DNA of 64,000 nt from Paenirhodobacter populi (GTDB lineage: Bacteria; Pseudomonadota; Alphaproteobacteria; Rhodobacterales; Rhodobacteraceae): assembly GCF_004022215.1 (NCBI RefSeq), contig NZ_SAUZ01000014.1, positions 1 to 64,000 on the forward strand, in the 5' to 3' direction. Within the stretch, counting starts at the first letter, position 1, and every line of letters begins with the position of its first letter. The notes beneath the pieces were generated by a model that saw only the letters and a program-made list of their open reading frames with translations, did not search any database and was not told where the DNA came from. The translations under genes and the position numbers were made by a program. This document shows positions 1 to 64,000 of the stretch, in pieces.

Positions 1-126
1 GTAGGCCTTGAATTCGCCGAAATACTTCGTGATCGCAGCCGTCAGCGTCGTCTTGCCGTGGTCAACGTGGCCGATCGTGCCGATGTTGACGTGCGGTTTC
101 GTCCGTTCAAACTTTGCCTTTGCCAT
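1..126 (-). CDS. tuf: Elongation factor Tu, N-terminal part (cut by window edge)
   Basis: The 42 readable codons start at an ATG and give the EF-Tu N terminus, including the G1 P-loop GHVDHGKTT that binds the phosphates of GTP. EF-Tu carries aminoacyl-tRNA to the ribosomal A site. A clear GGAGG ribosome binding site lies 4-8 nt before the start. The gene follows fusA at a 63-bp gap, the classic end of the str operon (rpsL-rpsG-fusA-tuf). The rest of the protein lies beyond base 1. Alphaproteobacteria often have a second tuf copy elsewhere, which cannot be checked here. Confidence 0.97.
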
Positions 127-189
127 TATGGCCTCCTGGTGTTCCTGAAACGTGCCGGGCGGCGCCGGGTTGCCCCGGCGCCGTCACGA

Positions 190-2304
<2,115 letters not shown>

Positions 2305-2318
2305 GAGGGCTTCCTCTC

Positions 2319-2792
<474 letters not shown>

Positions 2793-2801
2793 CTACACTC
2801 C

Positions 2802-3173
2802 TCACTTCGGCCGCTTCGCGCCGTATTTCGAACGGCGTTGACGACGGTCCTTGACGCCCTGGGTATCCAGCACACCGCGCAGGATGTGGTAACGGACACC
2901 CGGAAGGTCCTTCACACGGCCGCCGCGGATCAGAACAACCGAGTGTTCCTGCAGGTTGTGCTTTTCGCCCGGGATGTAGGAGATGACCTCGAAGCCGTTC
3001 GTCAGGCGCACCTTGGCGACCTTACGCATAGCCGAGTTCGGTTTCTTCGGCGTCGTGGTGTAGACGCGCGTGCAGACGCCGCGTTTTTGCGGGCACTGCT
3101 GAAGGTGCTGCGACTTGGATCGCACCACCTTGGGCTGCCGCGGCTTGCGGATCAGCTGCTGGATGGTAGGCAT
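2802..3173 (-). CDS. rpsL: 30S ribosomal protein S12
   Basis: This 123-aa S12 sits at the decoding centre and helps control translational accuracy. The conserved segment [19 protein letters not shown] and the later [20 protein letters not shown] are both intact. The two lysines whose replacement classically gives streptomycin resistance (in the PKKPNS and RVKDLPG segments) are the wild-type lysines. It is the first gene of the str operon, behind an approximately 220-nt leader and a good sigma70-type promoter. The start is ATG, preceded by a GGGGA-type ribosome binding site. Confidence 0.98.
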
Positions 3174-3398
3174 TCGGTTCCCCGTTTTGCTCTGTCAATA
3201 CTCGCATCAGGACCCGGTTGCCCACGTTCCGATGCGCCACTTCTCGACGACATTCCATGCGGATCATGAAACGCCAAATTGCACCGCCTGCCCGAGGGCC
3301 GACGAATGCGCCGAAATCCCAGAGGATCTGGGCTTTCGGCCCGGACCGTACCAGAAATGTCCGCGACGGGCAGACTGCACCCGTCATCAGGTGTCGGG
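3174..3398 (-). promoter_or_regulatory. Leader of the str operon with a long hairpin
   Basis: About 218 nt are predicted to be transcribed before rpsL. The notable structure is a hairpin at 3310-3340: seven pairs (GCCGAAA/TTTCGGC) topped by six more (CCCAGA/TCTGGG) around a three-base loop. It is not followed by a T run, so a simple terminator is unlikely. It could be a processing or regulatory structure. No ORF of interest was seen in it. Confidence 0.4.
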
Positions 3399-3427
3399 GC
3401 TATAGGCGGAGTCGGGGGGCTTGTCAA
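3399..3427 (-). promoter_or_regulatory. Predicted sigma70 promoter of the str operon
   Basis: On the minus strand a perfect -35 box TTGACA (3422-3427) and a TATAGC -10 box (3399-3404) are separated by exactly 17 bp. This places transcription start near 3391. The -35 hexamer contains the TGA stop codon of the upstream PAP2 gene, so the promoter is embedded in the end of that gene. Confidence 0.6.
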
Positions 3428-4170
3428 CTGCGCCCCTCTCCCCCGCGCCGCCACGGCCGTTGGCCCGAGAACAGCGCATAGAGCGCCCATGCCGCCGTCA
3501 GGGTCAGCAGCGCCCCGAACACCGCGTCCGAGGCGAAATGCCGCCCCGCCGAAATCCGCTGCAGGGTGACGAAAACCGGGATCAGCACCGCGACGACGCG
3601 GATATAGCTGCGCTGCCAGCCTTCGAGCCCGCGCCACATCGTGGACGCCAGCCACAACGTGACCGAGAGCGCCACGGCCGAGGATACCTCGCCCGAGACG
3701 AAGGAACAGTTGCGCTGGCACTGGTCGGTGATCTCGCCCGCGCGGGTAAAGAGGCTGTCGCCGCCGAACTCGACGATATTCGCAGGACGCGCCCGGCCGG
3801 AATAGGCCTTGAGCACGCCATTCGCCATCAGCACCGGGGCGATCAGGAACACCGACCAGATATAGGCCCAGGCCCGCGCCGGCATCCCCAGAACCGGCCT
3901 GCGCCGCGCCAGAGACCGCAGACAGGCCACCAGCGCGATCACGAAAACCACGATCTCGATGTCCCACAGCAGGTTGCGCAGGAGATCCCACAGCTCGCGG
4001 TTACCCAGCGGAAAGCCGGTTCCGCTCCGCCAGAACGCCGCGCTGATCCACAGGTCGATCGAGGGCACGCCCACGAACAGCGCCACCGATGCGATCCACG
4101 CCGCCAGCAGCCAGCGCCCCGTCCGCTCGAAATCAAGGCCGGGCAGCAAGGCACCCTCCGTCCACCACAT
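3424..4170 (-). CDS. PAP2-family membrane phosphatase (lipid phosphatase)
   Basis: A 248-aa integral membrane protein with about five to six hydrophobic helices. PAP2 motif 1 reads KAYSGRARP (K-x6-RP) and motif 3 reads RISAGRHFASD, with the catalytic His and its Asp partner. Motif 2, normally PSGH, reads SFVSGEVSS, so the usual His is Glu. Such enzymes remove phosphate from lipid A or undecaprenyl-type lipids at the periplasmic face. It overlaps the ArnT-like gene upstream and is probably the last gene of the cassette. Start choice is open: ATG at 4170 has no clear ribosome binding site, whereas an in-frame TTG at 4149 lies 5 nt after a perfect GGAGG. Confidence 0.82.
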   Translation of the reverse strand: MWWTEGALLPGLDFERTGRWLLAAWIASVALFVGVPSIDLWISAAFWRSGTGFPLGNRELWDLLRNLLWDIEIVVFVIALVACLRSLARRRPVLGMPARAWAYIWSVFLIAPVLMANGVLKAYSGRARPANIVEFGGDSLFTRAGEITDQCQRNCSFVSGEVSSAVALSVTLWLASTMWRGLEGWQRSYIRVVAVLIPVFVTLQRISAGRHFASDAVFGALLTLTAAWALYALFSGQRPWRRGGEGRS

Positions 4171-5554
4171 AGGGGATGATCTGCCGGTCGGACCAGACGC
4201 CCGAGGTGGCAAGGATCCCGGCGGGCGGTATCGCCCCCGCGCCGCAATCCAGAGGCTCGCGGCGGAGCACCAGAATGCGGCCGTCGAACCCCTCGGGCAG
4301 CGGGAAGGTCTGTTCGTAATAGTTGCGCGGGCGTCCCTCGTTCCGCGGAGCATAGATCGTCACACCGGAATCGCGCCCGGTGTAGAACAGATCGGCCAGA
4401 ATATCGCGGTCGTCGGCATAGACCGGCACGCCGTCGGCCTGTGCCAACGCGAGGATGCGGGTGCTCAGCTCCTCCCGTCCCAGATAGCGGTTCAGGAGCG
4501 GCTTGCCGTTCACCACCGGCCAAGGCGCCAGCACCGTCAGCACAGGGATCGTCACCGTGACGATCAGGTTGAACGCGAGCGCCAGCCACCGCCCCCACCG
4601 CGGCAACACCAGCACCGCCAGCACCGTCCCGGCGAAGTAGGCGGCCACCGCCCAGTTGGCATAGGCCTTGCCAAGGGCCGCCTGCACCGTCACCGCGATC
4701 AGTGGCGGCACCGACAGCAGCGCCAGCGCCCGGGCATCCGCGCCCTTGCGGAAATAGCCCACCAGCAGCGCGACCATCGCCACCGGGCCGAAGACGCCGA
4801 ACTGGCTGCCGAAAAATTCCGCCATCCGGCCGAAATTCAGCCCCGCGCCGCCGCGCACCCAGCCCACATTGTCCATCGTATGTTCAACGGTGGCCAGCTT
4901 GTGCGTCAGGTTCCACACCACATTGGGCGAGATGACGACCGCGAAGGCCAGCACCATCAGCGCCGCATTGCCCCATCCGATCCGCCGCCCGGGCACGGCG
5001 ATCATCGCCAGCCCCGCCCCGATCAGGAAATAGATCGCCGCATATTTCGCCATGAAGGCCGCGCCGATCGCCGCCCCGGCGGCAAGGGCAAAGACCGGTC
5101 GACGATCCTCGCCGCAGCGCCAGAAGAACAGGAGGGCGAGCGCGAAGAACGGCGCCATGATCGTGTCGGTCGAGATCATCACCGTGCCGACGCCGACGAA
5201 AGGCAGCGTCACATAGAGCGCCGCCGTCCAGATCGCCGCCGAACGCCCCGCGATCCGCGCCGCCAGCGCCGCAAGGATCAGCGCGGTCGCCGCATGGAAC
5301 AGCGTCCCCGGCATCCGCACCCAGAACGGCGCATCCGACGCCAGCCGGGTCACCAGACCGATCACCCAGCCGATCAGCGGCGGCTTGGAATAATAGCCGA
5401 AATCGAGCCGCTGCCCCCAGAGCCAGTATTGCGTCTCGTCGACGAACAGATCCGTCCGGTCGAACGCCAGCATCACCAGCCGGAAGACGGTGACCGCCAG
5501 CACGACGAGCAGCGCTGGCCTCAGCCAGCCGGTGTCACTTGCGTCGTTTCGCAT
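4133..5554 (-). CDS. ArnT-like glycosyltransferase family 39/83 membrane protein
   Basis: This 473-aa protein has an N-terminal transmembrane helix followed by the loop DRTDLFVDETQYWLWGQRL. That loop carries the Asp and Glu typical of PMT/ArnT enzymes that take sugars from polyprenyl phosphate. Roughly ten further hydrophobic helices follow, then a soluble C-terminal periplasmic domain. The family transfers a sugar from a lipid carrier to lipid A, a protein or another envelope acceptor. It overlaps the LAB_N gene (20 bp) and the PAP2 gene. With the upstream GT2 enzyme it forms a donor-synthesis plus transfer pair. The sugar and acceptor cannot be told from sequence. Confidence 0.85.
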   Translation of the reverse strand: MRNDASDTGWLRPALLVVLAVTVFRLVMLAFDRTDLFVDETQYWLWGQRLDFGYYSKPPLIGWVIGLVTRLASDAPFWVRMPGTLFHAATALILAALAARIAGRSAAIWTAALYVTLPFVGVGTVMISTDTIMAPFFALALLFFWRCGEDRRPVFALAAGAAIGAAFMAKYAAIYFLIGAGLAMIAVPGRRIGWGNAALMVLAFAVVISPNVVWNLTHKLATVEHTMDNVGWVRGGAGLNFGRMAEFFGSQFGVFGPVAMVALLVGYFRKGADARALALLSVPPLIAVTVQAALGKAYANWAVAAYFAGTVLAVLVLPRWGRWLALAFNLIVTVTIPVLTVLAPWPVVNGKPLLNRYLGREELSTRILALAQADGVPVYADDRDILADLFYTGRDSGVTIYAPRNEGRPRNYYEQTFPLPEGFDGRILVLRREPLDCGAGAIPPAGILATSGVWSDRQIIPYVVDGGCLAARP

Positions 5555-5837
5555 GGATCAGCCAAAGGTTACGCATGTAGATGATCACCCCAAGCCCCTG
5601 CCCAAGGATAAAGACCGGATCGGCGCGATAGATCGCATAGCTCAGCAGCATCACCCCGCCCGCGAGCGAGAAATACCAGAAGGCCACCGGCATCACCGAA
5701 TCCCGCGCCCGTTCCGAGGCGATCCATTGCACCAGAAACCGCGCGGTGAACATCAGTTGCGCCGCCAGCCCGAAAAGGACCCACATCAGCTCGCCCGCCG
5801 AGTTGACGTGGAGAACGCGCTCAAGCCATTCGGTCAT
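5535..5837 (-). CDS. Lipid-A-disaccharide synthase N-terminal domain-like (LAB_N) membrane protein
   Basis: A 100-aa protein with three predicted membrane helices: GELMWVLFGLAAQLMFTARF, the PVAFWYFSLAGG region and the DPVFILGQGLG region. The pattern FTARFLVQWIASERARDSVMP is typical of the small LAB_N family. These proteins are found beside GT2 and ArnT-like enzymes and are thought to help lipid-linked sugars cross the membrane. I chose the ATG at 5837 because it overlaps the TGA of the GT2 gene (ATGA). An upstream extension to 5885 would lie inside that gene. No catalytic motif is visible. Confidence 0.82.
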   Translation of the reverse strand: MTEWLERVLHVNSAGELMWVLFGLAAQLMFTARFLVQWIASERARDSVMPVAFWYFSLAGGVMLLSYAIYRADPVFILGQGLGVIIYMRNLWLIHAKRRK

Positions 5838-6559
5838 TTCGTCACCTCGGTCGGGCGGGATTTCTTGCGCCGCCGGATCAGCCACGCAACGCCCATCAGG
5901 TCGCTGATGCTGACAAGCCCGCGTTGCAGGTTGGAATAATGCGACCGGCCGCCGCCCCGCGCCCGGTGGCTGACATCGACATGCGCCACCTGCCAGCCGT
6001 CGCGCGCGAACAGCGCCGGCAGATAGCGGTGCATATGGTCGAAATAGGGAAGCGCCAGAAACGGTTCGCGCCGGAACGCCTTCAGCCCGCAGCCGGTATC
6101 GCGGGTGCCGTCATGCAACACGCGCGCCCGTATCCAGTTGGCGAATTTCGAGGCGAGCTTCTTCGACAGCGTGTCCTGCCGCCCGACCCGCTGCCCCGCG
6201 ACCAGAGCCACCGCCTCGGATCCCGGCGCGAACAGCGGCGCCACCAGCTTCGGCAGTTCCTCGGGCGGGTTCTGCCCGTCGCCATCGAGCGTCGCGCAGA
6301 TCGGCGACCGCGCCGCCTGCACCCCCGAATGGACCGCCGCCGACTGCCCGCCGGACCGGTCGTTGCGCAGCACCCGCAGCCGCGGTGCCCGCGCAAGCCG
6401 CGCCTTGAGGATCGCCTCCATCCCGTCGTCCGAGGCGTCATCGACCACGATCACCTCGTAATTGAACGACGGCGCAAGCGCCGCGTCGATGCCGTCGAGC
6501 AAGGCTTCTATGTTCTCCGCCTCGTTCTTGGCAGGGATCACGATGGAAAGATCGGTCAT
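5834..6559 (-). CDS. GT2 glycosyltransferase, dolichyl/undecaprenyl-phosphate sugar synthase type
   Basis: This 241-aa soluble or membrane-associated enzyme begins MTDLSIVIPAKNEAENIEAL and has VVDDASDDG and LDGDGQNPPEEL, the GT-A nucleotide-sugar and metal-binding motifs of DPM1/ArnC-type synthases. These enzymes load a sugar from a nucleotide donor onto polyprenyl phosphate on the cytoplasmic face. It lacks the C-terminal membrane helices seen in some ArnC proteins. It is the first gene of the four-gene cassette, translationally coupled to the LAB_N gene by ATGA. Which sugar is used is unknown. Confidence 0.88.
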   Translation of the reverse strand: MTDLSIVIPAKNEAENIEALLDGIDAALAPSFNYEVIVVDDASDDGMEAILKARLARAPRLRVLRNDRSGGQSAAVHSGVQAARSPICATLDGDGQNPPEELPKLVAPLFAPGSEAVALVAGQRVGRQDTLSKKLASKFANWIRARVLHDGTRDTGCGLKAFRREPFLALPYFDHMHRYLPALFARDGWQVAHVDVSHRARGGGRSHYSNLQRGLVSISDLMGVAWLIRRRKKSRPTEVTK

Positions 6560-6664
6560 CAGGAAAGGCCCTTTCGCCCGGGGTCGCGAGCGGCCTTCTC
6601 TTACCCGCTGTCCGGTTCAATGTAAACGCGGCTGTCCGGGTTCCACAGGAACGTCATCCGGCTG

Positions 6665-6693
6665 ACATAACCCCCCGGAAGAGCAGGGTTCAA
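6665..6693 (-). promoter_or_regulatory. Possible promoter of the glycosylation cassette
   Basis: TTGAAC (6688-6693) and TTATGT (6665-6670) are 17 bp apart on the minus strand. They sit between the rpoC terminator and the GT2 gene. The boxes are only moderate matches. Confidence 0.35.
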
Positions 6694-6745
6694 AGCCCCC
6701 GCCGCGGACCGGAAAGACGGTGTTTCCGGCCCTGAGACGCATATG

Positions 6746-6776
6746 AAAAAGCCCCGCGCGATCGCTCGCACGGGGC
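6746..6776 (-). terminator. Intrinsic terminator after rpoC
   Basis: Read on the minus strand, GCCCCG and GCGA pair with TCGC and CGGGGC around a short loop with one mismatch. The stem is followed directly by five Ts. It lies 24 bp past the rpoC stop and should separate the rpo operon from the glycosylation cassette. Confidence 0.8.
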
Positions 6777-6799
6777 CGATGTCAGGGAATCCGCAGGGA

Positions 6800-11029
<4,230 letters not shown>

Positions 11030-11075
11030 CTAATTCCTTGAATGAGGAGGGAAAGGGGGATGAGCGCCGCGGCGC

Positions 11076-15212
<4,137 letters not shown>

Positions 15213-15348
15213 GCTCGTCGTGACCTTTCGTCTCTTCGCGGGTGCGCATCGTCGGGGCCCGGTGCGCGCCGCAGGCGAATGAAGGGGGGTGCGGTTCCAT
15301 ACCTGCCCCCCGTCCCACCGGAAGGCTCCCGAACCGCGTCGCCGCCTT

Positions 15349-15414
15349 GGAGAAGGCTCTGGGGCGAAAGCCCTCTCCGAGACAGCTAAAGCCGGGCCCG
15401 GGAAACCCGGACCC
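15349..15414 (-). promoter_or_regulatory. Two hairpins in the rplL-rpoB spacer (attenuator candidate)
   Basis: On the minus strand the first hairpin (15394-15414) is a nine-pair stem GGGTCCGGG/CCCGGGCCC with a TTT loop, followed by GGCTTTAGC. The second (15349-15378) pairs GGAGA with TCTCC and GGCT with AGCC. The position matches the partial terminator and processing site between rplL and rpoB in E. coli, which lowers polymerase synthesis relative to ribosomal proteins. The function is inferred from position and structure. Confidence 0.45.
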
Positions 15415-15455
15415 AGCTCTTTTCAGTGAAGAGGATGCGGACGCATCCTGCCCGA

Positions 15456-15827
15456 TTACTTGAGCTCGACCTTGGCGCCAGCAGCTTCAAGCTTCGTCTT
15501 GATCTCTTCGGCTTCGGCCTTCGCCGCGCCTTCCTTGACCTTGCCGCCAGCTTCGACCAGATCCTTGGCTTCTTTCAGGCCAAGACCGGTGATCGCGCGA
15601 ACTTCCTTGATCACGTTGATCTTGTTCGCACCGGCTTCGACGAGAACGACGTCGAATTCGGTCTTTTCTTCAGCGGCTTCGGCAGCAGCAGCCGGGCCGG
15701 CAACCATGACGGCGCCACCGGCAGCCGGCTCGATGCCGTATTCGTCCTTCAGGATCGTCTTCAGTTCTTGGGCTTCAAGCAGCGTCAGGTTGACGATTTG
15801 CTCAGCAAGGGCTTTAAGATCGGCCAT
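15456..15827 (-). CDS. rplL: 50S ribosomal protein L7/L12
   Basis: This 123-aa stalk protein has an N-terminal helical dimerisation domain, an Ala/Gly-rich hinge (residues about 36-54) and the C-terminal domain that recruits translation factors ([39 protein letters not shown]). It forms the flexible ribosomal stalk together with L10. It is 69 bp downstream of rplJ, in the usual rplJL order. The composition is strongly Ala/Glu/Lys-rich, as expected. Confidence 0.98.
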
Positions 15828-15896
15828 TTTTCCGTTCCATTCCGATATAGGGTTTTTCCAACGTCGCGTTCAGTGCGACGCCGGCAATTGATTGCT

Positions 15897-16412
15897 TCAG
15901 GCGGCTTCCCGCTCCTCAAGAGTCTTGAGGATACCCGCGATGTTGGAAGCAGGCGCGCCGATGGCGCCGGCGATGTTCGAGGCGGGCGCACCGATGCAGC
16001 CGACGATCGAAGCGATAAGCTCCTCACGCGACGGCATCTGGGCGACGACCTTGACACCGGCCGGATCCAGAGCCGTGTCACCCATCGCCCCGCCGAGGAT
16101 CACGAACTTGTCGTTCGCCTTGGCATAGGCATCCGCGACCTTGGCAGCAGCCACCGGGTCTTCGGAATAGGTGAGAACGGTCATACCCGTCAGAAGTTGG
16201 CCCATGCTTGCGCAGGGTTTGCCTTCCAGGGCGATCTTGGCGAGCGTGTTCTTGGCAACGCGCACAGAACCCCCGACTTCGCGCATTTTCGCGCGGAGGT
16301 CCTGCATCTGAGCAACCGTCATGCCGGCGTAGTGGGCAACCACCACGACGCCAGAGCTTTCGAAGATCTGGCCGAGTTCCTCGACCACTTTCTCTTTCTG
16401 GGCTCTATCCAC
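15897..16412 (-). CDS. rplJ: 50S ribosomal protein L10
   Basis: This 171-aa L10 anchors the L7/L12 stalk to 23S rRNA and, with L12, represses its own mRNA in known systems. The readable conserved stretch is [20 protein letters not shown], followed by [20 protein letters not shown]. The start codon is GTG (16410-16412), with GGAG 8-11 nt before it. It is preceded by a roughly 205-nt leader and its own promoter, so rplJL-rpoBC is transcribed separately from rplKA. Confidence 0.98.
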
Positions 16413-16621
16413 GGTTACACTCCAAGTTTGGGGGTTTCCCCCCGGCTCTCATTTTCCCTGGGCGAATGCCCGGGGTCGGGTCCGATGAAGGTCCCGAGAA
16501 GATCGCCCGAGGCGAACCCCGGATTATTCTCAGTTCCCATCTCAGGCAGGAAATTAAGCCCCGAAAGGCACCCACCGTCTCGGACGACGCGCGCGCACCC
16601 CCGAATCGGAGATGACACACG
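16413..16621 (-). promoter_or_regulatory. rplJ leader, probable L10-binding autoregulatory RNA
   Basis: A long untranslated leader precedes rplJ. It contains CTTAATTTCCTGCCTGAGAT and a nearby CCGAGACGGTGGGTGCC segment, which resemble the kink-turn region of bacterial L10 leaders. Further down, CGGGCATTCGCCCAGG forms a local hairpin. Autoregulation by L10-L12 is known for this leader class; the match here is by eye only. Confidence 0.5.
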
Positions 16622-16628
16622 AGCGGCT

Positions 16629-16657
16629 CATATAGGCTTTGTTTACGGGCTTGCCAA
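16629..16657 (-). promoter_or_regulatory. Predicted promoter of rplJL-rpoBC
   Basis: TTGGCA (16652-16657) and TATATG (16629-16634) are spaced by 17 bp on the minus strand, placing transcription start near 16621. It lies between the SMR efflux gene and rplJ, so the big rplJL-rpoBC operon does not depend on read-through from rplA. Confidence 0.6.
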
Positions 16658-16676
16658 GTCCAAACCTGTCGGGGCG

Positions 16677-16997
16677 TCAATGCCCGCCCGACAGTTTCAT
16701 CAGCACGATCCCCGAAACGATCAGCCCCGCGGCCAGCAGACGCAGGGGCGAAACCGCCTCGCCCAGCACCACGATCCCGACGACGAAGGCGCCCGCCGCG
16801 CCGATCCCCGTCCAGATCGAATAGGCCGTGCCGAGCGGCAGCGACCGCATCGCGAAGGCCAGCAGGCCAAAGCTCGCGCCCATGCCGGCAAGCGTGATGA
16901 CGGAGGGAATCAGCAGCGTGAAGCCCTCCGACCGCTTCATGAAATAGGCCCAGAGGATTTCGAGGATGCCGGCGGCCACCAGACAGATCCATGCCAT
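16677..16997 (-). CDS. Small multidrug resistance (SMR) efflux transporter, EmrE/SugE type
   Basis: A 106-aa protein with four hydrophobic helices, starting MAWICLVAAGILEILWAYFM. Glu13 corresponds to the essential Glu14 of EmrE, which binds proton and substrate in turn. [17 protein letters not shown] in helix 3 is diagnostic of the family. SMR proteins export cationic antiseptics, dyes or guanidinium. The ATG at 16997 is preferred over a TTG 18 bp upstream. It sits alone between rplA and rplJ, an unusual place. A 106-bp part of it (16751-16856) recurs exactly at 19875-19980 in the opposite orientation. Confidence 0.9.
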   Translation of the reverse strand: MAWICLVAAGILEILWAYFMKRSEGFTLLIPSVITLAGMGASFGLLAFAMRSLPLGTAYSIWTGIGAAGAFVVGIVVLGEAVSPLRLLAAGLIVSGIVLMKLSGGH

Positions 16998-17106
16998 GAC
17001 GTCAATCCATTGCAAGCCGGGTCGTCCCGGATTGTCGCCAGAATGGAGAGGCCGTCCTCCGCGCCCTATCTGGGGTCGCCCGCCGCCCGCCGCAAGACCT
17101 CCCTGC

Positions 17107-17168
17107 CTTCATCTTTCCTCAAATATCCCGGGGTGAATTGGCCAAGGGCCAAGAGGGGCAGCGCCCCT
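17107..17168 (-). repeat. Dispersed 3'-end repeat, copy A (subtype II)
   Basis: Read on the minus strand it has an AGGGGC/GCCCCT hairpin, a variable hairpin TTGGCC-ctt-GGCCAA, then AATTCACCCCGGGATATTT and GGAAAGATGAAG. It lies downstream of rplA, beyond the terminator, on the same strand. Confidence 0.75.
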
Positions 17169-17236
17169 TCCGCCCCCGCCACCCGCGCCGCGATGCGGTC
17201 CTGAACCGCCCCCGCCCGTCTCAGGACCCCCAACGC

Positions 17237-17261
17237 AAAAGGGCGCGCCATCGGCGCGCCC
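17237..17261 (-). terminator. Intrinsic terminator after rplA
   Basis: Minus-strand stem GGGCGCGCC/GGCGCGCCC, perfect over nine pairs with a three-base CGA or GAT-like loop. It is followed by TTTT and lies 23 bp past the rplA stop. Confidence 0.8.
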
Positions 17262-17283
17262 TTCGCATTCATGCGATCGTCGA

Positions 17284-17979
17284 TCAGTTCGCCGTCGTCG
17301 TCAGGTCGAGCGTGACGCCCGGACCCATCGTCGAGGACAGCGAGACCTTCTTCACATAGGTGCCCTTGGCGCCGGTCGGCTTCGCCTTCGACACTGCCTC
17401 GACGAAGGCGCGGACGTTCTGCGCCAGCGCTTCCTCGGTGAACGAGACCTTGCCGATGCCGCCGTGGATCACGCCGGCCTTTTCGACCTTGAACTGCACT
17501 TCACCGCCCTTCGCGGCCTTGACCGCGTTGGCGACATCCATGGTCACCGTGCCGACCTTCGGGTTCGGCATCAGGTTGCGCGGCCCGAGGATCTTGCCCA
17601 GACGGCCGACCAGCGGCATCATGTCCGGCGTCGCGATGCAGCGATCGAACTCGATCTTGCCCGACTGGATGGTTTCCATCAGGTCTTCCGCACCGACGAT
17701 ATCCGCACCGGCTTCCTTGGCTTCGTCAGCCTTGGCGCCACGCGCGAACACGGCGACGCGGACGGTCTTGCCCGTGCCGTTCGGCAGCTGCACCACGCCG
17801 CGGACCATCTGGTCGGCGTAACGCGGGTCGACCCCGAGGTTCATGGCGATTTCCAGCGTCTCGTCGAACTTGGCCGAGGCGGAGGTCTTGATCAGCTTGA
17901 CAGCCTCTTCAACCGAGAGGTTGGTCTTGCCGTCGAAAGCGGCGCGCGCGGCGACCGTGCGTTTACCCAGCTTTGCCAT
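17284..17979 (-). CDS. rplA: 50S ribosomal protein L1
   Basis: This 231-aa L1 forms the mobile L1 stalk that guides deacylated tRNA out of the E site. The conserved block [20 protein letters not shown] is clear, as is the N-terminal [19 protein letters not shown]. It begins 3 bp after rplK, giving the standard rplKA pair, and ends at a strong terminator. In other bacteria L1 represses translation of rplKA by binding near the rplK start; no specific L1 site was searched for here. Confidence 0.98.
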
Positions 17980-17982
17980 GAC

Positions 17983-18435
17983 TTACCCCTTCACCTCGAT
18001 ACCGGCCGACTTGGCCGAACCCAGAATGATCTGCATCGCGGCTTCGATGTCGTTCGCGTTCAGATCCTTCATCTTGGCTTCGGCGATCTCGCGGATCTGC
18101 GCCACGGTCACCGTCCCGGCGGTTTCGTGGCCCGGCTTGACCGACCCTTTCGGACGGTTGCGCTTGCCGACCGGCTTCAGACCGGCGGCCTTCTTCAGCA
18201 TGAAGGAGGCGGGCGAGGTCTTCGTCTCGAAGGTGAACGACTTGTCGGCGTAATAGGTGATCACGACCGGAGTGGGCGTGCCCTGCTCCAGCTCCTGCGT
18301 GCGCGCGTTGAACGCCTTGCAGAATTCCATGATGTTGATCCCGCGCTGACCGAGCGCCGGGCCGACGGGCGGGGAGGGATTGGCTTGCCCCGCCTTGATT
18401 TGCAGCTTGAGCTGCCCGATTACTTTCTTGGCCAT
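17983..18435 (-). CDS. rplK: 50S ribosomal protein L11
   Basis: This 150-aa L11 belongs to the GTPase-associated centre and is needed for stringent-response signalling in well-studied bacteria. The conserved N-terminal region contains [19 protein letters not shown] and [15 protein letters not shown]. The C-terminal RNA-binding domain holds KSAGIEVKG at its end. It is slightly longer than the 142-aa E. coli protein because of a few extra residues before [15 protein letters not shown]. It is cotranscribed with rplA and preceded by nusG at a 90-bp gap containing a GC-rich palindromic stretch. Confidence 0.98.
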
Positions 18436-18525
18436 CTGGCCTTCTCCTTATCACTGCCGCCCGGATGCGGGCGAAGTTTAGCGGTCCGGCCCCGGTTTCC
18501 CGGGCACCTCCCGCGGCTCCTCACG

Positions 18526-19065
18526 TCAGGCGACTTTCGACACCTGGGTGAATTCCAGCTCGACCGGCGTCGGACGGCCGAAGATCGACACGGTGACCTT
18601 CAGGCGGCCCGCGGCCTCGTCGACCTCCTCGACCATGCCCGAGAAGCCCTCGAACGGGCCGTCGGTCACGCTCACATTCTCGCCGACCTCGTAACGGATC
18701 AGGTTGCGCGGGGCCGCGGCCTCGCCCGTTTCCGTGGTCCGGTTCAGCATCTGGTTCACTTCCGCGTCGCGCATCGGCGTCGGACGCCCCTGCGGGCCGA
18801 GGAACCCGGTGACCCGGTTGGTGGAGGTGATCAGGTGATACCCACGGTCGGTCATTTCCATCCGCACGAGCACATAGCCCGGCATGAAACGGCGCTCCGA
18901 GGTAACCTTCTTGCCACGCCGGATCTCGATCACTTCCTCGGTCGGGACCAGAACCTCCTCGATTTCATCCTCGAGGCCCTTCTCGTGCACGGACTGCCTG
19001 ATCTGCTCGGCCACCTTCTTCTCGAAGTTCGAGAGAACGCTCACCGAATACCAACGCTTCGCCAT
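18526..19065 (-). CDS. nusG: Transcription termination/antitermination factor NusG
   Basis: This 179-aa protein has the NGN domain (KRWYSVSVLSNFEKKVAEQI, then RRFMPGYVLVRMEMTDRGYH) and the C-terminal KOW domain (VGENVSVTDGPFEGFSGMVE). NusG binds the beta' clamp helices to suppress pausing, and links polymerase to Rho or ribosomal S10. It follows secE at a 162-bp gap, the usual secE-nusG-rplKA order. Length is normal. Confidence 0.98.
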   Translation of the reverse strand: MAKRWYSVSVLSNFEKKVAEQIRQSVHEKGLEDEIEEVLVPTEEVIEIRRGKKVTSERRFMPGYVLVRMEMTDRGYHLITSTNRVTGFLGPQGRPTPMRDAEVNQMLNRTTETGEAAAPRNLIRYEVGENVSVTDGPFEGFSGMVEEVDEAAGRLKVTVSIFGRPTPVELEFTQVSKVA

Positions 19066-19227
19066 GTCCTAGCCTCTTCCGTCCGGCCCGAGTGCCGAAG
19101 AATTTCAAGATTGCGCAAAGCAAACGACACCGTCACGCGAATCGACGCACGTGCCTTGCGAAAAAGTTTCGTCCCCTTAGCCTTCGCGGCCTGCCAATGC
19201 AAGCCCGCCGATGCAGGCTTCGGGGCC

Positions 19228-19410
19228 TCAGCCGATCAGCACGCCCACGCCCATGCGGATGATCCAGTCGACGATCGAGAAGAAGATCGCCGCCAGAGTC
19301 GCCATGACGAAGACCATCGCCGTGGTCAGCAGCACCTCGCGCCGCGTCGGCCAGGTGATCTTGCCGACTTCGGAGCGCACCTGCTGCAGGAACTGAACGG
19401 GGTTCGTCAT
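19228..19410 (-). CDS. secE: Preprotein translocase subunit SecE
   Basis: A 60-aa single-span SecE. The cytoplasmic segment NPVQFLQQVRSEVGKITWPT, with RREVLLTT after it, is the diagnostic amphipathic helix. The membrane helix is MVFVMATLAAIFFSIVDWII. It stabilises SecY in the SecYEG channel. Most alphaproteobacterial SecE proteins are this short form rather than the three-helix E. coli type. The start ATG is preceded by an AGAGGATCAG ribosome binding region. Its own promoter lies 30-58 bp upstream. Confidence 0.95.
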   Translation of the reverse strand: MTNPVQFLQQVRSEVGKITWPTRREVLLTTAMVFVMATLAAIFFSIVDWIIRMGVGVLIG

Positions 19411-19439
19411 CCTCTGATCCTCTTTCCCGAGATTGGCCC

Positions 19440-19468
19440 CAGATACGCGGTGCCCCGCCGCGTTTCAA
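19440..19468 (-). promoter_or_regulatory. Predicted promoter of secE-nusG
   Basis: TTGAAA (19463-19468) and TATCTG (19440-19445) are separated by 17 bp on the minus strand, 30 bp before the secE ATG. Confidence 0.5.
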
Positions 19469-19595
19469 GCACCAAAGGCCGTTTTCCGCACCGGCCCGGC
19501 ACCGGATAGGCCCCTGCAAAGGCGATTTTCGCGCGGGGCCGGAGGCGGACACCCCCCGGCGGACGCGCAGGATGCGCGAAAACGGCTTTAGGCCC

Positions 19596-19624
19596 TTGAC
19601 GCCCCACGGCGCATCGCATAGTGA
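19596..19624 (+). promoter_or_regulatory. Predicted promoter of the tRNA-Met gene
   Basis: TTGACG (19596-19601) and TAGTGA (19619-19624) are 17 bp apart on the plus strand. The predicted start is about 5 nt before the mature tRNA 5' end. Confidence 0.5.
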
Positions 19625-19635
19625 GCCGCCAGCGT

Positions 19636-19712
19636 GGCTAGGTAGCTCAGCAGGTTAGAGCACGTGACTCATAATCACGGGGTCGGGGGTTCGAGTCCCC
19701 CCCTCGCCACCA
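19636..19712 (+). tRNA. tRNA-Met (anticodon CAU)
   Basis: A 77-nt cloverleaf with encoded CCA. The D arm is GCTC...GAGC, the anticodon stem CGTGA/TCACG presents loop CTCATAA (anticodon CAT), and the T arm is GGGGG-TTCGAGT-CCCCC. The weak acceptor start and the loop fit an elongator Met or a lysidine-modified Ile tRNA better than the initiator. The acceptor stem GGCTAGG/CCTCGCC has a mismatch at pair 4-69 (U against C). Confidence 0.93.
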
Positions 19713-20367
19713 ATTCTCCTCAATGACTTAAGAGTAGTTTTTGAAGACGGGCTTTCACCCGCTTACAGGATGCGTTCCGCGTTCGTGCTTTCCCGGACGA
19801 TTCGAGAACGGGATTCGCCTCTCATCCAATGGCTCACCGCACCATGGGCAGACGCGCAGGATCCGCAACGTCCTTTCGCGATGCGGTCGCTGCCGCTCGG
19901 CACGGCCTATTCGATCTGGACGGGGATCGGCGCGGCGGGCGCCTTCGTCGTCGGGATCGTGGTGCTGGGCGAGGCGGTTTACCGACCAGCCCCGCGTCGA
20001 TCTGTCCCGACTTCTGTTTCGCCAACCCCAAAGGTCATGAACCCGGATTCGTCAGATCGGGAGCGTGCGGCCAGACGGGATCTCGAACCTGAAAGCGAAG
20101 TCCCTGACGACACGGCTGCAATCCGCGTCGCGGAGTTGCCCATAGAAAAGGCCAGGAATGACGCTCTGGCATCGAACCATGAGCAGCCCCCATCCTTGCT
20201 GCAATCATCAATGATCGACATCCGCGCGGCGCAATAGCCCCGGCATAGGCCTGCACGCCGCCTAGGAGGGAACGGCACGAACTCCCCTCGTCGCCAAGAC
20301 TGCGCCGTTCCGATTCGACGACCGCCCCGAAGGGTGGCACCGGACGGTCCGATTCCCGAATGAGGCG
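19713..20367. other. Gene-free mosaic stretch after the tRNA
   Basis: Of these 655 bp, only 19875-19980 has a recognisable origin (a copy of the SMR gene). The rest carries short frames on both strands with no family I recognise. Its composition is less biased than the neighbouring genes. A minus-strand frame at about 20050-20230 looks like degraded coding sequence but cannot be assigned. The setting next to a tRNA suggests past insertion and decay. No copy of the tRNA 3' end was found in it. Confidence 0.5.
19875..19980 (+). pseudogene. Fragment of an SMR efflux gene (106-bp exact duplicate)
   Basis: Every base of 19875-19980 matches the reverse complement of 16751-16856 inside the intact SMR gene. 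The fragment covers helix 3 and part of the next loop, from [16 protein letters not shown] to VLGEAV. It has no start of its own and its ends break abruptly into unrelated sequence. The lack of any substitution points to a recent copying event or gene conversion. It cannot make a functional transporter. Confidence 0.9.
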
Positions 20368-20973
20368 TCAGTAGACGGTGACTTCGGTTCCGATCGGCAC
20401 CGCATTGAACAGCGCGATCACATGATCGTTCACCATCCGCACACAGCCGTTCGAGACCGCATGCCCGATCGAGGCCGGTTCCGTCGTGCCGTGAATGCGA
20501 ATCGCCGTGTCGCGGCCGTTCTGATACAGATACAGCGCCCGCGCGCCCAAGGGGTTGGTGGGACCGCCCGGCATGCCGTCTTCGTATTTCTTGTAGGCGG
20601 CCGGGTTGCGCTCGATCATCTCGGGCGTGGGGCGCCAGCTCGGCCATTCGACCTTGCGCCCGACCACGGCCTTGCCACGGAATTTCAGCTCGTTCTTGCC
20701 GACGGCGACGCCGTAACGCATCGCCTTTCCGGGCGCGATGATGTGATAGAGAAAGAATTTCTCGGACACGATGATGATCGAGCCGACCCGAAGATCGGGC
20801 CGCACGTTCACTTCCGTCGGATAGTAGCGCCGGGCGATCGGCCATTCCTGCGGCGCGGGGGCCAGCGCGACCGGCGTGGCGGCGGGTCTGGCCGCGGTTT
20901 CCGACAATGCCAGTGCGGGGGATGCTCCGCAGGCCAGTGCTGCAAGAGCGGTCATCATGGTGCGACGGTTCAT
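20368..20973 (-). CDS. L,D-transpeptidase family protein (YkuD domain)
   Basis: This 201-aa exported protein starts with a signal peptide MNRRTMMTALAALACGASPA. The catalytic YkuD domain (about 60-201) carries IRIHGTTEPASIGHAVSNGC, with VRM following: the HGT and S-x-GC(V/I)R motifs hold the catalytic His and Cys. Such enzymes make 3-3 cross-links in peptidoglycan or attach outer-membrane proteins to it. A Pro-rich linker precedes the domain. It stands alone, with no operon partner, downstream of glpD on the same strand after a 245-bp gap without visible features. Confidence 0.92.
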   Translation of the reverse strand: MNRRTMMTALAALACGASPALALSETAARPAATPVALAPAPQEWPIARRYYPTEVNVRPDLRVGSIIIVSEKFFLYHIIAPGKAMRYGVAVGKNELKFRGKAVVGRKVEWPSWRPTPEMIERNPAAYKKYEDGMPGGPTNPLGARALYLYQNGRDTAIRIHGTTEPASIGHAVSNGCVRMVNDHVIALFNAVPIGTEVTVY

Positions 20974-21218
20974 CGCGGTCTCCGATATCCTGTTCGGGGA
21001 AGGCTAACAAAGCGCATCCCGGGTCTCAATCGCCGAACGCCATGGTCCGGCAGAAATCTTAATGTTTTCCCGGCCAAAGCCCGGATTTCGCCCGTTCCGT
21101 CAGCGGCGGGCCGCATCCGGACGGGGCAGACCGGCAACCCCCGACCCCGGGCACGGGTTCCCGCAGCGCCCCCGCCGGGATCCGCGCCGCCGCCCCGAGC
21201 GGCGCGGACCTGTGCTCA

Positions 21219-22832
21219 TCAGCCCGGCGAGCCGGAAGAAGCCCGTCTTGCCGGACCCGCCACCGCCTGACCGGCCAGTTCCGCCACCACGAAATCCCCG
21301 ACCGCCGCCCGCGCCGCGACATCCAGATGCAGGCCGGTCTTGGTGCGCCGCCACAGCACGTCCTCGCCGCTGCGCGCCCATTCCCGGTCGATCTGCCAGC
21401 GGATCTCGGCCGCCGTCAGCGTCGCGCCGAAATCCTGCCCGAGGTCGGCGGCCCGCGCCGCATCGCCCAGCCAGAGGCGCGCCTCGGTCCCGTAGGTGCG
21501 GATCAGCCGCGCGGCCCATGCGGGCGTCAGGAACGGATAGTCGCGTGTCAGACCCTGCGCCAGATCCGCCCCGCCGCCCACCGGGAATGCCCCGCCCGGC
21601 AGGGCGACATCCGCCGTCCACGCCGCCGTCGCCTGCGGAAAGAACCGCCCCAGCTTTTCCAGCGCATGTTCCGCCAGCCGCCGGTAGGTGGTGATCTTGC
21701 CGCCGAAGATGTTCAGCAGCGGCGCCCCGCCGTCATCCAGCCGCAGCACATAGTCCCGCGTCGCCGCCGTGGCCGAACGCGCCCCGTCATCATAGAGCGG
21801 CCTGACCCCGGAATAGGTCCAGACCACATCGGCGGGCGTCACCGGCCGGGCGAAATAGCGCGACACGAAATCGCACAGATAGCGCTGCTCCTCGGGTGTG
21901 CAGGCGACGGCGGCGGGATCGCCGTGGTAATCGTTGTCGGTGGTGCCGATCAGGGTGAAGTCCTGCTCATAGGGAATGGCAAAGCAGATCCGCCCGTCCG
22001 GCCCCTGAAAGAAATAGGCGCGGTCATGATCGAACAGGCGCCGCGTGACGATGTGGGAGCCGCGCACCAGCCGCACGCCTTCCTTCGAGGGCACATGGAT
22101 CGTGTCATGGATGACCTCGCCGACCCAGGGGCCCGCCGCGTTGACAAGCGCCCGCGCCCGGAAGGTGCCGGCCGTGGTCTCGATCCGCCACAGGCCATCC
22201 TCGCGATGCGCGGCGTTCACCTGCGTCCGGGTCATGATCCGCGCGCCCCGCGCCGCCGCGTCGCGGGCGTTCAGCACGACAAGCCGCGCGTCATCCACCC
22301 AGCCGTCGGAATATTCATAGGCGAGCCGCAGATCCCCGCGCAGCGCCGCCCCCGCCGGATCGCGCCGCAGGTCCAGCCTCCGCGTTCCGGGCAGCAGCTT
22401 CCGCCCGCCCAGATGGTCGTAAAGGAACAGCCCCGCCCGGATCACCGCCGCCGGACGCCGCCCCTTGAGAAAGGGCAGCATCCGCCCGACGGGCGTGTTC
22501 GTCGGAAACCGCATGGACGGGTCCATCGGCAGCACAAACCGCATCGGACGGCTGATATGCGGATTGGCGCGTAGCAGGATTTCGCGCTCTTCCAGCGCCT
22601 CGCGCACCAGCCGGATTTCCAGATATTCCAGATAGCGCAACCCGCCGTGGAACAGCTTGGTCGAGGCCGAAGAGGTCGCCTGCGCCAGATCCCCCTTTTC
22701 GCACAGCAGGACCGACAGCCCCCGGCCCGCCGCATCGCGGGCGATGCCGCAGCCGTTGATGCCGCCGCCGATGATGAAAAGATCCGCGGGATGTTCCGCC
22801 GTGCCCGCCTGCGACGCCTGTGTATCTGCCAT
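21219..22832 (-). CDS. glpD: Aerobic glycerol-3-phosphate dehydrogenase
   Basis: This 537-aa FAD flavoprotein oxidises sn-glycerol 3-phosphate to dihydroxyacetone phosphate and passes electrons to ubiquinone at the inner membrane. The N-terminal FAD fold is DLFIIGGGINGCGIARDAAG. DPSMRFPTNTPVGRMLPFLK and the TSSASTKLFHGGLRYLE region are typical of GlpD. The C-terminal DAO_C domain ends in an Ala/Gly-rich tail. The ATG is preceded by GGAGACC. No glpR, glpF or glpK is adjacent, so its control by glycerol is not visible from context. Confidence 0.95.
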   Translation of the reverse strand: MADTQASQAGTAEHPADLFIIGGGINGCGIARDAAGRGLSVLLCEKGDLAQATSSASTKLFHGGLRYLEYLEIRLVREALEEREILLRANPHISRPMRFVLPMDPSMRFPTNTPVGRMLPFLKGRRPAAVIRAGLFLYDHLGGRKLLPGTRRLDLRRDPAGAALRGDLRLAYEYSDGWVDDARLVVLNARDAAARGARIMTRTQVNAAHREDGLWRIETTAGTFRARALVNAAGPWVGEVIHDTIHVPSKEGVRLVRGSHIVTRRLFDHDRAYFFQGPDGRICFAIPYEQDFTLIGTTDNDYHGDPAAVACTPEEQRYLCDFVSRYFARPVTPADVVWTYSGVRPLYDDGARSATAATRDYVLRLDDGGAPLLNIFGGKITTYRRLAEHALEKLGRFFPQATAAWTADVALPGGAFPVGGGADLAQGLTRDYPFLTPAWAARLIRTYGTEARLWLGDAARAADLGQDFGATLTAAEIRWQIDREWARSGEDVLWRRTKTGLHLDVAARAAVGDFVVAELAGQAVAGPARRASSGSPG

Positions 22833-23011
22833 GTCCGGTCTCCTGTCCCGGCGAGTGGTGCGCGCCGCGCATCACTTGTCAAACGAAGTTTCGCGGCGCC
22901 CTTCCGCCGCCCTGTCGGCGAGTCTCCGCCGACAGGAAAAGCACGGACTTTGCCCATCGGATCACCGCCTGTATGCCTTTGCGCCAAAGGGACAGTGGAG
23001 AAAACTCCAGG

Positions 23012-23485
23012 ATGATGCACCGACGCAGCCTGCTGCTTGCCGTTCCGGCGATTCTCGCGCTTTCCGCCTGCGGGGTGTCGCCGCGGGCGTCGTCGAAGTC
23101 GATGTCGCCCGATGCGCTGCCGCTGCAACCCGGCGAAACGCAGCAGCTCCGCCAGCTCATCAACAAATACGCCGATCACTATGAAGTTCCCCGAACGCTG
23201 GTGCATCGCGTGGTGCAGCGTGAAAGCGGCTACAATCCGACGGCCAGCAACGGTCGCTATATGGGGCTGATGCAGATCGACCCGCGCACGGCCTCTTCGA
23301 TGGGGCACAGCGGTTCGGCGCGCGAGCTGCTCGATGCGGAAACCAACCTGAAATATGCAGTCAAATACCTGCGCGGGGCGTGGCTCGTCTCCGACGGCAG
23401 CGAGGAAAAGGCCGTCGGCTGGTATGCGCGGGGCTATTACTACGAAGCCAAGCGGCGCGGCGTGCTGCACAAGGTCAACGGCTGA
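23012..23485 (+). CDS. Lipoprotein lytic transglycosylase (SLT domain)
   Basis: A 157-aa lipoprotein precursor with signal MMHRRSLLLAVPAILALSAC and lipobox LSAC, giving a lipidated Cys. The SLT domain contains VHRVVQRESGYNPTASN, with the catalytic Glu, then YMGLMQIDPRTASSMG and NLKYAVKYLRGAW, as in Slt70/MltC/EmtA folds. These enzymes cleave peptidoglycan glycan strands with formation of 1,6-anhydromuramic acid. Two adjacent ATG codons are possible starts; a GGAG lies about 12 nt upstream. Longer upstream frames have no lipoprotein signal and are rejected. Repeat copy B follows its stop. Confidence 0.9.
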   Translation: MMHRRSLLLAVPAILALSACGVSPRASSKSMSPDALPLQPGETQQLRQLINKYADHYEVPRTLVHRVVQRESGYNPTASNGRYMGLMQIDPRTASSMGHSGSARELLDAETNLKYAVKYLRGAWLVSDGSEEKAVGWYARGYYYEAKRRGVLHKVNG

Positions 23486-23522
23486 TCTTGCTGGAATCCG
23501 GAATCGCGGGCGGATGGGGCGC

Positions 23523-23584
23523 AGGGGGCGCTGCCCCCTCGCCCGTTCCGGGCTCACCCCCGGGATATTTTGGGAAAGATGAAG
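23523..23584 (+). repeat. Dispersed 3'-end repeat, copy B (subtype I)
   Basis: AGGGGGC/GCCCCCT hairpin, second hairpin GCCCG-ttc-CGGGC, then TCACCCCCGGGATATTTT and GGAAAGATGAAG. It begins 38 bp past the stop of the lytic transglycosylase gene, same strand, in the gap before a convergent gene. Confidence 0.8.
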
Positions 23585-23620
23585 AACAGAAGGGGTGCGC
23601 GGGGATTTTGACCCGCGCCC

Positions 23621-26119
23621 CTATTCCGGCGCGCGCAGGACCCGCGCCGGACGCAGCGCCAGCGGGCGCAGCGCGAAGGCCGCGCCCGCCAGAACCGTGA
23701 CCGCCACCCCGCCGCAGACCACCGCCAGCGCGGGCGCCGGGGCGAAGCTGTAGCCCATCTCCATCACGAAGCGCAGCGCGGCCCAGGCGGACAGCGCGCC
23801 GAGCGCCACCGCGATCGCGCCCGCCGCCGCGCCCATCAGCAGCGACCGTAGCGCGAAGGACCACAGCACCATCCCCCGCGTCGCCCCGAGCGTGCGCAGG
23901 AGGGCCGCTTCGCGCGCGCGGGCGGCTTCGCCCGAGGCGGCGGTACCGATCAGCACCACCAGCCCGGTCAGCAGCGTGACCGAGGCCGCCACCGCCACGG
24001 CGCGGGCGATGCCCGTCAGTGCCTCGGTCAGCCGGGCGATGGCGTCGCTCACACGGATCGCCGTGACGTTCGGAAAGGCCCGGGCGGTTTCGCGCAGGAT
24101 CGTCGCCTCGGCTTCCGGCGGCGCATAGACCGTGGCGATTTCCGTATAGGGCGCGCCGTCCAGCGCGGCGGGGTTCAGCGTCAGCACGAAGCCGATCCCG
24201 GCGGTCGAGAAATTCACCTCGCGGAAGGAGCTGATTGTCGCGGTGATGTCGCGCCCGAGGATGTTGACGGTGATCCGGTCGCCGAGCTTCAGCCCCAGCT
24301 CCGCCGCCTCTTTCGCCCCCATGCTGACCAGAGGCGGGCCGGAATAGTCGCGGGGCCACCATTCGCCCTCGGTCAGCCGTTCGCGCGGCGCATCGGCGAA
24401 GGTCACGCCGCGATCGCCGCGCAGCACCCAGTGGTCGCCGCCCACCTCGCGCGCCGGGCGCCCGTTGATCTGGGTCACGACACCGCGCAGCATCGGCGCG
24501 GTGTCGATGCGGCTGACGCCCGGCACCGCCTCGACCTGCGCCAGAAGCGGCTGCAACTGGTCGGGCTGGATGTCGATGATGAAGAAGGCCGGCGCCTGTT
24601 TCGGCAGATCGCCCGAGATGGCGTTGCGCAGGTTCGACTCGATCTGCCCGATCGCCGCCAGAACCGACAGCCCGAGGCCAAGCGACAGCACCACCGCCAC
24701 CACCTCGGACCTTGGCCCCGAGATCGCCGCCAGCGCCGCGTGCAGCGCCGGACGCCCCCGCGCCAACGGACGCACCCGCCCCGCCAGCCACCGCAGGCCG
24801 AGCGCCGCCAGCGCCAGCACCAGAAGCGCCCCGGCCACGCCGCCCAGCACCGAAACCGTCACCCCCGGCATGCCCGACAGTAGCGCCGCGAAACCCACCA
24901 GCGCCGCCGCCAGACCGCCGATCAGCGCCAGCGCCGGCCAGCGGGGCAGCCGCCTGCCCCGCCGGTCCGAGGCGCGATACAGGGTCGCCGCCCGCAGCGT
25001 CTCCATCCGCGACAGGGGCCAGAGCGCGAAGACCGCCGCCGTCAGCGCGCCGTAGACGGCGGCCTCGGCCAGCGGGCGCCATGCCAGACCCACCTCGATC
25101 GGGATCGGCATCAGCCGCGTGATCGGCCCCGCCGCAAGCAGCACGCCAAGGCTTGCCAGCGCGATCCCCGCCGCGATGCCGCCCAGACCCAGTAGCGCAA
25201 GCTGTATCAGGAACGCCGCCCGGATCGTCCCCGCCGTGGCGCCAAGCGCGCGCAGCGTGGCGATGGTGCCGGCCTTGCGCTCGATCCACGCCGAGGTGGT
25301 GGACGAGATACCGACACCGCCCACCGCAAGCCCCGCAAGCCCCACCAGCACAAGGAAAGAGGCCAGCCGGTTGGTGAACCTTTCCGCCCCCGGCGCGGCG
25401 CGGCGGCTGTCGGACCAACGCATGCCCGCCCCCTCGAACTGCTGGCGCGCCGCCGCCTGCAGGCCGGGCAGCGTTTCCCCGGGGGGCAGCAGGACGCGAT
25501 ATTCGCTTTCGTAGAGCGATCCGGGGGCGAGCATCGGCGTCGCCTCGATCGCGCGCAGGCTGACGATGCTGCGCGGCCCCATGGTGAAACCGCCGCCCGA
25601 GGTATCGGGCTCGCGCGCGATCCGCGCCCTCATCACGAATTCCTGACCGCCGATCAGCACCGGATCGCCGGGCCGCACCTCCAGCCGGTCGGCCAGCGCC
25701 GGGTCGAGGAACACGCCCGGCGCGCCCTCGTCCAGCGCGGAAACCGGCATCGGCGGATCGAGCTGCAATTCCCCCACCAGCGGATAGGCCGCATCCACCG
25801 CCTTCACCTGCGTCAGCGCGTAATCACCCGCGGGGGTGCCCGCCATCGAGCGAAAATCGATCACCTCGGACACCGCCGCCGCATGATCCGTGATCCAGCC
25901 GCGCTCCGCCTCCGTGGCGCGGCGATAGGTGAATTCGTATTGCGCATCGCCGCCCAGAAGCACCGCCCCCTGATCGGCAAGGCCCGAGCGGATCGCCTCG
26001 CGCACCAGTCCAACGGCGGCGATGGCCGCGACGCCAAGGATCAGGCACAGCAGAAACACGCGAAAGCCGCGCAGGCCGCCGCGCAATTCGCGGGCCGCGA
26101 TACGAAAGGCCAGCCTCAT
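23621..26119 (-). CDS. ABC transporter permease, YbbP-like, FtsX domains
   Basis: This 832-aa membrane protein begins with a helix after RIAARELRGGLRGFRVFLLC. It has a large periplasmic domain (about 40-240) and two FtsX-type four-helix units (about 240-470 and 680-832). The final helices lie in SFALRSLLMGAAAGAIAVAL. In E. coli the matching trio is ybbA-ybbP-tesA. Such systems are thought to act on lipids or lipoproteins at the periplasmic face rather than as simple importers. Its ATG overlaps the stop of the ATPase gene (ATGA), so the two are coupled. Repeat copy B lies beyond its 3' end in the opposite sense. Confidence 0.9.
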   Translation of the reverse strand: MRLAFRIAARELRGGLRGFRVFLLCLILGVAAIAAVGLVREAIRSGLADQGAVLLGGDAQYEFTYRRATEAERGWITDHAAAVSEVIDFRSMAGTPAGDYALTQVKAVDAAYPLVGELQLDPPMPVSALDEGAPGVFLDPALADRLEVRPGDPVLIGGQEFVMRARIAREPDTSGGGFTMGPRSIVSLRAIEATPMLAPGSLYESEYRVLLPPGETLPGLQAAARQQFEGAGMRWSDSRRAAPGAERFTNRLASFLVLVGLAGLAVGGVGISSTTSAWIERKAGTIATLRALGATAGTIRAAFLIQLALLGLGGIAAGIALASLGVLLAAGPITRLMPIPIEVGLAWRPLAEAAVYGALTAAVFALWPLSRMETLRAATLYRASDRRGRRLPRWPALALIGGLAAALVGFAALLSGMPGVTVSVLGGVAGALLVLALAALGLRWLAGRVRPLARGRPALHAALAAISGPRSEVVAVVLSLGLGLSVLAAIGQIESNLRNAISGDLPKQAPAFFIIDIQPDQLQPLLAQVEAVPGVSRIDTAPMLRGVVTQINGRPAREVGGDHWVLRGDRGVTFADAPRERLTEGEWWPRDYSGPPLVSMGAKEAAELGLKLGDRITVNILGRDITATISSFREVNFSTAGIGFVLTLNPAALDGAPYTEIATVYAPPEAEATILRETARAFPNVTAIRVSDAIARLTEALTGIARAVAVAASVTLLTGLVVLIGTAASGEAARAREAALLRTLGATRGMVLWSFALRSLLMGAAAGAIAVALGALSAWAALRFVMEMGYSFAPAPALAVVCGGVAVTVLAGAAFALRPLALRPARVLRAPE

Positions 26120-26784
26120 GTCAGGCGCCCGTCCGTCATGTGCAGCACCCGGTCGCAGCGCGCGGCCAGTTCCGGCGAATGCGTCACCAGAATCAGCGTC
26201 GCCCCGTAATCCGCCTGCAACGCGAACATCAGATCCATGATCTGCGCGCCGTTCTTCGCATCCAGATTGCCCGTGGGTTCATCGGCCAGCAGCAAGGCCG
26301 GGCGCGGCGCCAGCGCGCGGGCCAGCGCCACCCGCTGCTGTTCGCCGCCCGACATCTCGGACGGGTAATGGGTCAGCCGGTGGCCAAGGCCCACGGCGGC
26401 CAGCTCTGCCTCGGCGCGGGGCCAGGCGTCGGGGGCGCCGGCGATCTCCATCGGCAGGGCGACGTTTTCCACCGCCGTCATCGTCGGGATCAGGTGAAAG
26501 GACTGGAACACGATCCCCATCCGCCCGCGCCGGAATTTCGCCAGCGCGTCTTCGTCCATCGCCGACAGATCCTGTCCAAGCGCCGTCACCCGCCCCGAAG
26601 TCGCGCGTTCCAGCCCGCCCATCAGCATCAGCAGCGAAGATTTGCCGGATCCCGAAGGCCCCGTCAGCCCGACGCTCTCGCCACGGTTGATGTTTTCGCT
26701 GATGCCGCGCAAGATCTCGACGGGGCCGGCATTCCCGTCGAGGGTCAGCCGCACATCATCAAGGGAAAGGATCGTTTCCGCCAT
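26116..26784 (-). CDS. ABC transporter ATP-binding protein, YbbA-like
   Basis: This 222-aa ATPase of the MacB/LolD class has Walker A GPSGSGKSS, the Q-loop region MGIVFQSFHLIPTMTAVENV, signature MSGGEQQRVALARAL, Walker B LLLADEPTG and the H-loop VTHSPELA. The ATG at 26784 is chosen; upstream in-frame codons to 26859 read into the divergent esterase gene. It supplies energy to the FtsX-type permease downstream. The start codon overlaps by two bases with the start of the esterase gene on the other strand. Confidence 0.92.
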   Translation of the reverse strand: MAETILSLDDVRLTLDGNAGPVEILRGISENINRGESVGLTGPSGSGKSSLLMLMGGLERATSGRVTALGQDLSAMDEDALAKFRRGRMGIVFQSFHLIPTMTAVENVALPMEIAGAPDAWPRAEAELAAVGLGHRLTHYPSEMSGGEQQRVALARALAPRPALLLADEPTGNLDAKNGAQIMDLMFALQADYGATLILVTHSPELAARCDRVLHMTDGRLT

Positions 26785-27490
26785 GCCATCCCGCTTTTCG
26801 CTTGCTCTTCTAACGGGATATGGGGCGCTGAACGCATTTCGCAACCGCAGCATCGGCATTGTTTCCGCACTTGTGCTGATGGCGGGCGCCGGGCTGGCGC
26901 AGGCGGAGCCGGTGGAAATCCTCGCGCTTGGCGACAGTCTGACGCAGGGCTACGGGCTCGCGCAGGGCGATGGGCTGGTGCCGCAGCTGCAGGCATGGCT
27001 CGACCGGCAGGGGGCGGAGGCCACGCTGATCAACGCCGGCGTGTCCGGGGATACGACATCGGGGGGCCGGGCACGGCTCGGCTGGTCGCTGACGGATACG
27101 GTCGATGCGGTGATCGTGGAACTCGGCGGCAACGATCTGCTGCGCGGCATGCCCCCCGCCGCGGCGCGCGAAAACCTTGACGCGATCTTGGCCGAGGTGA
27201 CGGGGCGCGGCCTGCCCGTCCTCCTGGTGGGCCTGAGCGCGCCGGGGAATTACGGCACCGCCTACAAGGCCGATTTCGACGCGATCTGGCCCGAGCTTTC
27301 GGCGAAATACCACACCCTCCTGCTGCCCGACCTGCTGGCCCCCATCGCCGCGCTGACGCCCGAAGAGCGCGCGGCGCAGGGGCTGATGCAGGGGGACAAC
27401 ATCCACCCCTCGGCCGCCGGGGTGAAACTGGTGGTCGAGGCGCTCGGCCCCAAGGTGATGGAACTGATCGAGGAAGCGCAGCGCGACTAG
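26783..27490 (+). CDS. TesA-like arylesterase/acyl-CoA thioesterase I (SGNH hydrolase)
   Basis: A 235-aa secreted SGNH/GDSL hydrolase. Block I is LALGDSLTQGYGL with the catalytic Ser, block II Gly is in NAGVSGDTTSGG, block III is GGNDLLRG, and block V is DNIHPSAAG with Asp and His. A hydrophobic signal (IVSALVLMAGAGLAQA) precedes the mature start, but from the first ATG the signal has a long 23-residue front, so a later start is possible. It lies divergently against the YbbA/YbbP genes as in E. coli tesA. It cleaves short esters or thioesters in the periplasm. Its TAG stop overlaps the stop of the convergent MFS gene. Confidence 0.9.
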   Translation: MPSRFSLALLTGYGALNAFRNRSIGIVSALVLMAGAGLAQAEPVEILALGDSLTQGYGLAQGDGLVPQLQAWLDRQGAEATLINAGVSGDTTSGGRARLGWSLTDTVDAVIVELGGNDLLRGMPPAAARENLDAILAEVTGRGLPVLLVGLSAPGNYGTAYKADFDAIWPELSAKYHTLLLPDLLAPIAALTPEERAAQGLMQGDNIHPSAAGVKLVVEALGPKVMELIEEAQRD

Positions 27491-28692
27491 CGCCGCCGCC
27501 GGTCCAGCACCAGCAGCGCCCCGGCCCCGATCACCGACAGCGCCGCCCCCGTGGCCGCCGTCAGCCCATAGCCGGACACCGCCACGCCGGCGGCAAAGAC
27601 CGTGGCGCAGATCGCATCCCCCACCAGCTTTTGCAACGCCATCAGCGAGGCCCCCGCCCCCGGCCTGTCGCCCATCAGGTCCTGCAGATAGGCCATCGGC
27701 TGCGTCAGCACGACCGCCCCGCCGATGGCGGCGAAGACCGGCAGCACCCAGACCAGCGCCGTCCCCGCCAGAAACGGCAGCCCCGCAAGGTGAACGGCAT
27801 AGATCGCCGCGCCCACAAAGATCAGCTTCACCTGCGGCACCCGGCCAAGGATCAGCGGCAGCGCCAGCATGAACGGCACCTCGAGCCCCGCCGTCAGCCC
27901 GGCATAAAGCGCGGTATCCGCCGCGCCGCGCCCCGGCACCGCCTCGAACACCAGCCCGATGAGGACAAGATACAGCGTGATCGCCCCGTGGATCGTGCCA
28001 AGCGCCAGCACCCGGATCAGGATGGCAGGCGCCCAGATCTCGCGCAGCGACTGGCGGAAGGTCAGGCCGGATTTCGGATCGGGCCAGCGCGTCGCCCCGT
28101 CCCGCGGCCACCAGAGCCAGACGCACAGCAGGATCGTCACCGCCAGCACAAGGCACACCGGATAGACCAGCATCACCGGCGCGCCCGCGCGGAACACCAG
28201 CGCCCAGACCGGCAGCACCAGCACCCAGGGCAGCGCGAACATCGCCCGCAGCGTCGACAGCACCGCCCGCCGCGTGGGATCGGGATGCAGGCTCGCCGCC
28301 AGCCGCGCCAGCGCGAAAAGCTGGCCGAAGAACGACCCCGACAGCGGCAGCAGCAGCGCATGGGCCAGCACGAAGACCGGCGTTCTGGGCGCCAGCGGCA
28401 CCAGCCCGGTGCCGATGGTCAGGAACACCGCCGTCGCCAGCGCCACGCCCCGGCGGTTGGCGCGCTGATCGGCGATGATGCCGAAGCCGATGGACGACGC
28501 CACCGCCACCACCGAGGCCACCATCAGCACCACCGAATAGGCCCCGTCCCCCAGCCCGAAGACCGTCACCGCCAGCGCGGACACATAGGGCGCGAGCGAG
28601 GCGACATGCGCCCCGAACAGCACCAGCAGCCCCGCCGCAAGCAACAGCGGCGGGTCGCGCAGGATCGGCAGGAAAGGCGCGGCGAAGGGCAT
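27487..28692 (-). CDS. MFS transporter (sugar-efflux-like)
   Basis: A 401-aa membrane protein with twelve likely helices and the loop 2-3 motif GFGIIADQRANRRGVALA, a version of the MFS G-x-x-x-D-R-x-G-R signature. The overall pattern, with PRTPVFVLAHALLLPLSGSF and the helix 10-11 stretch QPMAYLQDLMGDRPGAGASL, recalls the SetA/SetB sugar efflux family. The substrate cannot be inferred from sequence alone. It is a single gene, convergent and end-overlapping with the esterase gene (shared CTAG), and 54 bp downstream of the 2-hydroxyacid oxidase gene on the same strand. Confidence 0.85.
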   Translation of the reverse strand: MPFAAPFLPILRDPPLLLAAGLLVLFGAHVASLAPYVSALAVTVFGLGDGAYSVVLMVASVVAVASSIGFGIIADQRANRRGVALATAVFLTIGTGLVPLAPRTPVFVLAHALLLPLSGSFFGQLFALARLAASLHPDPTRRAVLSTLRAMFALPWVLVLPVWALVFRAGAPVMLVYPVCLVLAVTILLCVWLWWPRDGATRWPDPKSGLTFRQSLREIWAPAILIRVLALGTIHGAITLYLVLIGLVFEAVPGRGAADTALYAGLTAGLEVPFMLALPLILGRVPQVKLIFVGAAIYAVHLAGLPFLAGTALVWVLPVFAAIGGAVVLTQPMAYLQDLMGDRPGAGASLMALQKLVGDAICATVFAAGVAVSGYGLTAATGAALSVIGAGALLVLDRRRR

Positions 28693-28746
28693 GGTATTCC
28701 GGGACGAAACGGATGCCGGACGGATCGCCCGTCCGGCGCGGCGATC

Positions 28747-30120
28747 TCAGGGCAGGACCTTGCCCGGGTTCAGGATGCCCTTGGGGTCGAGCGCCGCCTT
28801 GATCGTCTTCATCACCGCCAGCGCCACCGGGTCCTTGTGCGCGGCCATCGTCGGGCGCTTGGAAATCCCCACCCCATGTTCCGCCGAGAAGGTGCCGCCA
28901 AGCTTCACCGCCTCTTCCGCGATCGCGGCCCGGATCGGCGCCGACAGCGCCTCGTCCGTCGGATAGGCGGTGTAGTGGATGTTGCCGTCGCCCAGATGCG
29001 CGATGACAAGTTCCCGGGCGCCCGGGTCGATTTCCGCCAGACGGCGGTGCATGGTGGCCAGGTATTCGTCCAGCCGGTCCAGCGGCAGCGCCACATCGGT
29101 ATCGACCAGCAGAGGCTCAGTGAAGGTGATCTCGGCCGCGGCCTCGCGCATTTCCCACAGCTTGCGGCGCTGCGCCTCGCTGGTGGCAAGGATCGCCTCG
29201 GTCACCTCGCCGGCTTCCAGCGCCTCGCCCAGCAGGGCTTCCAGCCGCGCGCCCGGATCGTCGCCGGGGATGGTCGTGGCGATTTCGAGCATGATGTTCA
29301 CCGGCTCGGGCGGGAAGGGACAGGCCAGATCCGGCCGGTAATGCGCCAGCCGTTCCATATAGGTGCGCGGCATGAACTCGAACGCCTCGACCGCGCCGCC
29401 GGTGCCCGCCTGCACCTTGTGCAGCAGTCGCAGCGCGCCGGGCAGGTCCCGCATCCCCAGCAGCGCCGTCGCATGCCCCGTCGCCGCCGGCGCCAGCCGG
29501 AAGACGGCGGCGGTGATGACGGCGAGCGTCCCCTCGGACCCGATCAGCAGGTCGCGCAGGTCGTAGCCGGTATTGTCCTTGTGCAGCCCGGTCAGCAGGT
29601 TCAGCACCCGGCCATCGGCCAGCACCGCCTCGACCCCCAGACACAGCGCCCGCGTCACGCCGTAGCGCACCACGTTCGAGCCGCCCGCATTGGTCGACAG
29701 GAACCCTCCCACCATCGCCGAGCCCTGCGCCCCGAAGGTCAGCGGGAACATCAGGTCATGCTCCGCCGCCAGCTCGCGCAGGGTCTGCAGGATCACGCCC
29801 GCCTCGGCGGTGACGGTGCGGGCCTCGGTGTTGAACTCCCGCACCCGGTTCAGACGCGCAAGCGACAGCATCAGCGCCCCTTCGGCGAAGGTGCCGCCGT
29901 TCAGCCCGGTGTTGCCGCCCACCGGCACGACCGGCGTGCCCGTCTCGTTGGCGAGCTTCAGCACCTCGGCCACCTCGGCGGTCGAGCCGGGCCGCGCCAC
30001 GGCCAGCGGCGTCCAGTGGTAATGCCCGGTCCATTCCTTGCCAAAGGCGGCGGTATCCTCCGCCCCGGTCAGGACATGCGCGTCGCCCAGAATGTCGCGC
30101 AGACGGTCGATGATGGTCAT
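28747..30120 (-). CDS. FAD-binding oxidoreductase, D-2-hydroxyacid dehydrogenase (GlcD/D2HGDH type)
   Basis: This 457-aa flavoprotein has the N-terminal FAD_binding_4 domain with [20 protein letters not shown] and the FSLGxxxG-like [20 protein letters not shown]. The C-terminal FAD-oxidase domain has [13 protein letters not shown] (metal/substrate His) and [14 protein letters not shown]. It oxidises a D-2-hydroxyacid such as 2-hydroxyglutarate, lactate or glycolate, the exact one being unclear. The ATG at 30120 is chosen because the protein starts there in family alignments; the frame extends further upstream without family similarity. hemC is 49 bp upstream on the same strand. Confidence 0.9.
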
Positions 30121-30169
30121 GGTCGTATCCGTATCATGTGAAACGGGCGGAAACCCCGCCCGGAAAATC

Positions 30170-31117
30170 TCAACGCCAGTCGAAGAAGCCTTTCGGTGCC
30201 TGTGCCAGCAGCCGTCGCGCCAGATCGGCCCCGATGGCCACCCCCTCGGCCAGCGCGCCCCGCGCCTCGCCCGCGATCGCCTCGGATCCGTCGGGGCGCA
30301 GGATCTCGCCGCGCAGATGCAGCCGATCACCCTCGATCACCGCAAGCCCGGCGATGGGCGTTTCGCACGACCCGTCCAGCTCCGCCAGAAAGGCCCGTTC
30401 GGCGGTCAGCCGCAGCCCCGTCGGCCCGTCGTGGATCGCGGCGAGCATCCGTTCCATCCGCGCGTCGCCCACGCGCCGCTCCACCCCGATGGCACCCTGC
30501 GCCACGGCGGGCAGCATGTCCTCGGGCGCGATCGGCTGCGCGATCCCGTCCATCCCCAGCCGGTTCAGCCCCGCCATCGCCAGAAACGTCGCCTCGGCCA
30601 GCCCTTCGTCCAGCTTGCGCAGGCGTGTCTGCACATTGCCGCGAAAGCCGGTGATCCGCAGGTCCGGCCGCCGATGGGCAAGCTGCGCCCGCCGCCGCAG
30701 GCTGGAGGTGCCGACGACCGCCCCCTCGGGCAGATCGGCAATCCCCCGGTAGCGGCGCGACACGAAGCCGTCGCGCACATCCTCGCGCGGCAGGAAACAA
30801 TCCAGCACCAGCCCTGCGGGCTGCGCCGTCGGCATGTCCTTCATCGAATGGACGGCGATGTCGATCGCCCCCGTCGTCAGCGCCTCTTCGATCTCGCGGG
30901 TGAAGACGCCCTTGCCGCCAACCGCCTTCAGCGCCCGGTCCTTGGCGATCAGCGCCGCGTCGTCGCCCGTGGTGTGGATCACCACCACCTCGAACGCCGC
31001 CTCGGGCAGGCCGAAGGCCGCGCACAGGCGGTCGCGCGTCTCATGCGCCTGCGCCAGCGCCAGAGGGCTGCCGCGGGTGCCGATCTTCAACGGGGACTGG
31101 GGCGTGGGCTGTTCCAT
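30170..31117 (-). CDS. hemC: Hydroxymethylbilane synthase (porphobilinogen deaminase)
   Basis: This 315-aa enzyme joins four porphobilinogen units into hydroxymethylbilane in haem, chlorophyll and cobalamin synthesis. It begins near [32 protein letters not shown] and [14 protein letters not shown] are conserved. The dipyrromethane cofactor Cys is in [15 protein letters not shown]. The ATG at 31117 fits the usual length; upstream extension would run into hemE. It is divergent from hemE across 93 bp, an arrangement known from several Rhodobacteraceae. Confidence 0.97.
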
Positions 31118-31163
31118 CCGCCCGGCATAGCCGTCCGCCCGCAGCCGTGCAAGGTGGCGGCGC

Positions 31164-31192
31164 TTGACATTTGCGCCCCCGCCGCGATGAAG
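31164..31192 (+). promoter_or_regulatory. Possible promoter of hemE
   Basis: A perfect -35 TTGACA (31164-31169) is followed 17 bp later by ATGAAG (31187-31192), a weak -10. It lies in the 93-bp hemC/hemE divergent gap. No FNR box was seen there. Confidence 0.35.
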
Positions 31193-31210
31193 GGCGCAAA
31201 GGAGAGCCCG

Positions 31211-32242
31211 ATGACCGACAAGACGATCCTGCGCGCCCTGCGCGGCGAGGCGCTGCCCCGCCCCCCGGTCTGGATGATGCGGCAGGCGGGGCGCTACCTG
31301 CCCGAATATCGCGCGACGCGGGCACAGGCGGGGGATTTCCTGTCCTTGTGCTACAATCCCGATCTGGCGGCCGAGGTGACGTTGCAGCCGATCCGCCGCT
31401 ATGGTTTCGACGCGGCGATCCTGTTTGCGGACATCCTGCTGCTGCCGCAGGCGCTTGGCGCCGATCTGTGGTTCGAAACGGGCGAGGGCCCGCGCCTGTC
31501 CACCACCACCACGCCCGCGGCGCTGCGCGCGCTGAAGGGCAGGGACGACATCCACGACACCCTCGCCCCGATCTACGAAACTGTGAAAATCCTGCGCCGC
31601 GAACTGCCGGGCGAGACCACGCTGATCGGCTTTGCCGGGGCGCCGTGGACGGTGGCGACCTACATGATCGCCGGGCGCGGCACGCCGGATCAGGGCCCGG
31701 CCCATGCGCTCAAGGCCGCGGACCGCGCGACGTTTGCGGGTCTCATCGAGCTGCTGACCGAAGCCACGATCGAATATCTCTCGAAACAGGTCGAGGCCGG
31801 GGCCGAGGTGGTGAAGCTCTTCGATTCATGGGCGGGCAGCCTGAAGGGCCAGGATTTCGAGGATTTCGCCGTCGCCCCCACCGCCCGGATCATCGCCGCG
31901 CTGAAGACGCGCCATCCCGGCCTGCCCGTCATCGCCTTCCCGCGCGAGGCGGGCGCGGGCTACATCGGCTTTGCCCGCAAGACCGGCGCGGATTGCGTGG
32001 CGATCGACAATTCCGTCTCCGCCGAATGGGCGGCGGCACATGTGCAGGTCGACGGCTGCGTGCAGGGCAATCTGGACCCGCGCCACATGGTGACGGGCGG
32101 CCCCGCGCTGGTCGAGGCGACCCGCGCCGTCATCCGCGCCTTCCGCGGCGGGCCGCATATCTTCAACCTCGGCCACGGCATCACGCCGGATGCGGACCCG
32201 GAAAACGTCGCCCTGATGGTCGAAACGATCCGGAACGGCTGA
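31211..32242 (+). CDS. hemE: Uroporphyrinogen decarboxylase
   Basis: This 343-aa enzyme converts uroporphyrinogen III to coproporphyrinogen III. The N-terminal motif [20 protein letters not shown] is diagnostic, as is [29 protein letters not shown] and the C-terminal [16 protein letters not shown] complete the family pattern. AAAGGAGA is 7 nt before the ATG. It is followed by repeat copy C and insertion-element remains, with a plus-strand terminator 506 bp away. Its neighbours hemC, hemF and hemN show a haem-rich region. Confidence 0.97.
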
Positions 32243-32279
32243 GCCCGCCAGCGTCGGTCTCCAGAAAGAGCGGGAAGGA

Positions 32280-32341
32280 AGGGGGCCAGCCCCCTCGCCC
32301 GTTCCGGGCTCACCCCCGGGATATTTATGGAAACACGAAAG
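32280..32341 (+). repeat. Dispersed 3'-end repeat, copy C (subtype I)
   Basis: AGGGGGC-ca-GCCCCCT hairpin, GCCCG-ttc-CGGGC hairpin, TCACCCCCGGGATATTTATG, then GAAACACGAAAG. It starts 37 bp past the hemE stop on the same strand and is almost identical to copy I. Confidence 0.85.
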
Positions 32342-32369
32342 CCATCAAGGCCTCGGTTGAGAGATCGGC

Positions 32370-32512
32370 CGAGGGTGTGTCGAAACTCGTCTTTATGACA
32401 ATGCCTTGGAAGAAAACTCTCCAGAGGTGCCGGAGTGAGGCAGATAAGGTGCACTTACGTGGACCTATAGGCTACCGAAGGGAACAACGTTCTCCCCCGC
32501 GTCGCCGGAGAG
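32370..32512. mobile_element. Decayed relative of the adjacent MITE-like element
   Basis: The left end CGAGGGTGTGTCGAAACTC, followed by CTTTATGACAATGCCTT, matches the left end of the element at 32551 at about four of five positions. A GGGAACAACGTTCTCC segment resembles GGAGAACCGCATTCTCC inside that element. The right end is not recognisable, so the end coordinate is approximate. No ORF. Confidence 0.45.
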
Positions 32513-32550
32513 TATAATTCTCAGAAATGGCCTAACAGCAGTCCTACGGT

Positions 32551-32712
32551 CGAGGCTGTGTCAAAACTCACTTTTATGACAGTGTCTTAGAATGAAATTC
32601 CCTTACGAAGCCACCCTTAGGCCATCTGCGCGCGCCGATGTGAACATAGATGCCACTGTGGAGAACCGCATTCTCCGGTGCGGCGCCAGAACCGAGTTTT
32701 GACACAGCCTCG
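32551..32712. mobile_element. MITE-like element with perfect 19-bp terminal inverted repeats
   Basis: The left end CGAGGCTGTGTCAAAACTC (32551-32569) is the exact reverse complement of the right end at 32694-32712. The 162 bp between them carry no transposase. It could be a miniature element or an internal-deletion relic of an insertion sequence. I cannot assign its IS family. Target-site duplications are not obvious. Confidence 0.75.
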
Positions 32713-32747
32713 GCCAATTCCGGACATTCAGGGAAGGTGAAGAAGGA

Positions 32748-32792
32748 AGGCCCGGCGCGGCTTCTTCCGGCGTGCCGGGGCCGGGCCTTTTT
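32748..32792 (+). terminator. Intrinsic terminator, plus strand
   Basis: AGGCCCGGC pairs with GCCGGGCCT around an inner smaller stem, followed by TTTTT. No plus-strand gene is close: hemE ends 506 bp upstream. It may be the original hemE terminator, pushed away by insertions. It can also stop transcription in the other direction. Confidence 0.65.
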
Positions 32793-32794
32793 GT

Positions 32795-32859
32795 CTTCAT
32801 TCTTCCATAAATATCCCGGGGGTGAATTCGCTGAAAGCGAAGAGGGGGCTGGCCCCCTT
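32795..32859 (-). repeat. Dispersed 3'-end repeat, copy D (subtype II)
   Basis: On the minus strand: AGGGGGC-ca-GCCCCCT hairpin, TTCGCT-ttc-AGCGAA hairpin, TTCACCCCCGGGATATTTAT, GGAAGAATGAAG. It begins about 4 nt past the stop of the DEAD-box helicase gene, same strand. Confidence 0.85.
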
Positions 32860-32861
32860 CT

Positions 32862-34745
32862 TCACTTCGGTCGTTTGTTGCCGCCGGGCTTGCCGAACTT
32901 CGCGGCAGGCTTGCCCGCGGGCTTCGCGGCTTTCGCCGCGGCGCCGTGGCCGCCTTCGCGTGCCCAAGGGGCGGCCTTGCGGGCCTTCGGCGCGGCGCCA
33001 TCCGGCGTCCATTCGGATTTCGGCGGCCCCTTGCGGTGAGGCTTCTTCGGGCCGTCCTCGCGCGGTTTGTCGTAGCTGCGGGCCTTGTAGCCCCCCTCAC
33101 GCACGGGCTTCGCCGACCAGCGCGCGGGTTTCGGGGCGGGGCGGTCGATGCCCTCGGGCGCGGCTGCCAGCACCTCGACCTTGCCCTTGTCCTCAAGCTG
33201 CATCGAGGGCGCCAGCGCCGACAGGAACCGTTGCGCCGCATCCGCATGGATCTGCACGAAGGTATGATCCTCCATCACCCGGATCGCGCCGATGTCGCGC
33301 CGGGTCAGGTCGCCCGCGCGGCACAGCATCGGCAGCAGCCATTTCGGATCGACCCAGCCGTCATGCCCGACCGACAGCCGGATCCAGGTGGCGCGGTCGA
33401 ACTCGGCGCGCTCGCGCGGTTTCGGGCCGTCGCCGGAGACCGGCACCAGATCCTCGGGCGCGGAGCGCGAGGCGCGGAAGTCGCGCAGCACGGCGGCGGC
33501 AAGCTGGCGCGGCTCAAAGCTCGCCAGAAGGCGGTCGACATCCTCGGCCTCGTCGGCCTTGGCCGGGGCGGTGAGCTGCGGGATCAGCAGGATGCGTTCG
33601 CGGTCCTTCGCCAGGATTTCATCGGGGCCGGGGGCGGAATCCCAATGCGCCGTCACGCCCGCCTCGCGCAGCAGGCGTTCCGCCTTGCCCCGCGCGTTCA
33701 TCGGCACGACCAGCGCCGAGATGCCCTTGGCCCCCGCCCGGCCGGTGCGGCCCGAGCGGTGCAGCAGCGCCTCCTTGTTGATCGGCAGGTCGGCGTGGAT
33801 CACAAGTTCCAGCCCCGGCAGGTCGATCCCGCGCGCGGCCACGTCGGTCGCGATGCAGACATGTGCCCGCCCGTCGCGCAGCATCTGCAGCGCGCGGGAC
33901 CGTTCGTCCTGCGTCAGCTCGCCCGACAGCGCCACGACCGACAGCCCGCGGTTGAGCAGCTTGCCCGTCAGATAGGTCACCGCCACGCGGGTCGAGCAGA
34001 AGACGATCGCCCGTTCCGGTTCATGGAAGCGCAGCAGGTTGACCACAGCCTTTTCGCGGTCGGTCTTGTCGACGATCAGCGCGCGATAGTCGATATCGGC
34101 ATGCTGGCTTTTCGAGGCGATGGTGGAAATCCGTTCGGCATCGCGCTGGAAGGTCTTCGCCAGACGGGCGATTTCCGGCGGCACGGTGGCCGAGAACAGC
34201 AGCGTGCGGCGGGTTTCGGGCGCGGCTTCGAGGATGAATTCCAGATCCTCGCGGAAGCCCATGTCGAGCATCTCGTCCGCCTCGTCGAGCACCACGGCCC
34301 GGAGTTCGGACAGGTCCAGCGCGCCGCGCCGGATATGGTCGCAGATCCGCCCCGGCGTGCCGACGACGATATGCGCGCCGCGTTCCAGCGCCCGACGCTC
34401 GCCCCGCGCATCCATCCCGCCGATGGCGCCGACGATCACCGCGCCCGCCTTGGCATAGAGCCATTCGAGTTCACGCTGCACCTGCTGCGCGAGTTCGCGC
34501 GTCGGCGCCACGACCAGCGCGCGCGGCACGTCGGGCGGCGGCAGGCCCGCGTCGGCCAGCAGCTCGGAGGCGATCGCCAGACCGAAAGCCACCGTCTTGC
34601 CCGATCCCGTCTGCGCCGAGACCAGCAGGTCGCGCCCTGCCAGCGCGGGGTCCGAAACTGCCTCCTGCACCGGGGTCAGGGCTTCATACCCTTTCTGGGC
34701 CAGCGCCTCGGACAGCGCAGCAGGAAGGTTCGGGAAATCGGTCAT
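32862..34745 (-). CDS. DEAD-box RNA helicase (DeaD/DbpA-like)
   Basis: This 627-aa helicase has the Q motif (LTPVQEAV), motif I SAQTGSGKT, Ia PTRELAQQ, Ib TPGR, II DEAD (LDEADEMLDMGF), III SAT, and VI HRSGRTGRAG. A DbpA-type RNA-binding domain is probable at about 440-540 (residues around PEDLVPVSGDGPKPRERAEF onward). A Lys/Ala/Pro-rich basic tail of some 70 residues ends the protein. Such helicases assist ribosome assembly and mRNA decay, often in the cold. The ATG at 34745 is chosen; the next gene hemF is on the same strand at a 91-bp gap. Confidence 0.92.
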   Translation of the reverse strand: MTDFPNLPAALSEALAQKGYEALTPVQEAVSDPALAGRDLLVSAQTGSGKTVAFGLAIASELLADAGLPPPDVPRALVVAPTRELAQQVQRELEWLYAKAGAVIVGAIGGMDARGERRALERGAHIVVGTPGRICDHIRRGALDLSELRAVVLDEADEMLDMGFREDLEFILEAAPETRRTLLFSATVPPEIARLAKTFQRDAERISTIASKSQHADIDYRALIVDKTDREKAVVNLLRFHEPERAIVFCSTRVAVTYLTGKLLNRGLSVVALSGELTQDERSRALQMLRDGRAHVCIATDVAARGIDLPGLELVIHADLPINKEALLHRSGRTGRAGAKGISALVVPMNARGKAERLLREAGVTAHWDSAPGPDEILAKDRERILLIPQLTAPAKADEAEDVDRLLASFEPRQLAAAVLRDFRASRSAPEDLVPVSGDGPKPRERAEFDRATWIRLSVGHDGWVDPKWLLPMLCRAGDLTRRDIGAIRVMEDHTFVQIHADAAQRFLSALAPSMQLEDKGKVEVLAAAPEGIDRPAPKPARWSAKPVREGGYKARSYDKPREDGPKKPHRKGPPKSEWTPDGAAPKARKAAPWAREGGHGAAAKAAKPAGKPAAKFGKPGGNKRPK

Positions 34746-34836
34746 CGGGGGAGCTTTCAATACGGCGGAAGGAGGCCTTCTAGGGGAAAGCCCTGCCCAT
34801 GTATAGGGCGAATCGTCGGTCGACGCCACCGGCACA

Positions 34837-35718
34837 TCAGGGCCATCTGGCGAGGGGCGGCAGGCTCATCAGCACGGCATCGGCATTGTGCCCGGTTTCC
34901 AGCCCGAATTTGGTGCCGCGATCATAGACGAGATTGTATTCGGCATAAAGCCCGCGATGGATCAGTTGCGTTTCCCGGTCTTCGGGCGTGACGGGGCTGC
35001 CCAGACGGCGGCGGGTGACGGGTTCGAAGGCGGGCAGGAAGGCCTCGCCCACCGCGCGGGTGAAGGCGAAATCGGCCTCCCAATCCCCGGTGTTCAGGTC
35101 ATCGTAGAAGATCCCACCAACACCGCGTGCCCGGCCCCGGTGCGGGATGAAGAAATATTCGTCCGCCCAGTCCTTGAAGCGGGGATAGTAGCCGGGATCA
35201 TGCGCATCGCAGGCGGCCTTCAGCACGGCGTGGAAATGCACCGTATCCTCGGGATATTCGATGCAGGGGTTCAGGTCGGCGCCGCCGCCGAACCACCAGG
35301 CGCCGGGCGTCCAGAACATCCGCGTGTTCATATGCACGGCCGGCGTATGCGGGTTCTGCATATGCGCGACAAGCGACACCCCCGAGGCCCAGAAGCGCGG
35401 ATCCCCTTCAATCCCCGGCACCCCGCGCGCCGTCATCGCCTGGCTCGCCCGCGGCGCGAGCGTGCCCCAGACGGTCGAGACGTTCACGCCGACCTTCTCG
35501 AACACCCTGCCGCCGCGCATCACCGACATCAGCCCGCCGCCCTGATCCTCACCATCCGGGCCTCGGCGCGTGGTGGGCGTGACCTCGAACCGGCCGGGCG
35601 GAGCGGCGGCGGGGAAATCATCCTCCAGCGCCTCGAAAGCGGCGGTGATGCGGTCGCGCAGGGTGTGGAACCAGCGCGAGGCCTCTTGCTTGCGGGGGGC
35701 GAACGGGTCTTCGGTCAT
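34837..35718 (-). CDS. hemF: Oxygen-dependent coproporphyrinogen III oxidase
   Basis: This 293-aa enzyme converts coproporphyrinogen III to protoporphyrinogen IX using oxygen. Conserved segments include HMNTRMFWTPGAWWFGGGAD with LNPCIEYPED, then HRGRARGVGGIFYDDLNTGD, and RGLYAEYNLVYDRGTKFGLE near the end. The ATG at 35718 is preferred, since AAGGAG lies 6 nt before it; an upstream ATG at 35736 is less likely. The anaerobic counterpart hemN lies 8 kb away, so the cell can make haem with or without oxygen. Confidence 0.97.
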   Translation of the reverse strand: MTEDPFAPRKQEASRWFHTLRDRITAAFEALEDDFPAAAPPGRFEVTPTTRRGPDGEDQGGGLMSVMRGGRVFEKVGVNVSTVWGTLAPRASQAMTARGVPGIEGDPRFWASGVSLVAHMQNPHTPAVHMNTRMFWTPGAWWFGGGADLNPCIEYPEDTVHFHAVLKAACDAHDPGYYPRFKDWADEYFFIPHRGRARGVGGIFYDDLNTGDWEADFAFTRAVGEAFLPAFEPVTRRRLGSPVTPEDRETQLIHRGLYAEYNLVYDRGTKFGLETGHNADAVLMSLPPLARWP

Positions 35719-35826
35719 CTCGGTCTCCTTCCTCATGGTGGTAGCAGCGCCGGGGGGCGGGGGGAATTGCGTTTTGCCTGCCGGACACTACATTGAAGGC
35801 CCGGCCCCGCCGGAACGGAGGAAGTC

Positions 35827-36234
35827 ATGCGCAAGTTCGCCCTGTTCGCCCTGCTGTCCCTGACAGCGCTTGCCGCCTGCGGCACACCGCAGGAGCGCTG
35901 CGTCAACCGCTCCACCAGCGAGGTGCGCGACCTGATGAAGCTGCGCGACGAGGTTGATGGCAATCTGGCGCGCGGCTACGCCTGGCATGTCTATCAGGTT
36001 CCGATCAGCCGCTGGGAAGTCTGCGGCTACAACACCTTCCGCGGCCGCGACGGCCGGATCATCGAGCGCCCGCGCATGTGTTTCGTGGACGATTACGTGA
36101 CCCGCCGCCGGCAGGTGCCGATCGATCCGCAGTCCGAGGCGCGCAAACGCGATGCGCTGGCCGCGCGGATCGAGGCCCTGACACCGCAGATGAACGCCAA
36201 TGTGCAGGCCTGCCGGGCGGCTTATCCGGAGTGA
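35827..36234 (+). CDS. Hypothetical lipoprotein
   Basis: A 135-aa precursor with signal MRKFALFALLSLTALAACG and lipobox LAAC. The mature part has two more Cys pairs (QERC, VCGYN, PRMCFVDDYV, VQACRAAYP) that may form disulfides, and the basic/acidic segment RRRQVPIDPQSEARKRDALA. I recognise it as a type of small outer-membrane lipoprotein seen in Rhodobacteraceae but not as a family with a known function. It is divergent from hemF (108-bp gap) and followed by repeat copy E. GGAGGAAGTC is a good ribosome binding site. Confidence 0.8.
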   Translation: MRKFALFALLSLTALAACGTPQERCVNRSTSEVRDLMKLRDEVDGNLARGYAWHVYQVPISRWEVCGYNTFRGRDGRIIERPRMCFVDDYVTRRRQVPIDPQSEARKRDALAARIEALTPQMNANVQACRAAYPE

Positions 36235-36259
36235 CGCTTCTGCAAGCCGCGCGGGAGGC

Positions 36260-36320
36260 AGGGGGCCAGCCCCCTCGCGCGTTCCGCGCTCACCCCCGGG
36301 ATATTTATGGAAAGATGAAG
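36260..36320 (+). repeat. Dispersed 3'-end repeat, copy E (subtype I)
   Basis: AGGGGGC-ca-GCCCCCT hairpin, then GCGCG-ttc-CGCGC (both arms changed relative to copies B, C and I), TCACCCCCGGGATATTTATG, GAAAGATGAAG. It lies 25 bp past the stop of the lipoprotein gene, same strand. Confidence 0.85.
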
Positions 36321-36455
36321 ACATAAGCATGCCGGTTTCGTGATGGCGACGCGAAAAATGCCATATGGGGGCGGCTGCCGTTGGCAGGTGGATCCGGTGC
36401 CGGGCCCGGAAGCTTTGCAGAGACAGGAAGGGTTCTGCCCGGGGTGTTCGTGCCG

Positions 36456-37265
36456 CTAAAGCGCCGGGATCTGCACCCGGTCCAGAAGGCCACGCCCGCC
36501 ATCGACGGTGATCACCTGCCCGGTGACGAAACCCGCGCCGGTCGAGGCCAGATACTGCACCGTCTCGACCAGTTCCGAGGCGGCGGCGATGCGGCCGAGG
36601 GGCGTGCCCTCGATCACCGCTTCGCGCCAGTCGTCATTGCCCTTGAGCGCGGCCTGCAGCGACCCGCTCATCACCGAGGCGAAGGCCACGCCGTTCACCC
36701 GGATGCGATGCGGGGCGAGCGCCACCGCAAGGCTGCGCGTGGCCTGATCCTGCGCCGCGCAGGCGATGGAATAGGCCAGCAATTCGGGCTGCGTGCGCTG
36801 CCCGGCCAGCGCCGAGATATTGACGATGGCGCCGATCTCGCCCTCTTCGCGGTCTTCCTTTTCGGCCTGCGCGATCATCCGCTTGGCTGTCATCTGCGAC
36901 AGGCGCAGCCCGGCCAGAAGATTGTGCTTCAGCATCTGATCCAGAACCTCCCCCGAAGGGTCGAGCGGGTCCGAGGGGGCGAAGCTGCGCGCGGCATTGA
37001 CCAGAATGTCGACGCGCCCGAAGGCATCCGCCGTCGCCGACAGCAGGTTCGACTGGGTGAGCTTTTCGCACAGGTTGCCGGCGAAGATCCGGGCCGGTCC
37101 CTCGGACCGGGCGGCATCGCCGAATTCGGCGATCAGCTTGTCCTCGTCAAGGTCGGCGCAGACCACCTGCGCGCCGCGATCCAGAAAATGCCGCGCGATG
37201 GCCAACCCGATGCCATGTGCGGCCCCGGTGACGATGGCGATCTTGCCGGAGATGGACAGCGACAT
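36456..37265 (-). CDS. SDR-family oxidoreductase lacking the catalytic Lys
   Basis: This 269-aa Rossmann-fold protein has TGAAHGIGLAIARHF (dinucleotide binding), NAARSFAP in place of NNAG, and the catalytic Ser in VNISALAGQ. The usual active-site motif Y-x-x-x-K is read YSIAC, so the Lys is Cys. VDGGRGLLDR near the end is typical. It may bind a nucleotide without classical dehydrogenase activity, or use a different proton relay. It is 11 bp downstream of rsmC on the same strand, so the two are probably cotranscribed. The substrate is unknown. Confidence 0.85.
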   Translation of the reverse strand: MSLSISGKIAIVTGAAHGIGLAIARHFLDRGAQVVCADLDEDKLIAEFGDAARSEGPARIFAGNLCEKLTQSNLLSATADAFGRVDILVNAARSFAPSDPLDPSGEVLDQMLKHNLLAGLRLSQMTAKRMIAQAEKEDREEGEIGAIVNISALAGQRTQPELLAYSIACAAQDQATRSLAVALAPHRIRVNGVAFASVMSGSLQAALKGNDDWREAVIEGTPLGRIAAASELVETVQYLASTGAGFVTGQVITVDGGRGLLDRVQIPAL

Positions 37266-37276
37266 GGGAAGTCCTT

Positions 37277-38344
37277 TCAGCGCGGCCGGCGGGCCGAATG
37301 CCGGGCGGCGCGACGCGGCGCGACGGGTTCGGGGGCCTTCTGCCGCGACTGCGGGATCGGCCGCTCGGCGCGGACGATGCGGAAGGCGCCGTCGCGTCCG
37401 GTGGGGGGCGTGATCTCCTCGACCTCGTGGAAACAGGCGCGCAGGACATCCTCATAGGGCAGGTGCCGGTTCGCCACCATCCACAGCGTGCCCGACAGCG
37501 ACAGCATCCCCGCCGCGGCCCGGATGAACGCCTGCCCAAGCGCCGGATCGGCATTGCGCGACATATGGAACGGCGGGTTCGTCACCACGGCCGAATAGCG
37601 GTTTTCCGGCCGGAAGGTCAGCGCATCGGCCCAGAGCACCCGCGCCCGGGGATCCTGCACGTTCTGTTTCGCGCATTCGCAGGCGGCGTATTCCGCCTCG
37701 ACCAGATCGAGGCTTTCGACCCCGCGATGCGCCAGCACCTGCGCCGCGAGCCAGCCCCAGCCCGCGCCGATATCGGCCATGCGGGCGGGCAGCGCCTCGG
37801 GCAGGCAGGCGGCCAGCAGCGCCGAGCCGCGATCGACCCCATCGGCCGAGAACACCCCCGGCATGGTGACGAAGCCGGGAAGGGCTTCGAGCGGCTGCGC
37901 CTCCCACCCCGCCAGACCGCCGGGCGTGGCGAGAAAGCGGAAGATCTTGCCATGCGCCTTGGCGATCGGATCGGACACCGGCAGCCGCCCGCGCAGATCC
38001 TTCAGCACCGAATCGACGCCGTCGGTTTTCAGCCCGTCGACCCAGACCGGACCGCCCGGCACGACGGTTTCACAGGCCAGCGCCAGCAGCGCGCGCGCCT
38101 CGGCCTTGGACCGGGGCAGAAAGACCACGGCCGCGGCATAGGGGCATTCGGCCTCGGGCGCGGTGTCGATGCCGCGCGCGGTCAGCGCGTCGAAATCCGG
38201 GCGGAAGCCCTGCACGGCATGCAATCGGCCTGCGGGCAGATCCGACAGGTCGGTCTGCGCGGTCGGGCGGAACAGCGCGATCCGGCCAGCGGCGGGAAGC
38301 GCATCGGGCGCGTCGAGCGCGAGCGAAAGACGGGGGTGTGTCAT
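37277..38344 (-). CDS. RsmC-like 16S rRNA (guanine-N2) methyltransferase
   Basis: This 355-aa protein has an N-terminal methyltransferase-like domain without a clear SAM site and a C-terminal class I domain. There DIGAGWGWLAAQVL is motif I and VVTNPPFHM is the N-P-P-F motif IV of N2-guanine methyltransferases, like RsmC/RlmG. A basic Arg-rich tail (residues about 330-355) may bind RNA. The ATG at 38344 fits the family. The clpS gene upstream is 32 bp away on the same strand. Which rRNA base is modified is inferred only from the family. Confidence 0.85.
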   Translation of the reverse strand: MTHPRLSLALDAPDALPAAGRIALFRPTAQTDLSDLPAGRLHAVQGFRPDFDALTARGIDTAPEAECPYAAAVVFLPRSKAEARALLALACETVVPGGPVWVDGLKTDGVDSVLKDLRGRLPVSDPIAKAHGKIFRFLATPGGLAGWEAQPLEALPGFVTMPGVFSADGVDRGSALLAACLPEALPARMADIGAGWGWLAAQVLAHRGVESLDLVEAEYAACECAKQNVQDPRARVLWADALTFRPENRYSAVVTNPPFHMSRNADPALGQAFIRAAAGMLSLSGTLWMVANRHLPYEDVLRACFHEVEEITPPTGRDGAFRIVRAERPIPQSRQKAPEPVAPRRAARHSARRPR

Positions 38345-38376
38345 ATGTCGAACGGGCGGCCCTTGCGGCGCAAACC

Positions 38377-38730
38377 CTATTCCTTTTCCATCGTGCATTG
38401 CAGGGGATGCTGATGGCGGCGGGCGAAATCCATCACCTGCACCACCTTGGTTTCCGCCACCTCGAAGCTGAAGACGCCGACGACGGCCAGCCCCTTCTTG
38501 TGCACGGTCAGCATGATCTCGAAGGCCTGCGCATGGGTCATCCCGAAGAACCGTTCCAGGATGTGCACCACGAATTCCATCGGCGTGTAATCGTCGTTCA
38601 GCAGCAGCACCTTGTACATCGGCGGGCGCTGCGTCTTGGGCTTGGTCTTCAGCGAAATACCAAGATCCTCGCCCGGATCCTCGCCCGCGGCGCGGACCGG
38701 ACCGGCGGAGATCAGGCTGATACTGTCCAT
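38377..38730 (-). CDS. clpS: ATP-dependent Clp protease adaptor ClpS
   Basis: About 117 aa. The core [20 protein letters not shown] with [19 protein letters not shown] and the Cys-containing [10 protein letters not shown] end is diagnostic. ClpS binds N-terminal Leu/Phe/Tyr/Trp of N-end rule substrates and hands them to ClpA. Asn-Asp-Asp-Tyr and the Met in MEFVV build the binding pocket. Start is uncertain: in-frame ATGs at 38730, 38748 and 38775 have no strong ribosome binding site. A TATATT box just before 38775 suggests a later one. No clpA is adjacent here. Confidence 0.9.
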
Positions 38731-38878
38731 GCGCGGGGCGGAATACATGCTCGGATCGTGAATCGGGAAGGACATCCGCTGAATATAGGGAACTCGCGGC
38801 GCAAGAAAAGCCCGCGAAAGGGCGAATTGCACAACTCGCGTCCGCAAGGCAGATTATGCGGGCACGGGAGGCTTGCGG

Positions 38879-39574
38879 ATGACCCTGACGGCAATCGGTT
38901 TCGACGCGGATGACACGCTGTGGCACAACGAGCGTTTCTTCCAGCACACGCAGGCGCATTTCGCCGGGCTCCTGCGCGATCACGTCGATGCCGCCGACCT
39001 TGAAACCCGCCTGCACGCGGCGGAGGTGCGCAACCTCGGGCTCTACGGTTTCGGGGTGAAGGGCTTCACCCTGTCGATGATCGAAACCGCGATCGAGGTC
39101 AGCGACGGCCGCATTTCCGCCCGCGTCATCGCCGAAATCCTCGAAGCCGGGCGCGAGATGCTGCGCCATCCGGTCGAAATCCTGCCCCATGCCCGCGAGA
39201 CGATCGAGGCGCTGGCGGGCGATTTCCGCATCATCCTCGTGACCAAGGGCGATCTTCTGGATCAGGAACGCAAGCTGGCGGCCTCGGGTCTGGGAGATCT
39301 GTTCGACGCGGTGGAGATCGTCTCGGACAAGACGCCCGAGGTGTATCACTCCGTCTTCCGCCGTCACGCCAGCGGCGCGGATCAGGCGATGATGGTGGGC
39401 AACTCTTTGAAATCAGACGTCTTGCCGATGATTTCCGCCGGCGGCTGGGGCGTGCATGTGCCGCATGACCTGACCTGGGGGCTGGAACATGCCGACCCGC
39501 CGCAGGACTGCCCGCGCTTTGCCGAACTGCCGCATCTGGGCGCGCTGGCCGGGCTGATCGGCGGACTCAGGTAG
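38879..39574 (+). CDS. HAD-family hydrolase
   Basis: This 231-aa phosphatase-like protein has HAD motif I as FDADDTLWHNE (nucleophile Asp in D-x-D-x-T), motif II Thr in ILVTKGDL, Lys in VSDKTPEVY, and motif IV VGNSLKSDVLPM. An alpha-helical cap lies between motifs I and II. Substrate is probably a small phosphorylated compound; no specific assignment is possible. The ATG at 38879 has GGAGG 7 nt upstream; a TTG 6 bp earlier is less likely. It is divergent from clpS over about 150 bp. Confidence 0.9.
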   Translation: MTLTAIGFDADDTLWHNERFFQHTQAHFAGLLRDHVDAADLETRLHAAEVRNLGLYGFGVKGFTLSMIETAIEVSDGRISARVIAEILEAGREMLRHPVEILPHARETIEALAGDFRIILVTKGDLLDQERKLAASGLGDLFDAVEIVSDKTPEVYHSVFRRHASGADQAMMVGNSLKSDVLPMISAGGWGVHVPHDLTWGLEHADPPQDCPRFAELPHLGALAGLIGGLR

Positions 39575-39829
39575 GCCGCGGCGAAAAGCCGCCGCACGCC
39601 ACAACCGTGCCTTGTGCGGTCCACGGCCTGCCAGTAGTCCGAAAGGATACGGTAACCAGTATCCGCCATGGTTTCACAAGGTGTGGCGTCACGGCGCCGG
39701 TGACCGACAATATCTGGCAGAATCATGAGGTTCGCGCCGAAACCGATTGAAATTAGTAGGTTTTCAGAGCGTTCCAACCATGATAGGCTTCAACGAAAGC
39801 ACCGCCGCAAGAGCGGGCGCAAGGCAGCA

Positions 39830-41539
39830 ATGAGGGCAGATACCGTGACCACGCTGACGCGATGGGTCCGTCATGGGCTTCTGGCAGTTTTCCTGACCGT
39901 TCTTCCGGTCGCCGTTTTCGCCGCGCCTTTCGCCGCCATGGTGATGGACGCCCGCACCGGCGAGGTGCTGTATTCCAAAAACGCGGACACGCGGCTGCAT
40001 CCGGCCTCGCTGACCAAGATGATGACGCTGTATCTGGCGTTTCAGGCGGTCGAAAGCGGCAAGGTCAGCCTTGATTCGGTGGTCACCGTTTCGCAGAACG
40101 CCGCCAGCCAGCCGCCCTCGCGGCTTGGCCTGCGCGCCGGGCAGAAGATCCAGCTCCGTTACCTGATTCGCGCGGCGGCGGTGAAATCGGCCAACGACGC
40201 GGCGGCGGCGATCGGCGATTATCTGGGCGGGAACGAGGCGAATTTCGCCACGATGATGAACCGTCAGGCGAAGGCGCTTGGCATGAACAGCACGACGTTC
40301 CGGAACGCCAACGGCCTGACGCGGCAGGGGCACCTGTCCACCGCGCGGGACATGTCGATCCTCGGGCGGCATGTGATCTACGATTATCCGCAGTATTACA
40401 ACATCTTCTCGCGCCGCACGGCGGATGCGGGCATCGCCAAGGTGGCCAGCACCAACCGCCGTTTCCTTGACGCCTATGACGGCGCGGACGGGATCAAGAC
40501 CGGCTATACCGTGGCGGCGGGGTTCAACCTCGTCGGCTCGGCGCAGCGGGGCAACAAGCGCGTCATCGCCACGGTGTTCGGCGGCACCTCGACCGCGCAG
40601 CGCAACGCCAAGGTGGCCGAGCTGCTGGACATCGGCTTTGCCCGCGCGCCGAACAGGGCCAACAGCCCGCAGCCCGTGCTGATGGCCAAGGCGTCGTCGG
40701 ATCTGGCGGGACCGGAAGTCACCGGCGCGGTCGATACCGGCGACGAGGGCGAGGCCCCGGGCACGATGCAGGTGGCCGCCAATACCGCGAACAAGGTGGC
40801 CCCGGCCAGCAGCCTGCGCCCGATGAAGCGTCCCGGCACGGCCGCGGCCCCCGAAGCCCTCATCGCCGACGCCGCGCCGCATCACGATCCCGAGGCCGAA
40901 TCGCTTGCCGTCCAGCTTGCCGCCAATGCGGTTTCGACCCCGGCCCCCACCGGCCCCCGGCCCCTGCCCCGCTCGCCGCAGATCCAGCAGGCCGGAACCG
41001 CACCCGGAACCGTCGAGCCGAGCGCGATCGAGGGCGCCATCGCCTTCGCGCAATCCACCGCGCCGCAGCCCGAAACGCTGGCCTTGGGCGACGAACCTCA
41101 GTTCGACCCCGACATGGTGGCCGAGGGTGACGCCGATCCGAAGGATCCGGTCTTCATCCAGACCTCGACCCCGCAGCCCGAAACGCTGCAACTGGCCGAG
41201 CAGAAGGCGCCGCGCAATGATACGGTCATTCTGGCCGCGATGACGCCCCCCGCCCCCGCCAAGCAGCAAACGCGCGAGGTGATCGCCCGGGCCTCCACCT
41301 CCGGCGGGCGCAACTGGGGCATCAACGTCGGCAAGTTCAACACGCAATATGCGGCGGAACGGATGCTGCTGAAGACGGCGCTGATGGAAAGCGACGCGCT
41401 TGGCAGCGCGCTGCGCAAGGTCGCCAAGACCAAGACCGCGTTCGAGGCGAATTTCGTCGGCATGACCAAGGCCGGGGCGGAGCTTGCCTGCGCGCGGCTG
41501 ACGGCGCGGGCGACGGATTGCAACGTGATCGGACCCTGA
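39830..41539 (+). CDS. D-alanyl-D-alanine carboxypeptidase (PBP5/6 type) with SPOR domain
   Basis: This 569-aa exported enzyme has a signal (about 1-30) ending VLPVAVFAAPF. The catalytic S-x-x-K is ASLTKMM, S-x-N is KSANDAA, and K-T-G is GIKTGYTV. A long Pro/Ala-rich acidic linker (about 290-490) with repeats of PQPETLALGD / PQPETLQLAE precedes a C-terminal SPOR domain (about 490-569) that binds denuded glycan strands at division sites. It trims peptidoglycan pentapeptides. AAGGCAGCAATG gives a weak ribosome binding site. A 255-bp region upstream has no feature I can name. Confidence 0.92.
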   Translation: MRADTVTTLTRWVRHGLLAVFLTVLPVAVFAAPFAAMVMDARTGEVLYSKNADTRLHPASLTKMMTLYLAFQAVESGKVSLDSVVTVSQNAASQPPSRLGLRAGQKIQLRYLIRAAAVKSANDAAAAIGDYLGGNEANFATMMNRQAKALGMNSTTFRNANGLTRQGHLSTARDMSILGRHVIYDYPQYYNIFSRRTADAGIAKVASTNRRFLDAYDGADGIKTGYTVAAGFNLVGSAQRGNKRVIATVFGGTSTAQRNAKVAELLDIGFARAPNRANSPQPVLMAKASSDLAGPEVTGAVDTGDEGEAPGTMQVAANTANKVAPASSLRPMKRPGTAAAPEALIADAAPHHDPEAESLAVQLAANAVSTPAPTGPRPLPRSPQIQQAGTAPGTVEPSAIEGAIAFAQSTAPQPETLALGDEPQFDPDMVAEGDADPKDPVFIQTSTPQPETLQLAEQKAPRNDTVILAAMTPPAPAKQQTREVIARASTSGGRNWGINVGKFNTQYAAERMLLKTALMESDALGSALRKVAKTKTAFEANFVGMTKAGAELACARLTARATDCNVIGP

Positions 41540-41624
41540 GCGAATCAGCGCGTGCGAGACCGGCCTGCGGCGCAGCATTCCCCCGCGTAAGGCAGCCCTC
41601 CGGCACGCGCGTTCCCTGCGGGGC

Positions 41625-41638
41625 TTGATCCTTGTCAA
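41625..41638 (+). promoter_or_regulatory. FNR box upstream of the universal stress gene
   Basis: TTGATCCTTGTCAA matches the TTGAT-N4-ATCAA consensus with one change. It is centred about 66 bp before the uspA start, suiting an FnrL-activated promoter at low oxygen. A possible -10 (TAGTTGT at about 41653) follows. Confidence 0.65.
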
Positions 41639-41697
41639 AGCGGCCCCGCCCCCTAGTTGTTACGGTGACGATAGGAAACATGAGCGGAGAACTGGCC

Positions 41698-42537
41698 ATG
41701 GCCTATAAAACCCTTCTGACGGTGGTGACCGATCTGGCAGCCGCCAAGGCACAGATCGAAACCGCAATCGCCGTCGCCCGCCGCCGGGATGCCCATCTGG
41801 AAATCCTGTGCATGGGCATCGACCGCACGCAGACCGGCTATTACTACGCCGGCGCCGCGGCCTTCGTGCAGCAAGAGGCGCTGGAACGCGCGCAAAACGA
41901 CGCACGCGCCATCGAAACCGCGATCAAGACGCGGCTCGCGACCGAGGACATCCGCTGGTCGTCCGAGGCGATGGTGGTGCAGATCGGCACCGTGGGCACG
42001 GTGGTGGGGATGCGCGCGCGCTTTTCCGACCTCGTCATCATGGGCCGTCCCTACGGCGAGGGCCGCGGCCTTGAAATCGAGGCGGCGCTCGAATCGGCGC
42101 TGTTCGAGGGCGATGTCCCCGTGCTGATCGTGCCCGACGGCTACACCGGCGAAGTTCCGGCGCGCCGCGTCATCATCGCGTGGAACCAGTCGAACGAGGC
42201 GCTGGACGCCGTGCGCAAGTCGATGCCGATCCTGAAGGCGGCGGAGCTTGTCGACATCACCGTGATCGACCCGCCCGCGCATGGGCCGGAACGGTCGGAT
42301 CCCGGCGGACAACTGAGCCAATACCTCGTCCGCCATGGCGTGAAATGCGAGGTCTCGGTTCTGGCGAAAACCATGCCGCGGATTTCGGACGTGCTGAACC
42401 GCCACCTGCGCGATACCAACGCCGATCTGGTGGTGATGGGCGCCTATGGCCATTCGCGCTTCCGCGAGGCGATTCTGGGCGGTGCCACGCGGCACATGCT
42501 GGAACTGGCGGAAACGCCGGTGCTGATGGCCCACTGA
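41698..42537 (+). CDS. Universal stress protein (two UspA domains)
   Basis: This 279-aa protein has two tandem UspA folds. The first begins YKTLLTVVTDLAAAK; the second has ARRVIIAWNQSNEALDAVRK and ends with the ATP-type motif VVMGAYGHSRFREAILGGAT (G-2x-G-9x-G-S/T). It is probably a cytoplasmic dimer of the stress or anaerobic-survival type. ATG at 41698 is chosen by domain start; ATG at 41680 (AGGAAAC before it) would add six residues. An FNR box lies upstream and fnrL is convergent downstream, consistent with oxygen control. Confidence 0.9.
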   Translation: MAYKTLLTVVTDLAAAKAQIETAIAVARRRDAHLEILCMGIDRTQTGYYYAGAAAFVQQEALERAQNDARAIETAIKTRLATEDIRWSSEAMVVQIGTVGTVVGMRARFSDLVIMGRPYGEGRGLEIEAALESALFEGDVPVLIVPDGYTGEVPARRVIIAWNQSNEALDAVRKSMPILKAAELVDITVIDPPAHGPERSDPGGQLSQYLVRHGVKCEVSVLAKTMPRISDVLNRHLRDTNADLVVMGAYGHSRFREAILGGATRHMLELAETPVLMAH

Positions 42538-42540
42538 TTC

Positions 42541-42567
42541 GGGAGCGGCGCCTTCGGGCGCCCTCCC
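42541..42567. terminator. Strong UUCG hairpin between convergent uspA and fnrL
   Basis: GGGAG, a bulged C, GGCGCC, a TTCG loop, GGCGCC, then CTCCC. The stem has 11 pairs and works in both directions, 3 bp after the uspA stop and 7 bp before the fnrL stop. There is no long T run, so termination is likely but not certain. Confidence 0.5.
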
Positions 42568-42573
42568 TCCGGG

Positions 42574-43320
42574 TCAGCCGACAAGGCCCCCGTCGCTGTC
42601 GTCGCCCGCCTCGAACATCAGCCGGTCCATGTCGGGCACAGTGACATGGCGCTTGCCGGCCAGCTCGATCACCCCCTCGCGCTTCAGCGCCGAGATCTGC
42701 CGCGACACGGTTTCCAGCGTCAGGCCAAGGTAATCCGCCATCGCCTCGCGCGTCAGCGGCAGGTCAAAGCTCATCCGCCCGATGGACGGCATCATGTTCA
42801 CCGAGGCATCCCGCCGCGCGATGATCGACAGCAGCGAGGCGATCTTTTCCCGCGCCGTCTTGCGGCCCAGAAGCAGCATCCATTCCCGCGCCGCGTCCAG
42901 TTCATCCAGCGTCATCTGCAACAGCCGCTGCGCCAGATGCGGTGTGCGTTCCATCATGTCTTCAAAGGGCTTGCGGCGGAAACAGCACATCAGGATGTCG
43001 GTCGTCGCGATGACGTTATAGGCCGCCCGCGCCCGCCCGGGCCGCCCGACGAAATCCGAAGGCAGCAGCAGCCCCACCATCTGCGTGCGCCCGTCTTCCA
43101 TCGTCTGGGTCAGCGTGGCGATCCCCGACACGACCGAGGCCACGAAATCCATCTGGTCGCCCGCCCAGATCACCGTCTGGCCGGCCTCGAAGCTGCGGTA
43201 GTATTTGATCCGCTCCAGCTCGCCCAGTTCCGTCGGTTCGCAGCGGGCGCAGACGGCGCGATGCCGGATCGGACATTCGCCGCAGGTCAGCGTGCCGTGA
43301 GGAAGGTCATCATGCGCCAT
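42574..43320 (-). CDS. fnrL: Crp/Fnr oxygen-sensing regulator FnrL
   Basis: This 248-aa regulator has N-terminal cysteines in CGECPIRHRAVCARC, which with a central Cys (in ILMCCFRRKP) can ligate a [4Fe-4S] cluster as in FNR. A cyclic-nucleotide-like beta-roll and a dimer helix follow. The helix-turn-helix is LTREAMADYLGLTLETVSRQ, with E-x-x-S-R giving FNR-box specificity. It activates anaerobic genes such as hemN in Rhodobacter. It is divergent from hemN and shares the FNR box at 43332-43345, which may allow autoregulation. Confidence 0.94.
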   Translation of the reverse strand: MAHDDLPHGTLTCGECPIRHRAVCARCEPTELGELERIKYYRSFEAGQTVIWAGDQMDFVASVVSGIATLTQTMEDGRTQMVGLLLPSDFVGRPGRARAAYNVIATTDILMCCFRRKPFEDMMERTPHLAQRLLQMTLDELDAAREWMLLLGRKTAREKIASLLSIIARRDASVNMMPSIGRMSFDLPLTREAMADYLGLTLETVSRQISALKREGVIELAGKRHVTVPDMDRLMFEAGDDSDGGLVG

Positions 43321-43331
43321 CTGGGTATCGC

Positions 43332-43345
43332 TTGATATGGGTCAA
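43332..43345. promoter_or_regulatory. FNR box between fnrL and hemN
   Basis: TTGATATGGGTCAA matches TTGAT-N4-ATCAA at all but one base. It lies 35-48 bp before the hemN ATG and 12-25 bp before the fnrL ATG on the other strand, so one site can act on both divergent genes. Confidence 0.75.
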
Positions 43346-43380
43346 TTTGCGCGCGGCAATGTCGGCGTAAAGGTATACGC

Positions 43381-44736
43381 ATGGAACAGGAATCGCAACT
43401 CGCCCGGCTCGGCCTCTTCGATGCGCGGGTTCCCCGCTATACGAGCTATCCGACAGCGCCGCATTTCACCGCGGATGTGGGGGCGGAGGATTACCAACGC
43501 TGGATCGAGGCGATTCCCCCCGGCGCGCGTATCTCCCTGTATATGCACGTGCCATTCTGCCGCCATCTGTGCTGGTTCTGCGCCTGCCGCACGCAGGGCA
43601 CGCAAAGCGAGGATACCGTCCGCGCCTATGCCGATGTGCTGCTGCGGGAACTCGCGCTGCTGAAACCGCATCTTGCACCCGGGGTGACCCTGTCGCGCCT
43701 GCATTGGGGCGGCGGCACGCCAACCCTGATGCCGCCCGACCTGATTCGCCGTCTGGCCGAGGCGACCTTCGATGTGGTGCCGATGGGCGAAGGCGGCGAA
43801 TTTTCGGTCGAGATCGATCCGAACGAGATCGACACCGCGCGGATGGATGCGCTGGCGGCCAGCGGGATGAACCGCGCCTCGATCGGGGTGCAGGATTTCG
43901 ATCCGCAGATTCAGGGCGTGATCGGCCGCAACCAGAGCTATGAAACCACCCGCGCCGCGGCCGAGATGATTCGCGACCGCGGCGTGGCCAGCCTGAACGC
44001 CGACATCCTGTTCGGCCTGCCCTATCAGAGCCCGGAAAAGATCGCGGATTCGGTGCAGAAGCTCCTGTCCCTCGAACCCGACCGGGTGGCGCTTTACGGC
44101 TATGCGCATGTGCCATGGATGGCGCGGCGGCAGGTGCTGATCCCCTCGGACCATCTGCCGACGCCGCAGGAACGGCTGGCGCTGTTCCGCACGGCGCGCG
44201 ACCTGTTTCTGGCGGATGGCTATGATGAAATCGGCATCGACCATTTCGCCCTGCCCTCGGACAAACTGTCGAAAGCGCGGCAGGCGGGCAAGCTGCGACG
44301 CAATTTTCAGGGCTATACCGACGATCTGGCCGAGGTCCTGCTGGGCTTCGGCGCCAGTTCCATCTCGCGCTTTCCGCAGGGCTATGCGCAGAACGCCCCG
44401 GCGACCTCGGCCCATGTCGCCGCGATCCGGGAGGGGCGCTTTTCCACCGCGCGCGGCCATGCCTTCGCGGGCGAGGACCGGCTCCGCGCCCGGCTGATCG
44501 AGGCGCTGATGTGCGATTTCCACGTCTCGACGGCCGAGCTGATCCACGATCACGGCGCCGATCCCGCGCGTTTGCAGGCGTTGTTCCAGAACTGCGCCGA
44601 TCATTTCGGCGAAATGGTGCAGCTGGGCCCGGACGGGCTGACGATCCCCGCCCCGGGCCGACCGCTGACGCGGATGATCGCGCGGCATTTCGACGGCTAC
44701 GACCTGTCCGTGGCGGGCCACAGCTCGGCGATCTAG
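43381..44736 (+). CDS. hemN: Oxygen-independent coproporphyrinogen III oxidase
   Basis: This 451-aa radical-SAM enzyme makes protoporphyrinogen IX without oxygen. The cluster motif C-x3-C-x2-C is CRHLCWFC in MHVPFCRHLCWFCACRTQG. GGTPTLMPPDLI and the SIGVQDFDPQIQGVIGRNQ segment are diagnostic of true HemN. NLNADILFGLPYQSP is also conserved. It is divergent from fnrL with a shared FNR box. Its stop is 1 bp from the stop of the convergent I78 inhibitor gene. Confidence 0.96.
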   Translation: MEQESQLARLGLFDARVPRYTSYPTAPHFTADVGAEDYQRWIEAIPPGARISLYMHVPFCRHLCWFCACRTQGTQSEDTVRAYADVLLRELALLKPHLAPGVTLSRLHWGGGTPTLMPPDLIRRLAEATFDVVPMGEGGEFSVEIDPNEIDTARMDALAASGMNRASIGVQDFDPQIQGVIGRNQSYETTRAAAEMIRDRGVASLNADILFGLPYQSPEKIADSVQKLLSLEPDRVALYGYAHVPWMARRQVLIPSDHLPTPQERLALFRTARDLFLADGYDEIGIDHFALPSDKLSKARQAGKLRRNFQGYTDDLAEVLLGFGASSISRFPQGYAQNAPATSAHVAAIREGRFSTARGHAFAGEDRLRARLIEALMCDFHVSTAELIHDHGADPARLQALFQNCADHFGEMVQLGPDGLTIPAPGRPLTRMIARHFDGYDLSVAGHSSAI

Positions 44737-44737
44737 A

Positions 44738-45079
44738 TCAGCCGCAGTCGATGTTGAAGATGTTGCCAAGCTGGTCGAGCCGGAACACCACCCGCTTCGG
44801 ATTGTATTCCTGCGGCTCGATCCCGCGCCATTCCACCACGCTGATCGGCCCCGAGACACCCAGCGTCGGGATCACCGAGGACGGCTGCCCAAGCACCGAG
44901 ACATAGTTCCGCGCACCGCACAGATCGGGCTCGCGCTGTTCGAGGGCGCCTTCCTGGCTGACGGGCGGGGTCATGTAGGGAACCGGCACCGGCTCTGCGG
45001 GATCGGTGTTCTCGACCGTGCTCTGGCACCCTGCCACCAGCACTACCGCCACGGCAATGGCGGAAAAGCGGAATATCAT
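44738..45079 (-). CDS. Peptidase inhibitor I78 family lipoprotein
   Basis: A 113-aa precursor with signal [20 protein letters not shown] (lipobox VAGC). The mature domain has the I78 pattern: [17 protein letters not shown] near its start and [18 protein letters not shown] at its end, with two Cys able to form a disulfide. I78 proteins are small Kazal-unrelated inhibitors of serine peptidases, believed to act in the periplasm or outside. There is no obvious operon partner: hemN is convergent and the formaldehyde dehydrogenase gene is divergent. Confidence 0.82.
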
Positions 45080-45153
45080 GTCGCACCCATTCTTGCTTTG
45101 CCCGGCACTTTCGCTCAGGTTCTGGCAAGCATCTATACAGCGAGGATTTGCCG

Positions 45154-46284
45154 ATGAGAACCCGTGCCGCCGTGGCTGTTGCCCCCGGCAAACCGCTTGA
45201 AATCATGGAAGTGAACCTCGAAGGCCCGAAGGCCGGCGAGGTGCTGGTCGAAATCAAGGCGACGGGGATCTGTCACACCGACGAGTTCACCCTTTCCGGT
45301 GCCGACCCCGAGGGGATCTTCCCGGCGATTCTGGGCCATGAGGGCGCGGGCGTGGTGATCGAGGTGGGCGAAGGCGTCACCTCGCTGAAGCCGGGCGATC
45401 ATGTCATTCCGCTCTATACCCCCGAATGCCGCGAATGCCCGTCCTGCCTCAGCCGCAAGACGAACCTCTGCACGGCGATCCGTTCGACGCAGGGACAGGG
45501 GCTGCTGCCCGACGGCACGACGCGGTTTTCCATGCTCGACGGCACGCCGATCCACCACTACATGGGCTGCTCGACCTTTGCGCAGCATACGGTGGTGCCG
45601 GAAATCGCGCTGGCGAAGATCCGCGACGACGCGCCCTTCGACAAGATCTGCTATGTCGGCTGCGGCGTGACCACCGGCATCGGCGCCGTCATCAACACCG
45701 CCAAGGTGGAAATCGGCGCCAAGGCGGTGGTCTTCGGTCTGGGCGGCATCGGGCTGAACGTCATCCAGGGGCTGAAGCTTGCCGGTGCCGACATGATCAT
45801 CGGCGTCGATCTGAATGACTCCAAAAAGGAATGGGGCGAGCGTTTCGGCATGACCCATTTCGTCAATCCGTCAAAGATCGAGGGCTCGGTCGTGCAGGCG
45901 ATCGTCGAGATGACCAAGACCCCCTTCGACCTGATCGGCGGCGCGGATTACAGCTTCGACTGCACCGGGAACGTCAAGGTGATGCGCGACGCGCTGGAAT
46001 GCACCCACCGCGGCTGGGGCGTGTCGGTCGTCATCGGCGTGGCGCCGGCGGGGGCGGAAATCCAGACCCGTCCGTTCCAGCTCGTCACCGGGCGGGTGTG
46101 GAAGGGCACGGCCTTCGGCGGCGCGCGCGGGCGCACCGACGTGCCGGGCATCGTCGACTGGTATATGGACGGCAAGATCGAGATCGACCCGATGATCACC
46201 CATACCCTGCCGCTCGAACGCATCAACGAAGGGTTCGAGCTGATGCACAAGGGCGAGTCGATCCGCGCCGTGGTCGTTTACTGA
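45154..46284 (+). CDS. S-(hydroxymethyl)glutathione dehydrogenase / class III alcohol dehydrogenase
   Basis: This 376-aa zinc enzyme oxidises S-hydroxymethylglutathione (formaldehyde detoxification) and can reduce S-nitrosoglutathione. Catalytic zinc ligands lie in [12 protein letters not shown] and GHEGAG; structural zinc is held by [30 protein letters not shown] is the NAD-binding motif. [16 protein letters not shown] is typical for class III. ATG 45154 has GAGGA upstream; a TTG 6 bp earlier is less likely. No fghA hydrolase lies beside it. Repeat copy F follows the stop. Confidence 0.95.
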
Positions 46285-46293
46285 GAGCGCAGC

Positions 46294-46345
46294 GTGGGGG
46301 CTGTCTGCCCCCACACCCCCGAGGATATTTATGGAAGAATGAAAG
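46294..46345 (+). repeat. Dispersed 3'-end repeat, copy F (variant without the second hairpin)
   Basis: GTGGGGG and CCCCCAC pair around GCTGTCTG-like loop sequence, then CACCCCCGAGGATATTTATG and GAAGAATGAAAG. The middle variable hairpin is absent. It starts 10 bp past the class III alcohol dehydrogenase stop, same strand. Confidence 0.7.
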
Positions 46346-46392
46346 GCAAAACCTGCCAGCCGTCGTTTTCCATGAGTATTTTGGGGCATGAG

Positions 46393-46518
46393 GCGGATCA
46401 GGCAGCCTTCCAGAGGCAGGATGCCCCGCCGAATGCGGATCAGGCAACCTGCCGGTGGAAGGATGCCCCGCCGGATGTGGATCGGGCGGCCTTCCGACAC
46501 GAGAATGCACCGCCGAAT
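46393..46518. repeat. Three tandem copies of a 42-bp unit
   Basis: Three units of exactly 42 bp (46393-46434, 46435-46476, 46477-46518). Units 1 and 2 differ at about eight of 42 positions; unit 3 is less alike. Each begins GCGGATCAGG-like and ends GATGCCCCGCCGAAT-like. Because 42 is a multiple of three, open frames pass through on both strands (a 14-residue DAPPNADQA-type repeat on the plus strand). There is no good start or ribosome binding site, so I do not call a gene. Confidence 0.8.
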
Positions 46519-46560
46519 GCCGCCGGGACGGGCGGGCAGTGTCCCCGCGCCGTCCGCCGG

Positions 46561-47385
46561 TCAGGCCGGACGCTTGACGCCGTAGAACGGCCCTTCGCCT
46601 GCCGCCGCGATCCGGGCGAGACAGGCGGTAATGCCCTCATAGGCGACATTCATCGTATAACCATTCGCATGGATCAACGTATCGGCGTCGCAGGCCATCG
46701 CCACATGCCCCTTCCAGAAGAACAGATCGCCGCGCCGGGGCGGCTCTTCGGCGGGCAGGAAATCCCCGAAAGCCGCGCGTTGCAGGTCGCTGTCGCCCGG
46801 ACATGCGCGGCCGCACAGCGTCAGCGCCATCTGAACCAGCCCCGAACAATCGATCCCGTCGCGGGAATTGCCGCCCCACAGATAGGGCGTGCCCAGCAGC
46901 CGTTCCGCCACCGCCACCGGATCGGCATCGTTCCGTGTGATCGGGCGCAGATGCTGGATCGGAATATATCCCTCGGCGATGCGGGCGAATTTCGCGTCCT
47001 CCTCCAGCACCGGCAGGCGCGCGCCGAGGCTGAGCCGCATCACCTCCCCCCGCTTGATCGAGGCTTCGCGGTAGACATGCGTGGTAGGCACATGGACCAG
47101 ATGCGTGGCGGGGGCGGGCGCCGTCAGCGCGCCATCCACGACCCAGCCGCAATAGCCATCCGCCTCGGCGCGCAGGAAGCTCCAGCCGTCCTGCCGGTCG
47201 ATCACCGTCACCTCGGCGCCGAAGATCACCTGCCGGTCGCGCAACGCGCCGGGCTCGGGGCAGAGGTCGGTGACCGGGGCGGCGACACGGGCGGGCTCGC
47301 CCGTGGTCAGCGGCACATTCACCTGTCCCTTCAGCGAGACATGCGCGATGCGGCCGGAATTCGGCGTCAGTCGGCGGTCCGTCAC
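46561..47385 (-). CDS. NlpC/P60-family cysteine peptidase with SH3 domains
   Basis: This 274-aa protein has two bacterial SH3-like segments (about 45-90 and 95-150). The C-terminal NlpC/P60 domain has the catalytic Cys in NSRDGIDCSGLVQMAL, His in GDLFFWKGHVAMACD, and the third polar residue in IHANGYTMNV. It is probably a gamma-D-glutamyl-diamino-acid endopeptidase acting on peptidoglycan pieces. No signal peptide is visible, so it may work in the cytoplasm on recycled muropeptides. Its start overlaps the M17 gene stop (ATGA), suggesting joint turnover of muropeptides and peptides. Confidence 0.92.
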   Translation of the reverse strand: MTDRRLTPNSGRIAHVSLKGQVNVPLTTGEPARVAAPVTDLCPEPGALRDRQVIFGAEVTVIDRQDGWSFLRAEADGYCGWVVDGALTAPAPATHLVHVPTTHVYREASIKRGEVMRLSLGARLPVLEEDAKFARIAEGYIPIQHLRPITRNDADPVAVAERLLGTPYLWGGNSRDGIDCSGLVQMALTLCGRACPGDSDLQRAAFGDFLPAEEPPRRGDLFFWKGHVAMACDADTLIHANGYTMNVAYEGITACLARIAAAGEGPFYGVKRPA

Positions 47386-48803
47386 AGGTCCAGAACCTCC
47401 GGCCCCAGAATTTCAGGAAGCGCGGCAAGGATCGCCCGCGCCCCCTGACAGGCTCCGCCCTTGGGCCGGCCCGGCTGCGCCGTGGGCTGCCAGCCGTAGA
47501 TGTCGAAATGCGCGAAACGCCCGGTCTCGGTGACAAACCGGCGCAGGAACAGCGCCGCCGTGATCGACCCGGCCATGCCGCCCGAAGGCGCGTTGTCCAG
47601 ATCGGCGATGCCCGGCTCGATCATCCCCTCGTATGGTTCCCAGAAAGGCAGCCGCCAGAGCGGATCGGCCGCCCGTCGCGCGCCGGAGGCCAGCGCCCCG
47701 GCCAGAGCCTCGTCATCCGTGAAGAACGGCGGCACATCGGGGCCAAGCGCCACCCGCGCCGCCCCCGTCAGCGTCGCCATGCACAGGATCAGATCGGGGC
47801 TTTCCTCATCCGCCGCCGCCAGCGCATCGGCCAGCACCAGCCGCCCCTCGGCGTCGGTATTGTTGATCTCGACCGTCAGCCCCTTGCGCGAGGTATAGAT
47901 GTCCTGCGGTCGGAAGGCCGCGCCGCCCACCGCATTTTCCACCGCCGGGATCAGCACCCGCAGCCGCAGGGGCAGCTTCAGCGCCATGATCATATGCGCA
48001 AGGCCAAGGACCGTCGCCGCCCCGCCCATGTCCTTTTTCATCAGCCCCATCGAGGACGGCGGCTTGATGTCGAGCCCGCCGGTATCGAAACAGACCCCCT
48101 TGCCGACCAGCGTCAGCTCCGGCCCCGCCGCGCCCCACCGCAGGTCCAGCAGCCGCGGCGCCCGCGGGCTGGCGCGACCGACGGCATGGATCAGCGGATA
48201 GCCGCGGGCCAGCAGGTCATCGCCAACCACGGCCGTCACCTCCGCCCCGTGCCGGGCGGCGACGGCGCGGGTGGCGGCTTCCAGCTCCTCCGGCCCCATG
48301 TCGTTCGGCGGCGTGTTGATGAGGTCGCGGGTCAGGGCCTCGCCCTCGGCCAGAACCTCGATCCGCGCAGGGTCGAGCCCCTCGGGACAGACCAGCCGGG
48401 CCTCGGGCACGGCAAGCGCCGCATAATCGTCGAAGCGGTAGCCTTCCAGCAGCCAGCCGAGCGCCTCGGCCTCCGCCACCTCGGGCGGCAGATCCGCCAC
48501 GATGCGCCAGTTCCCCGCCGGCAGTTTCGCCGCCACCCCGGCCAGCGCATAGCGCCCGCGCCGCCGCCGCGCCGCCGTGCCATAACCGAACAGCGCCGCC
48601 GCGATGCCGCCCTGCGCATCCGGCAAAAGGCAGAGCGCCCCGAGCGCCCCGGCAAAGCCCTGCGCCTGAGCAAAGGCCCGCTGCGCGGGCGTCAGCGCCG
48701 CGGGCAGGGGCGCGTCGGGTTCCAGCAGATACAGCGGCAGCGCCTCGGCCCCATCGGGGGCGAAACGCAATGCGGGACGGTTACGGAAAGGGTCGGTCAT
48801 CAC
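47382..48803 (-). CDS. Leucyl aminopeptidase family (M17) protein
   Basis: This 473-aa metallopeptidase has a C-terminal M17 domain with VGKGVCFDTGGLDIKP (two-metal Lys/Asp site) and the signature NNTDAEGRLVLADAL, which carries metal ligands. The N-terminal domain is diverged. It should trim N-terminal amino acids from peptides in the cytoplasm. The two first Met codons are alternatives. It is coupled to the NlpC/P60 gene by an ATGA overlap and divergent from the carbonic anhydrase gene over 163 bp. Confidence 0.93.
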   Translation of the reverse strand: MMTDPFRNRPALRFAPDGAEALPLYLLEPDAPLPAALTPAQRAFAQAQGFAGALGALCLLPDAQGGIAAALFGYGTAARRRRGRYALAGVAAKLPAGNWRIVADLPPEVAEAEALGWLLEGYRFDDYAALAVPEARLVCPEGLDPARIEVLAEGEALTRDLINTPPNDMGPEELEAATRAVAARHGAEVTAVVGDDLLARGYPLIHAVGRASPRAPRLLDLRWGAAGPELTLVGKGVCFDTGGLDIKPPSSMGLMKKDMGGAATVLGLAHMIMALKLPLRLRVLIPAVENAVGGAAFRPQDIYTSRKGLTVEINNTDAEGRLVLADALAAADEESPDLILCMATLTGAARVALGPDVPPFFTDDEALAGALASGARRAADPLWRLPFWEPYEGMIEPGIADLDNAPSGGMAGSITAALFLRRFVTETGRFAHFDIYGWQPTAQPGRPKGGACQGARAILAALPEILGPEVLDL

Positions 48804-48966
48804 AGGCTCCGGTCACTGGGCGCTTCGCGCCTTCCCCGAACCTAGCGCCGCTGGCGGCGGGCGCAATGCCGTGCGAGGGGCCGGATTGATGCTGCGGATG
48901 CAAAATTCACTCGCACCCGCGCCCGCAGCGGCCTATCTACGGAAAACCGATCCACAGGAGACAGCG

Positions 48967-49617
48967 ATGCACGAACATGTTCGGCCCTTGCCATCGTATC
49001 TGGTGAACCGCTTCCACGGCTGGCAGGCCACCGCCTATGCCGAGAACAAGGCCTGGTACCGCCGCCTCGCCGAGGAAGGGCAGCGCCCCCGGTCCATGGT
49101 GATCTCATGCTGCGATTCGCGGGTTCACGTCACCTCGATCTTCGGCGCGGATTCGGGGGAGTTCTTCATCCACCGCAACATCGCCAACCTCGTGCCGCCC
49201 TACAATCCGGACGGCGACCATCACGGCACCTCGGCGGCGGTGGAATATGCGGTCAGCTCGCTCAAGGTCGCGCATCTGATCGTGCTTGGCCATTCGCAAT
49301 GCGGCGGCGTCGCGGGCTGCCATGCGATGTGCACGGGCCACGCGCCGGAGCTGGAGGAAAAGACCTCCTTCGTCGGCGCCTGGCTCGACCTGCTGCGCCC
49401 GGGGTTCGAGCGGGTAAAGGAACAGCCCGAAGAAAAGCAGGTCAACGCGCTGGAACATGAGGCGGTCGTCGTCAGCCTCGAAAACCTGATCACCTTCCCC
49501 TTCGTCAAGGCGGCGCTGGATTCCGACAACATGACCCTGCATGGCCTCTGGCACGACATCGGCTCGGGCGCACTGGAACAATACAACCCGGCGCGCGGCG
49601 CGTTCGAGCAGGTCTGA
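48967..49617 (+). CDS. Beta-class carbonic anhydrase
   Basis: This 216-aa zinc enzyme interconverts CO2 and bicarbonate. Zinc ligands are Cys and Asp/Arg in VISCCDSRVH and His with Cys in LGHSQCGGV; RNIANLVPPYNPDGDHHGTS with AAVEYAV is the family region between them. AGGAGA is 6 nt before the ATG. It stands alone between the M17 gene (divergent) and the DUF4139 gene (convergent). A role in bicarbonate supply for carboxylases is likely but not shown. Confidence 0.95.
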   Translation: MHEHVRPLPSYLVNRFHGWQATAYAENKAWYRRLAEEGQRPRSMVISCCDSRVHVTSIFGADSGEFFIHRNIANLVPPYNPDGDHHGTSAAVEYAVSSLKVAHLIVLGHSQCGGVAGCHAMCTGHAPELEEKTSFVGAWLDLLRPGFERVKEQPEEKQVNALEHEAVVVSLENLITFPFVKAALDSDNMTLHGLWHDIGSGALEQYNPARGAFEQV

Positions 49618-49646
49618 TCCGCGCCCGAACACGCCGGCATCTGTTG

Positions 49647-49712
49647 CTTTCATCTTTCCGCAAATATCCCGGGGGTGAATTTGCCGTCAGGCAAAGAGGG
49701 GGCTGGCCCCCT
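49647..49712 (-). repeat. Dispersed 3'-end repeat, copy G (subtype II)
   Basis: On the minus strand: AGGGGGC-ca-GCCCCCT hairpin, TTTGCC-tgac-GGCAAA hairpin, TTCACCCCCGGGATATTTGC, GGAAAGATGAAAG. It begins 40 nt past the stop of the DUF4139 gene, same strand. Confidence 0.85.
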
Positions 49713-49752
49713 CCCTCCCCAACCGCCCGCACCGGACGTTGTGGATCCGCGC

Positions 49753-51315
49753 CTATTGCAGCACCTGCCCGGCAGGCCAGTTCAACGTGGTTTCAACCGT
49801 GATATCCCGGTTCCCGCCCGCCGGAAGATCGAATTCCCAGGCCAGAACGCCACGCTTGTCCTTCCAGTCCGTGGCGGTGGGCGCGGGATCGGCCTTGTAG
49901 GTGACCTTCAGATCGTCCTGCTCGGAATAGGGCACGCGGTCCAGCACCCGCAGCGGCCAGTCGCGCGGGGTCAGGTTCTCGACCGTGATCCGCACCGTTT
50001 CCACACGCGCATTGGACCGCGAGATCAGCCCGCGGCCGCCCTCGCTCGCGCCGGGGATGACGCGCTTCAGCGTCAGCCCGTCGATCGCGCCGAAGCCCAG
50101 CCGGAACTCCGCCCCCGCCGCGATCATCGGCAGATGGGAGGAGCCGACCATCGCTCCGTCAACGAATAGCGCCGCCGGGCCGGGCAGCAGGGGTTCGTCC
50201 CCCGCCGTGCCCTCGACCATCCGGTAGGCCGTCGTATCCAGCAGCGGCACCGCCTCGGCGCGCAGGCTGACCGGGCGGTCGATCGTGTCGAGCTTCAGCC
50301 GCAGCCCCTCCACCCCATCGCGGATATCCACGGCGGCGGGATAGCGATAGGTCAGCGTCTCACCCTGCATTTCCGGCACGGCGGCATCGGCCATCATGGC
50401 TATGTCGGCCTTGCGGAACCCCGTCGCCTCGGCCATCGGGCGCGGCGCATCGGGCGGGCCGAACCGCACCTGCTCGGGCCAGATCTCGGACGGATCGGTG
50501 CGGTCCGACGGCCGCGCGGTCGACAGCGTCAGATCCACGCCCAGCCAGTCCTCCCCCGCCGCCTGCCGCACCGAGACGAGCCGGTCGAGCGCCAGTGCCC
50601 CCGCCCCGCTGTCGAGCCGCAGGTCATAGGCCGGCGACCAGCCCGCATCCGCGACGAAGGTGGTGATGGTCAGCGTGCCAGCGCCCGACGCCTCGACCAG
50701 CAGCGTATCCGAACCCTTCGCCGGATGTTCCAGCGCCGCAAGCGCCTGCCGCGCCTGTTCCAGCGCTTCGCGGTCGGGCTTCAGCGCGGCATCGGCATCG
50801 CGGGCCTGCGCCTCGATGGTCAGCGCCTCCTGCTCGGCCGCGCGCACGCCCTCGCCCACGGTGCGGGCAAGGTTTTCCAGCTCGGCCAGCGGCGTGTTCT
50901 GGGTCGAGGCGCCGCGCAGGACATCCGCCCGCGCCCGCGCCGCCCCGGCCCCCGCCCGCATCTGCGCGATGGCGTCGGTCTTTTCGGCCAGCGCCTGTTC
51001 CAGCGTCTCGACCCGCGCCCGCGCCTCGGCAACGGCCGGGCTGTCAGGCTGCCCCGCCACCGGCTGGCGGTCGTCGATCAGCGTCACCGCCCCAACCGCG
51101 ACACCATCGCCCGTCACCCGCAGCGTCGAGATATCGGTCCCGTCCGGCAGACCGGGGATCAGCACCTGTCCCCCCTCGACCGTCGCGATGCGCGTCACCT
51201 GCGCGCCTTGGGGAAACAAAATCACCGATGTCACCTTCGCCGGCGTCTCGACCGGCGCCGCGAACAGCGCGGCGGGCGCGACGGTCATCAGCAATGAAGC
51301 AAGAAACGAACGCAT
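49753..51315 (-). CDS. DUF4139 domain-containing exported protein
   Basis: This 520-aa exported protein has a signal MRSFLASLLMTVAPAALFAA. A DUF4140-like N-terminal domain (PAKVTSVILFPQGAQVTRIA) is followed by a coiled-coil-prone stretch at about 95-180 and the DUF4139 beta-rich domain at about 195-515 (GWSPAYDLRLDSGAGALALD). The family occurs in bacteria and eukaryotes and has no settled function. AGGAGG is 5 nt before the ATG at 51315. No operon partner is visible. Repeat copy G follows its stop. Confidence 0.88.
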   Translation of the reverse strand: MRSFLASLLMTVAPAALFAAPVETPAKVTSVILFPQGAQVTRIATVEGGQVLIPGLPDGTDISTLRVTGDGVAVGAVTLIDDRQPVAGQPDSPAVAEARARVETLEQALAEKTDAIAQMRAGAGAARARADVLRGASTQNTPLAELENLARTVGEGVRAAEQEALTIEAQARDADAALKPDREALEQARQALAALEHPAKGSDTLLVEASGAGTLTITTFVADAGWSPAYDLRLDSGAGALALDRLVSVRQAAGEDWLGVDLTLSTARPSDRTDPSEIWPEQVRFGPPDAPRPMAEATGFRKADIAMMADAAVPEMQGETLTYRYPAAVDIRDGVEGLRLKLDTIDRPVSLRAEAVPLLDTTAYRMVEGTAGDEPLLPGPAALFVDGAMVGSSHLPMIAAGAEFRLGFGAIDGLTLKRVIPGASEGGRGLISRSNARVETVRITVENLTPRDWPLRVLDRVPYSEQDDLKVTYKADPAPTATDWKDKRGVLAWEFDLPAGGNRDITVETTLNWPAGQVLQ

Positions 51316-51428
51316 CTGATCCTCCTGGAATTGCCCGGAGGGTCGCCTTGCGGGCGGGGAAAGGCAAGCTCTGTCGCCCCACACCGGCCTCACAGCTGCG
51401 TCAGACGGGCACGCGCGCATTCCGCGCG

Positions 51429-51492
51429 ATGACCTTCCACTGGAGGGTCATCTGATCCACCTCATCCCAAGACATTCATGGAAACAAGAAAG
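51429..51492 (+). repeat. Degenerate relative of the dispersed 3'-end repeat (copy J)
   Basis: An ATGACC...GGTCAT hairpin is followed by CCCAAGACATTCATGGAAAC and AAGAAAG, resembling the conserved tail with substitutions. No plus-strand gene precedes it. It lies in the 313-bp gene-free gap 51316-51628, which otherwise holds only copy H. Confidence 0.35.
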
Positions 51493-51557
51493 CCCGAAAA
51501 TCCGTTTCCGGCATGCGCTCACGCAACACGCTTCAAAGGCACCTGAACGCCTTTTGG

Positions 51558-51622
51558 CTTTCATTCTTCCATAAATATCCCGGGGGTGAATTTCCCGGAG
51601 GGAAAGAGGGGGCTGGCCCCCT
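51558..51622 (-). repeat. Dispersed 3'-end repeat, copy H (subtype II)
   Basis: On the minus strand: AGGGGGC-ca-GCCCCCT hairpin, TTTCCC-tcc-GGGAAA hairpin, TTCACCCCCGGGATATTTAT, GGAAGAATGAAAG. It begins 6 nt past the asd stop, same strand. Confidence 0.85.
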
Positions 51623-51628
51623 CCTTCT

Positions 51629-52651
51629 TCAGCCTTTCTTCAGGCAGCGCTTGCCAAGGGTCTCCGCGATCTGCACCGCGTTCAGCGCTGCACCCTTGCG
51701 CAGGTTGTCCGACACGCACCACAGGTTCAGACCGTTCTCGACGGTCGAATCCTGACGGATGCGCGAGATGAAGGTGGCGTAATCGCCCACGCATTCCTTC
51801 GGCGTGACGTAGCCGCCCGGTTCGCGCTTGTCGATGACCATGACGCCCGGCGCCTCGCGCAGGATGTCGCGGGCCTCGTCCTCGTCGAGGAATTCCTCGA
51901 ACTCGATGTTCACCGCTTCCGAATGGCCGACGAAAACCGGCACCCGCACGCAGGTCGCGGTCAGTTTGATCGACTTGTCGAGGATCTTCTTCGTCTCCGC
52001 CACCATCTTCCATTCTTCCTTGGTCGAGCCATCGTCCAGGAAAACGTCGATATGCGGGATCACGTTGAAGGCGATCTCCTTCGGGAATTTCTTCGGCGGC
52101 ACGTCCGAGGTCGGGTTGTAGACGGCCTTCGTCTGTTCCCACAGCTCGTCCATGCCTTCCTTGCCCGCGCCCGAGACCGACTGATAGGTCGCGACCACGA
52201 CGCGCTTGATCTTCGCGCGGTCATGCAAAGGCTTCAGCGCCACCACGAGCTGCGCGGTCGAGCAGTTCGGATTGGCGATGATGTTCTTCTTCGCATAGCC
52301 GTCGACGGCGGCGGCATTCACCTCCGGCACGACCAGCGGAACATCCGGATCGTAGCGGTAGAGCGAGGAGTTATCGATCACCACGCAGCCCGCCTTCGCG
52401 GCGATCGGCGCATAGACCTTCGTCGCATCCGAGCCGATCGCGAACAGCGCGATATCGTAACCGGTGAAATCGAAGCCCTCGATGTCCTTGGTTTTCAGGG
52501 TTTTGTCGCCAAAGCTGACCTCGGTGCCAAGGCTCCGGCGCGAAGCCAGAGCGACAACCTCATCGGCAGGAAACTCGCGCTCGGCGAGAATGTTCAGCAT
52601 TTCGCGGCCCACATTGCCCGTGGCGCCCGCGACGACGACTTTATAGCCCAT
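51629..52651 (-). CDS. asd: Aspartate-semialdehyde dehydrogenase
   Basis: This 340-aa enzyme reduces aspartyl phosphate to aspartate semialdehyde, the branch point to lysine/diaminopimelate, threonine and methionine. The NADP fold starts VVVAGATGNVGREML. The catalytic Cys is in IIANPNCSTAQLVVAL. The sequence VSGAGKEGMDEL and the His in ISRIRQDSTVENGL-adjacent regions fit the family. It is preceded by the GT29-like gene on the same strand at a 68-bp gap, probably not in one operon. Repeat copy H follows its stop. Confidence 0.96.
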   Translation of the reverse strand: MGYKVVVAGATGNVGREMLNILAEREFPADEVVALASRRSLGTEVSFGDKTLKTKDIEGFDFTGYDIALFAIGSDATKVYAPIAAKAGCVVIDNSSLYRYDPDVPLVVPEVNAAAVDGYAKKNIIANPNCSTAQLVVALKPLHDRAKIKRVVVATYQSVSGAGKEGMDELWEQTKAVYNPTSDVPPKKFPKEIAFNVIPHIDVFLDDGSTKEEWKMVAETKKILDKSIKLTATCVRVPVFVGHSEAVNIEFEEFLDEDEARDILREAPGVMVIDKREPGGYVTPKECVGDYATFISRIRQDSTVENGLNLWCVSDNLRKGAALNAVQIAETLGKRCLKKG

Positions 52652-52719
52652 CTTGGACCTCCATGCTCAAAGCAGGCCGCGCATAGCGGAAAAGCCGGGA
52701 TTTGGGAAGGGATTCTCTG

Positions 52720-53337
52720 TCAATTCACGCGGATGATGCGCGAATCCCGCCCCATCAGGTCAAAGACGTAGCGCGCCTCGGCGGAAAAGTCGTGCGGCAC
52801 CTGCTCCGCCGTGCGATGCCCGGAGAGCGAAAGCGAGGCGAAGAAGTCGAAACCGAACAGCGTCAGCCCCGCCATGTCCGAGCGCGAAAACAGGTCGATC
52901 AGCATCGCCCCGGTGGTCGGCTGCGCCCCGATCCGGGCCTTGAGCGCCCGGTAATCCGCCAGCGGATGCAGATAAAAGCCGGGGCTCGTCGCCGTGTCCC
53001 AATCCAGCCGCTTGCGCTTATGGCTCATCCACAGGATACGCGCCGGGTGCAGCCGGGCACGTTCCGCCGCATCGAGCCGCACCGCCAGCGCCAGCCAGTC
53101 CGTGCGCAGCCCGTGGCTTTCGGGCGAAGGCATCGGCGCGCGGTTGATCCGCACCACGAGGTCATGGGCGTCGATCTCGGCCCCGTGCATCGTATCGGCC
53201 AACGCGCGCGCATTGCCGACCAGCGCCACCCGCCTGCCCGCCAGATCGGCCAGCAGATCGGCCTGCGGCACCGACAGCGCGGCCAAGGGTGCTTCCTGCC
53301 GCAGCGTGCGCGCGAGGTAAAAGCCCAGCCGGTTCAT
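52720..53337 (-). CDS. GT29 (sialyltransferase-motif) family-like protein
   Basis: This 205-aa protein has RRVALVGNARALADTMHGAE and DAHDLVVRINRAPMPSP, which resemble the L-motif of GT29 sialyltransferases (V-G-N-x...D-x-V-x-R-x-N). TTGAMLIDLFSRSD and LTLFGFDFF further match, and HDFSAEARYVFDL carries a C-terminal His. Bacterial members lie in polysaccharide loci, and their true donor sugar is usually not known. It is coupled by ATGA to the GT4 gene downstream. A role in capsule or LPS outer core decoration is likely. Confidence 0.75.
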   Translation of the reverse strand: MNRLGFYLARTLRQEAPLAALSVPQADLLADLAGRRVALVGNARALADTMHGAEIDAHDLVVRINRAPMPSPESHGLRTDWLALAVRLDAAERARLHPARILWMSHKRKRLDWDTATSPGFYLHPLADYRALKARIGAQPTTGAMLIDLFSRSDMAGLTLFGFDFFASLSLSGHRTAEQVPHDFSAEARYVFDLMGRDSRIIRVN

Positions 53338-54368
53338 CCCAGCAGCCCGCGATAGATGCGCACCAGTGCCGCCGCCTCGTCCTCGATACGGAAATGCGTC
53401 TCGACATGGGCGCGGGCGGCGACGGAGGCTTCTTCCAGCCGCGCCGGATTATCAAGGAAGGGCGCACAGGCCGCGGCCAGCGCCGGAACGTCGCCGGGTT
53501 CCACCAGCGCGCCCGCCCGCGGCGTCACGATCTCCTCGAAGGCGCCGACGCGGGTCGCCACCACCGGCACGCCGCAGGCCATCGCCTCGATCGGGGTCAG
53601 GCCGAAACCCTCCCACCGCTGCGGCGCCACATACAGGTCCAGCACCCGATACCAGTCGGCCATGCGATCGACCGGCACCTCGGGCGGAAAAAGGATGCGG
53701 TCCTCCAGCCCCTCGGCCTTCACCTTCGCCTTCAGCCCGTCGAGGAAGGCGCCCTGCCCCTCGGTCGCGCGGCCCATGACCAGCGCGGTGACGCCGGGCC
53801 GCGTCCGCAGCAGCTGGATCATCGCGTCGACGAAGGCATCCGTGCCCTTCTGCGCGCGGATGCGGCCATAGCAGCCGACCAGCAGCCCGCCGGGCAGGCC
53901 AAGCCGCGCCCGCAGTTCTGCGCGATCGCCGGGCGGGGTGAAGGTCTGCGTGTCGATCCCGTGGTGGATCACCGTCGAGGGCCGGTCGAGATAGGATGCC
54001 GTCTTGGCCGAGGTCGACACCACCGCATCCATCCGCGAAATCAGCCATTTGGTATAGCCCGTATGCCGCCGCTGGCTGGCCGAGGTGAACAGCAGTTTCA
54101 ACGGCATGCCGCTTGCGCGCAGTGCCAGCCCCAGCAGCATTTCCGTATTGCGCCGCGCGTGCCAGACCCGCAACCGGCGCGGCAAGAACCGCAGCCGCCA
54201 GACCGGCACATGCGGCAGCTCCGCGGGCAATCCGGGGCCGGTCGTGACGATGCCGATCATCCGCGCCTGCACCGGCACCAGCCGCACGATGGTGGCCGTC
54301 ACGCCCGACAGGCGGCGCTTCAGGTTGGGGGCGATGACCTCGATGGGATCGGGAAGGTTCTGGCTCAT
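53334..54368 (-). CDS. GT4 glycosyltransferase, LPS-core type
   Basis: This 344-aa GT-B enzyme has the C-terminal Glycos_transf_1 domain with VGCYGRIRAQKGTDAFVDAM and the donor-binding EGFGLTPIEAMACGVPVVA (E-x7-E). It resembles rhizobial LPS core mannosyl- or galactosyltransferases of the LpcC/LpsB type. The ATG at 54368 is chosen; upstream reading would pass into the modE region. It is cotranscribed with the GT29-like gene and divergent from modE over 100 bp. Confidence 0.88.
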   Translation of the reverse strand: MSQNLPDPIEVIAPNLKRRLSGVTATIVRLVPVQARMIGIVTTGPGLPAELPHVPVWRLRFLPRRLRVWHARRNTEMLLGLALRASGMPLKLLFTSASQRRHTGYTKWLISRMDAVVSTSAKTASYLDRPSTVIHHGIDTQTFTPPGDRAELRARLGLPGGLLVGCYGRIRAQKGTDAFVDAMIQLLRTRPGVTALVMGRATEGQGAFLDGLKAKVKAEGLEDRILFPPEVPVDRMADWYRVLDLYVAPQRWEGFGLTPIEAMACGVPVVATRVGAFEEIVTPRAGALVEPGDVPALAAACAPFLDNPARLEEASVAARAHVETHFRIEDEAAALVRIYRGLLG

Positions 54369-54468
54369 GCCCTCGTGTCTAGCGCGCCGCCGGGCGATTG
54401 TCTCGTGCGAAGCGCGGCCCTTGCCCCCGCCGCCGCGCTGCGACAGGATGACCGGCAAGGAGTGACCG

Positions 54469-54888
54469 ATGGACCTGACCCGCACCACATTGAGGCTCTA
54501 TTTCGGCAAGCTGGTCTTCGGCCCCGGCAAGGCCGACCTGCTCGAGGCGATCGACAGCGAAGGCTCGATCTCCGCCGCCGGGCGCCGCATGGGGATGAGC
54601 TACAAGCGCGCCTGGAGCCTTGTCGAGGAAATGAACACCTGTTTCGAAACGCCGCTGGTCGAATCCGCGCGCGGGGGCGCGCATGGCGGCGGCGCCCATC
54701 TGACCGATGCCGGGCGCGCCGTGCTGGCCGATTACCGGGCGCTGGTGTCGATCCTGCTGACGGACGGCGCGGCGCGCATCGCCGCCATCGGCGCGCGCGT
54801 CGGCGGGGCACAGGCCGGGGGCGCGCAGGTTGAAGGATCACAGGTTGACGACTCTCAGGCCGAAGGCGATGTGGCCCAACAGAAATAG
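54469..54888 (+). CDS. ModE-like molybdate-responsive regulator, DNA-binding domain only
   Basis: This 139-aa protein has the winged helix of ModE: GKADLLEAIDSEGSISAAGR, then RMGMSYKRAWSLVEEMNTCF and GAHLTDAGRAVLADY. E. coli ModE has two additional molybdate-binding Mop domains (262 aa); here only a 35-residue low-complexity tail (GAQAGGAQVEGSQVDD) follows. It may sense molybdate through another protein or act differently. It precedes modABC (69-bp gap with a ModE-box-like dyad). Rhodobacter capsulatus has related regulators (MopA/MopB). Confidence 0.85.
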   Translation: MDLTRTTLRLYFGKLVFGPGKADLLEAIDSEGSISAAGRRMGMSYKRAWSLVEEMNTCFETPLVESARGGAHGGGAHLTDAGRAVLADYRALVSILLTDGAARIAAIGARVGGAQAGGAQVEGSQVDDSQAEGDVAQQK

Positions 54889-54911
54889 CGCTTGCGACGG
54901 CAGGGCGCGGG

Positions 54912-54936
54912 CGGCTATGTTTCGCCGGACATATCG
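54912..54936. promoter_or_regulatory. ModE-box-like inverted repeat upstream of modA
   Basis: TATGT and ACATA face each other across TTCGCCGG, within CGGCTATGT...ACATATCG. This recalls the CG-TATAT...ATATA-CG layout of Mo boxes. It is 21 bp before the modA ATG and could be a site for repression by molybdate. Confidence 0.4.
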
Positions 54937-54956
54937 TTTCGGGAGACCTTGATCCA

Positions 54957-55700
54957 ATGCGTATCGCACCCCTGTCCTTCGGCCTGATGCTGGCCCTGTC
55001 CACGCCGGTTCTGGCGGATCCGGTGATCTTCGCCGCCGCCTCGCTGAAGACCGCGCTGGATGAGATCGCCACCGATTTCACCGCCGAAAGCGGGGTGAAG
55101 CCGCTGATTTCCTATGACGGCTCGGGCGCACTCGCGAAACAGATCCTGGCCGATGCGCCGGCGGACATGTTCATCTCGGCCGCGACGGACTGGATGGATC
55201 AGGTCGAAAAGGCCGAATACATCCTGCCCGGCACGCGCGAGGATTTTCTGGGCAACACGCTCGTGCTGATTTCCGACAAGGCCGATCCGGTCGAAATCGC
55301 CGATCTGCCCGAAAAGCTCGGCTCCGAGCATATCGCGATGGGGCTGCTCGATTCCGTGCCCGCCGGCCAGTATGGCAAGGCCGCGCTGACCCATCTGGGC
55401 CTGTGGGAGAAGATCGAGCCGCAGGTGGCGCAGGCGCAGAACGTGCGCGCGGCGCTGGCCCTCGTCGCCTCGGGCGAGGCGCCCTACGGCATCGTCTACA
55501 AGACCGACGCCGCGGCCGAGCCCAAGGTCCATGTCGTCGCGACCTTCCCGGAAGGCAGCTACCCGGCCATCACCTATCCGATCGCGCTGCTCAAGGCCGG
55601 TCCCGATGCCGAAGGCGCCAAGGCCTTCTACGACTATCTGACCACGCCGAAGGCGACCGCCCTTCTGGAACAGCAGGGTTTCGAGATCCTCAAGAAGTAA
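54957..55700 (+). CDS. modA: Molybdate ABC transporter substrate-binding protein
   Basis: This 247-aa periplasmic protein has a signal MRIAPLSFGLMLALSTPVLA. The mature part reads VIFAAASLKTALDEIATDF, with Ser residues that bind the oxyanion, and has KADPVEIADLPEK and YPIALLKAGPDAEGAKAFYD. ModA captures molybdate or tungstate. It is followed 10 bp later by modB. It is a full-length typical family member. Confidence 0.95.
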   Translation: MRIAPLSFGLMLALSTPVLADPVIFAAASLKTALDEIATDFTAESGVKPLISYDGSGALAKQILADAPADMFISAATDWMDQVEKAEYILPGTREDFLGNTLVLISDKADPVEIADLPEKLGSEHIAMGLLDSVPAGQYGKAALTHLGLWEKIEPQVAQAQNVRAALALVASGEAPYGIVYKTDAAAEPKVHVVATFPEGSYPAITYPIALLKAGPDAEGAKAFYDYLTTPKATALLEQQGFEILKK

Positions 55701-55710
55701 GCAAGACGGC

Positions 55711-56409
55711 GTGGACAATATCCTCAGCCCGGATGAATGGACGGCGCTGATGCTGTCGCTCAAGGTCTCCACCATCGCGGTGGGGGCCTCTTTGCCGTTG
55801 GGCGTCTGGGTCGCGGCGCTGCTGGCGCGGTCGAACATGCCGGGGCTGTGGATCGTCAATGCGATCGTCCATCTGCCGCTGATCCTGCCGCCCGTCGTCA
55901 CCGGCTATGCGCTGCTTTTGACCTTCGGGCGCAGGGGCTTCATCGGCCAGTATCTGGATCAATATCTGGGCTTCACCTTCGCCTTCCAATGGACCGGGGC
56001 GGCGCTGGCGGCGGCGGTGATGAGCTTCCCGCTCATGGTCCGCGCCATCCGTCTGGCGATCGAGGCGGTGGACCCCAAGCTGGAACACGCGGCCTCGACC
56101 CTCGGCGCCTCGCGGATCGAGGTGTTCTTCACCGTGACGCTACCCCTGATCCTGCCCGGGGTCATCGCCGGGATGATCCTTGCCTTCGCCAAGGCGATGG
56201 GGGAATTCGGCGCGACGATCACCTTCGTCTCGAACATCCCGGGGCGGACGCAGACGCTGCCCTCCGCGATCTATTCGTTCCTGCAGGTGCCGGGGGCCGA
56301 GCTGCAGGCCGCCCGCCTTGCCGGGATTTCCGTCGTGGTGGCGGTGGGGGCGCTTGTCATCTCGGAATTCGTCGCACGGCGGGTGGCGAAGCGGATCGGG
56401 GGCGCGTGA
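55711..56409 (+). CDS. modB: Molybdate ABC transporter permease
   Basis: This 232-aa inner membrane protein with about five helices starts at GTG. The EAA loop reads EHAASTLGASRIEVFFTVTL, preceding the Gly that contacts ModC. The LPLILPPVVTGYALLLTFGR region is typical for ModB. It forms the channel of the ModABC importer. The TGA stop overlaps the ATG of modC (TGATG). Confidence 0.95.
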   Translation: MDNILSPDEWTALMLSLKVSTIAVGASLPLGVWVAALLARSNMPGLWIVNAIVHLPLILPPVVTGYALLLTFGRRGFIGQYLDQYLGFTFAFQWTGAALAAAVMSFPLMVRAIRLAIEAVDPKLEHAASTLGASRIEVFFTVTLPLILPGVIAGMILAFAKAMGEFGATITFVSNIPGRTQTLPSAIYSFLQVPGAELQAARLAGISVVVAVGALVISEFVARRVAKRIGGA

Positions 56410-57485
56410 TGCTCGAAGTCTCGCTGCGCCACGATTTCGGCAGCTTTTCCGTCGATGTCGATTTCACCGCGCCCAAGGGGGTGACGGCACTGTTCGGCGC
56501 CTCGGGCGCGGGGAAGACCACGGTCGTCAACGCCGTCGCCGGGCTGTTCCGCCCCGCGCAAGGCCGCATCACCGCCGAGGGTGTCACGCTGTTCGACACC
56601 GACAAACACATCAACCTGCCGCCGCGCAAGCGCCGCGTGGGCTATGTGTTTCAGGAGCCCCGGTTGTTTCCGCATATGTCGGTGCGGTCGAACCTGCTCT
56701 ATGGCGCGCGGTTCGCGCCGCGCGATGCGACGGGGCCGGATTTCGACGCGGTGATCGGCATGCTGGGCATCGGCGCGCTGCTCGACCGACGGCCGGGGGC
56801 GCTGTCGGGCGGGGAAAAGTCGCGCGTCTCGCTTGGCCGGGCGCTGCTGTCGAAACCGCGGATGCTCTTGATGGACGAACCGCTTGCGGCGCTCGATGCG
56901 CCGCGGCGGGAGGAGATCCTGCCCTTCCTCGAATCCCTGCGCGATGCCGGAATGCCGGTGCTGCTGGTCAGCCATTCGATCGCCGAGGTGGCGCGGCTCG
57001 CCTCGACCGTGGTGCTGCTGTCGAAGGGGCGCGTCATCGCCTCGGGTCCGACGGGGGAAATCCTGTCCGATCCGGCGCTGGCGCCGCGCTTCGGCGCGGG
57101 CGAGGCGGGGGCGATCATCACCGCGCACACCGCCGGGCGCGATGCCGACGGGCTCATCCGGTTGGAAACGGCGGGCGGTCCGGTCTGGGTGACCGACGCG
57201 CCCGAGGCGGCCCATCTGCGCCTGCGGATCCAGGCCTCGGACGTGATCCTGTCGCGCGAGGCGCCGGCGGGCCTTTCCGCGCTGAACGTGCTCACCGGCA
57301 CCATCCGCCGGATCGAGGAAGAGGCCGACGGCCGGGCCTTCGTCCAGATCGCCATCGGCGATGAGGCGATCCTGTCGCGCGTCACCCTGCGATCCGTGCG
57401 GGCGCTTGGCCTTGCGCCGGGCGTCGCCTGCCATGCCATCGTGAAATCGGTGGCGGTCAGCCGCGACGATCTGGCGGAAATCTGA
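56409..57485 (+). CDS. modC: Molybdate ABC transporter ATP-binding protein
   Basis: This 358-aa ATPase has Walker A GASGAGKTT, Q-loop VGYVFQEPRLFPHMSV, signature ALSGGEKSRVSLGRALL, Walker B LLMDEPLAALD and H-loop VSHSIAEVARL. The C-terminal part (about 290-358) is a TOBE/Mop domain (LSALNVLTGTIRRIEEEADG) that can bind molybdate and regulate activity. It completes modABC. A GC-rich stem 9 bp past the stop, with its T run on the minus strand, marks the gap to the convergent heat-shock gene. Confidence 0.95.
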   Translation: MLEVSLRHDFGSFSVDVDFTAPKGVTALFGASGAGKTTVVNAVAGLFRPAQGRITAEGVTLFDTDKHINLPPRKRRVGYVFQEPRLFPHMSVRSNLLYGARFAPRDATGPDFDAVIGMLGIGALLDRRPGALSGGEKSRVSLGRALLSKPRMLLMDEPLAALDAPRREEILPFLESLRDAGMPVLLVSHSIAEVARLASTVVLLSKGRVIASGPTGEILSDPALAPRFGAGEAGAIITAHTAGRDADGLIRLETAGGPVWVTDAPEAAHLRLRIQASDVILSREAPAGLSALNVLTGTIRRIEEEADGRAFVQIAIGDEAILSRVTLRSVRALGLAPGVACHAIVKSVAVSRDDLAEI

Positions 57486-57489
57486 CACG

Positions 57490-57516
57490 AAAAAGGGCGC
57501 GGGAAATCCCGCGCCC
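57490..57516 (-). terminator. Intrinsic terminator between modC and the heat-shock gene
   Basis: Perfect nine-pair stem GGGCGCGGG/CCCGCGCCC with a four-base loop. Read on the minus strand it is followed by TTTTT, so it should end the small heat-shock gene transcript; it may also serve modC. Confidence 0.8.
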
Positions 57517-57541
57517 GGCACCATTTACTTCAGACCAACAC

Positions 57542-58045
57542 TCAGGCCTGAACAGGTTCGGCGGCCTCGGCCGGCTTCGCCTCGACGGATTTGGCCTCGA
57601 CGGGTTGGGCTTCGACAGCCTTGCCCCCGGAGATCTCGATCCGGCGCGGTTTCAGCGCCTCGGGCACTTCGCGGACAAGGTCGATATTCAGCATACCGTC
57701 CTCATGCGAGGCCCCCGTGACCTTCATGTGATCGGCGAGCGCGAACCGGCGTTCAAACGCACGGGTGGCGATGCCGCGATGCAGGAAGGTCTTGTCCTCG
57801 ACCTCTTCGGTCTTGCGACCTGTCACGATCAGCGCACCGTCCTTCAGATCGACCGACAGTTCATCCGAGCCGAAGCCCGCAACGGCGATCGAAATGCGAT
57901 AGCCGTTTTCCGCTGTCTTCTCGATGTTGTAGGGCGGATAGGTGGGTTGCGCGAGGTCCGCGGACAGGGCACGATCCATCAGGTCGGCGACACGGTCAAA
58001 GCCGACGGTAGCGCGATAAAGCGGCGAGAAATCAAAAGTACGCAT
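57542..58045 (-). CDS. Small heat-shock protein (Hsp20/IbpA family)
   Basis: This 167-aa chaperone starts MRTFDFSPLYRATVGFDRVA, like IbpA. The alpha-crystallin domain (about 40-135) has PPYNIEKTAENGYRISIAVA, FLHRGIATRAFERRFALADH and DGMLNIDLVREVPEALKP. It holds aggregating proteins for DnaK/ClpB refolding. An acidic Ala/Glu/Pro tail with VEAQPVEAKSVEAKPAEAAE repeats ends the protein. The ATG at 58045 is preferred because AGAGG lies 9 nt upstream; another at 58054 has none at proper spacing. A sigma32-like promoter and a ROSE-like hairpin precede it. Confidence 0.93.
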   Translation of the reverse strand: MRTFDFSPLYRATVGFDRVADLMDRALSADLAQPTYPPYNIEKTAENGYRISIAVAGFGSDELSVDLKDGALIVTGRKTEEVEDKTFLHRGIATRAFERRFALADHMKVTGASHEDGMLNIDLVREVPEALKPRRIEISGGKAVEAQPVEAKSVEAKPAEAAEPVQA

Positions 58046-58050
58046 GGTTT

Positions 58051-58099
58051 TCATCCTCTTGGAGCGATGACATTGCGCCCTCCCCATCCGGGGCAGGGC
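58051..58099 (-). promoter_or_regulatory. ROSE-like RNA thermometer before the Hsp20 gene
   Basis: The last leader hairpin (58051-58070, minus strand) is UCAUC, a bulged G, CUC, loop CAA, then GAGGAUGA. The GAGG ribosome binding site is paired opposite UCGCU, which matches the ROSE consensus UYGCU with its bulged G. A second hairpin (58077-58099) is GCCC(U)...CCCC-ggau-GGGG...GGGC. ROSE elements repress small heat-shock genes at normal temperature and melt on warming. Confidence 0.65.
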
Positions 58100-58140
58100 A
58101 TGGTTTCCACCGGGACCCGTAGCGGCATCCCGATGACTGG

Positions 58141-58170
58141 AATCTGGGAAGCACCGGGCCTGCTTTCAAG
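58141..58170 (-). promoter_or_regulatory. Sigma32-type (RpoH) promoter of the Hsp20 gene
   Basis: CTTGAAA (58164-58170) and CCCAGATT (58141-58148) on the minus strand, with 15 bp between them, fit the CTTGAAA-N(13-17)-CCCATnT pattern. The leader would be about 90 nt. Confidence 0.6.
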
Positions 58171-58266
58171 ATATTCGCAAGGGAGGATGCGAAATTTCGG
58201 ATCTTCTCGCAGCCGGTTCCCGGCTGTATCAGGGGCGAAACCGCCGCCCTCCCCCAATCCGGTTCC

Positions 58267-58977
58267 GTGATGACCTATCTGACCTCTTTCCACCTCGGCC
58301 CGCTGGGGCCTGCCGATCTTGGGGCGCTCATCGCGCTCGTCTCCGCCTGGCTCTGGATCGGCTGGCTGACGGAGCATCCGCCCAAGCACCGCAACTCCGT
58401 CGGCAAGCTGATGGAGGCCTATCGCCGCGAATGGATGCGCCAATTGGTCACCCGGCAGCCGCGGCTGTTCGACGGGCAGATGGTGGACGGGTTGCGGCAG
58501 TCGACGACCTTCTTCGCCTCGACCGCGCTGATCGCCATCGGCGGCGGGCTGGCGCTGATCGGCAATCCCGAGCAGATCACCGATCTGGCGCAGGAATTCG
58601 CCATCGCCTCGGGGCCGAAGCTGTTGTGGGAAACGCGGATCCTGACGGCGGTGATGTTCGGCGCCAACGCCTTCCTGAAATTCGTCTGGTCGCACCGGCT
58701 GTTCAGCTATGCGGCGATCGTCATGGCTTCGGTGCCGAACGATGCGTCGGACCCGCTGGCCTATCCGCGCGCTGCCCAGGCCGCGCGGGTCAACATCAAC
58801 GCCGCGAAAAGTTTCAACCGCGGGCTCCGGTCGGTCTATTTCGCGCTGGCCTCGCTCGCCTGGCTTCTGGGGCCGGAAATGCTGTTCGCGGCGACGGTCT
58901 TTACCACCGGGATGCTGTGGCGGCGCGAATTCGCCTCGGTCGCGCGGAGGGCGCTGCTGGACAATCCGCCGAAGTAG
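58267..58977 (+). CDS. DUF599 membrane protein
   Basis: This 236-aa protein has about four helices: DLGALIALVSAWLWIGWLT, STTFFASTALIAIGGGLALI, the AVMFGANAFLKFVW region, and a last pair at SVYFALASLAWLLGPEMLFA. The DUF599 family is widespread in alphaproteobacteria with no known role. RREWMRQLVTRQPRLFDGQM is a conserved cytoplasmic loop. Start may be GTG 58267 or ATG 58270. It is divergent from the heat-shock gene and followed by repeat copy I. Confidence 0.85.
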   Translation: MMTYLTSFHLGPLGPADLGALIALVSAWLWIGWLTEHPPKHRNSVGKLMEAYRREWMRQLVTRQPRLFDGQMVDGLRQSTTFFASTALIAIGGGLALIGNPEQITDLAQEFAIASGPKLLWETRILTAVMFGANAFLKFVWSHRLFSYAAIVMASVPNDASDPLAYPRAAQAARVNINAAKSFNRGLRSVYFALASLAWLLGPEMLFAATVFTTGMLWRREFASVARRALLDNPPK

Positions 58978-58997
58978 GGCCGGGCGGAGAGGGCGGC

Positions 58998-59059
58998 AGG
59001 GGGCCAGCCCCCTCGCCCGTTCCGGGCTCACCCCCGGGATATTTATGGAAACACGAAAG
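58998..59059 (+). repeat. Dispersed 3'-end repeat, copy I (subtype I)
   Basis: AGGGGGC-ca-GCCCCCT hairpin, GCCCG-ttc-CGGGC hairpin, TCACCCCCGGGATATTTATG, GAAACACGAAAG. It starts 20 nt past the DUF599 stop on the same strand and matches copy C over its full length. Confidence 0.85.
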
Positions 59060-59132
59060 GGAGGGGCGTCGCGGGACGGCATGCGTTCCGCGCAAGAACA
59101 GACGCCGCAAAGCGATGTGTGTCGGTCCCCGG

Positions 59133-61226
59133 TCAGGCGCGGCGGCGGCCGCGCCCCTCGACCAGCCAGGCGCCGAGCGTCAGCCCCGCCGCAAGGATCA
59201 GCCAGGCCCAGGCCGGCAGCACCGGCACCACCCGCAGGTCGGTCACCGAGCTTGCGCCGCGCGGGGTGACGCCGATCCAGCCCGAGCCGGCGGCAAGGCG
59301 CCCCTCGCTCACCCGGCGCACGGCGGGGACGCCGTCTTCCAGATGCGCCACCCCGCCGTGCGAGGCCTGTATCGCCGCCCGCATCGGTTCGTCGCTGGCG
59401 ATGGTGCGTTCGAATTCCCGCGGGCTTGCCGGGCCGAGCGCCACCACTCGTTCCAGATCGCCCTGCTTCAGCCGGTAGAGCCCGGCCTCGGGCGCCTGCC
59501 AATGGGCGGCAAACCGCCCCGGACCGGCGGGGGTGAGCGTGACCTCCTGCGTCGCGCCGTCGGGCAGGGTCACGGTCACCGGCGGGGTTTCGTCCGCCAT
59601 CGTGCGGCGGATCACGTTGACCGTCAGGCTGCCGGGTTCGACCGTCGCCTGAAGGGCCTCTTCCTCCAGATCCGGCTCCTTCATTTCCCAATGCGCGATG
59701 CGGCGCAGCAGTTCGAGTTGCGGCCCGCCCTCGTCATAGCCCCGCGCCCAGAGCCACGGGTGATCCGAGGCCAAGAGCGCCACCCGCCCCTTGCCCGCGC
59801 GCGACAGCACCAGAAGGGGCGACTCGTCCACGCCCTTCATCACCACCTCGCCAGTGGCATCGGTCAGCTCGATCTGCCGGAGCCAGCGGCCCCAGTGCTT
59901 GTCGCCGGGATCGCCCTCGGGCGGCGGCGCGCCGTCGAGCCCCGCCGTCACCGGATGGCGCAGGCCAAGTTCCGTCGGGCGCGGCAGGAAGGATTCGGAC
60001 AGCACCCGGCCCGTCGGCCGCGCGGGCATGATGTCGCCCAGAGGCGTCTGCCACAGGCTTTCGACCGTGGCGAATTCCGGCCCCGCCGAGACGAGGATCG
60101 CGCCCCCCCGTTCGACGTAATCTCGGATCGAGCGGAAGTAGGAGGCGGGCAGGATCCCCCGCTCGCCGTAGCGGTCAAAGATGATCAGGTCGAATTCGTC
60201 GATCTTGTCGATGAACAGCTCCTGCGTCGGGAAGGCGATCAGAGACAGTTCCGACACCGGCACGCCGTCCTGCTTCTCCGGCGGGCGGAGGATGGTGAAA
60301 TGCACCAGATCCACCCCGGCATCGGATTTCAAGAGGTTGCGCCAGGTGCGTTCGCCGGCATGCGGCTCGCCCGAGACCAGCAGCACCCGCAGCCGGTCGC
60401 GCACGCCGTTGATCTGCACCACGGCAGTGTTGTTGCGGTCGGTCAGCTCGCCCTCGACCGGGGCCACGGAAAACTGCACGACATTCTGCCCGCCATGTTC
60501 CAGCTTCAGCGGCAGTTCCAGATCCTGTCCGACCTGCACGCGGTAGTCCTGCGCCGCGCCCCCGTCGATCGAGACGGTCAGATCCGCCGTCGTTCCGGCC
60601 GAGGCGGGGACCATGCCCTCGTCCTCGACATGCAGCTGGATCCGGGTTTCCTCGCCGATGATGCCGAAGGCGGGGGCGGTCTGGATCACCAGCCGCCGGT
60701 CCCAGTCCCGGCGATGGCCGGTCAGCACCATGTGCAGCGGCGCGGGCATGTCGGGGGTCAGTTCGGCGTCGTGGACCTGTCCGTCGCTGACCACGATGGC
60801 GCCCGCCACGCGGGATCGCGGCTCGGCCGCCAGCGCCTCGGCCAGCGCGGCGCCGATCTGCGTGCCGCCGTTCTGCGCGCCGTCATGCACGGTGACGCGG
60901 CGCAGTTCGGTATTCGGCAGCGCGGCGATTTCCGTGCTCAGCCGGTCCACCGCCGCATCGGTCTGGGCCGAACGGTCCGACAGGTCCTGCGAGGCCGTCC
61001 GGTCATCGACCAGCAGCACGATATCCGACAGGGGCTGGCGTTCCTCATTCTGCAACGAGGGCTGCGCCAGCGCCGCCAGCAGCGCCAGCGCCGCCAGCCC
61101 GCGAAGCGCCCAGCCCCGCAGCCCGCGCCACAGCGCAAGGGCCACGAGCAGCACCGCCACCCCGGCCCCCGCCGCGATCACCACCCATGGCAGCAGCGGC
61201 GCAAAGATCACGCTCATCCCGGTCAT
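59133..61226 (-). CDS. Large membrane protein, glutamine amidotransferase-like
   Basis: This 697-aa protein has two or three N-terminal helices (LLPWVVIAAGAGVAVLLVAL and GWALRGLAALALLAALAQPS), a VWA-like segment SDIVLLVDDRTASQ, a central class I glutamine-amidotransferase-like domain (about 320-540, with DLIIFDRYGERGILPASYF) and a C-terminal helix just before an Arg-rich end. The amidotransferase catalytic Cys is not evident, as is common in this group. It is coupled by ATGA to the DUF4159 gene. Such genes follow DUF58 and BatA-type genes in alphaproteobacteria; the function is unknown. Confidence 0.82.
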   Translation of the reverse strand: MTGMSVIFAPLLPWVVIAAGAGVAVLLVALALWRGLRGWALRGLAALALLAALAQPSLQNEERQPLSDIVLLVDDRTASQDLSDRSAQTDAAVDRLSTEIAALPNTELRRVTVHDGAQNGGTQIGAALAEALAAEPRSRVAGAIVVSDGQVHDAELTPDMPAPLHMVLTGHRRDWDRRLVIQTAPAFGIIGEETRIQLHVEDEGMVPASAGTTADLTVSIDGGAAQDYRVQVGQDLELPLKLEHGGQNVVQFSVAPVEGELTDRNNTAVVQINGVRDRLRVLLVSGEPHAGERTWRNLLKSDAGVDLVHFTILRPPEKQDGVPVSELSLIAFPTQELFIDKIDEFDLIIFDRYGERGILPASYFRSIRDYVERGGAILVSAGPEFATVESLWQTPLGDIMPARPTGRVLSESFLPRPTELGLRHPVTAGLDGAPPPEGDPGDKHWGRWLRQIELTDATGEVVMKGVDESPLLVLSRAGKGRVALLASDHPWLWARGYDEGGPQLELLRRIAHWEMKEPDLEEEALQATVEPGSLTVNVIRRTMADETPPVTVTLPDGATQEVTLTPAGPGRFAAHWQAPEAGLYRLKQGDLERVVALGPASPREFERTIASDEPMRAAIQASHGGVAHLEDGVPAVRRVSEGRLAAGSGWIGVTPRGASSVTDLRVVPVLPAWAWLILAAGLTLGAWLVEGRGRRRA

Positions 61227-63961
61227 TGCCCCAGCCTTTCCAGAAGCGCGGGCACATGGACCTGATCGGATTTGTAGTTCCCGGTCAGCACATGCATCAC
61301 CAGATTGACGCCGAAGCGGGCCGCGATCTCGCGCTGACGCTCACCGGCCTGACCGCGCCCGATCGGCAGCATGGGCGCGCCATTGCCGTTCACCGCCCAG
61401 GCCGAGGCCCAGTCGTTGCCGCCGATCACCACCGGCGTCACCCCGTCATTCAGGTTGCGGAAGGGCATCCCCTCGGCCTGTTCGGCATCGGGGGGCGGCG
61501 CCTCGACCCAGATCGTGCCGTCGAACCGGCCGGGGAAACTTTGCAGCAGGTAGAAGGTGCGGGTCAGCACATGATCGGGCGGGATCGGCGCAAGCGGCGG
61601 AATCTCCAGCGGCGCGGCGATGGTCTGCAACCGCCGCCCGGCATCCGTGGCCATCCCAACGCCCGACAGATCGGCGTCCCGCGTGTCGAAGACGATCATC
61701 CCACCGCCGCGCAGATAGCGGTTCAGCCGGGCATATTCCTCGGGCGTGGGGACCGGCGCATCGGCCACGATCGGCCAGTAGATCAGCGTGTAAAGCGCCA
61801 GATCGTCGGCGGCGAGGTCGATGCGCATCGGGTCCGAAGGCTCGACCGTGGTGCGCCGGGTCAGGATCTCGGACAGGCCGCGCATCCCCGCCTCGGACAC
61901 GGCATCCACCTGCGTGTCGCCCGTGGGCATCCAGGCCAGCACGACGTTCGAGGCCGCCTCGATCGCCCGGTCCTCGGGCATGGTGTCCTGCGCGTGGCCC
62001 TGCGACGCCAGACCGAAGGCCAGAACCGCCACCACCGTCGCCGCCGCCCGCGCGCCGCGCAGCCGCCCCGAGACGGCGAGCGAGGCCAGAACGTCGATCA
62101 GCAGCGCCACCAGCGCCGCCCCCAGCAGCGCGCCTTTCAGCGGCATCTGCCGAGGCGCCTCGCCGCCTTCGATCGGCACGCTCGCGGGCCAGACGGCGGC
62201 TTGCAACACCCGGTCGCGCGGCAGCGCGTTCAGCGCGACGGAGCGATCCTCGGCCACGTAAAGACCGGGGCGCAGATCAGGCCCCGGCGGCTCGGTGGCC
62301 AGCCTCTCGCCCGGCACACCGGCCGAAGCCTCGGCCGTTTCCAGCCGCCCGAATCCATCGAGCAGCTTGACCGGCACCCATGTCTGCCCCGCCAGATCCT
62401 CGGCCGAGGGGGTTTCCGCCCGCGCCGAAACGGCCAACCGTTCCAGCATCTGCGGGAACAGCCCCGACAGCGGCAGGTTCGACCATTCGACATTCGCGGT
62501 GACATGGAACAGCACGACCGAGCCGGCGCCGAAATCCATCCGCGTCACCAGCGGCGTCCCATCCGCCAGCGCGGCGATGGTGCGGGAGGCAAGCTCCGGC
62601 CCCGGCTCCGCCAGAACCTGTTCCGTCACGCTGACCTCATCGGGCACGGTCAGCCCGGCAAAGGGCGACCCGGCCGGGAAAGGGGCCAGCCGGCGCGGCT
62701 CACCCCAGCTCATCGCGCCGCCGACAGACCGTTCGCCCTGCCGCAGGGTGACGGGCAGGAACTGCCGCGTGTTGTTTTCCGAGGCCATCGCCAGACGCGG
62801 CCCGGCAAAGCGGATCAGCAGCCCGCCCCTGTCGAGCCAGTCGGCCAGCCGGTCGGCATCCGGGATCTCGGCCACATCGGCGAGGATGATGACATCCGGG
62901 CTGGCGGTCAGCGCGTCCTCCAGCGTGCCCTCGATCAGGTCGGCCGTGGGCGCCAGTGCCTGCCGCAGGTAATGGGTGGGGACAAGCAGCTCCAGCCCCT
63001 CGCGCGCGGCGGAGCCGGAGATCAGCGCCACCTTGCGCCGCTTGACCGCATCGTCGGTCAGGCTGACAGTCCCGGCCGAACGGATACCCGGAATCTCGAA
63101 CCGGGTCAGGCGGTTGCGCAGCTCGGGCGGCAGATCGAAAACCGCCTGCCCCTGCGTGTCATTGTCCAGATCGACCGTGGCCCGCGCCAGTTCGCGTTCC
63201 GCGCCCGAAGGATCGGGGCCGATGGCGGCGACATCGTAGCGCGTGGAAATGGGGGCCGAAGTGGTCAGCGGCAGGCTTACCTGCCCGTCGCGCACCGTCG
63301 CCGGGCCAAGCGCCGTGACCGGCAGCGCCGGTTGCCAGACGCGCAGGGGGCCGCGCGCCTCGACCGCCTGCCGCAGGGCATCGCGGCCCGGTCGGGCCAG
63401 CCCGTCGGACAGCCAGAGCGTCTCGAAATTCCCGGCGGGCAGGATCTGCGCGGGATCCGGGGCCGAAGGCTCCCATGCCCGGGGCGTCAGGCCCGGCAGC
63501 GATTGCGCAAGGCTCGCCGCATCGGCAAAGCCGGGCGGCGCGGGCGGCGGATCTGTCAGCATCAGCAGCGCGGCGGGCCGACCCGCCGTCCCCGCCTCGG
63601 CCAAAGCGCGTTCCATCCGTTCCACCCGGCGCGGCCAGTCGCGGGCCGAGGCCCAGCTGCCATCCTCGACGATCAGCAACGGCCCCTGACCCGGCGCGAC
63701 AGGCTCGGGGTTCAGCACCGGCCCGGCGAAACCGATGATCGCCGCCGCCAGCGCCAGAAGCCGCAGGGCCATCAGCCACCAAGGCGTGCGCTCGGCCTGA
63801 ATCTCGTCGTCCTTCAGCCCCAGCAGCAGCGCCACACCCGGGAAGCGGCGCCGGATCGGCGCGGGCGGCACGGCGCGCAGGATGAACCACAGAACCGGCA
63901 GCGCCAGCAGCCCCAGCAGCAGCCACGGCGCGGTGAACCCGATGGGACCGAGCATCGCCAT
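61223..63961 (-). CDS. BatA N-terminal and DUF4159 domain membrane protein
   Basis: This 912-aa protein begins with the BatA-type segment GFTAPWLLLGLLALPVLWFI, followed by RRFPGVALLLGLKDDE and a second helix (WWLMALRLLALAAAIIGFAG). A long middle part resembles a VWA/GATase-like fold. A helix near residue 620 precedes a C-terminal DUF4159 domain (about 690-912; FYLLQSFPGRFDGTIWVEAP, VIGGNDWASAWAVNG, FGVNLVMHVLTGNYKSDQ). The ATG at 63961 overlaps the stop of the upstream DUF58-type gene (TGATG). The locus type is the aerotolerance (Bat) operon, whose precise role is unsettled. Confidence 0.87.
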   Translation of the reverse strand: MAMLGPIGFTAPWLLLGLLALPVLWFILRAVPPAPIRRRFPGVALLLGLKDDEIQAERTPWWLMALRLLALAAAIIGFAGPVLNPEPVAPGQGPLLIVEDGSWASARDWPRRVERMERALAEAGTAGRPAALLMLTDPPPAPPGFADAASLAQSLPGLTPRAWEPSAPDPAQILPAGNFETLWLSDGLARPGRDALRQAVEARGPLRVWQPALPVTALGPATVRDGQVSLPLTTSAPISTRYDVAAIGPDPSGAERELARATVDLDNDTQGQAVFDLPPELRNRLTRFEIPGIRSAGTVSLTDDAVKRRKVALISGSAAREGLELLVPTHYLRQALAPTADLIEGTLEDALTASPDVIILADVAEIPDADRLADWLDRGGLLIRFAGPRLAMASENNTRQFLPVTLRQGERSVGGAMSWGEPRRLAPFPAGSPFAGLTVPDEVSVTEQVLAEPGPELASRTIAALADGTPLVTRMDFGAGSVVLFHVTANVEWSNLPLSGLFPQMLERLAVSARAETPSAEDLAGQTWVPVKLLDGFGRLETAEASAGVPGERLATEPPGPDLRPGLYVAEDRSVALNALPRDRVLQAAVWPASVPIEGGEAPRQMPLKGALLGAALVALLIDVLASLAVSGRLRGARAAATVVAVLAFGLASQGHAQDTMPEDRAIEAASNVVLAWMPTGDTQVDAVSEAGMRGLSEILTRRTTVEPSDPMRIDLAADDLALYTLIYWPIVADAPVPTPEEYARLNRYLRGGGMIVFDTRDADLSGVGMATDAGRRLQTIAAPLEIPPLAPIPPDHVLTRTFYLLQSFPGRFDGTIWVEAPPPDAEQAEGMPFRNLNDGVTPVVIGGNDWASAWAVNGNGAPMLPIGRGQAGERQREIAARFGVNLVMHVLTGNYKSDQVHVPALLERLGQ

Positions 63962-64000
63962 CACCGCCCCCTTTCCAGCGAGGCCGTCAGCCACAGCAGC
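63961..64000 (-). CDS. Probable DUF58 protein, C-terminal end (cut by window edge)
   Basis: Only 12 codons are visible, reading LLWLTASLERGR and a TGA stop that overlaps the ATG of the DUF4159 gene. The assignment to DUF58 rests on this ending and on the usual gene order moxR - DUF58 - BatA/DUF4159 - GATase-like. With so few residues it remains tentative. Confidence 0.55.
   Translation of the reverse strand, partial: LLWLTASLERGR

Follow-up and report, generated by a model that had tools for sequence, protein, structure and literature searches.

A dispersed element at gene 3' ends in Rhodobacteraceae with a possible short intrastrand-triplex core

The question raised by the window, a 64,000-nt stretch of Paenirhodobacter populi DNA, is what the repeated, hairpin-bearing sequences past the stop codons of its genes are, and what they might do. 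A reading of the sequence alone (the sequence-only reading) had described a family of nine, copies A to I, with a shared G5/C5 hairpin, a second hairpin and a conserved tail. All nine are real and lie where they had been placed, and the tail is present in each. The G5/C5 hairpin is found in eight copies, but copy A has G4/C4; likewise, the second hairpin is found in eight of nine, but copy F lacks it. Two degenerate copies in the window had been overlooked. The core of the element consists, in order, of a G run (n = 4-6), a loop, an equally long C run, a turn, and a second C run, again of the same n. Some turns are short, mostly 3 or 7 nt; the others are filled by a variable, nearly perfect hairpin (hairpin 2). 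The third block is followed by GGG and then by an AT- and purine-rich tail, roughly RTATTTNNRSMARRAWGAAR. The copies, with the three runs given in that order, are as follows.

17107..17166, minus strand: copy A; runs 4-4-4; gap between rplA and a guanidine-II/SMR gene; tandem, same strand
23523..23588, plus strand: copy B; runs 5-5-5; hairpin 2 GCCCG/CGGGC; convergent gap
32280..32342, plus strand: copy C; runs 5-5-5; follows the hemE-containing ORF; convergent gap shared with copy D
32795..32858, minus strand: copy D; runs 5-5-5; hairpin 2 TTCGCT/AGCGAA; follows a DEAD-box helicase gene; faces copy C
36260..36322, plus strand: copy E; runs 5-5-5; hairpin 2 GCGCG/CGCGC; convergent gap
46294..46348, plus strand: copy F; single-hairpin form GTGGGGG/CCCCCAC, then the second C5; no hairpin 2; convergent gap, downstream of a class III alcohol dehydrogenase gene
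about 46355..46521, minus strand: degenerate copy facing copy F; long-hairpin form, about three tandem 42-nt hairpin units and a decayed tail; convergent gap
49647..49709, minus strand: copy G; runs 5-5-5; hairpin 2 TTTGCC/GGCAAA; convergent gap
about 51417..51492, plus strand: degenerate copy; long-hairpin form, tail CATCCCAAGACATTCATGGAAACAAGAAAG; between two minus-strand genes, opposite to both neighbours
51558..51621, minus strand: copy H; runs 5-5-5; hairpin 2 TTTCCC/GGGAAA; 7 nt past the asd stop codon; tandem, same strand
58998..59060, plus strand: copy I; runs 5-5-5; hairpin 2 GCCCG/CGGGC; convergent gap

Genes were called with our own codon-model finder, and the protein-family check covered 15 ORFs of the window. 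By these calls, the distance from the stop codon to the start of the G run is 4-41 nt in eight copies, close to the 4-40 nt previously described as usual, and about 117 nt in copy A. There were three matches to Rfam families in the window at gathering thresholds, none of them overlapping an element. Folding energies of single copies were mostly unremarkable (z between -2.3 and +0.7), and RNAalifold, run on a MAFFT alignment of the nine copies, missed hairpin 2 because its length varies among copies.

The element is not confined to the window. There were 358 matches to the tail in the host genome, compared to none for a reversed control. The earlier view that the copies are structured, non-random and downstream of genes is supported. 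The tail pattern was present in 76 of the 197 genera sampled. Copy number inside the genus ranged from 7 to 324, indicating that the element is not essential. A search of genome contigs with a long exact pattern gave no matches, and at least 76 stretches matched a shorter pattern; two plasmid records also matched, neither of them annotated. Limited searches of the open-access literature yielded no description of the motif, and no Rhodobacter repeat family, that we recognized as this element. We read the element as one dispersed at gene 3' ends through much of the Rhodobacteraceae.

Placement relative to genes was determined in 1.158 Mb of the host genome, where 139 matches were found and two at contig ends were dropped. 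None of the remaining 137 was contained in a predicted gene. Eighty were in convergent gaps, 28 in tandem gaps on the same strand as the genes, 22 in tandem gaps on the opposite strand, and seven in divergent gaps. Counted by gap (60-900 nt), an element was present in 69 of 98 where genes converge, in 42 of 298 between tandem genes and in 7 of 153 where they diverge.

These data do not bear out the claim that the element always lies on the same strand as the preceding gene. Seven of the nine window copies are between convergent genes, where either orientation qualifies, so only copies A and H are informative. The same-strand and opposite copies in host tandem gaps do not differ significantly (p = 0.48). 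Tandem gaps of relatives had 31 same-strand and 19 opposite copies (120 loci, of which nine were at edges and four inside predicted genes), and the pooled counts were 59 and 41 (p = 0.089). A lack of strand bias is what the sequence-only reading had itself named as refuting it. The degenerate plus-strand copy at about 51417..51492 contradicts fixed polarity as well. A weak same-strand bias is possible, but it is not a rule. For 13 of the 22 opposite host copies, a well-scoring ORF on the other strand ends 26-165 nt beyond the tail; another opposite copy (C1 208134) has a plausible same-strand ORF upstream, and one (C2 46821) resembles a chance match. A replichore-oriented motif, suspected at first, was dropped once facing pairs appeared.

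Hairpins past stop codons, frequently between convergent genes, are also typical of intrinsic terminators, and the element could be an ordinary terminator with a weak U tract (AUAUUUAU). At the orthologous asd and hemE gaps, relatives carry a hairpin with a T-rich tail in the place of the host element, as judged by eye. We consider this explanation extremely unlikely. The T run is absent, GGG lies between the C run and the AT stretch, and sequence blocks are conserved far past the needs of a terminator. The statement that this is not a standard intrinsic terminator stands: directly past the hairpin there is no U tract, and the set with three equal runs has GGG and then ATATTT, with GGGATATTT in 146 of 149 elements. 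Terminators with a T run are equally frequent with or without the element. Canonical terminators were found in 23 of 69 convergent gaps with the element and 9 of 29 without it, and they were commoner with the element in tandem gaps (9 of 42, compared to 20 of 256). Because terminators are about as common or commoner where the element is present, and both coexist in the same gaps, we rejected the idea that the element substitutes for them.

The paired changes in the second stem, which had been taken as compensatory and as a sign of selected RNA structure, are real. Among 13 distinct host copies of equal length, 96.9% of cells pair, compared to a shuffled mean of 66.9%, and the covariation score is 0.651, compared to 0.151 after shuffling (0 of 500 shuffles for both measures). 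There was no one-sided change. A helix kept as RNA on this strand would be expected to contain G-U pairs well in excess of A-C. Host hairpin-2 pairs comprised 606 Watson-Crick, two G-T and one A-C; those of relatives comprised 702 Watson-Crick, nine G-T, 12 A-C and six others. G-U does not exceed A-C in either set, and changes almost without G-U intermediates give no pointer to RNA.

A selected structure on the sense strand at mRNA 3' ends, acting in processing or stability or as a 3'-UTR-derived RNA, was the model of the sequence-only reading. The position just past stop codons, the covariation of hairpin 2 and the weak same-strand excess agree with it, and AU/AUU in the tail fits the RNase E consensus, RN/WUU. 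A study of RNase E sites in R. sphaeroides (PMC6238624) describes them as AU-enriched, which we count in its favor, and places only about 2% of them in 3' UTRs, which we count against it. Given also that polarity is not fixed and that G-U pairs are not in excess, this model seems to us quite unlikely.

Another property of the element is the matching of its run lengths. All three runs were equal (4, 5 or 6) in 163 of 190 elements from 42 genomes, and 27 broke the rule; the 190 were obtained from 200 loci by removing six without a hairpin or match, plus duplicates. The C4 and C6 sets were picked by tail length, a selection that the within-genome shuffle allows for, and in that test 112 of 131 elements had equal runs, compared to 71.9 expected and a shuffle maximum of 91. 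In 20,000 shuffles each, the host had equal runs in 118 of 123 parsed elements (shuffle mean 99.8, maximum 107) and genome G003 in 23 of 31 (mean 10.1, maximum 20); 12 of 135 host matches and 20 of 51 G003 matches could not be parsed for hairpin and C run. Taking one locus per genome, C4 tails had a 4/4 hairpin in 24 of 30 cases, and C6 tails had 6/6 in 18 of 30 and 5/5 in five of 30. A further 80 C4 tails from 18 genomes included 69 with 4/4. The rule holds across hairpin 2 too (68 of 84). Within facing pairs, every arm is self-consistent in run length, even where it differs from its partner, and at one locus a 4-4-4 element comes after a 5-5-5 one. The sequence-only reading makes no mention of the link between the C run of the tail and the G run of hairpin 1.

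The turn follows a geometry of its own. We analyzed 149 short-turn elements preselected for equal runs, a set that bears on the turn and not on the run rule. The linker was one nucleotide shorter than the stem extension in 120 of them (81 with 2 bp and 1 nt, 38 with 4 bp and 3 nt, one with 5 bp and 4 nt), and 29 did not fit. Purine extensions were answered by the mirror sequence in 45 of 50 cases, with five misfits; because 42 of the 50 have the same GA/CT, few independent sequence changes lie behind the mirror rule. We rejected an alternative in which the G run pairs with the tail by Watson-Crick rules: it would account for the lengths but requires a direct repeat, and the linker is mirrored.

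Mutation might produce some of this pattern. Template switching or slippage in hairpins could perfect stems and copy run lengths among the three blocks, without selection for a triplex. Hairpin 2 is nearly all Watson-Crick (614 of 618 pairs in one count) with hardly any intermediates, and the two C runs are direct repeats on either side of the turn, as such homogenization would have it. By itself, however, it predicts neither the growth of the linker with the stem, nor mirroring, nor the coupling across hairpin 2, and we regard it as very improbable.

Our preferred reading, to which we give a probability of about 0.45, is that this dispersed gene-3'-end element of Rhodobacteraceae has a short intrastrand-triplex core and would act as a two-way boundary. 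Comparison among copies and genomes brings out how the element is built, the matching of its runs, the mirrored turn, its place at gene ends and the lack of fixed polarity; that a triplex forms, and what its function may be, we infer. The third block would lie along the hairpin, giving C.G-C triads in the C-rich strand (class III, R-Y-H) or, alternatively, G.G-C triads in the G-rich strand (class I, rH-R-Y). It would form most likely in transiently single-stranded DNA. The structure may then stop or end transcription arriving from either side, which would account for the preference for convergent gene ends. That the three runs, co-varying across dozens of genera, make up a natural triple helix acting, at the gene ends of much of a bacterial family, as a direction-independent transcription boundary is a tentative proposal, with the odds against it. 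Runs of 4-6 are short, and the C-rich form of triplex favors acid (PMC4666352). The same source reports for the TM-ECO motif of E. coli, the closest relative, that DMS footprinting in vivo detected no stable triplex and that promoter or terminator activity was absent in earlier work.

The closest known kind is the bacterial intrastrand-triplex repeats, and the element is best read as a short-stem variant in Rhodobacteraceae. In the ITxF motifs (TM-ECO/BoxC; Holder et al. 2015, PMC4666352), a purine arm, a pyrimidine arm and a Hoogsteen or reverse-Hoogsteen block likewise lie in one strand, and the third block of our element follows the purine arm by those rules in both length and mirror sequence. 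Both are intergenic, dispersed, without clear strand bias and often in inverted pairs, and both differ greatly in copy number between close relatives. In contrast to the 9-nt stems of TM-ECO, the runs here are of 4-6; the block order is class III (class I on the complement), compared to class II (class III on the complement); the second loop often holds a hairpin and a conserved tail follows; and the element is concentrated at gene 3' ends, whereas TM-ECO is more often upstream of ORFs. The ITxF search was limited to stems of 6-15 nt and loops of 1-6 nt. Most stems here, at 4 or 5, are too short for it, and a turn of 7 nt or one holding hairpin 2 is longer than the loops allowed, so only 6-run, short-turn copies would come within it. 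By inspection, the elements differ in sequence and block order from the TM-ECO/BoxC pattern, CCCTCNCCC-loop-GGGNGAGGG-N3-GGGNGAGGG in class II order. We did not encounter the coupling of length and register in the available part of the ITxF account (PMC4666352).

A neutral or selfish mosaic repeat resembling REP/BIME, surviving only in places where it is nearly harmless (at 3' ends, away from promoters), would share many of these properties. Like REP/BIME, the element is an extragenic palindromic repeat in hundreds of copies with mosaic modules, scarce near promoters. Copy number is labile inside the genus, and genes and divergent gaps are avoided. The association of hairpin 2 is weak with the variant of the tail (mutual information 0.571 against a shuffle mean of 0.483; 70 of 5,000) and strong with the hairpin-1 loop (0 of 5,000), pointing to modular reassortment. 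One rare element is present at two places, C4 104220 and C4 121140, in different flanking sequence. Rhizobium intergenic mosaic elements (RIME) are also alphaproteobacterial, intergenic and built of two palindromes. Unlike REP/BIME with RAYT, however, the core is found in many genera and its third block is coupled to the hairpin; a neutral repeat does not need a run rule that holds across genera. No match to the Y1 (RAYT-type) transposase family PF01797 was found in the 91 contigs of the draft host genome, and the family was present in five of 14 control genomes, so we rejected RAYT mobility. Overall, we find a REP/BIME-like origin somewhat unlikely.

What is known of intrastrand-triplex repeats comes from sequence patterns and from folding in the test tube, and the cellular relevance of the third strand has been doubted. 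In many genera the third block and the hairpin change length together, which gives comparative evidence for conservation of the three-block layout itself. With its runs of 4, 5 and 6 and its mirror extensions, the family also offers natural matched sets suited to direct tests. If the boundary role is true, it would contribute to an explanation of the insulation of convergent gene ends in these bacteria.

The nine copies (A-I) recognized in the window from sequence alone do exist. The tail pattern CACCCCCGGGATATTTNNGGAA, allowing ≤3 mismatches, had 358 matches in the 4.78-Mb P. populi genome (182 on the plus strand, 176 on the minus strand) and 0 in a reversed control of that genome. At ≤2 mismatches all 18 genomes examined from the genus had it, with 7 to 324 copies each, as did 77 of 198 genomes sampled from the family (76 of 197 genera). 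Among the matches listed in named genomes were Paenirhodobacter enshiensis, Rhodobacter capsulatus, R. maris, Marimonas lutisalis and Rhodalgimonas zhirmunskyi. No Rfam family overlapped the elements at gathering thresholds.

Read 5' to 3', hairpin 1 (a G run and a C run around a short loop) comes first. A turn leads from it to a second C run, after which come GGG and approximately RTATTTNNRSMARRAWGAAR. In P. populi a second hairpin, hairpin 2, usually occupies the turn; its sequence varies but its arms remain complementary. Some copies, such as copy F, lack it, and others carry an extra long hairpin. On contig C1 of G003, another genome of the genus, a long GTCGTCCAT/ATGGACGAC hairpin separates hairpin 1 from the tail at A:42472 and B:55788 (script coordinates). 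The tail end in P. populi has four main discrete variants (AAAGATGAA, AAACACGAA, AAGAATGAA, AAAAACGAC), weakly linked to hairpin 2. The tail motif also occurs in relatives without the G/C blocks; in 8 of 17 of them it lies bare directly 3' of the hemE stop codon and is followed by an ordinary terminator, and in G003 it often forms facing pairs with 26-29 bp between them. Counted at ≤1 mismatch, tail motifs number 2 to 272 per genome in members of the genus (G002, G003 and others); they often face each other in pairs and fall into two subclasses, RCCAAGAARAAR and GGCAAGATRAAR. Other features of the window are as follows.

15242-15335, minus strand: match to the Rhodo-rpoB RNA (63.9 bits), located upstream of rpoB
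16677-17063, minus strand: match to the guanidine-II riboswitch (36.2 bits against a gathering score of 32) and the SMR gene following it (PF00893)
16751-16856 and 19875-19980: 106-nt perfect inverted repeat
46393-46518: three tandem 42-nt repeats, each a copy of the long hairpin unit that belongs to a degenerate element opposite copy F, which it faces

The SMR (small multidrug resistance) gene sits between rplA and rplJ, with copy A immediately upstream of the riboswitch. The 106-nt repeat connects this gene with a second ORF (19770-20237) that has a partial SMR match; either a partial duplication took place recently or the assembly is at fault.

The lengths of the runs are matched. The hairpin-1 run equalled the tail C run in 118 of 123 parsed P. 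populi elements (shuffle mean 99.8, maximum 107) and in 23 of 31 from G003 (shuffle mean 10.1, maximum 20; 20,000 shuffles). Taking one locus per genome, C4 tails had a 4/4 hairpin in 24 of 30 cases, and C6 tails a 6/6 hairpin in 18 of 30 and a 5/5 hairpin in 5 of 30; further C4 tails from 18 genomes had 4/4 hairpins in 69 of 80. Pooled, the runs agreed in 163 of 190 elements from 42 genomes, and within the 22 genomes having several tail lengths in 112 of 131, compared with 71.9 expected and a shuffle maximum of 91. Split by the length of the turn, agreement was 41/47 and 54/59, and 68/84 with hairpin 2. The arms of a facing pair may differ (6 and 5), each being internally consistent, and one locus has a 5-5-5 unit (hairpin-1 G run, hairpin-1 C run, tail C run) followed by a 4-4-4 unit.

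The third block is mostly a mirror image of the pyrimidine arm, in register with the purine arm, as indicated by the stem below the G run and by purine extensions answered in mirror. Among 149 short-turn elements preselected for equal runs, stem and linker were 2 bp + 1 nt in 81, 4 bp + 3 nt in 38 and 5 bp + 4 nt in 1; by strict counting, 29 did not follow this rule. Of 50 purine extensions, 42 were GA answered by CT, 2 GAGA by CTCT and 1 GGA by CCT; 5 did not fit, 2 of which suit a G-rich-strand form. The length part of the mirror rule is strong, and the sequence part draws on few independent changes. Such an arrangement is required if a third strand is to lie alongside the hairpin, whereas a competing Watson-Crick partner would require a direct repeat. 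We read the core as a putative intrastrand triplex motif. In the nomenclature of PMC4666352 it would be class III (R-Y-H) when read on the strand shown and class I (rH-R-Y) on the opposite strand. The G-rich form is probably the likelier, because it needs no acid and takes the A that precedes the C run in the common P. populi form as T.A-T.

Compensatory changes in hairpin 2, also claimed in the sequence-only reading, were confirmed. There were 32 distinct stems among 115 P. populi copies, with 614 of 618 pairs Watson-Crick; in 13 distinct equal-length copies the covariation score was 0.651 vs 0.151 shuffled (0/500 shuffles), with no one-sided changes. That reading took them as RNA structure selected at mRNA 3' ends. 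A strand-specific RNA helix should have G-U well above A-C, but we counted 606 Watson-Crick, 2 G-T and 1 A-C pairs in P. populi, and 702, 9 and 12, with 6 others, in relatives. These counts point to DNA as the level concerned, or to mutation that preserves perfect palindromes. Mutation could alternatively have produced the matched arms and would account for the perfect stems, but leaves the mirrored linker unexplained. A young RNA family is still conceivable, and the RNA model retains some support from an RNase E-like site and a weak same-strand excess.

The strongest point of that model, that elements always follow a gene on the same strand, did not hold. Seven of the nine window copies lie in convergent gaps. 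Of 139 matches in 1.158 Mb of P. populi, 137 were placed: 80 lay in convergent gaps, 28 and 22 in tandem gaps (same and opposite strand, respectively), 7 in divergent gaps and 0 inside predicted genes. Among the 22 opposite copies, 13 had an other-strand ORF that scored well and ended 26-165 nt past the tail, and 1 had a plausible same-strand ORF upstream; another (C2 46821) resembles a chance match. Of 120 loci in other relatives, 52 were convergent, 31 and 19 tandem (same and opposite strand, respectively), 5 divergent, 4 inside genes and 9 at edges. G003 (0.4 Mb) had 28, 13, 10 and 2, plus 2 inside genes, counts that include many facing pairs, each contributing one per orientation. Tandem copies pooled from P. 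populi and the 120 loci were 59 same to 41 opposite (p = 0.089), so a same-strand preference may exist but is at most weak. The strong signal is gap type, with elements in 69 of 98 convergent, 42 of 298 tandem and 7 of 153 divergent gaps.

The main rival is a REP-like mosaic repeat, with which the labile copy number and reassorting modules agree, but no Y1 transposase was matched in P. populi, and the core is found in many genera. Judged by sequence comparison, the elements appear to be a new variant of intrastrand-triplex repeats. Canonical terminators were equally common in convergent gaps with and without an element (23/69 and 9/29) and commoner in tandem gaps with one (9/42 vs 20/256), both of which count against a triplex-based boundary role; so does the E. 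coli relative, which according to PMC4666352 showed no stable triplex when footprinted in vivo and had no terminator activity. Because the layout is available whichever way an element points, and because elements favour convergent gene ends, we propose that they may act as two-way boundaries at which transcription would be stopped or transcript ends set.
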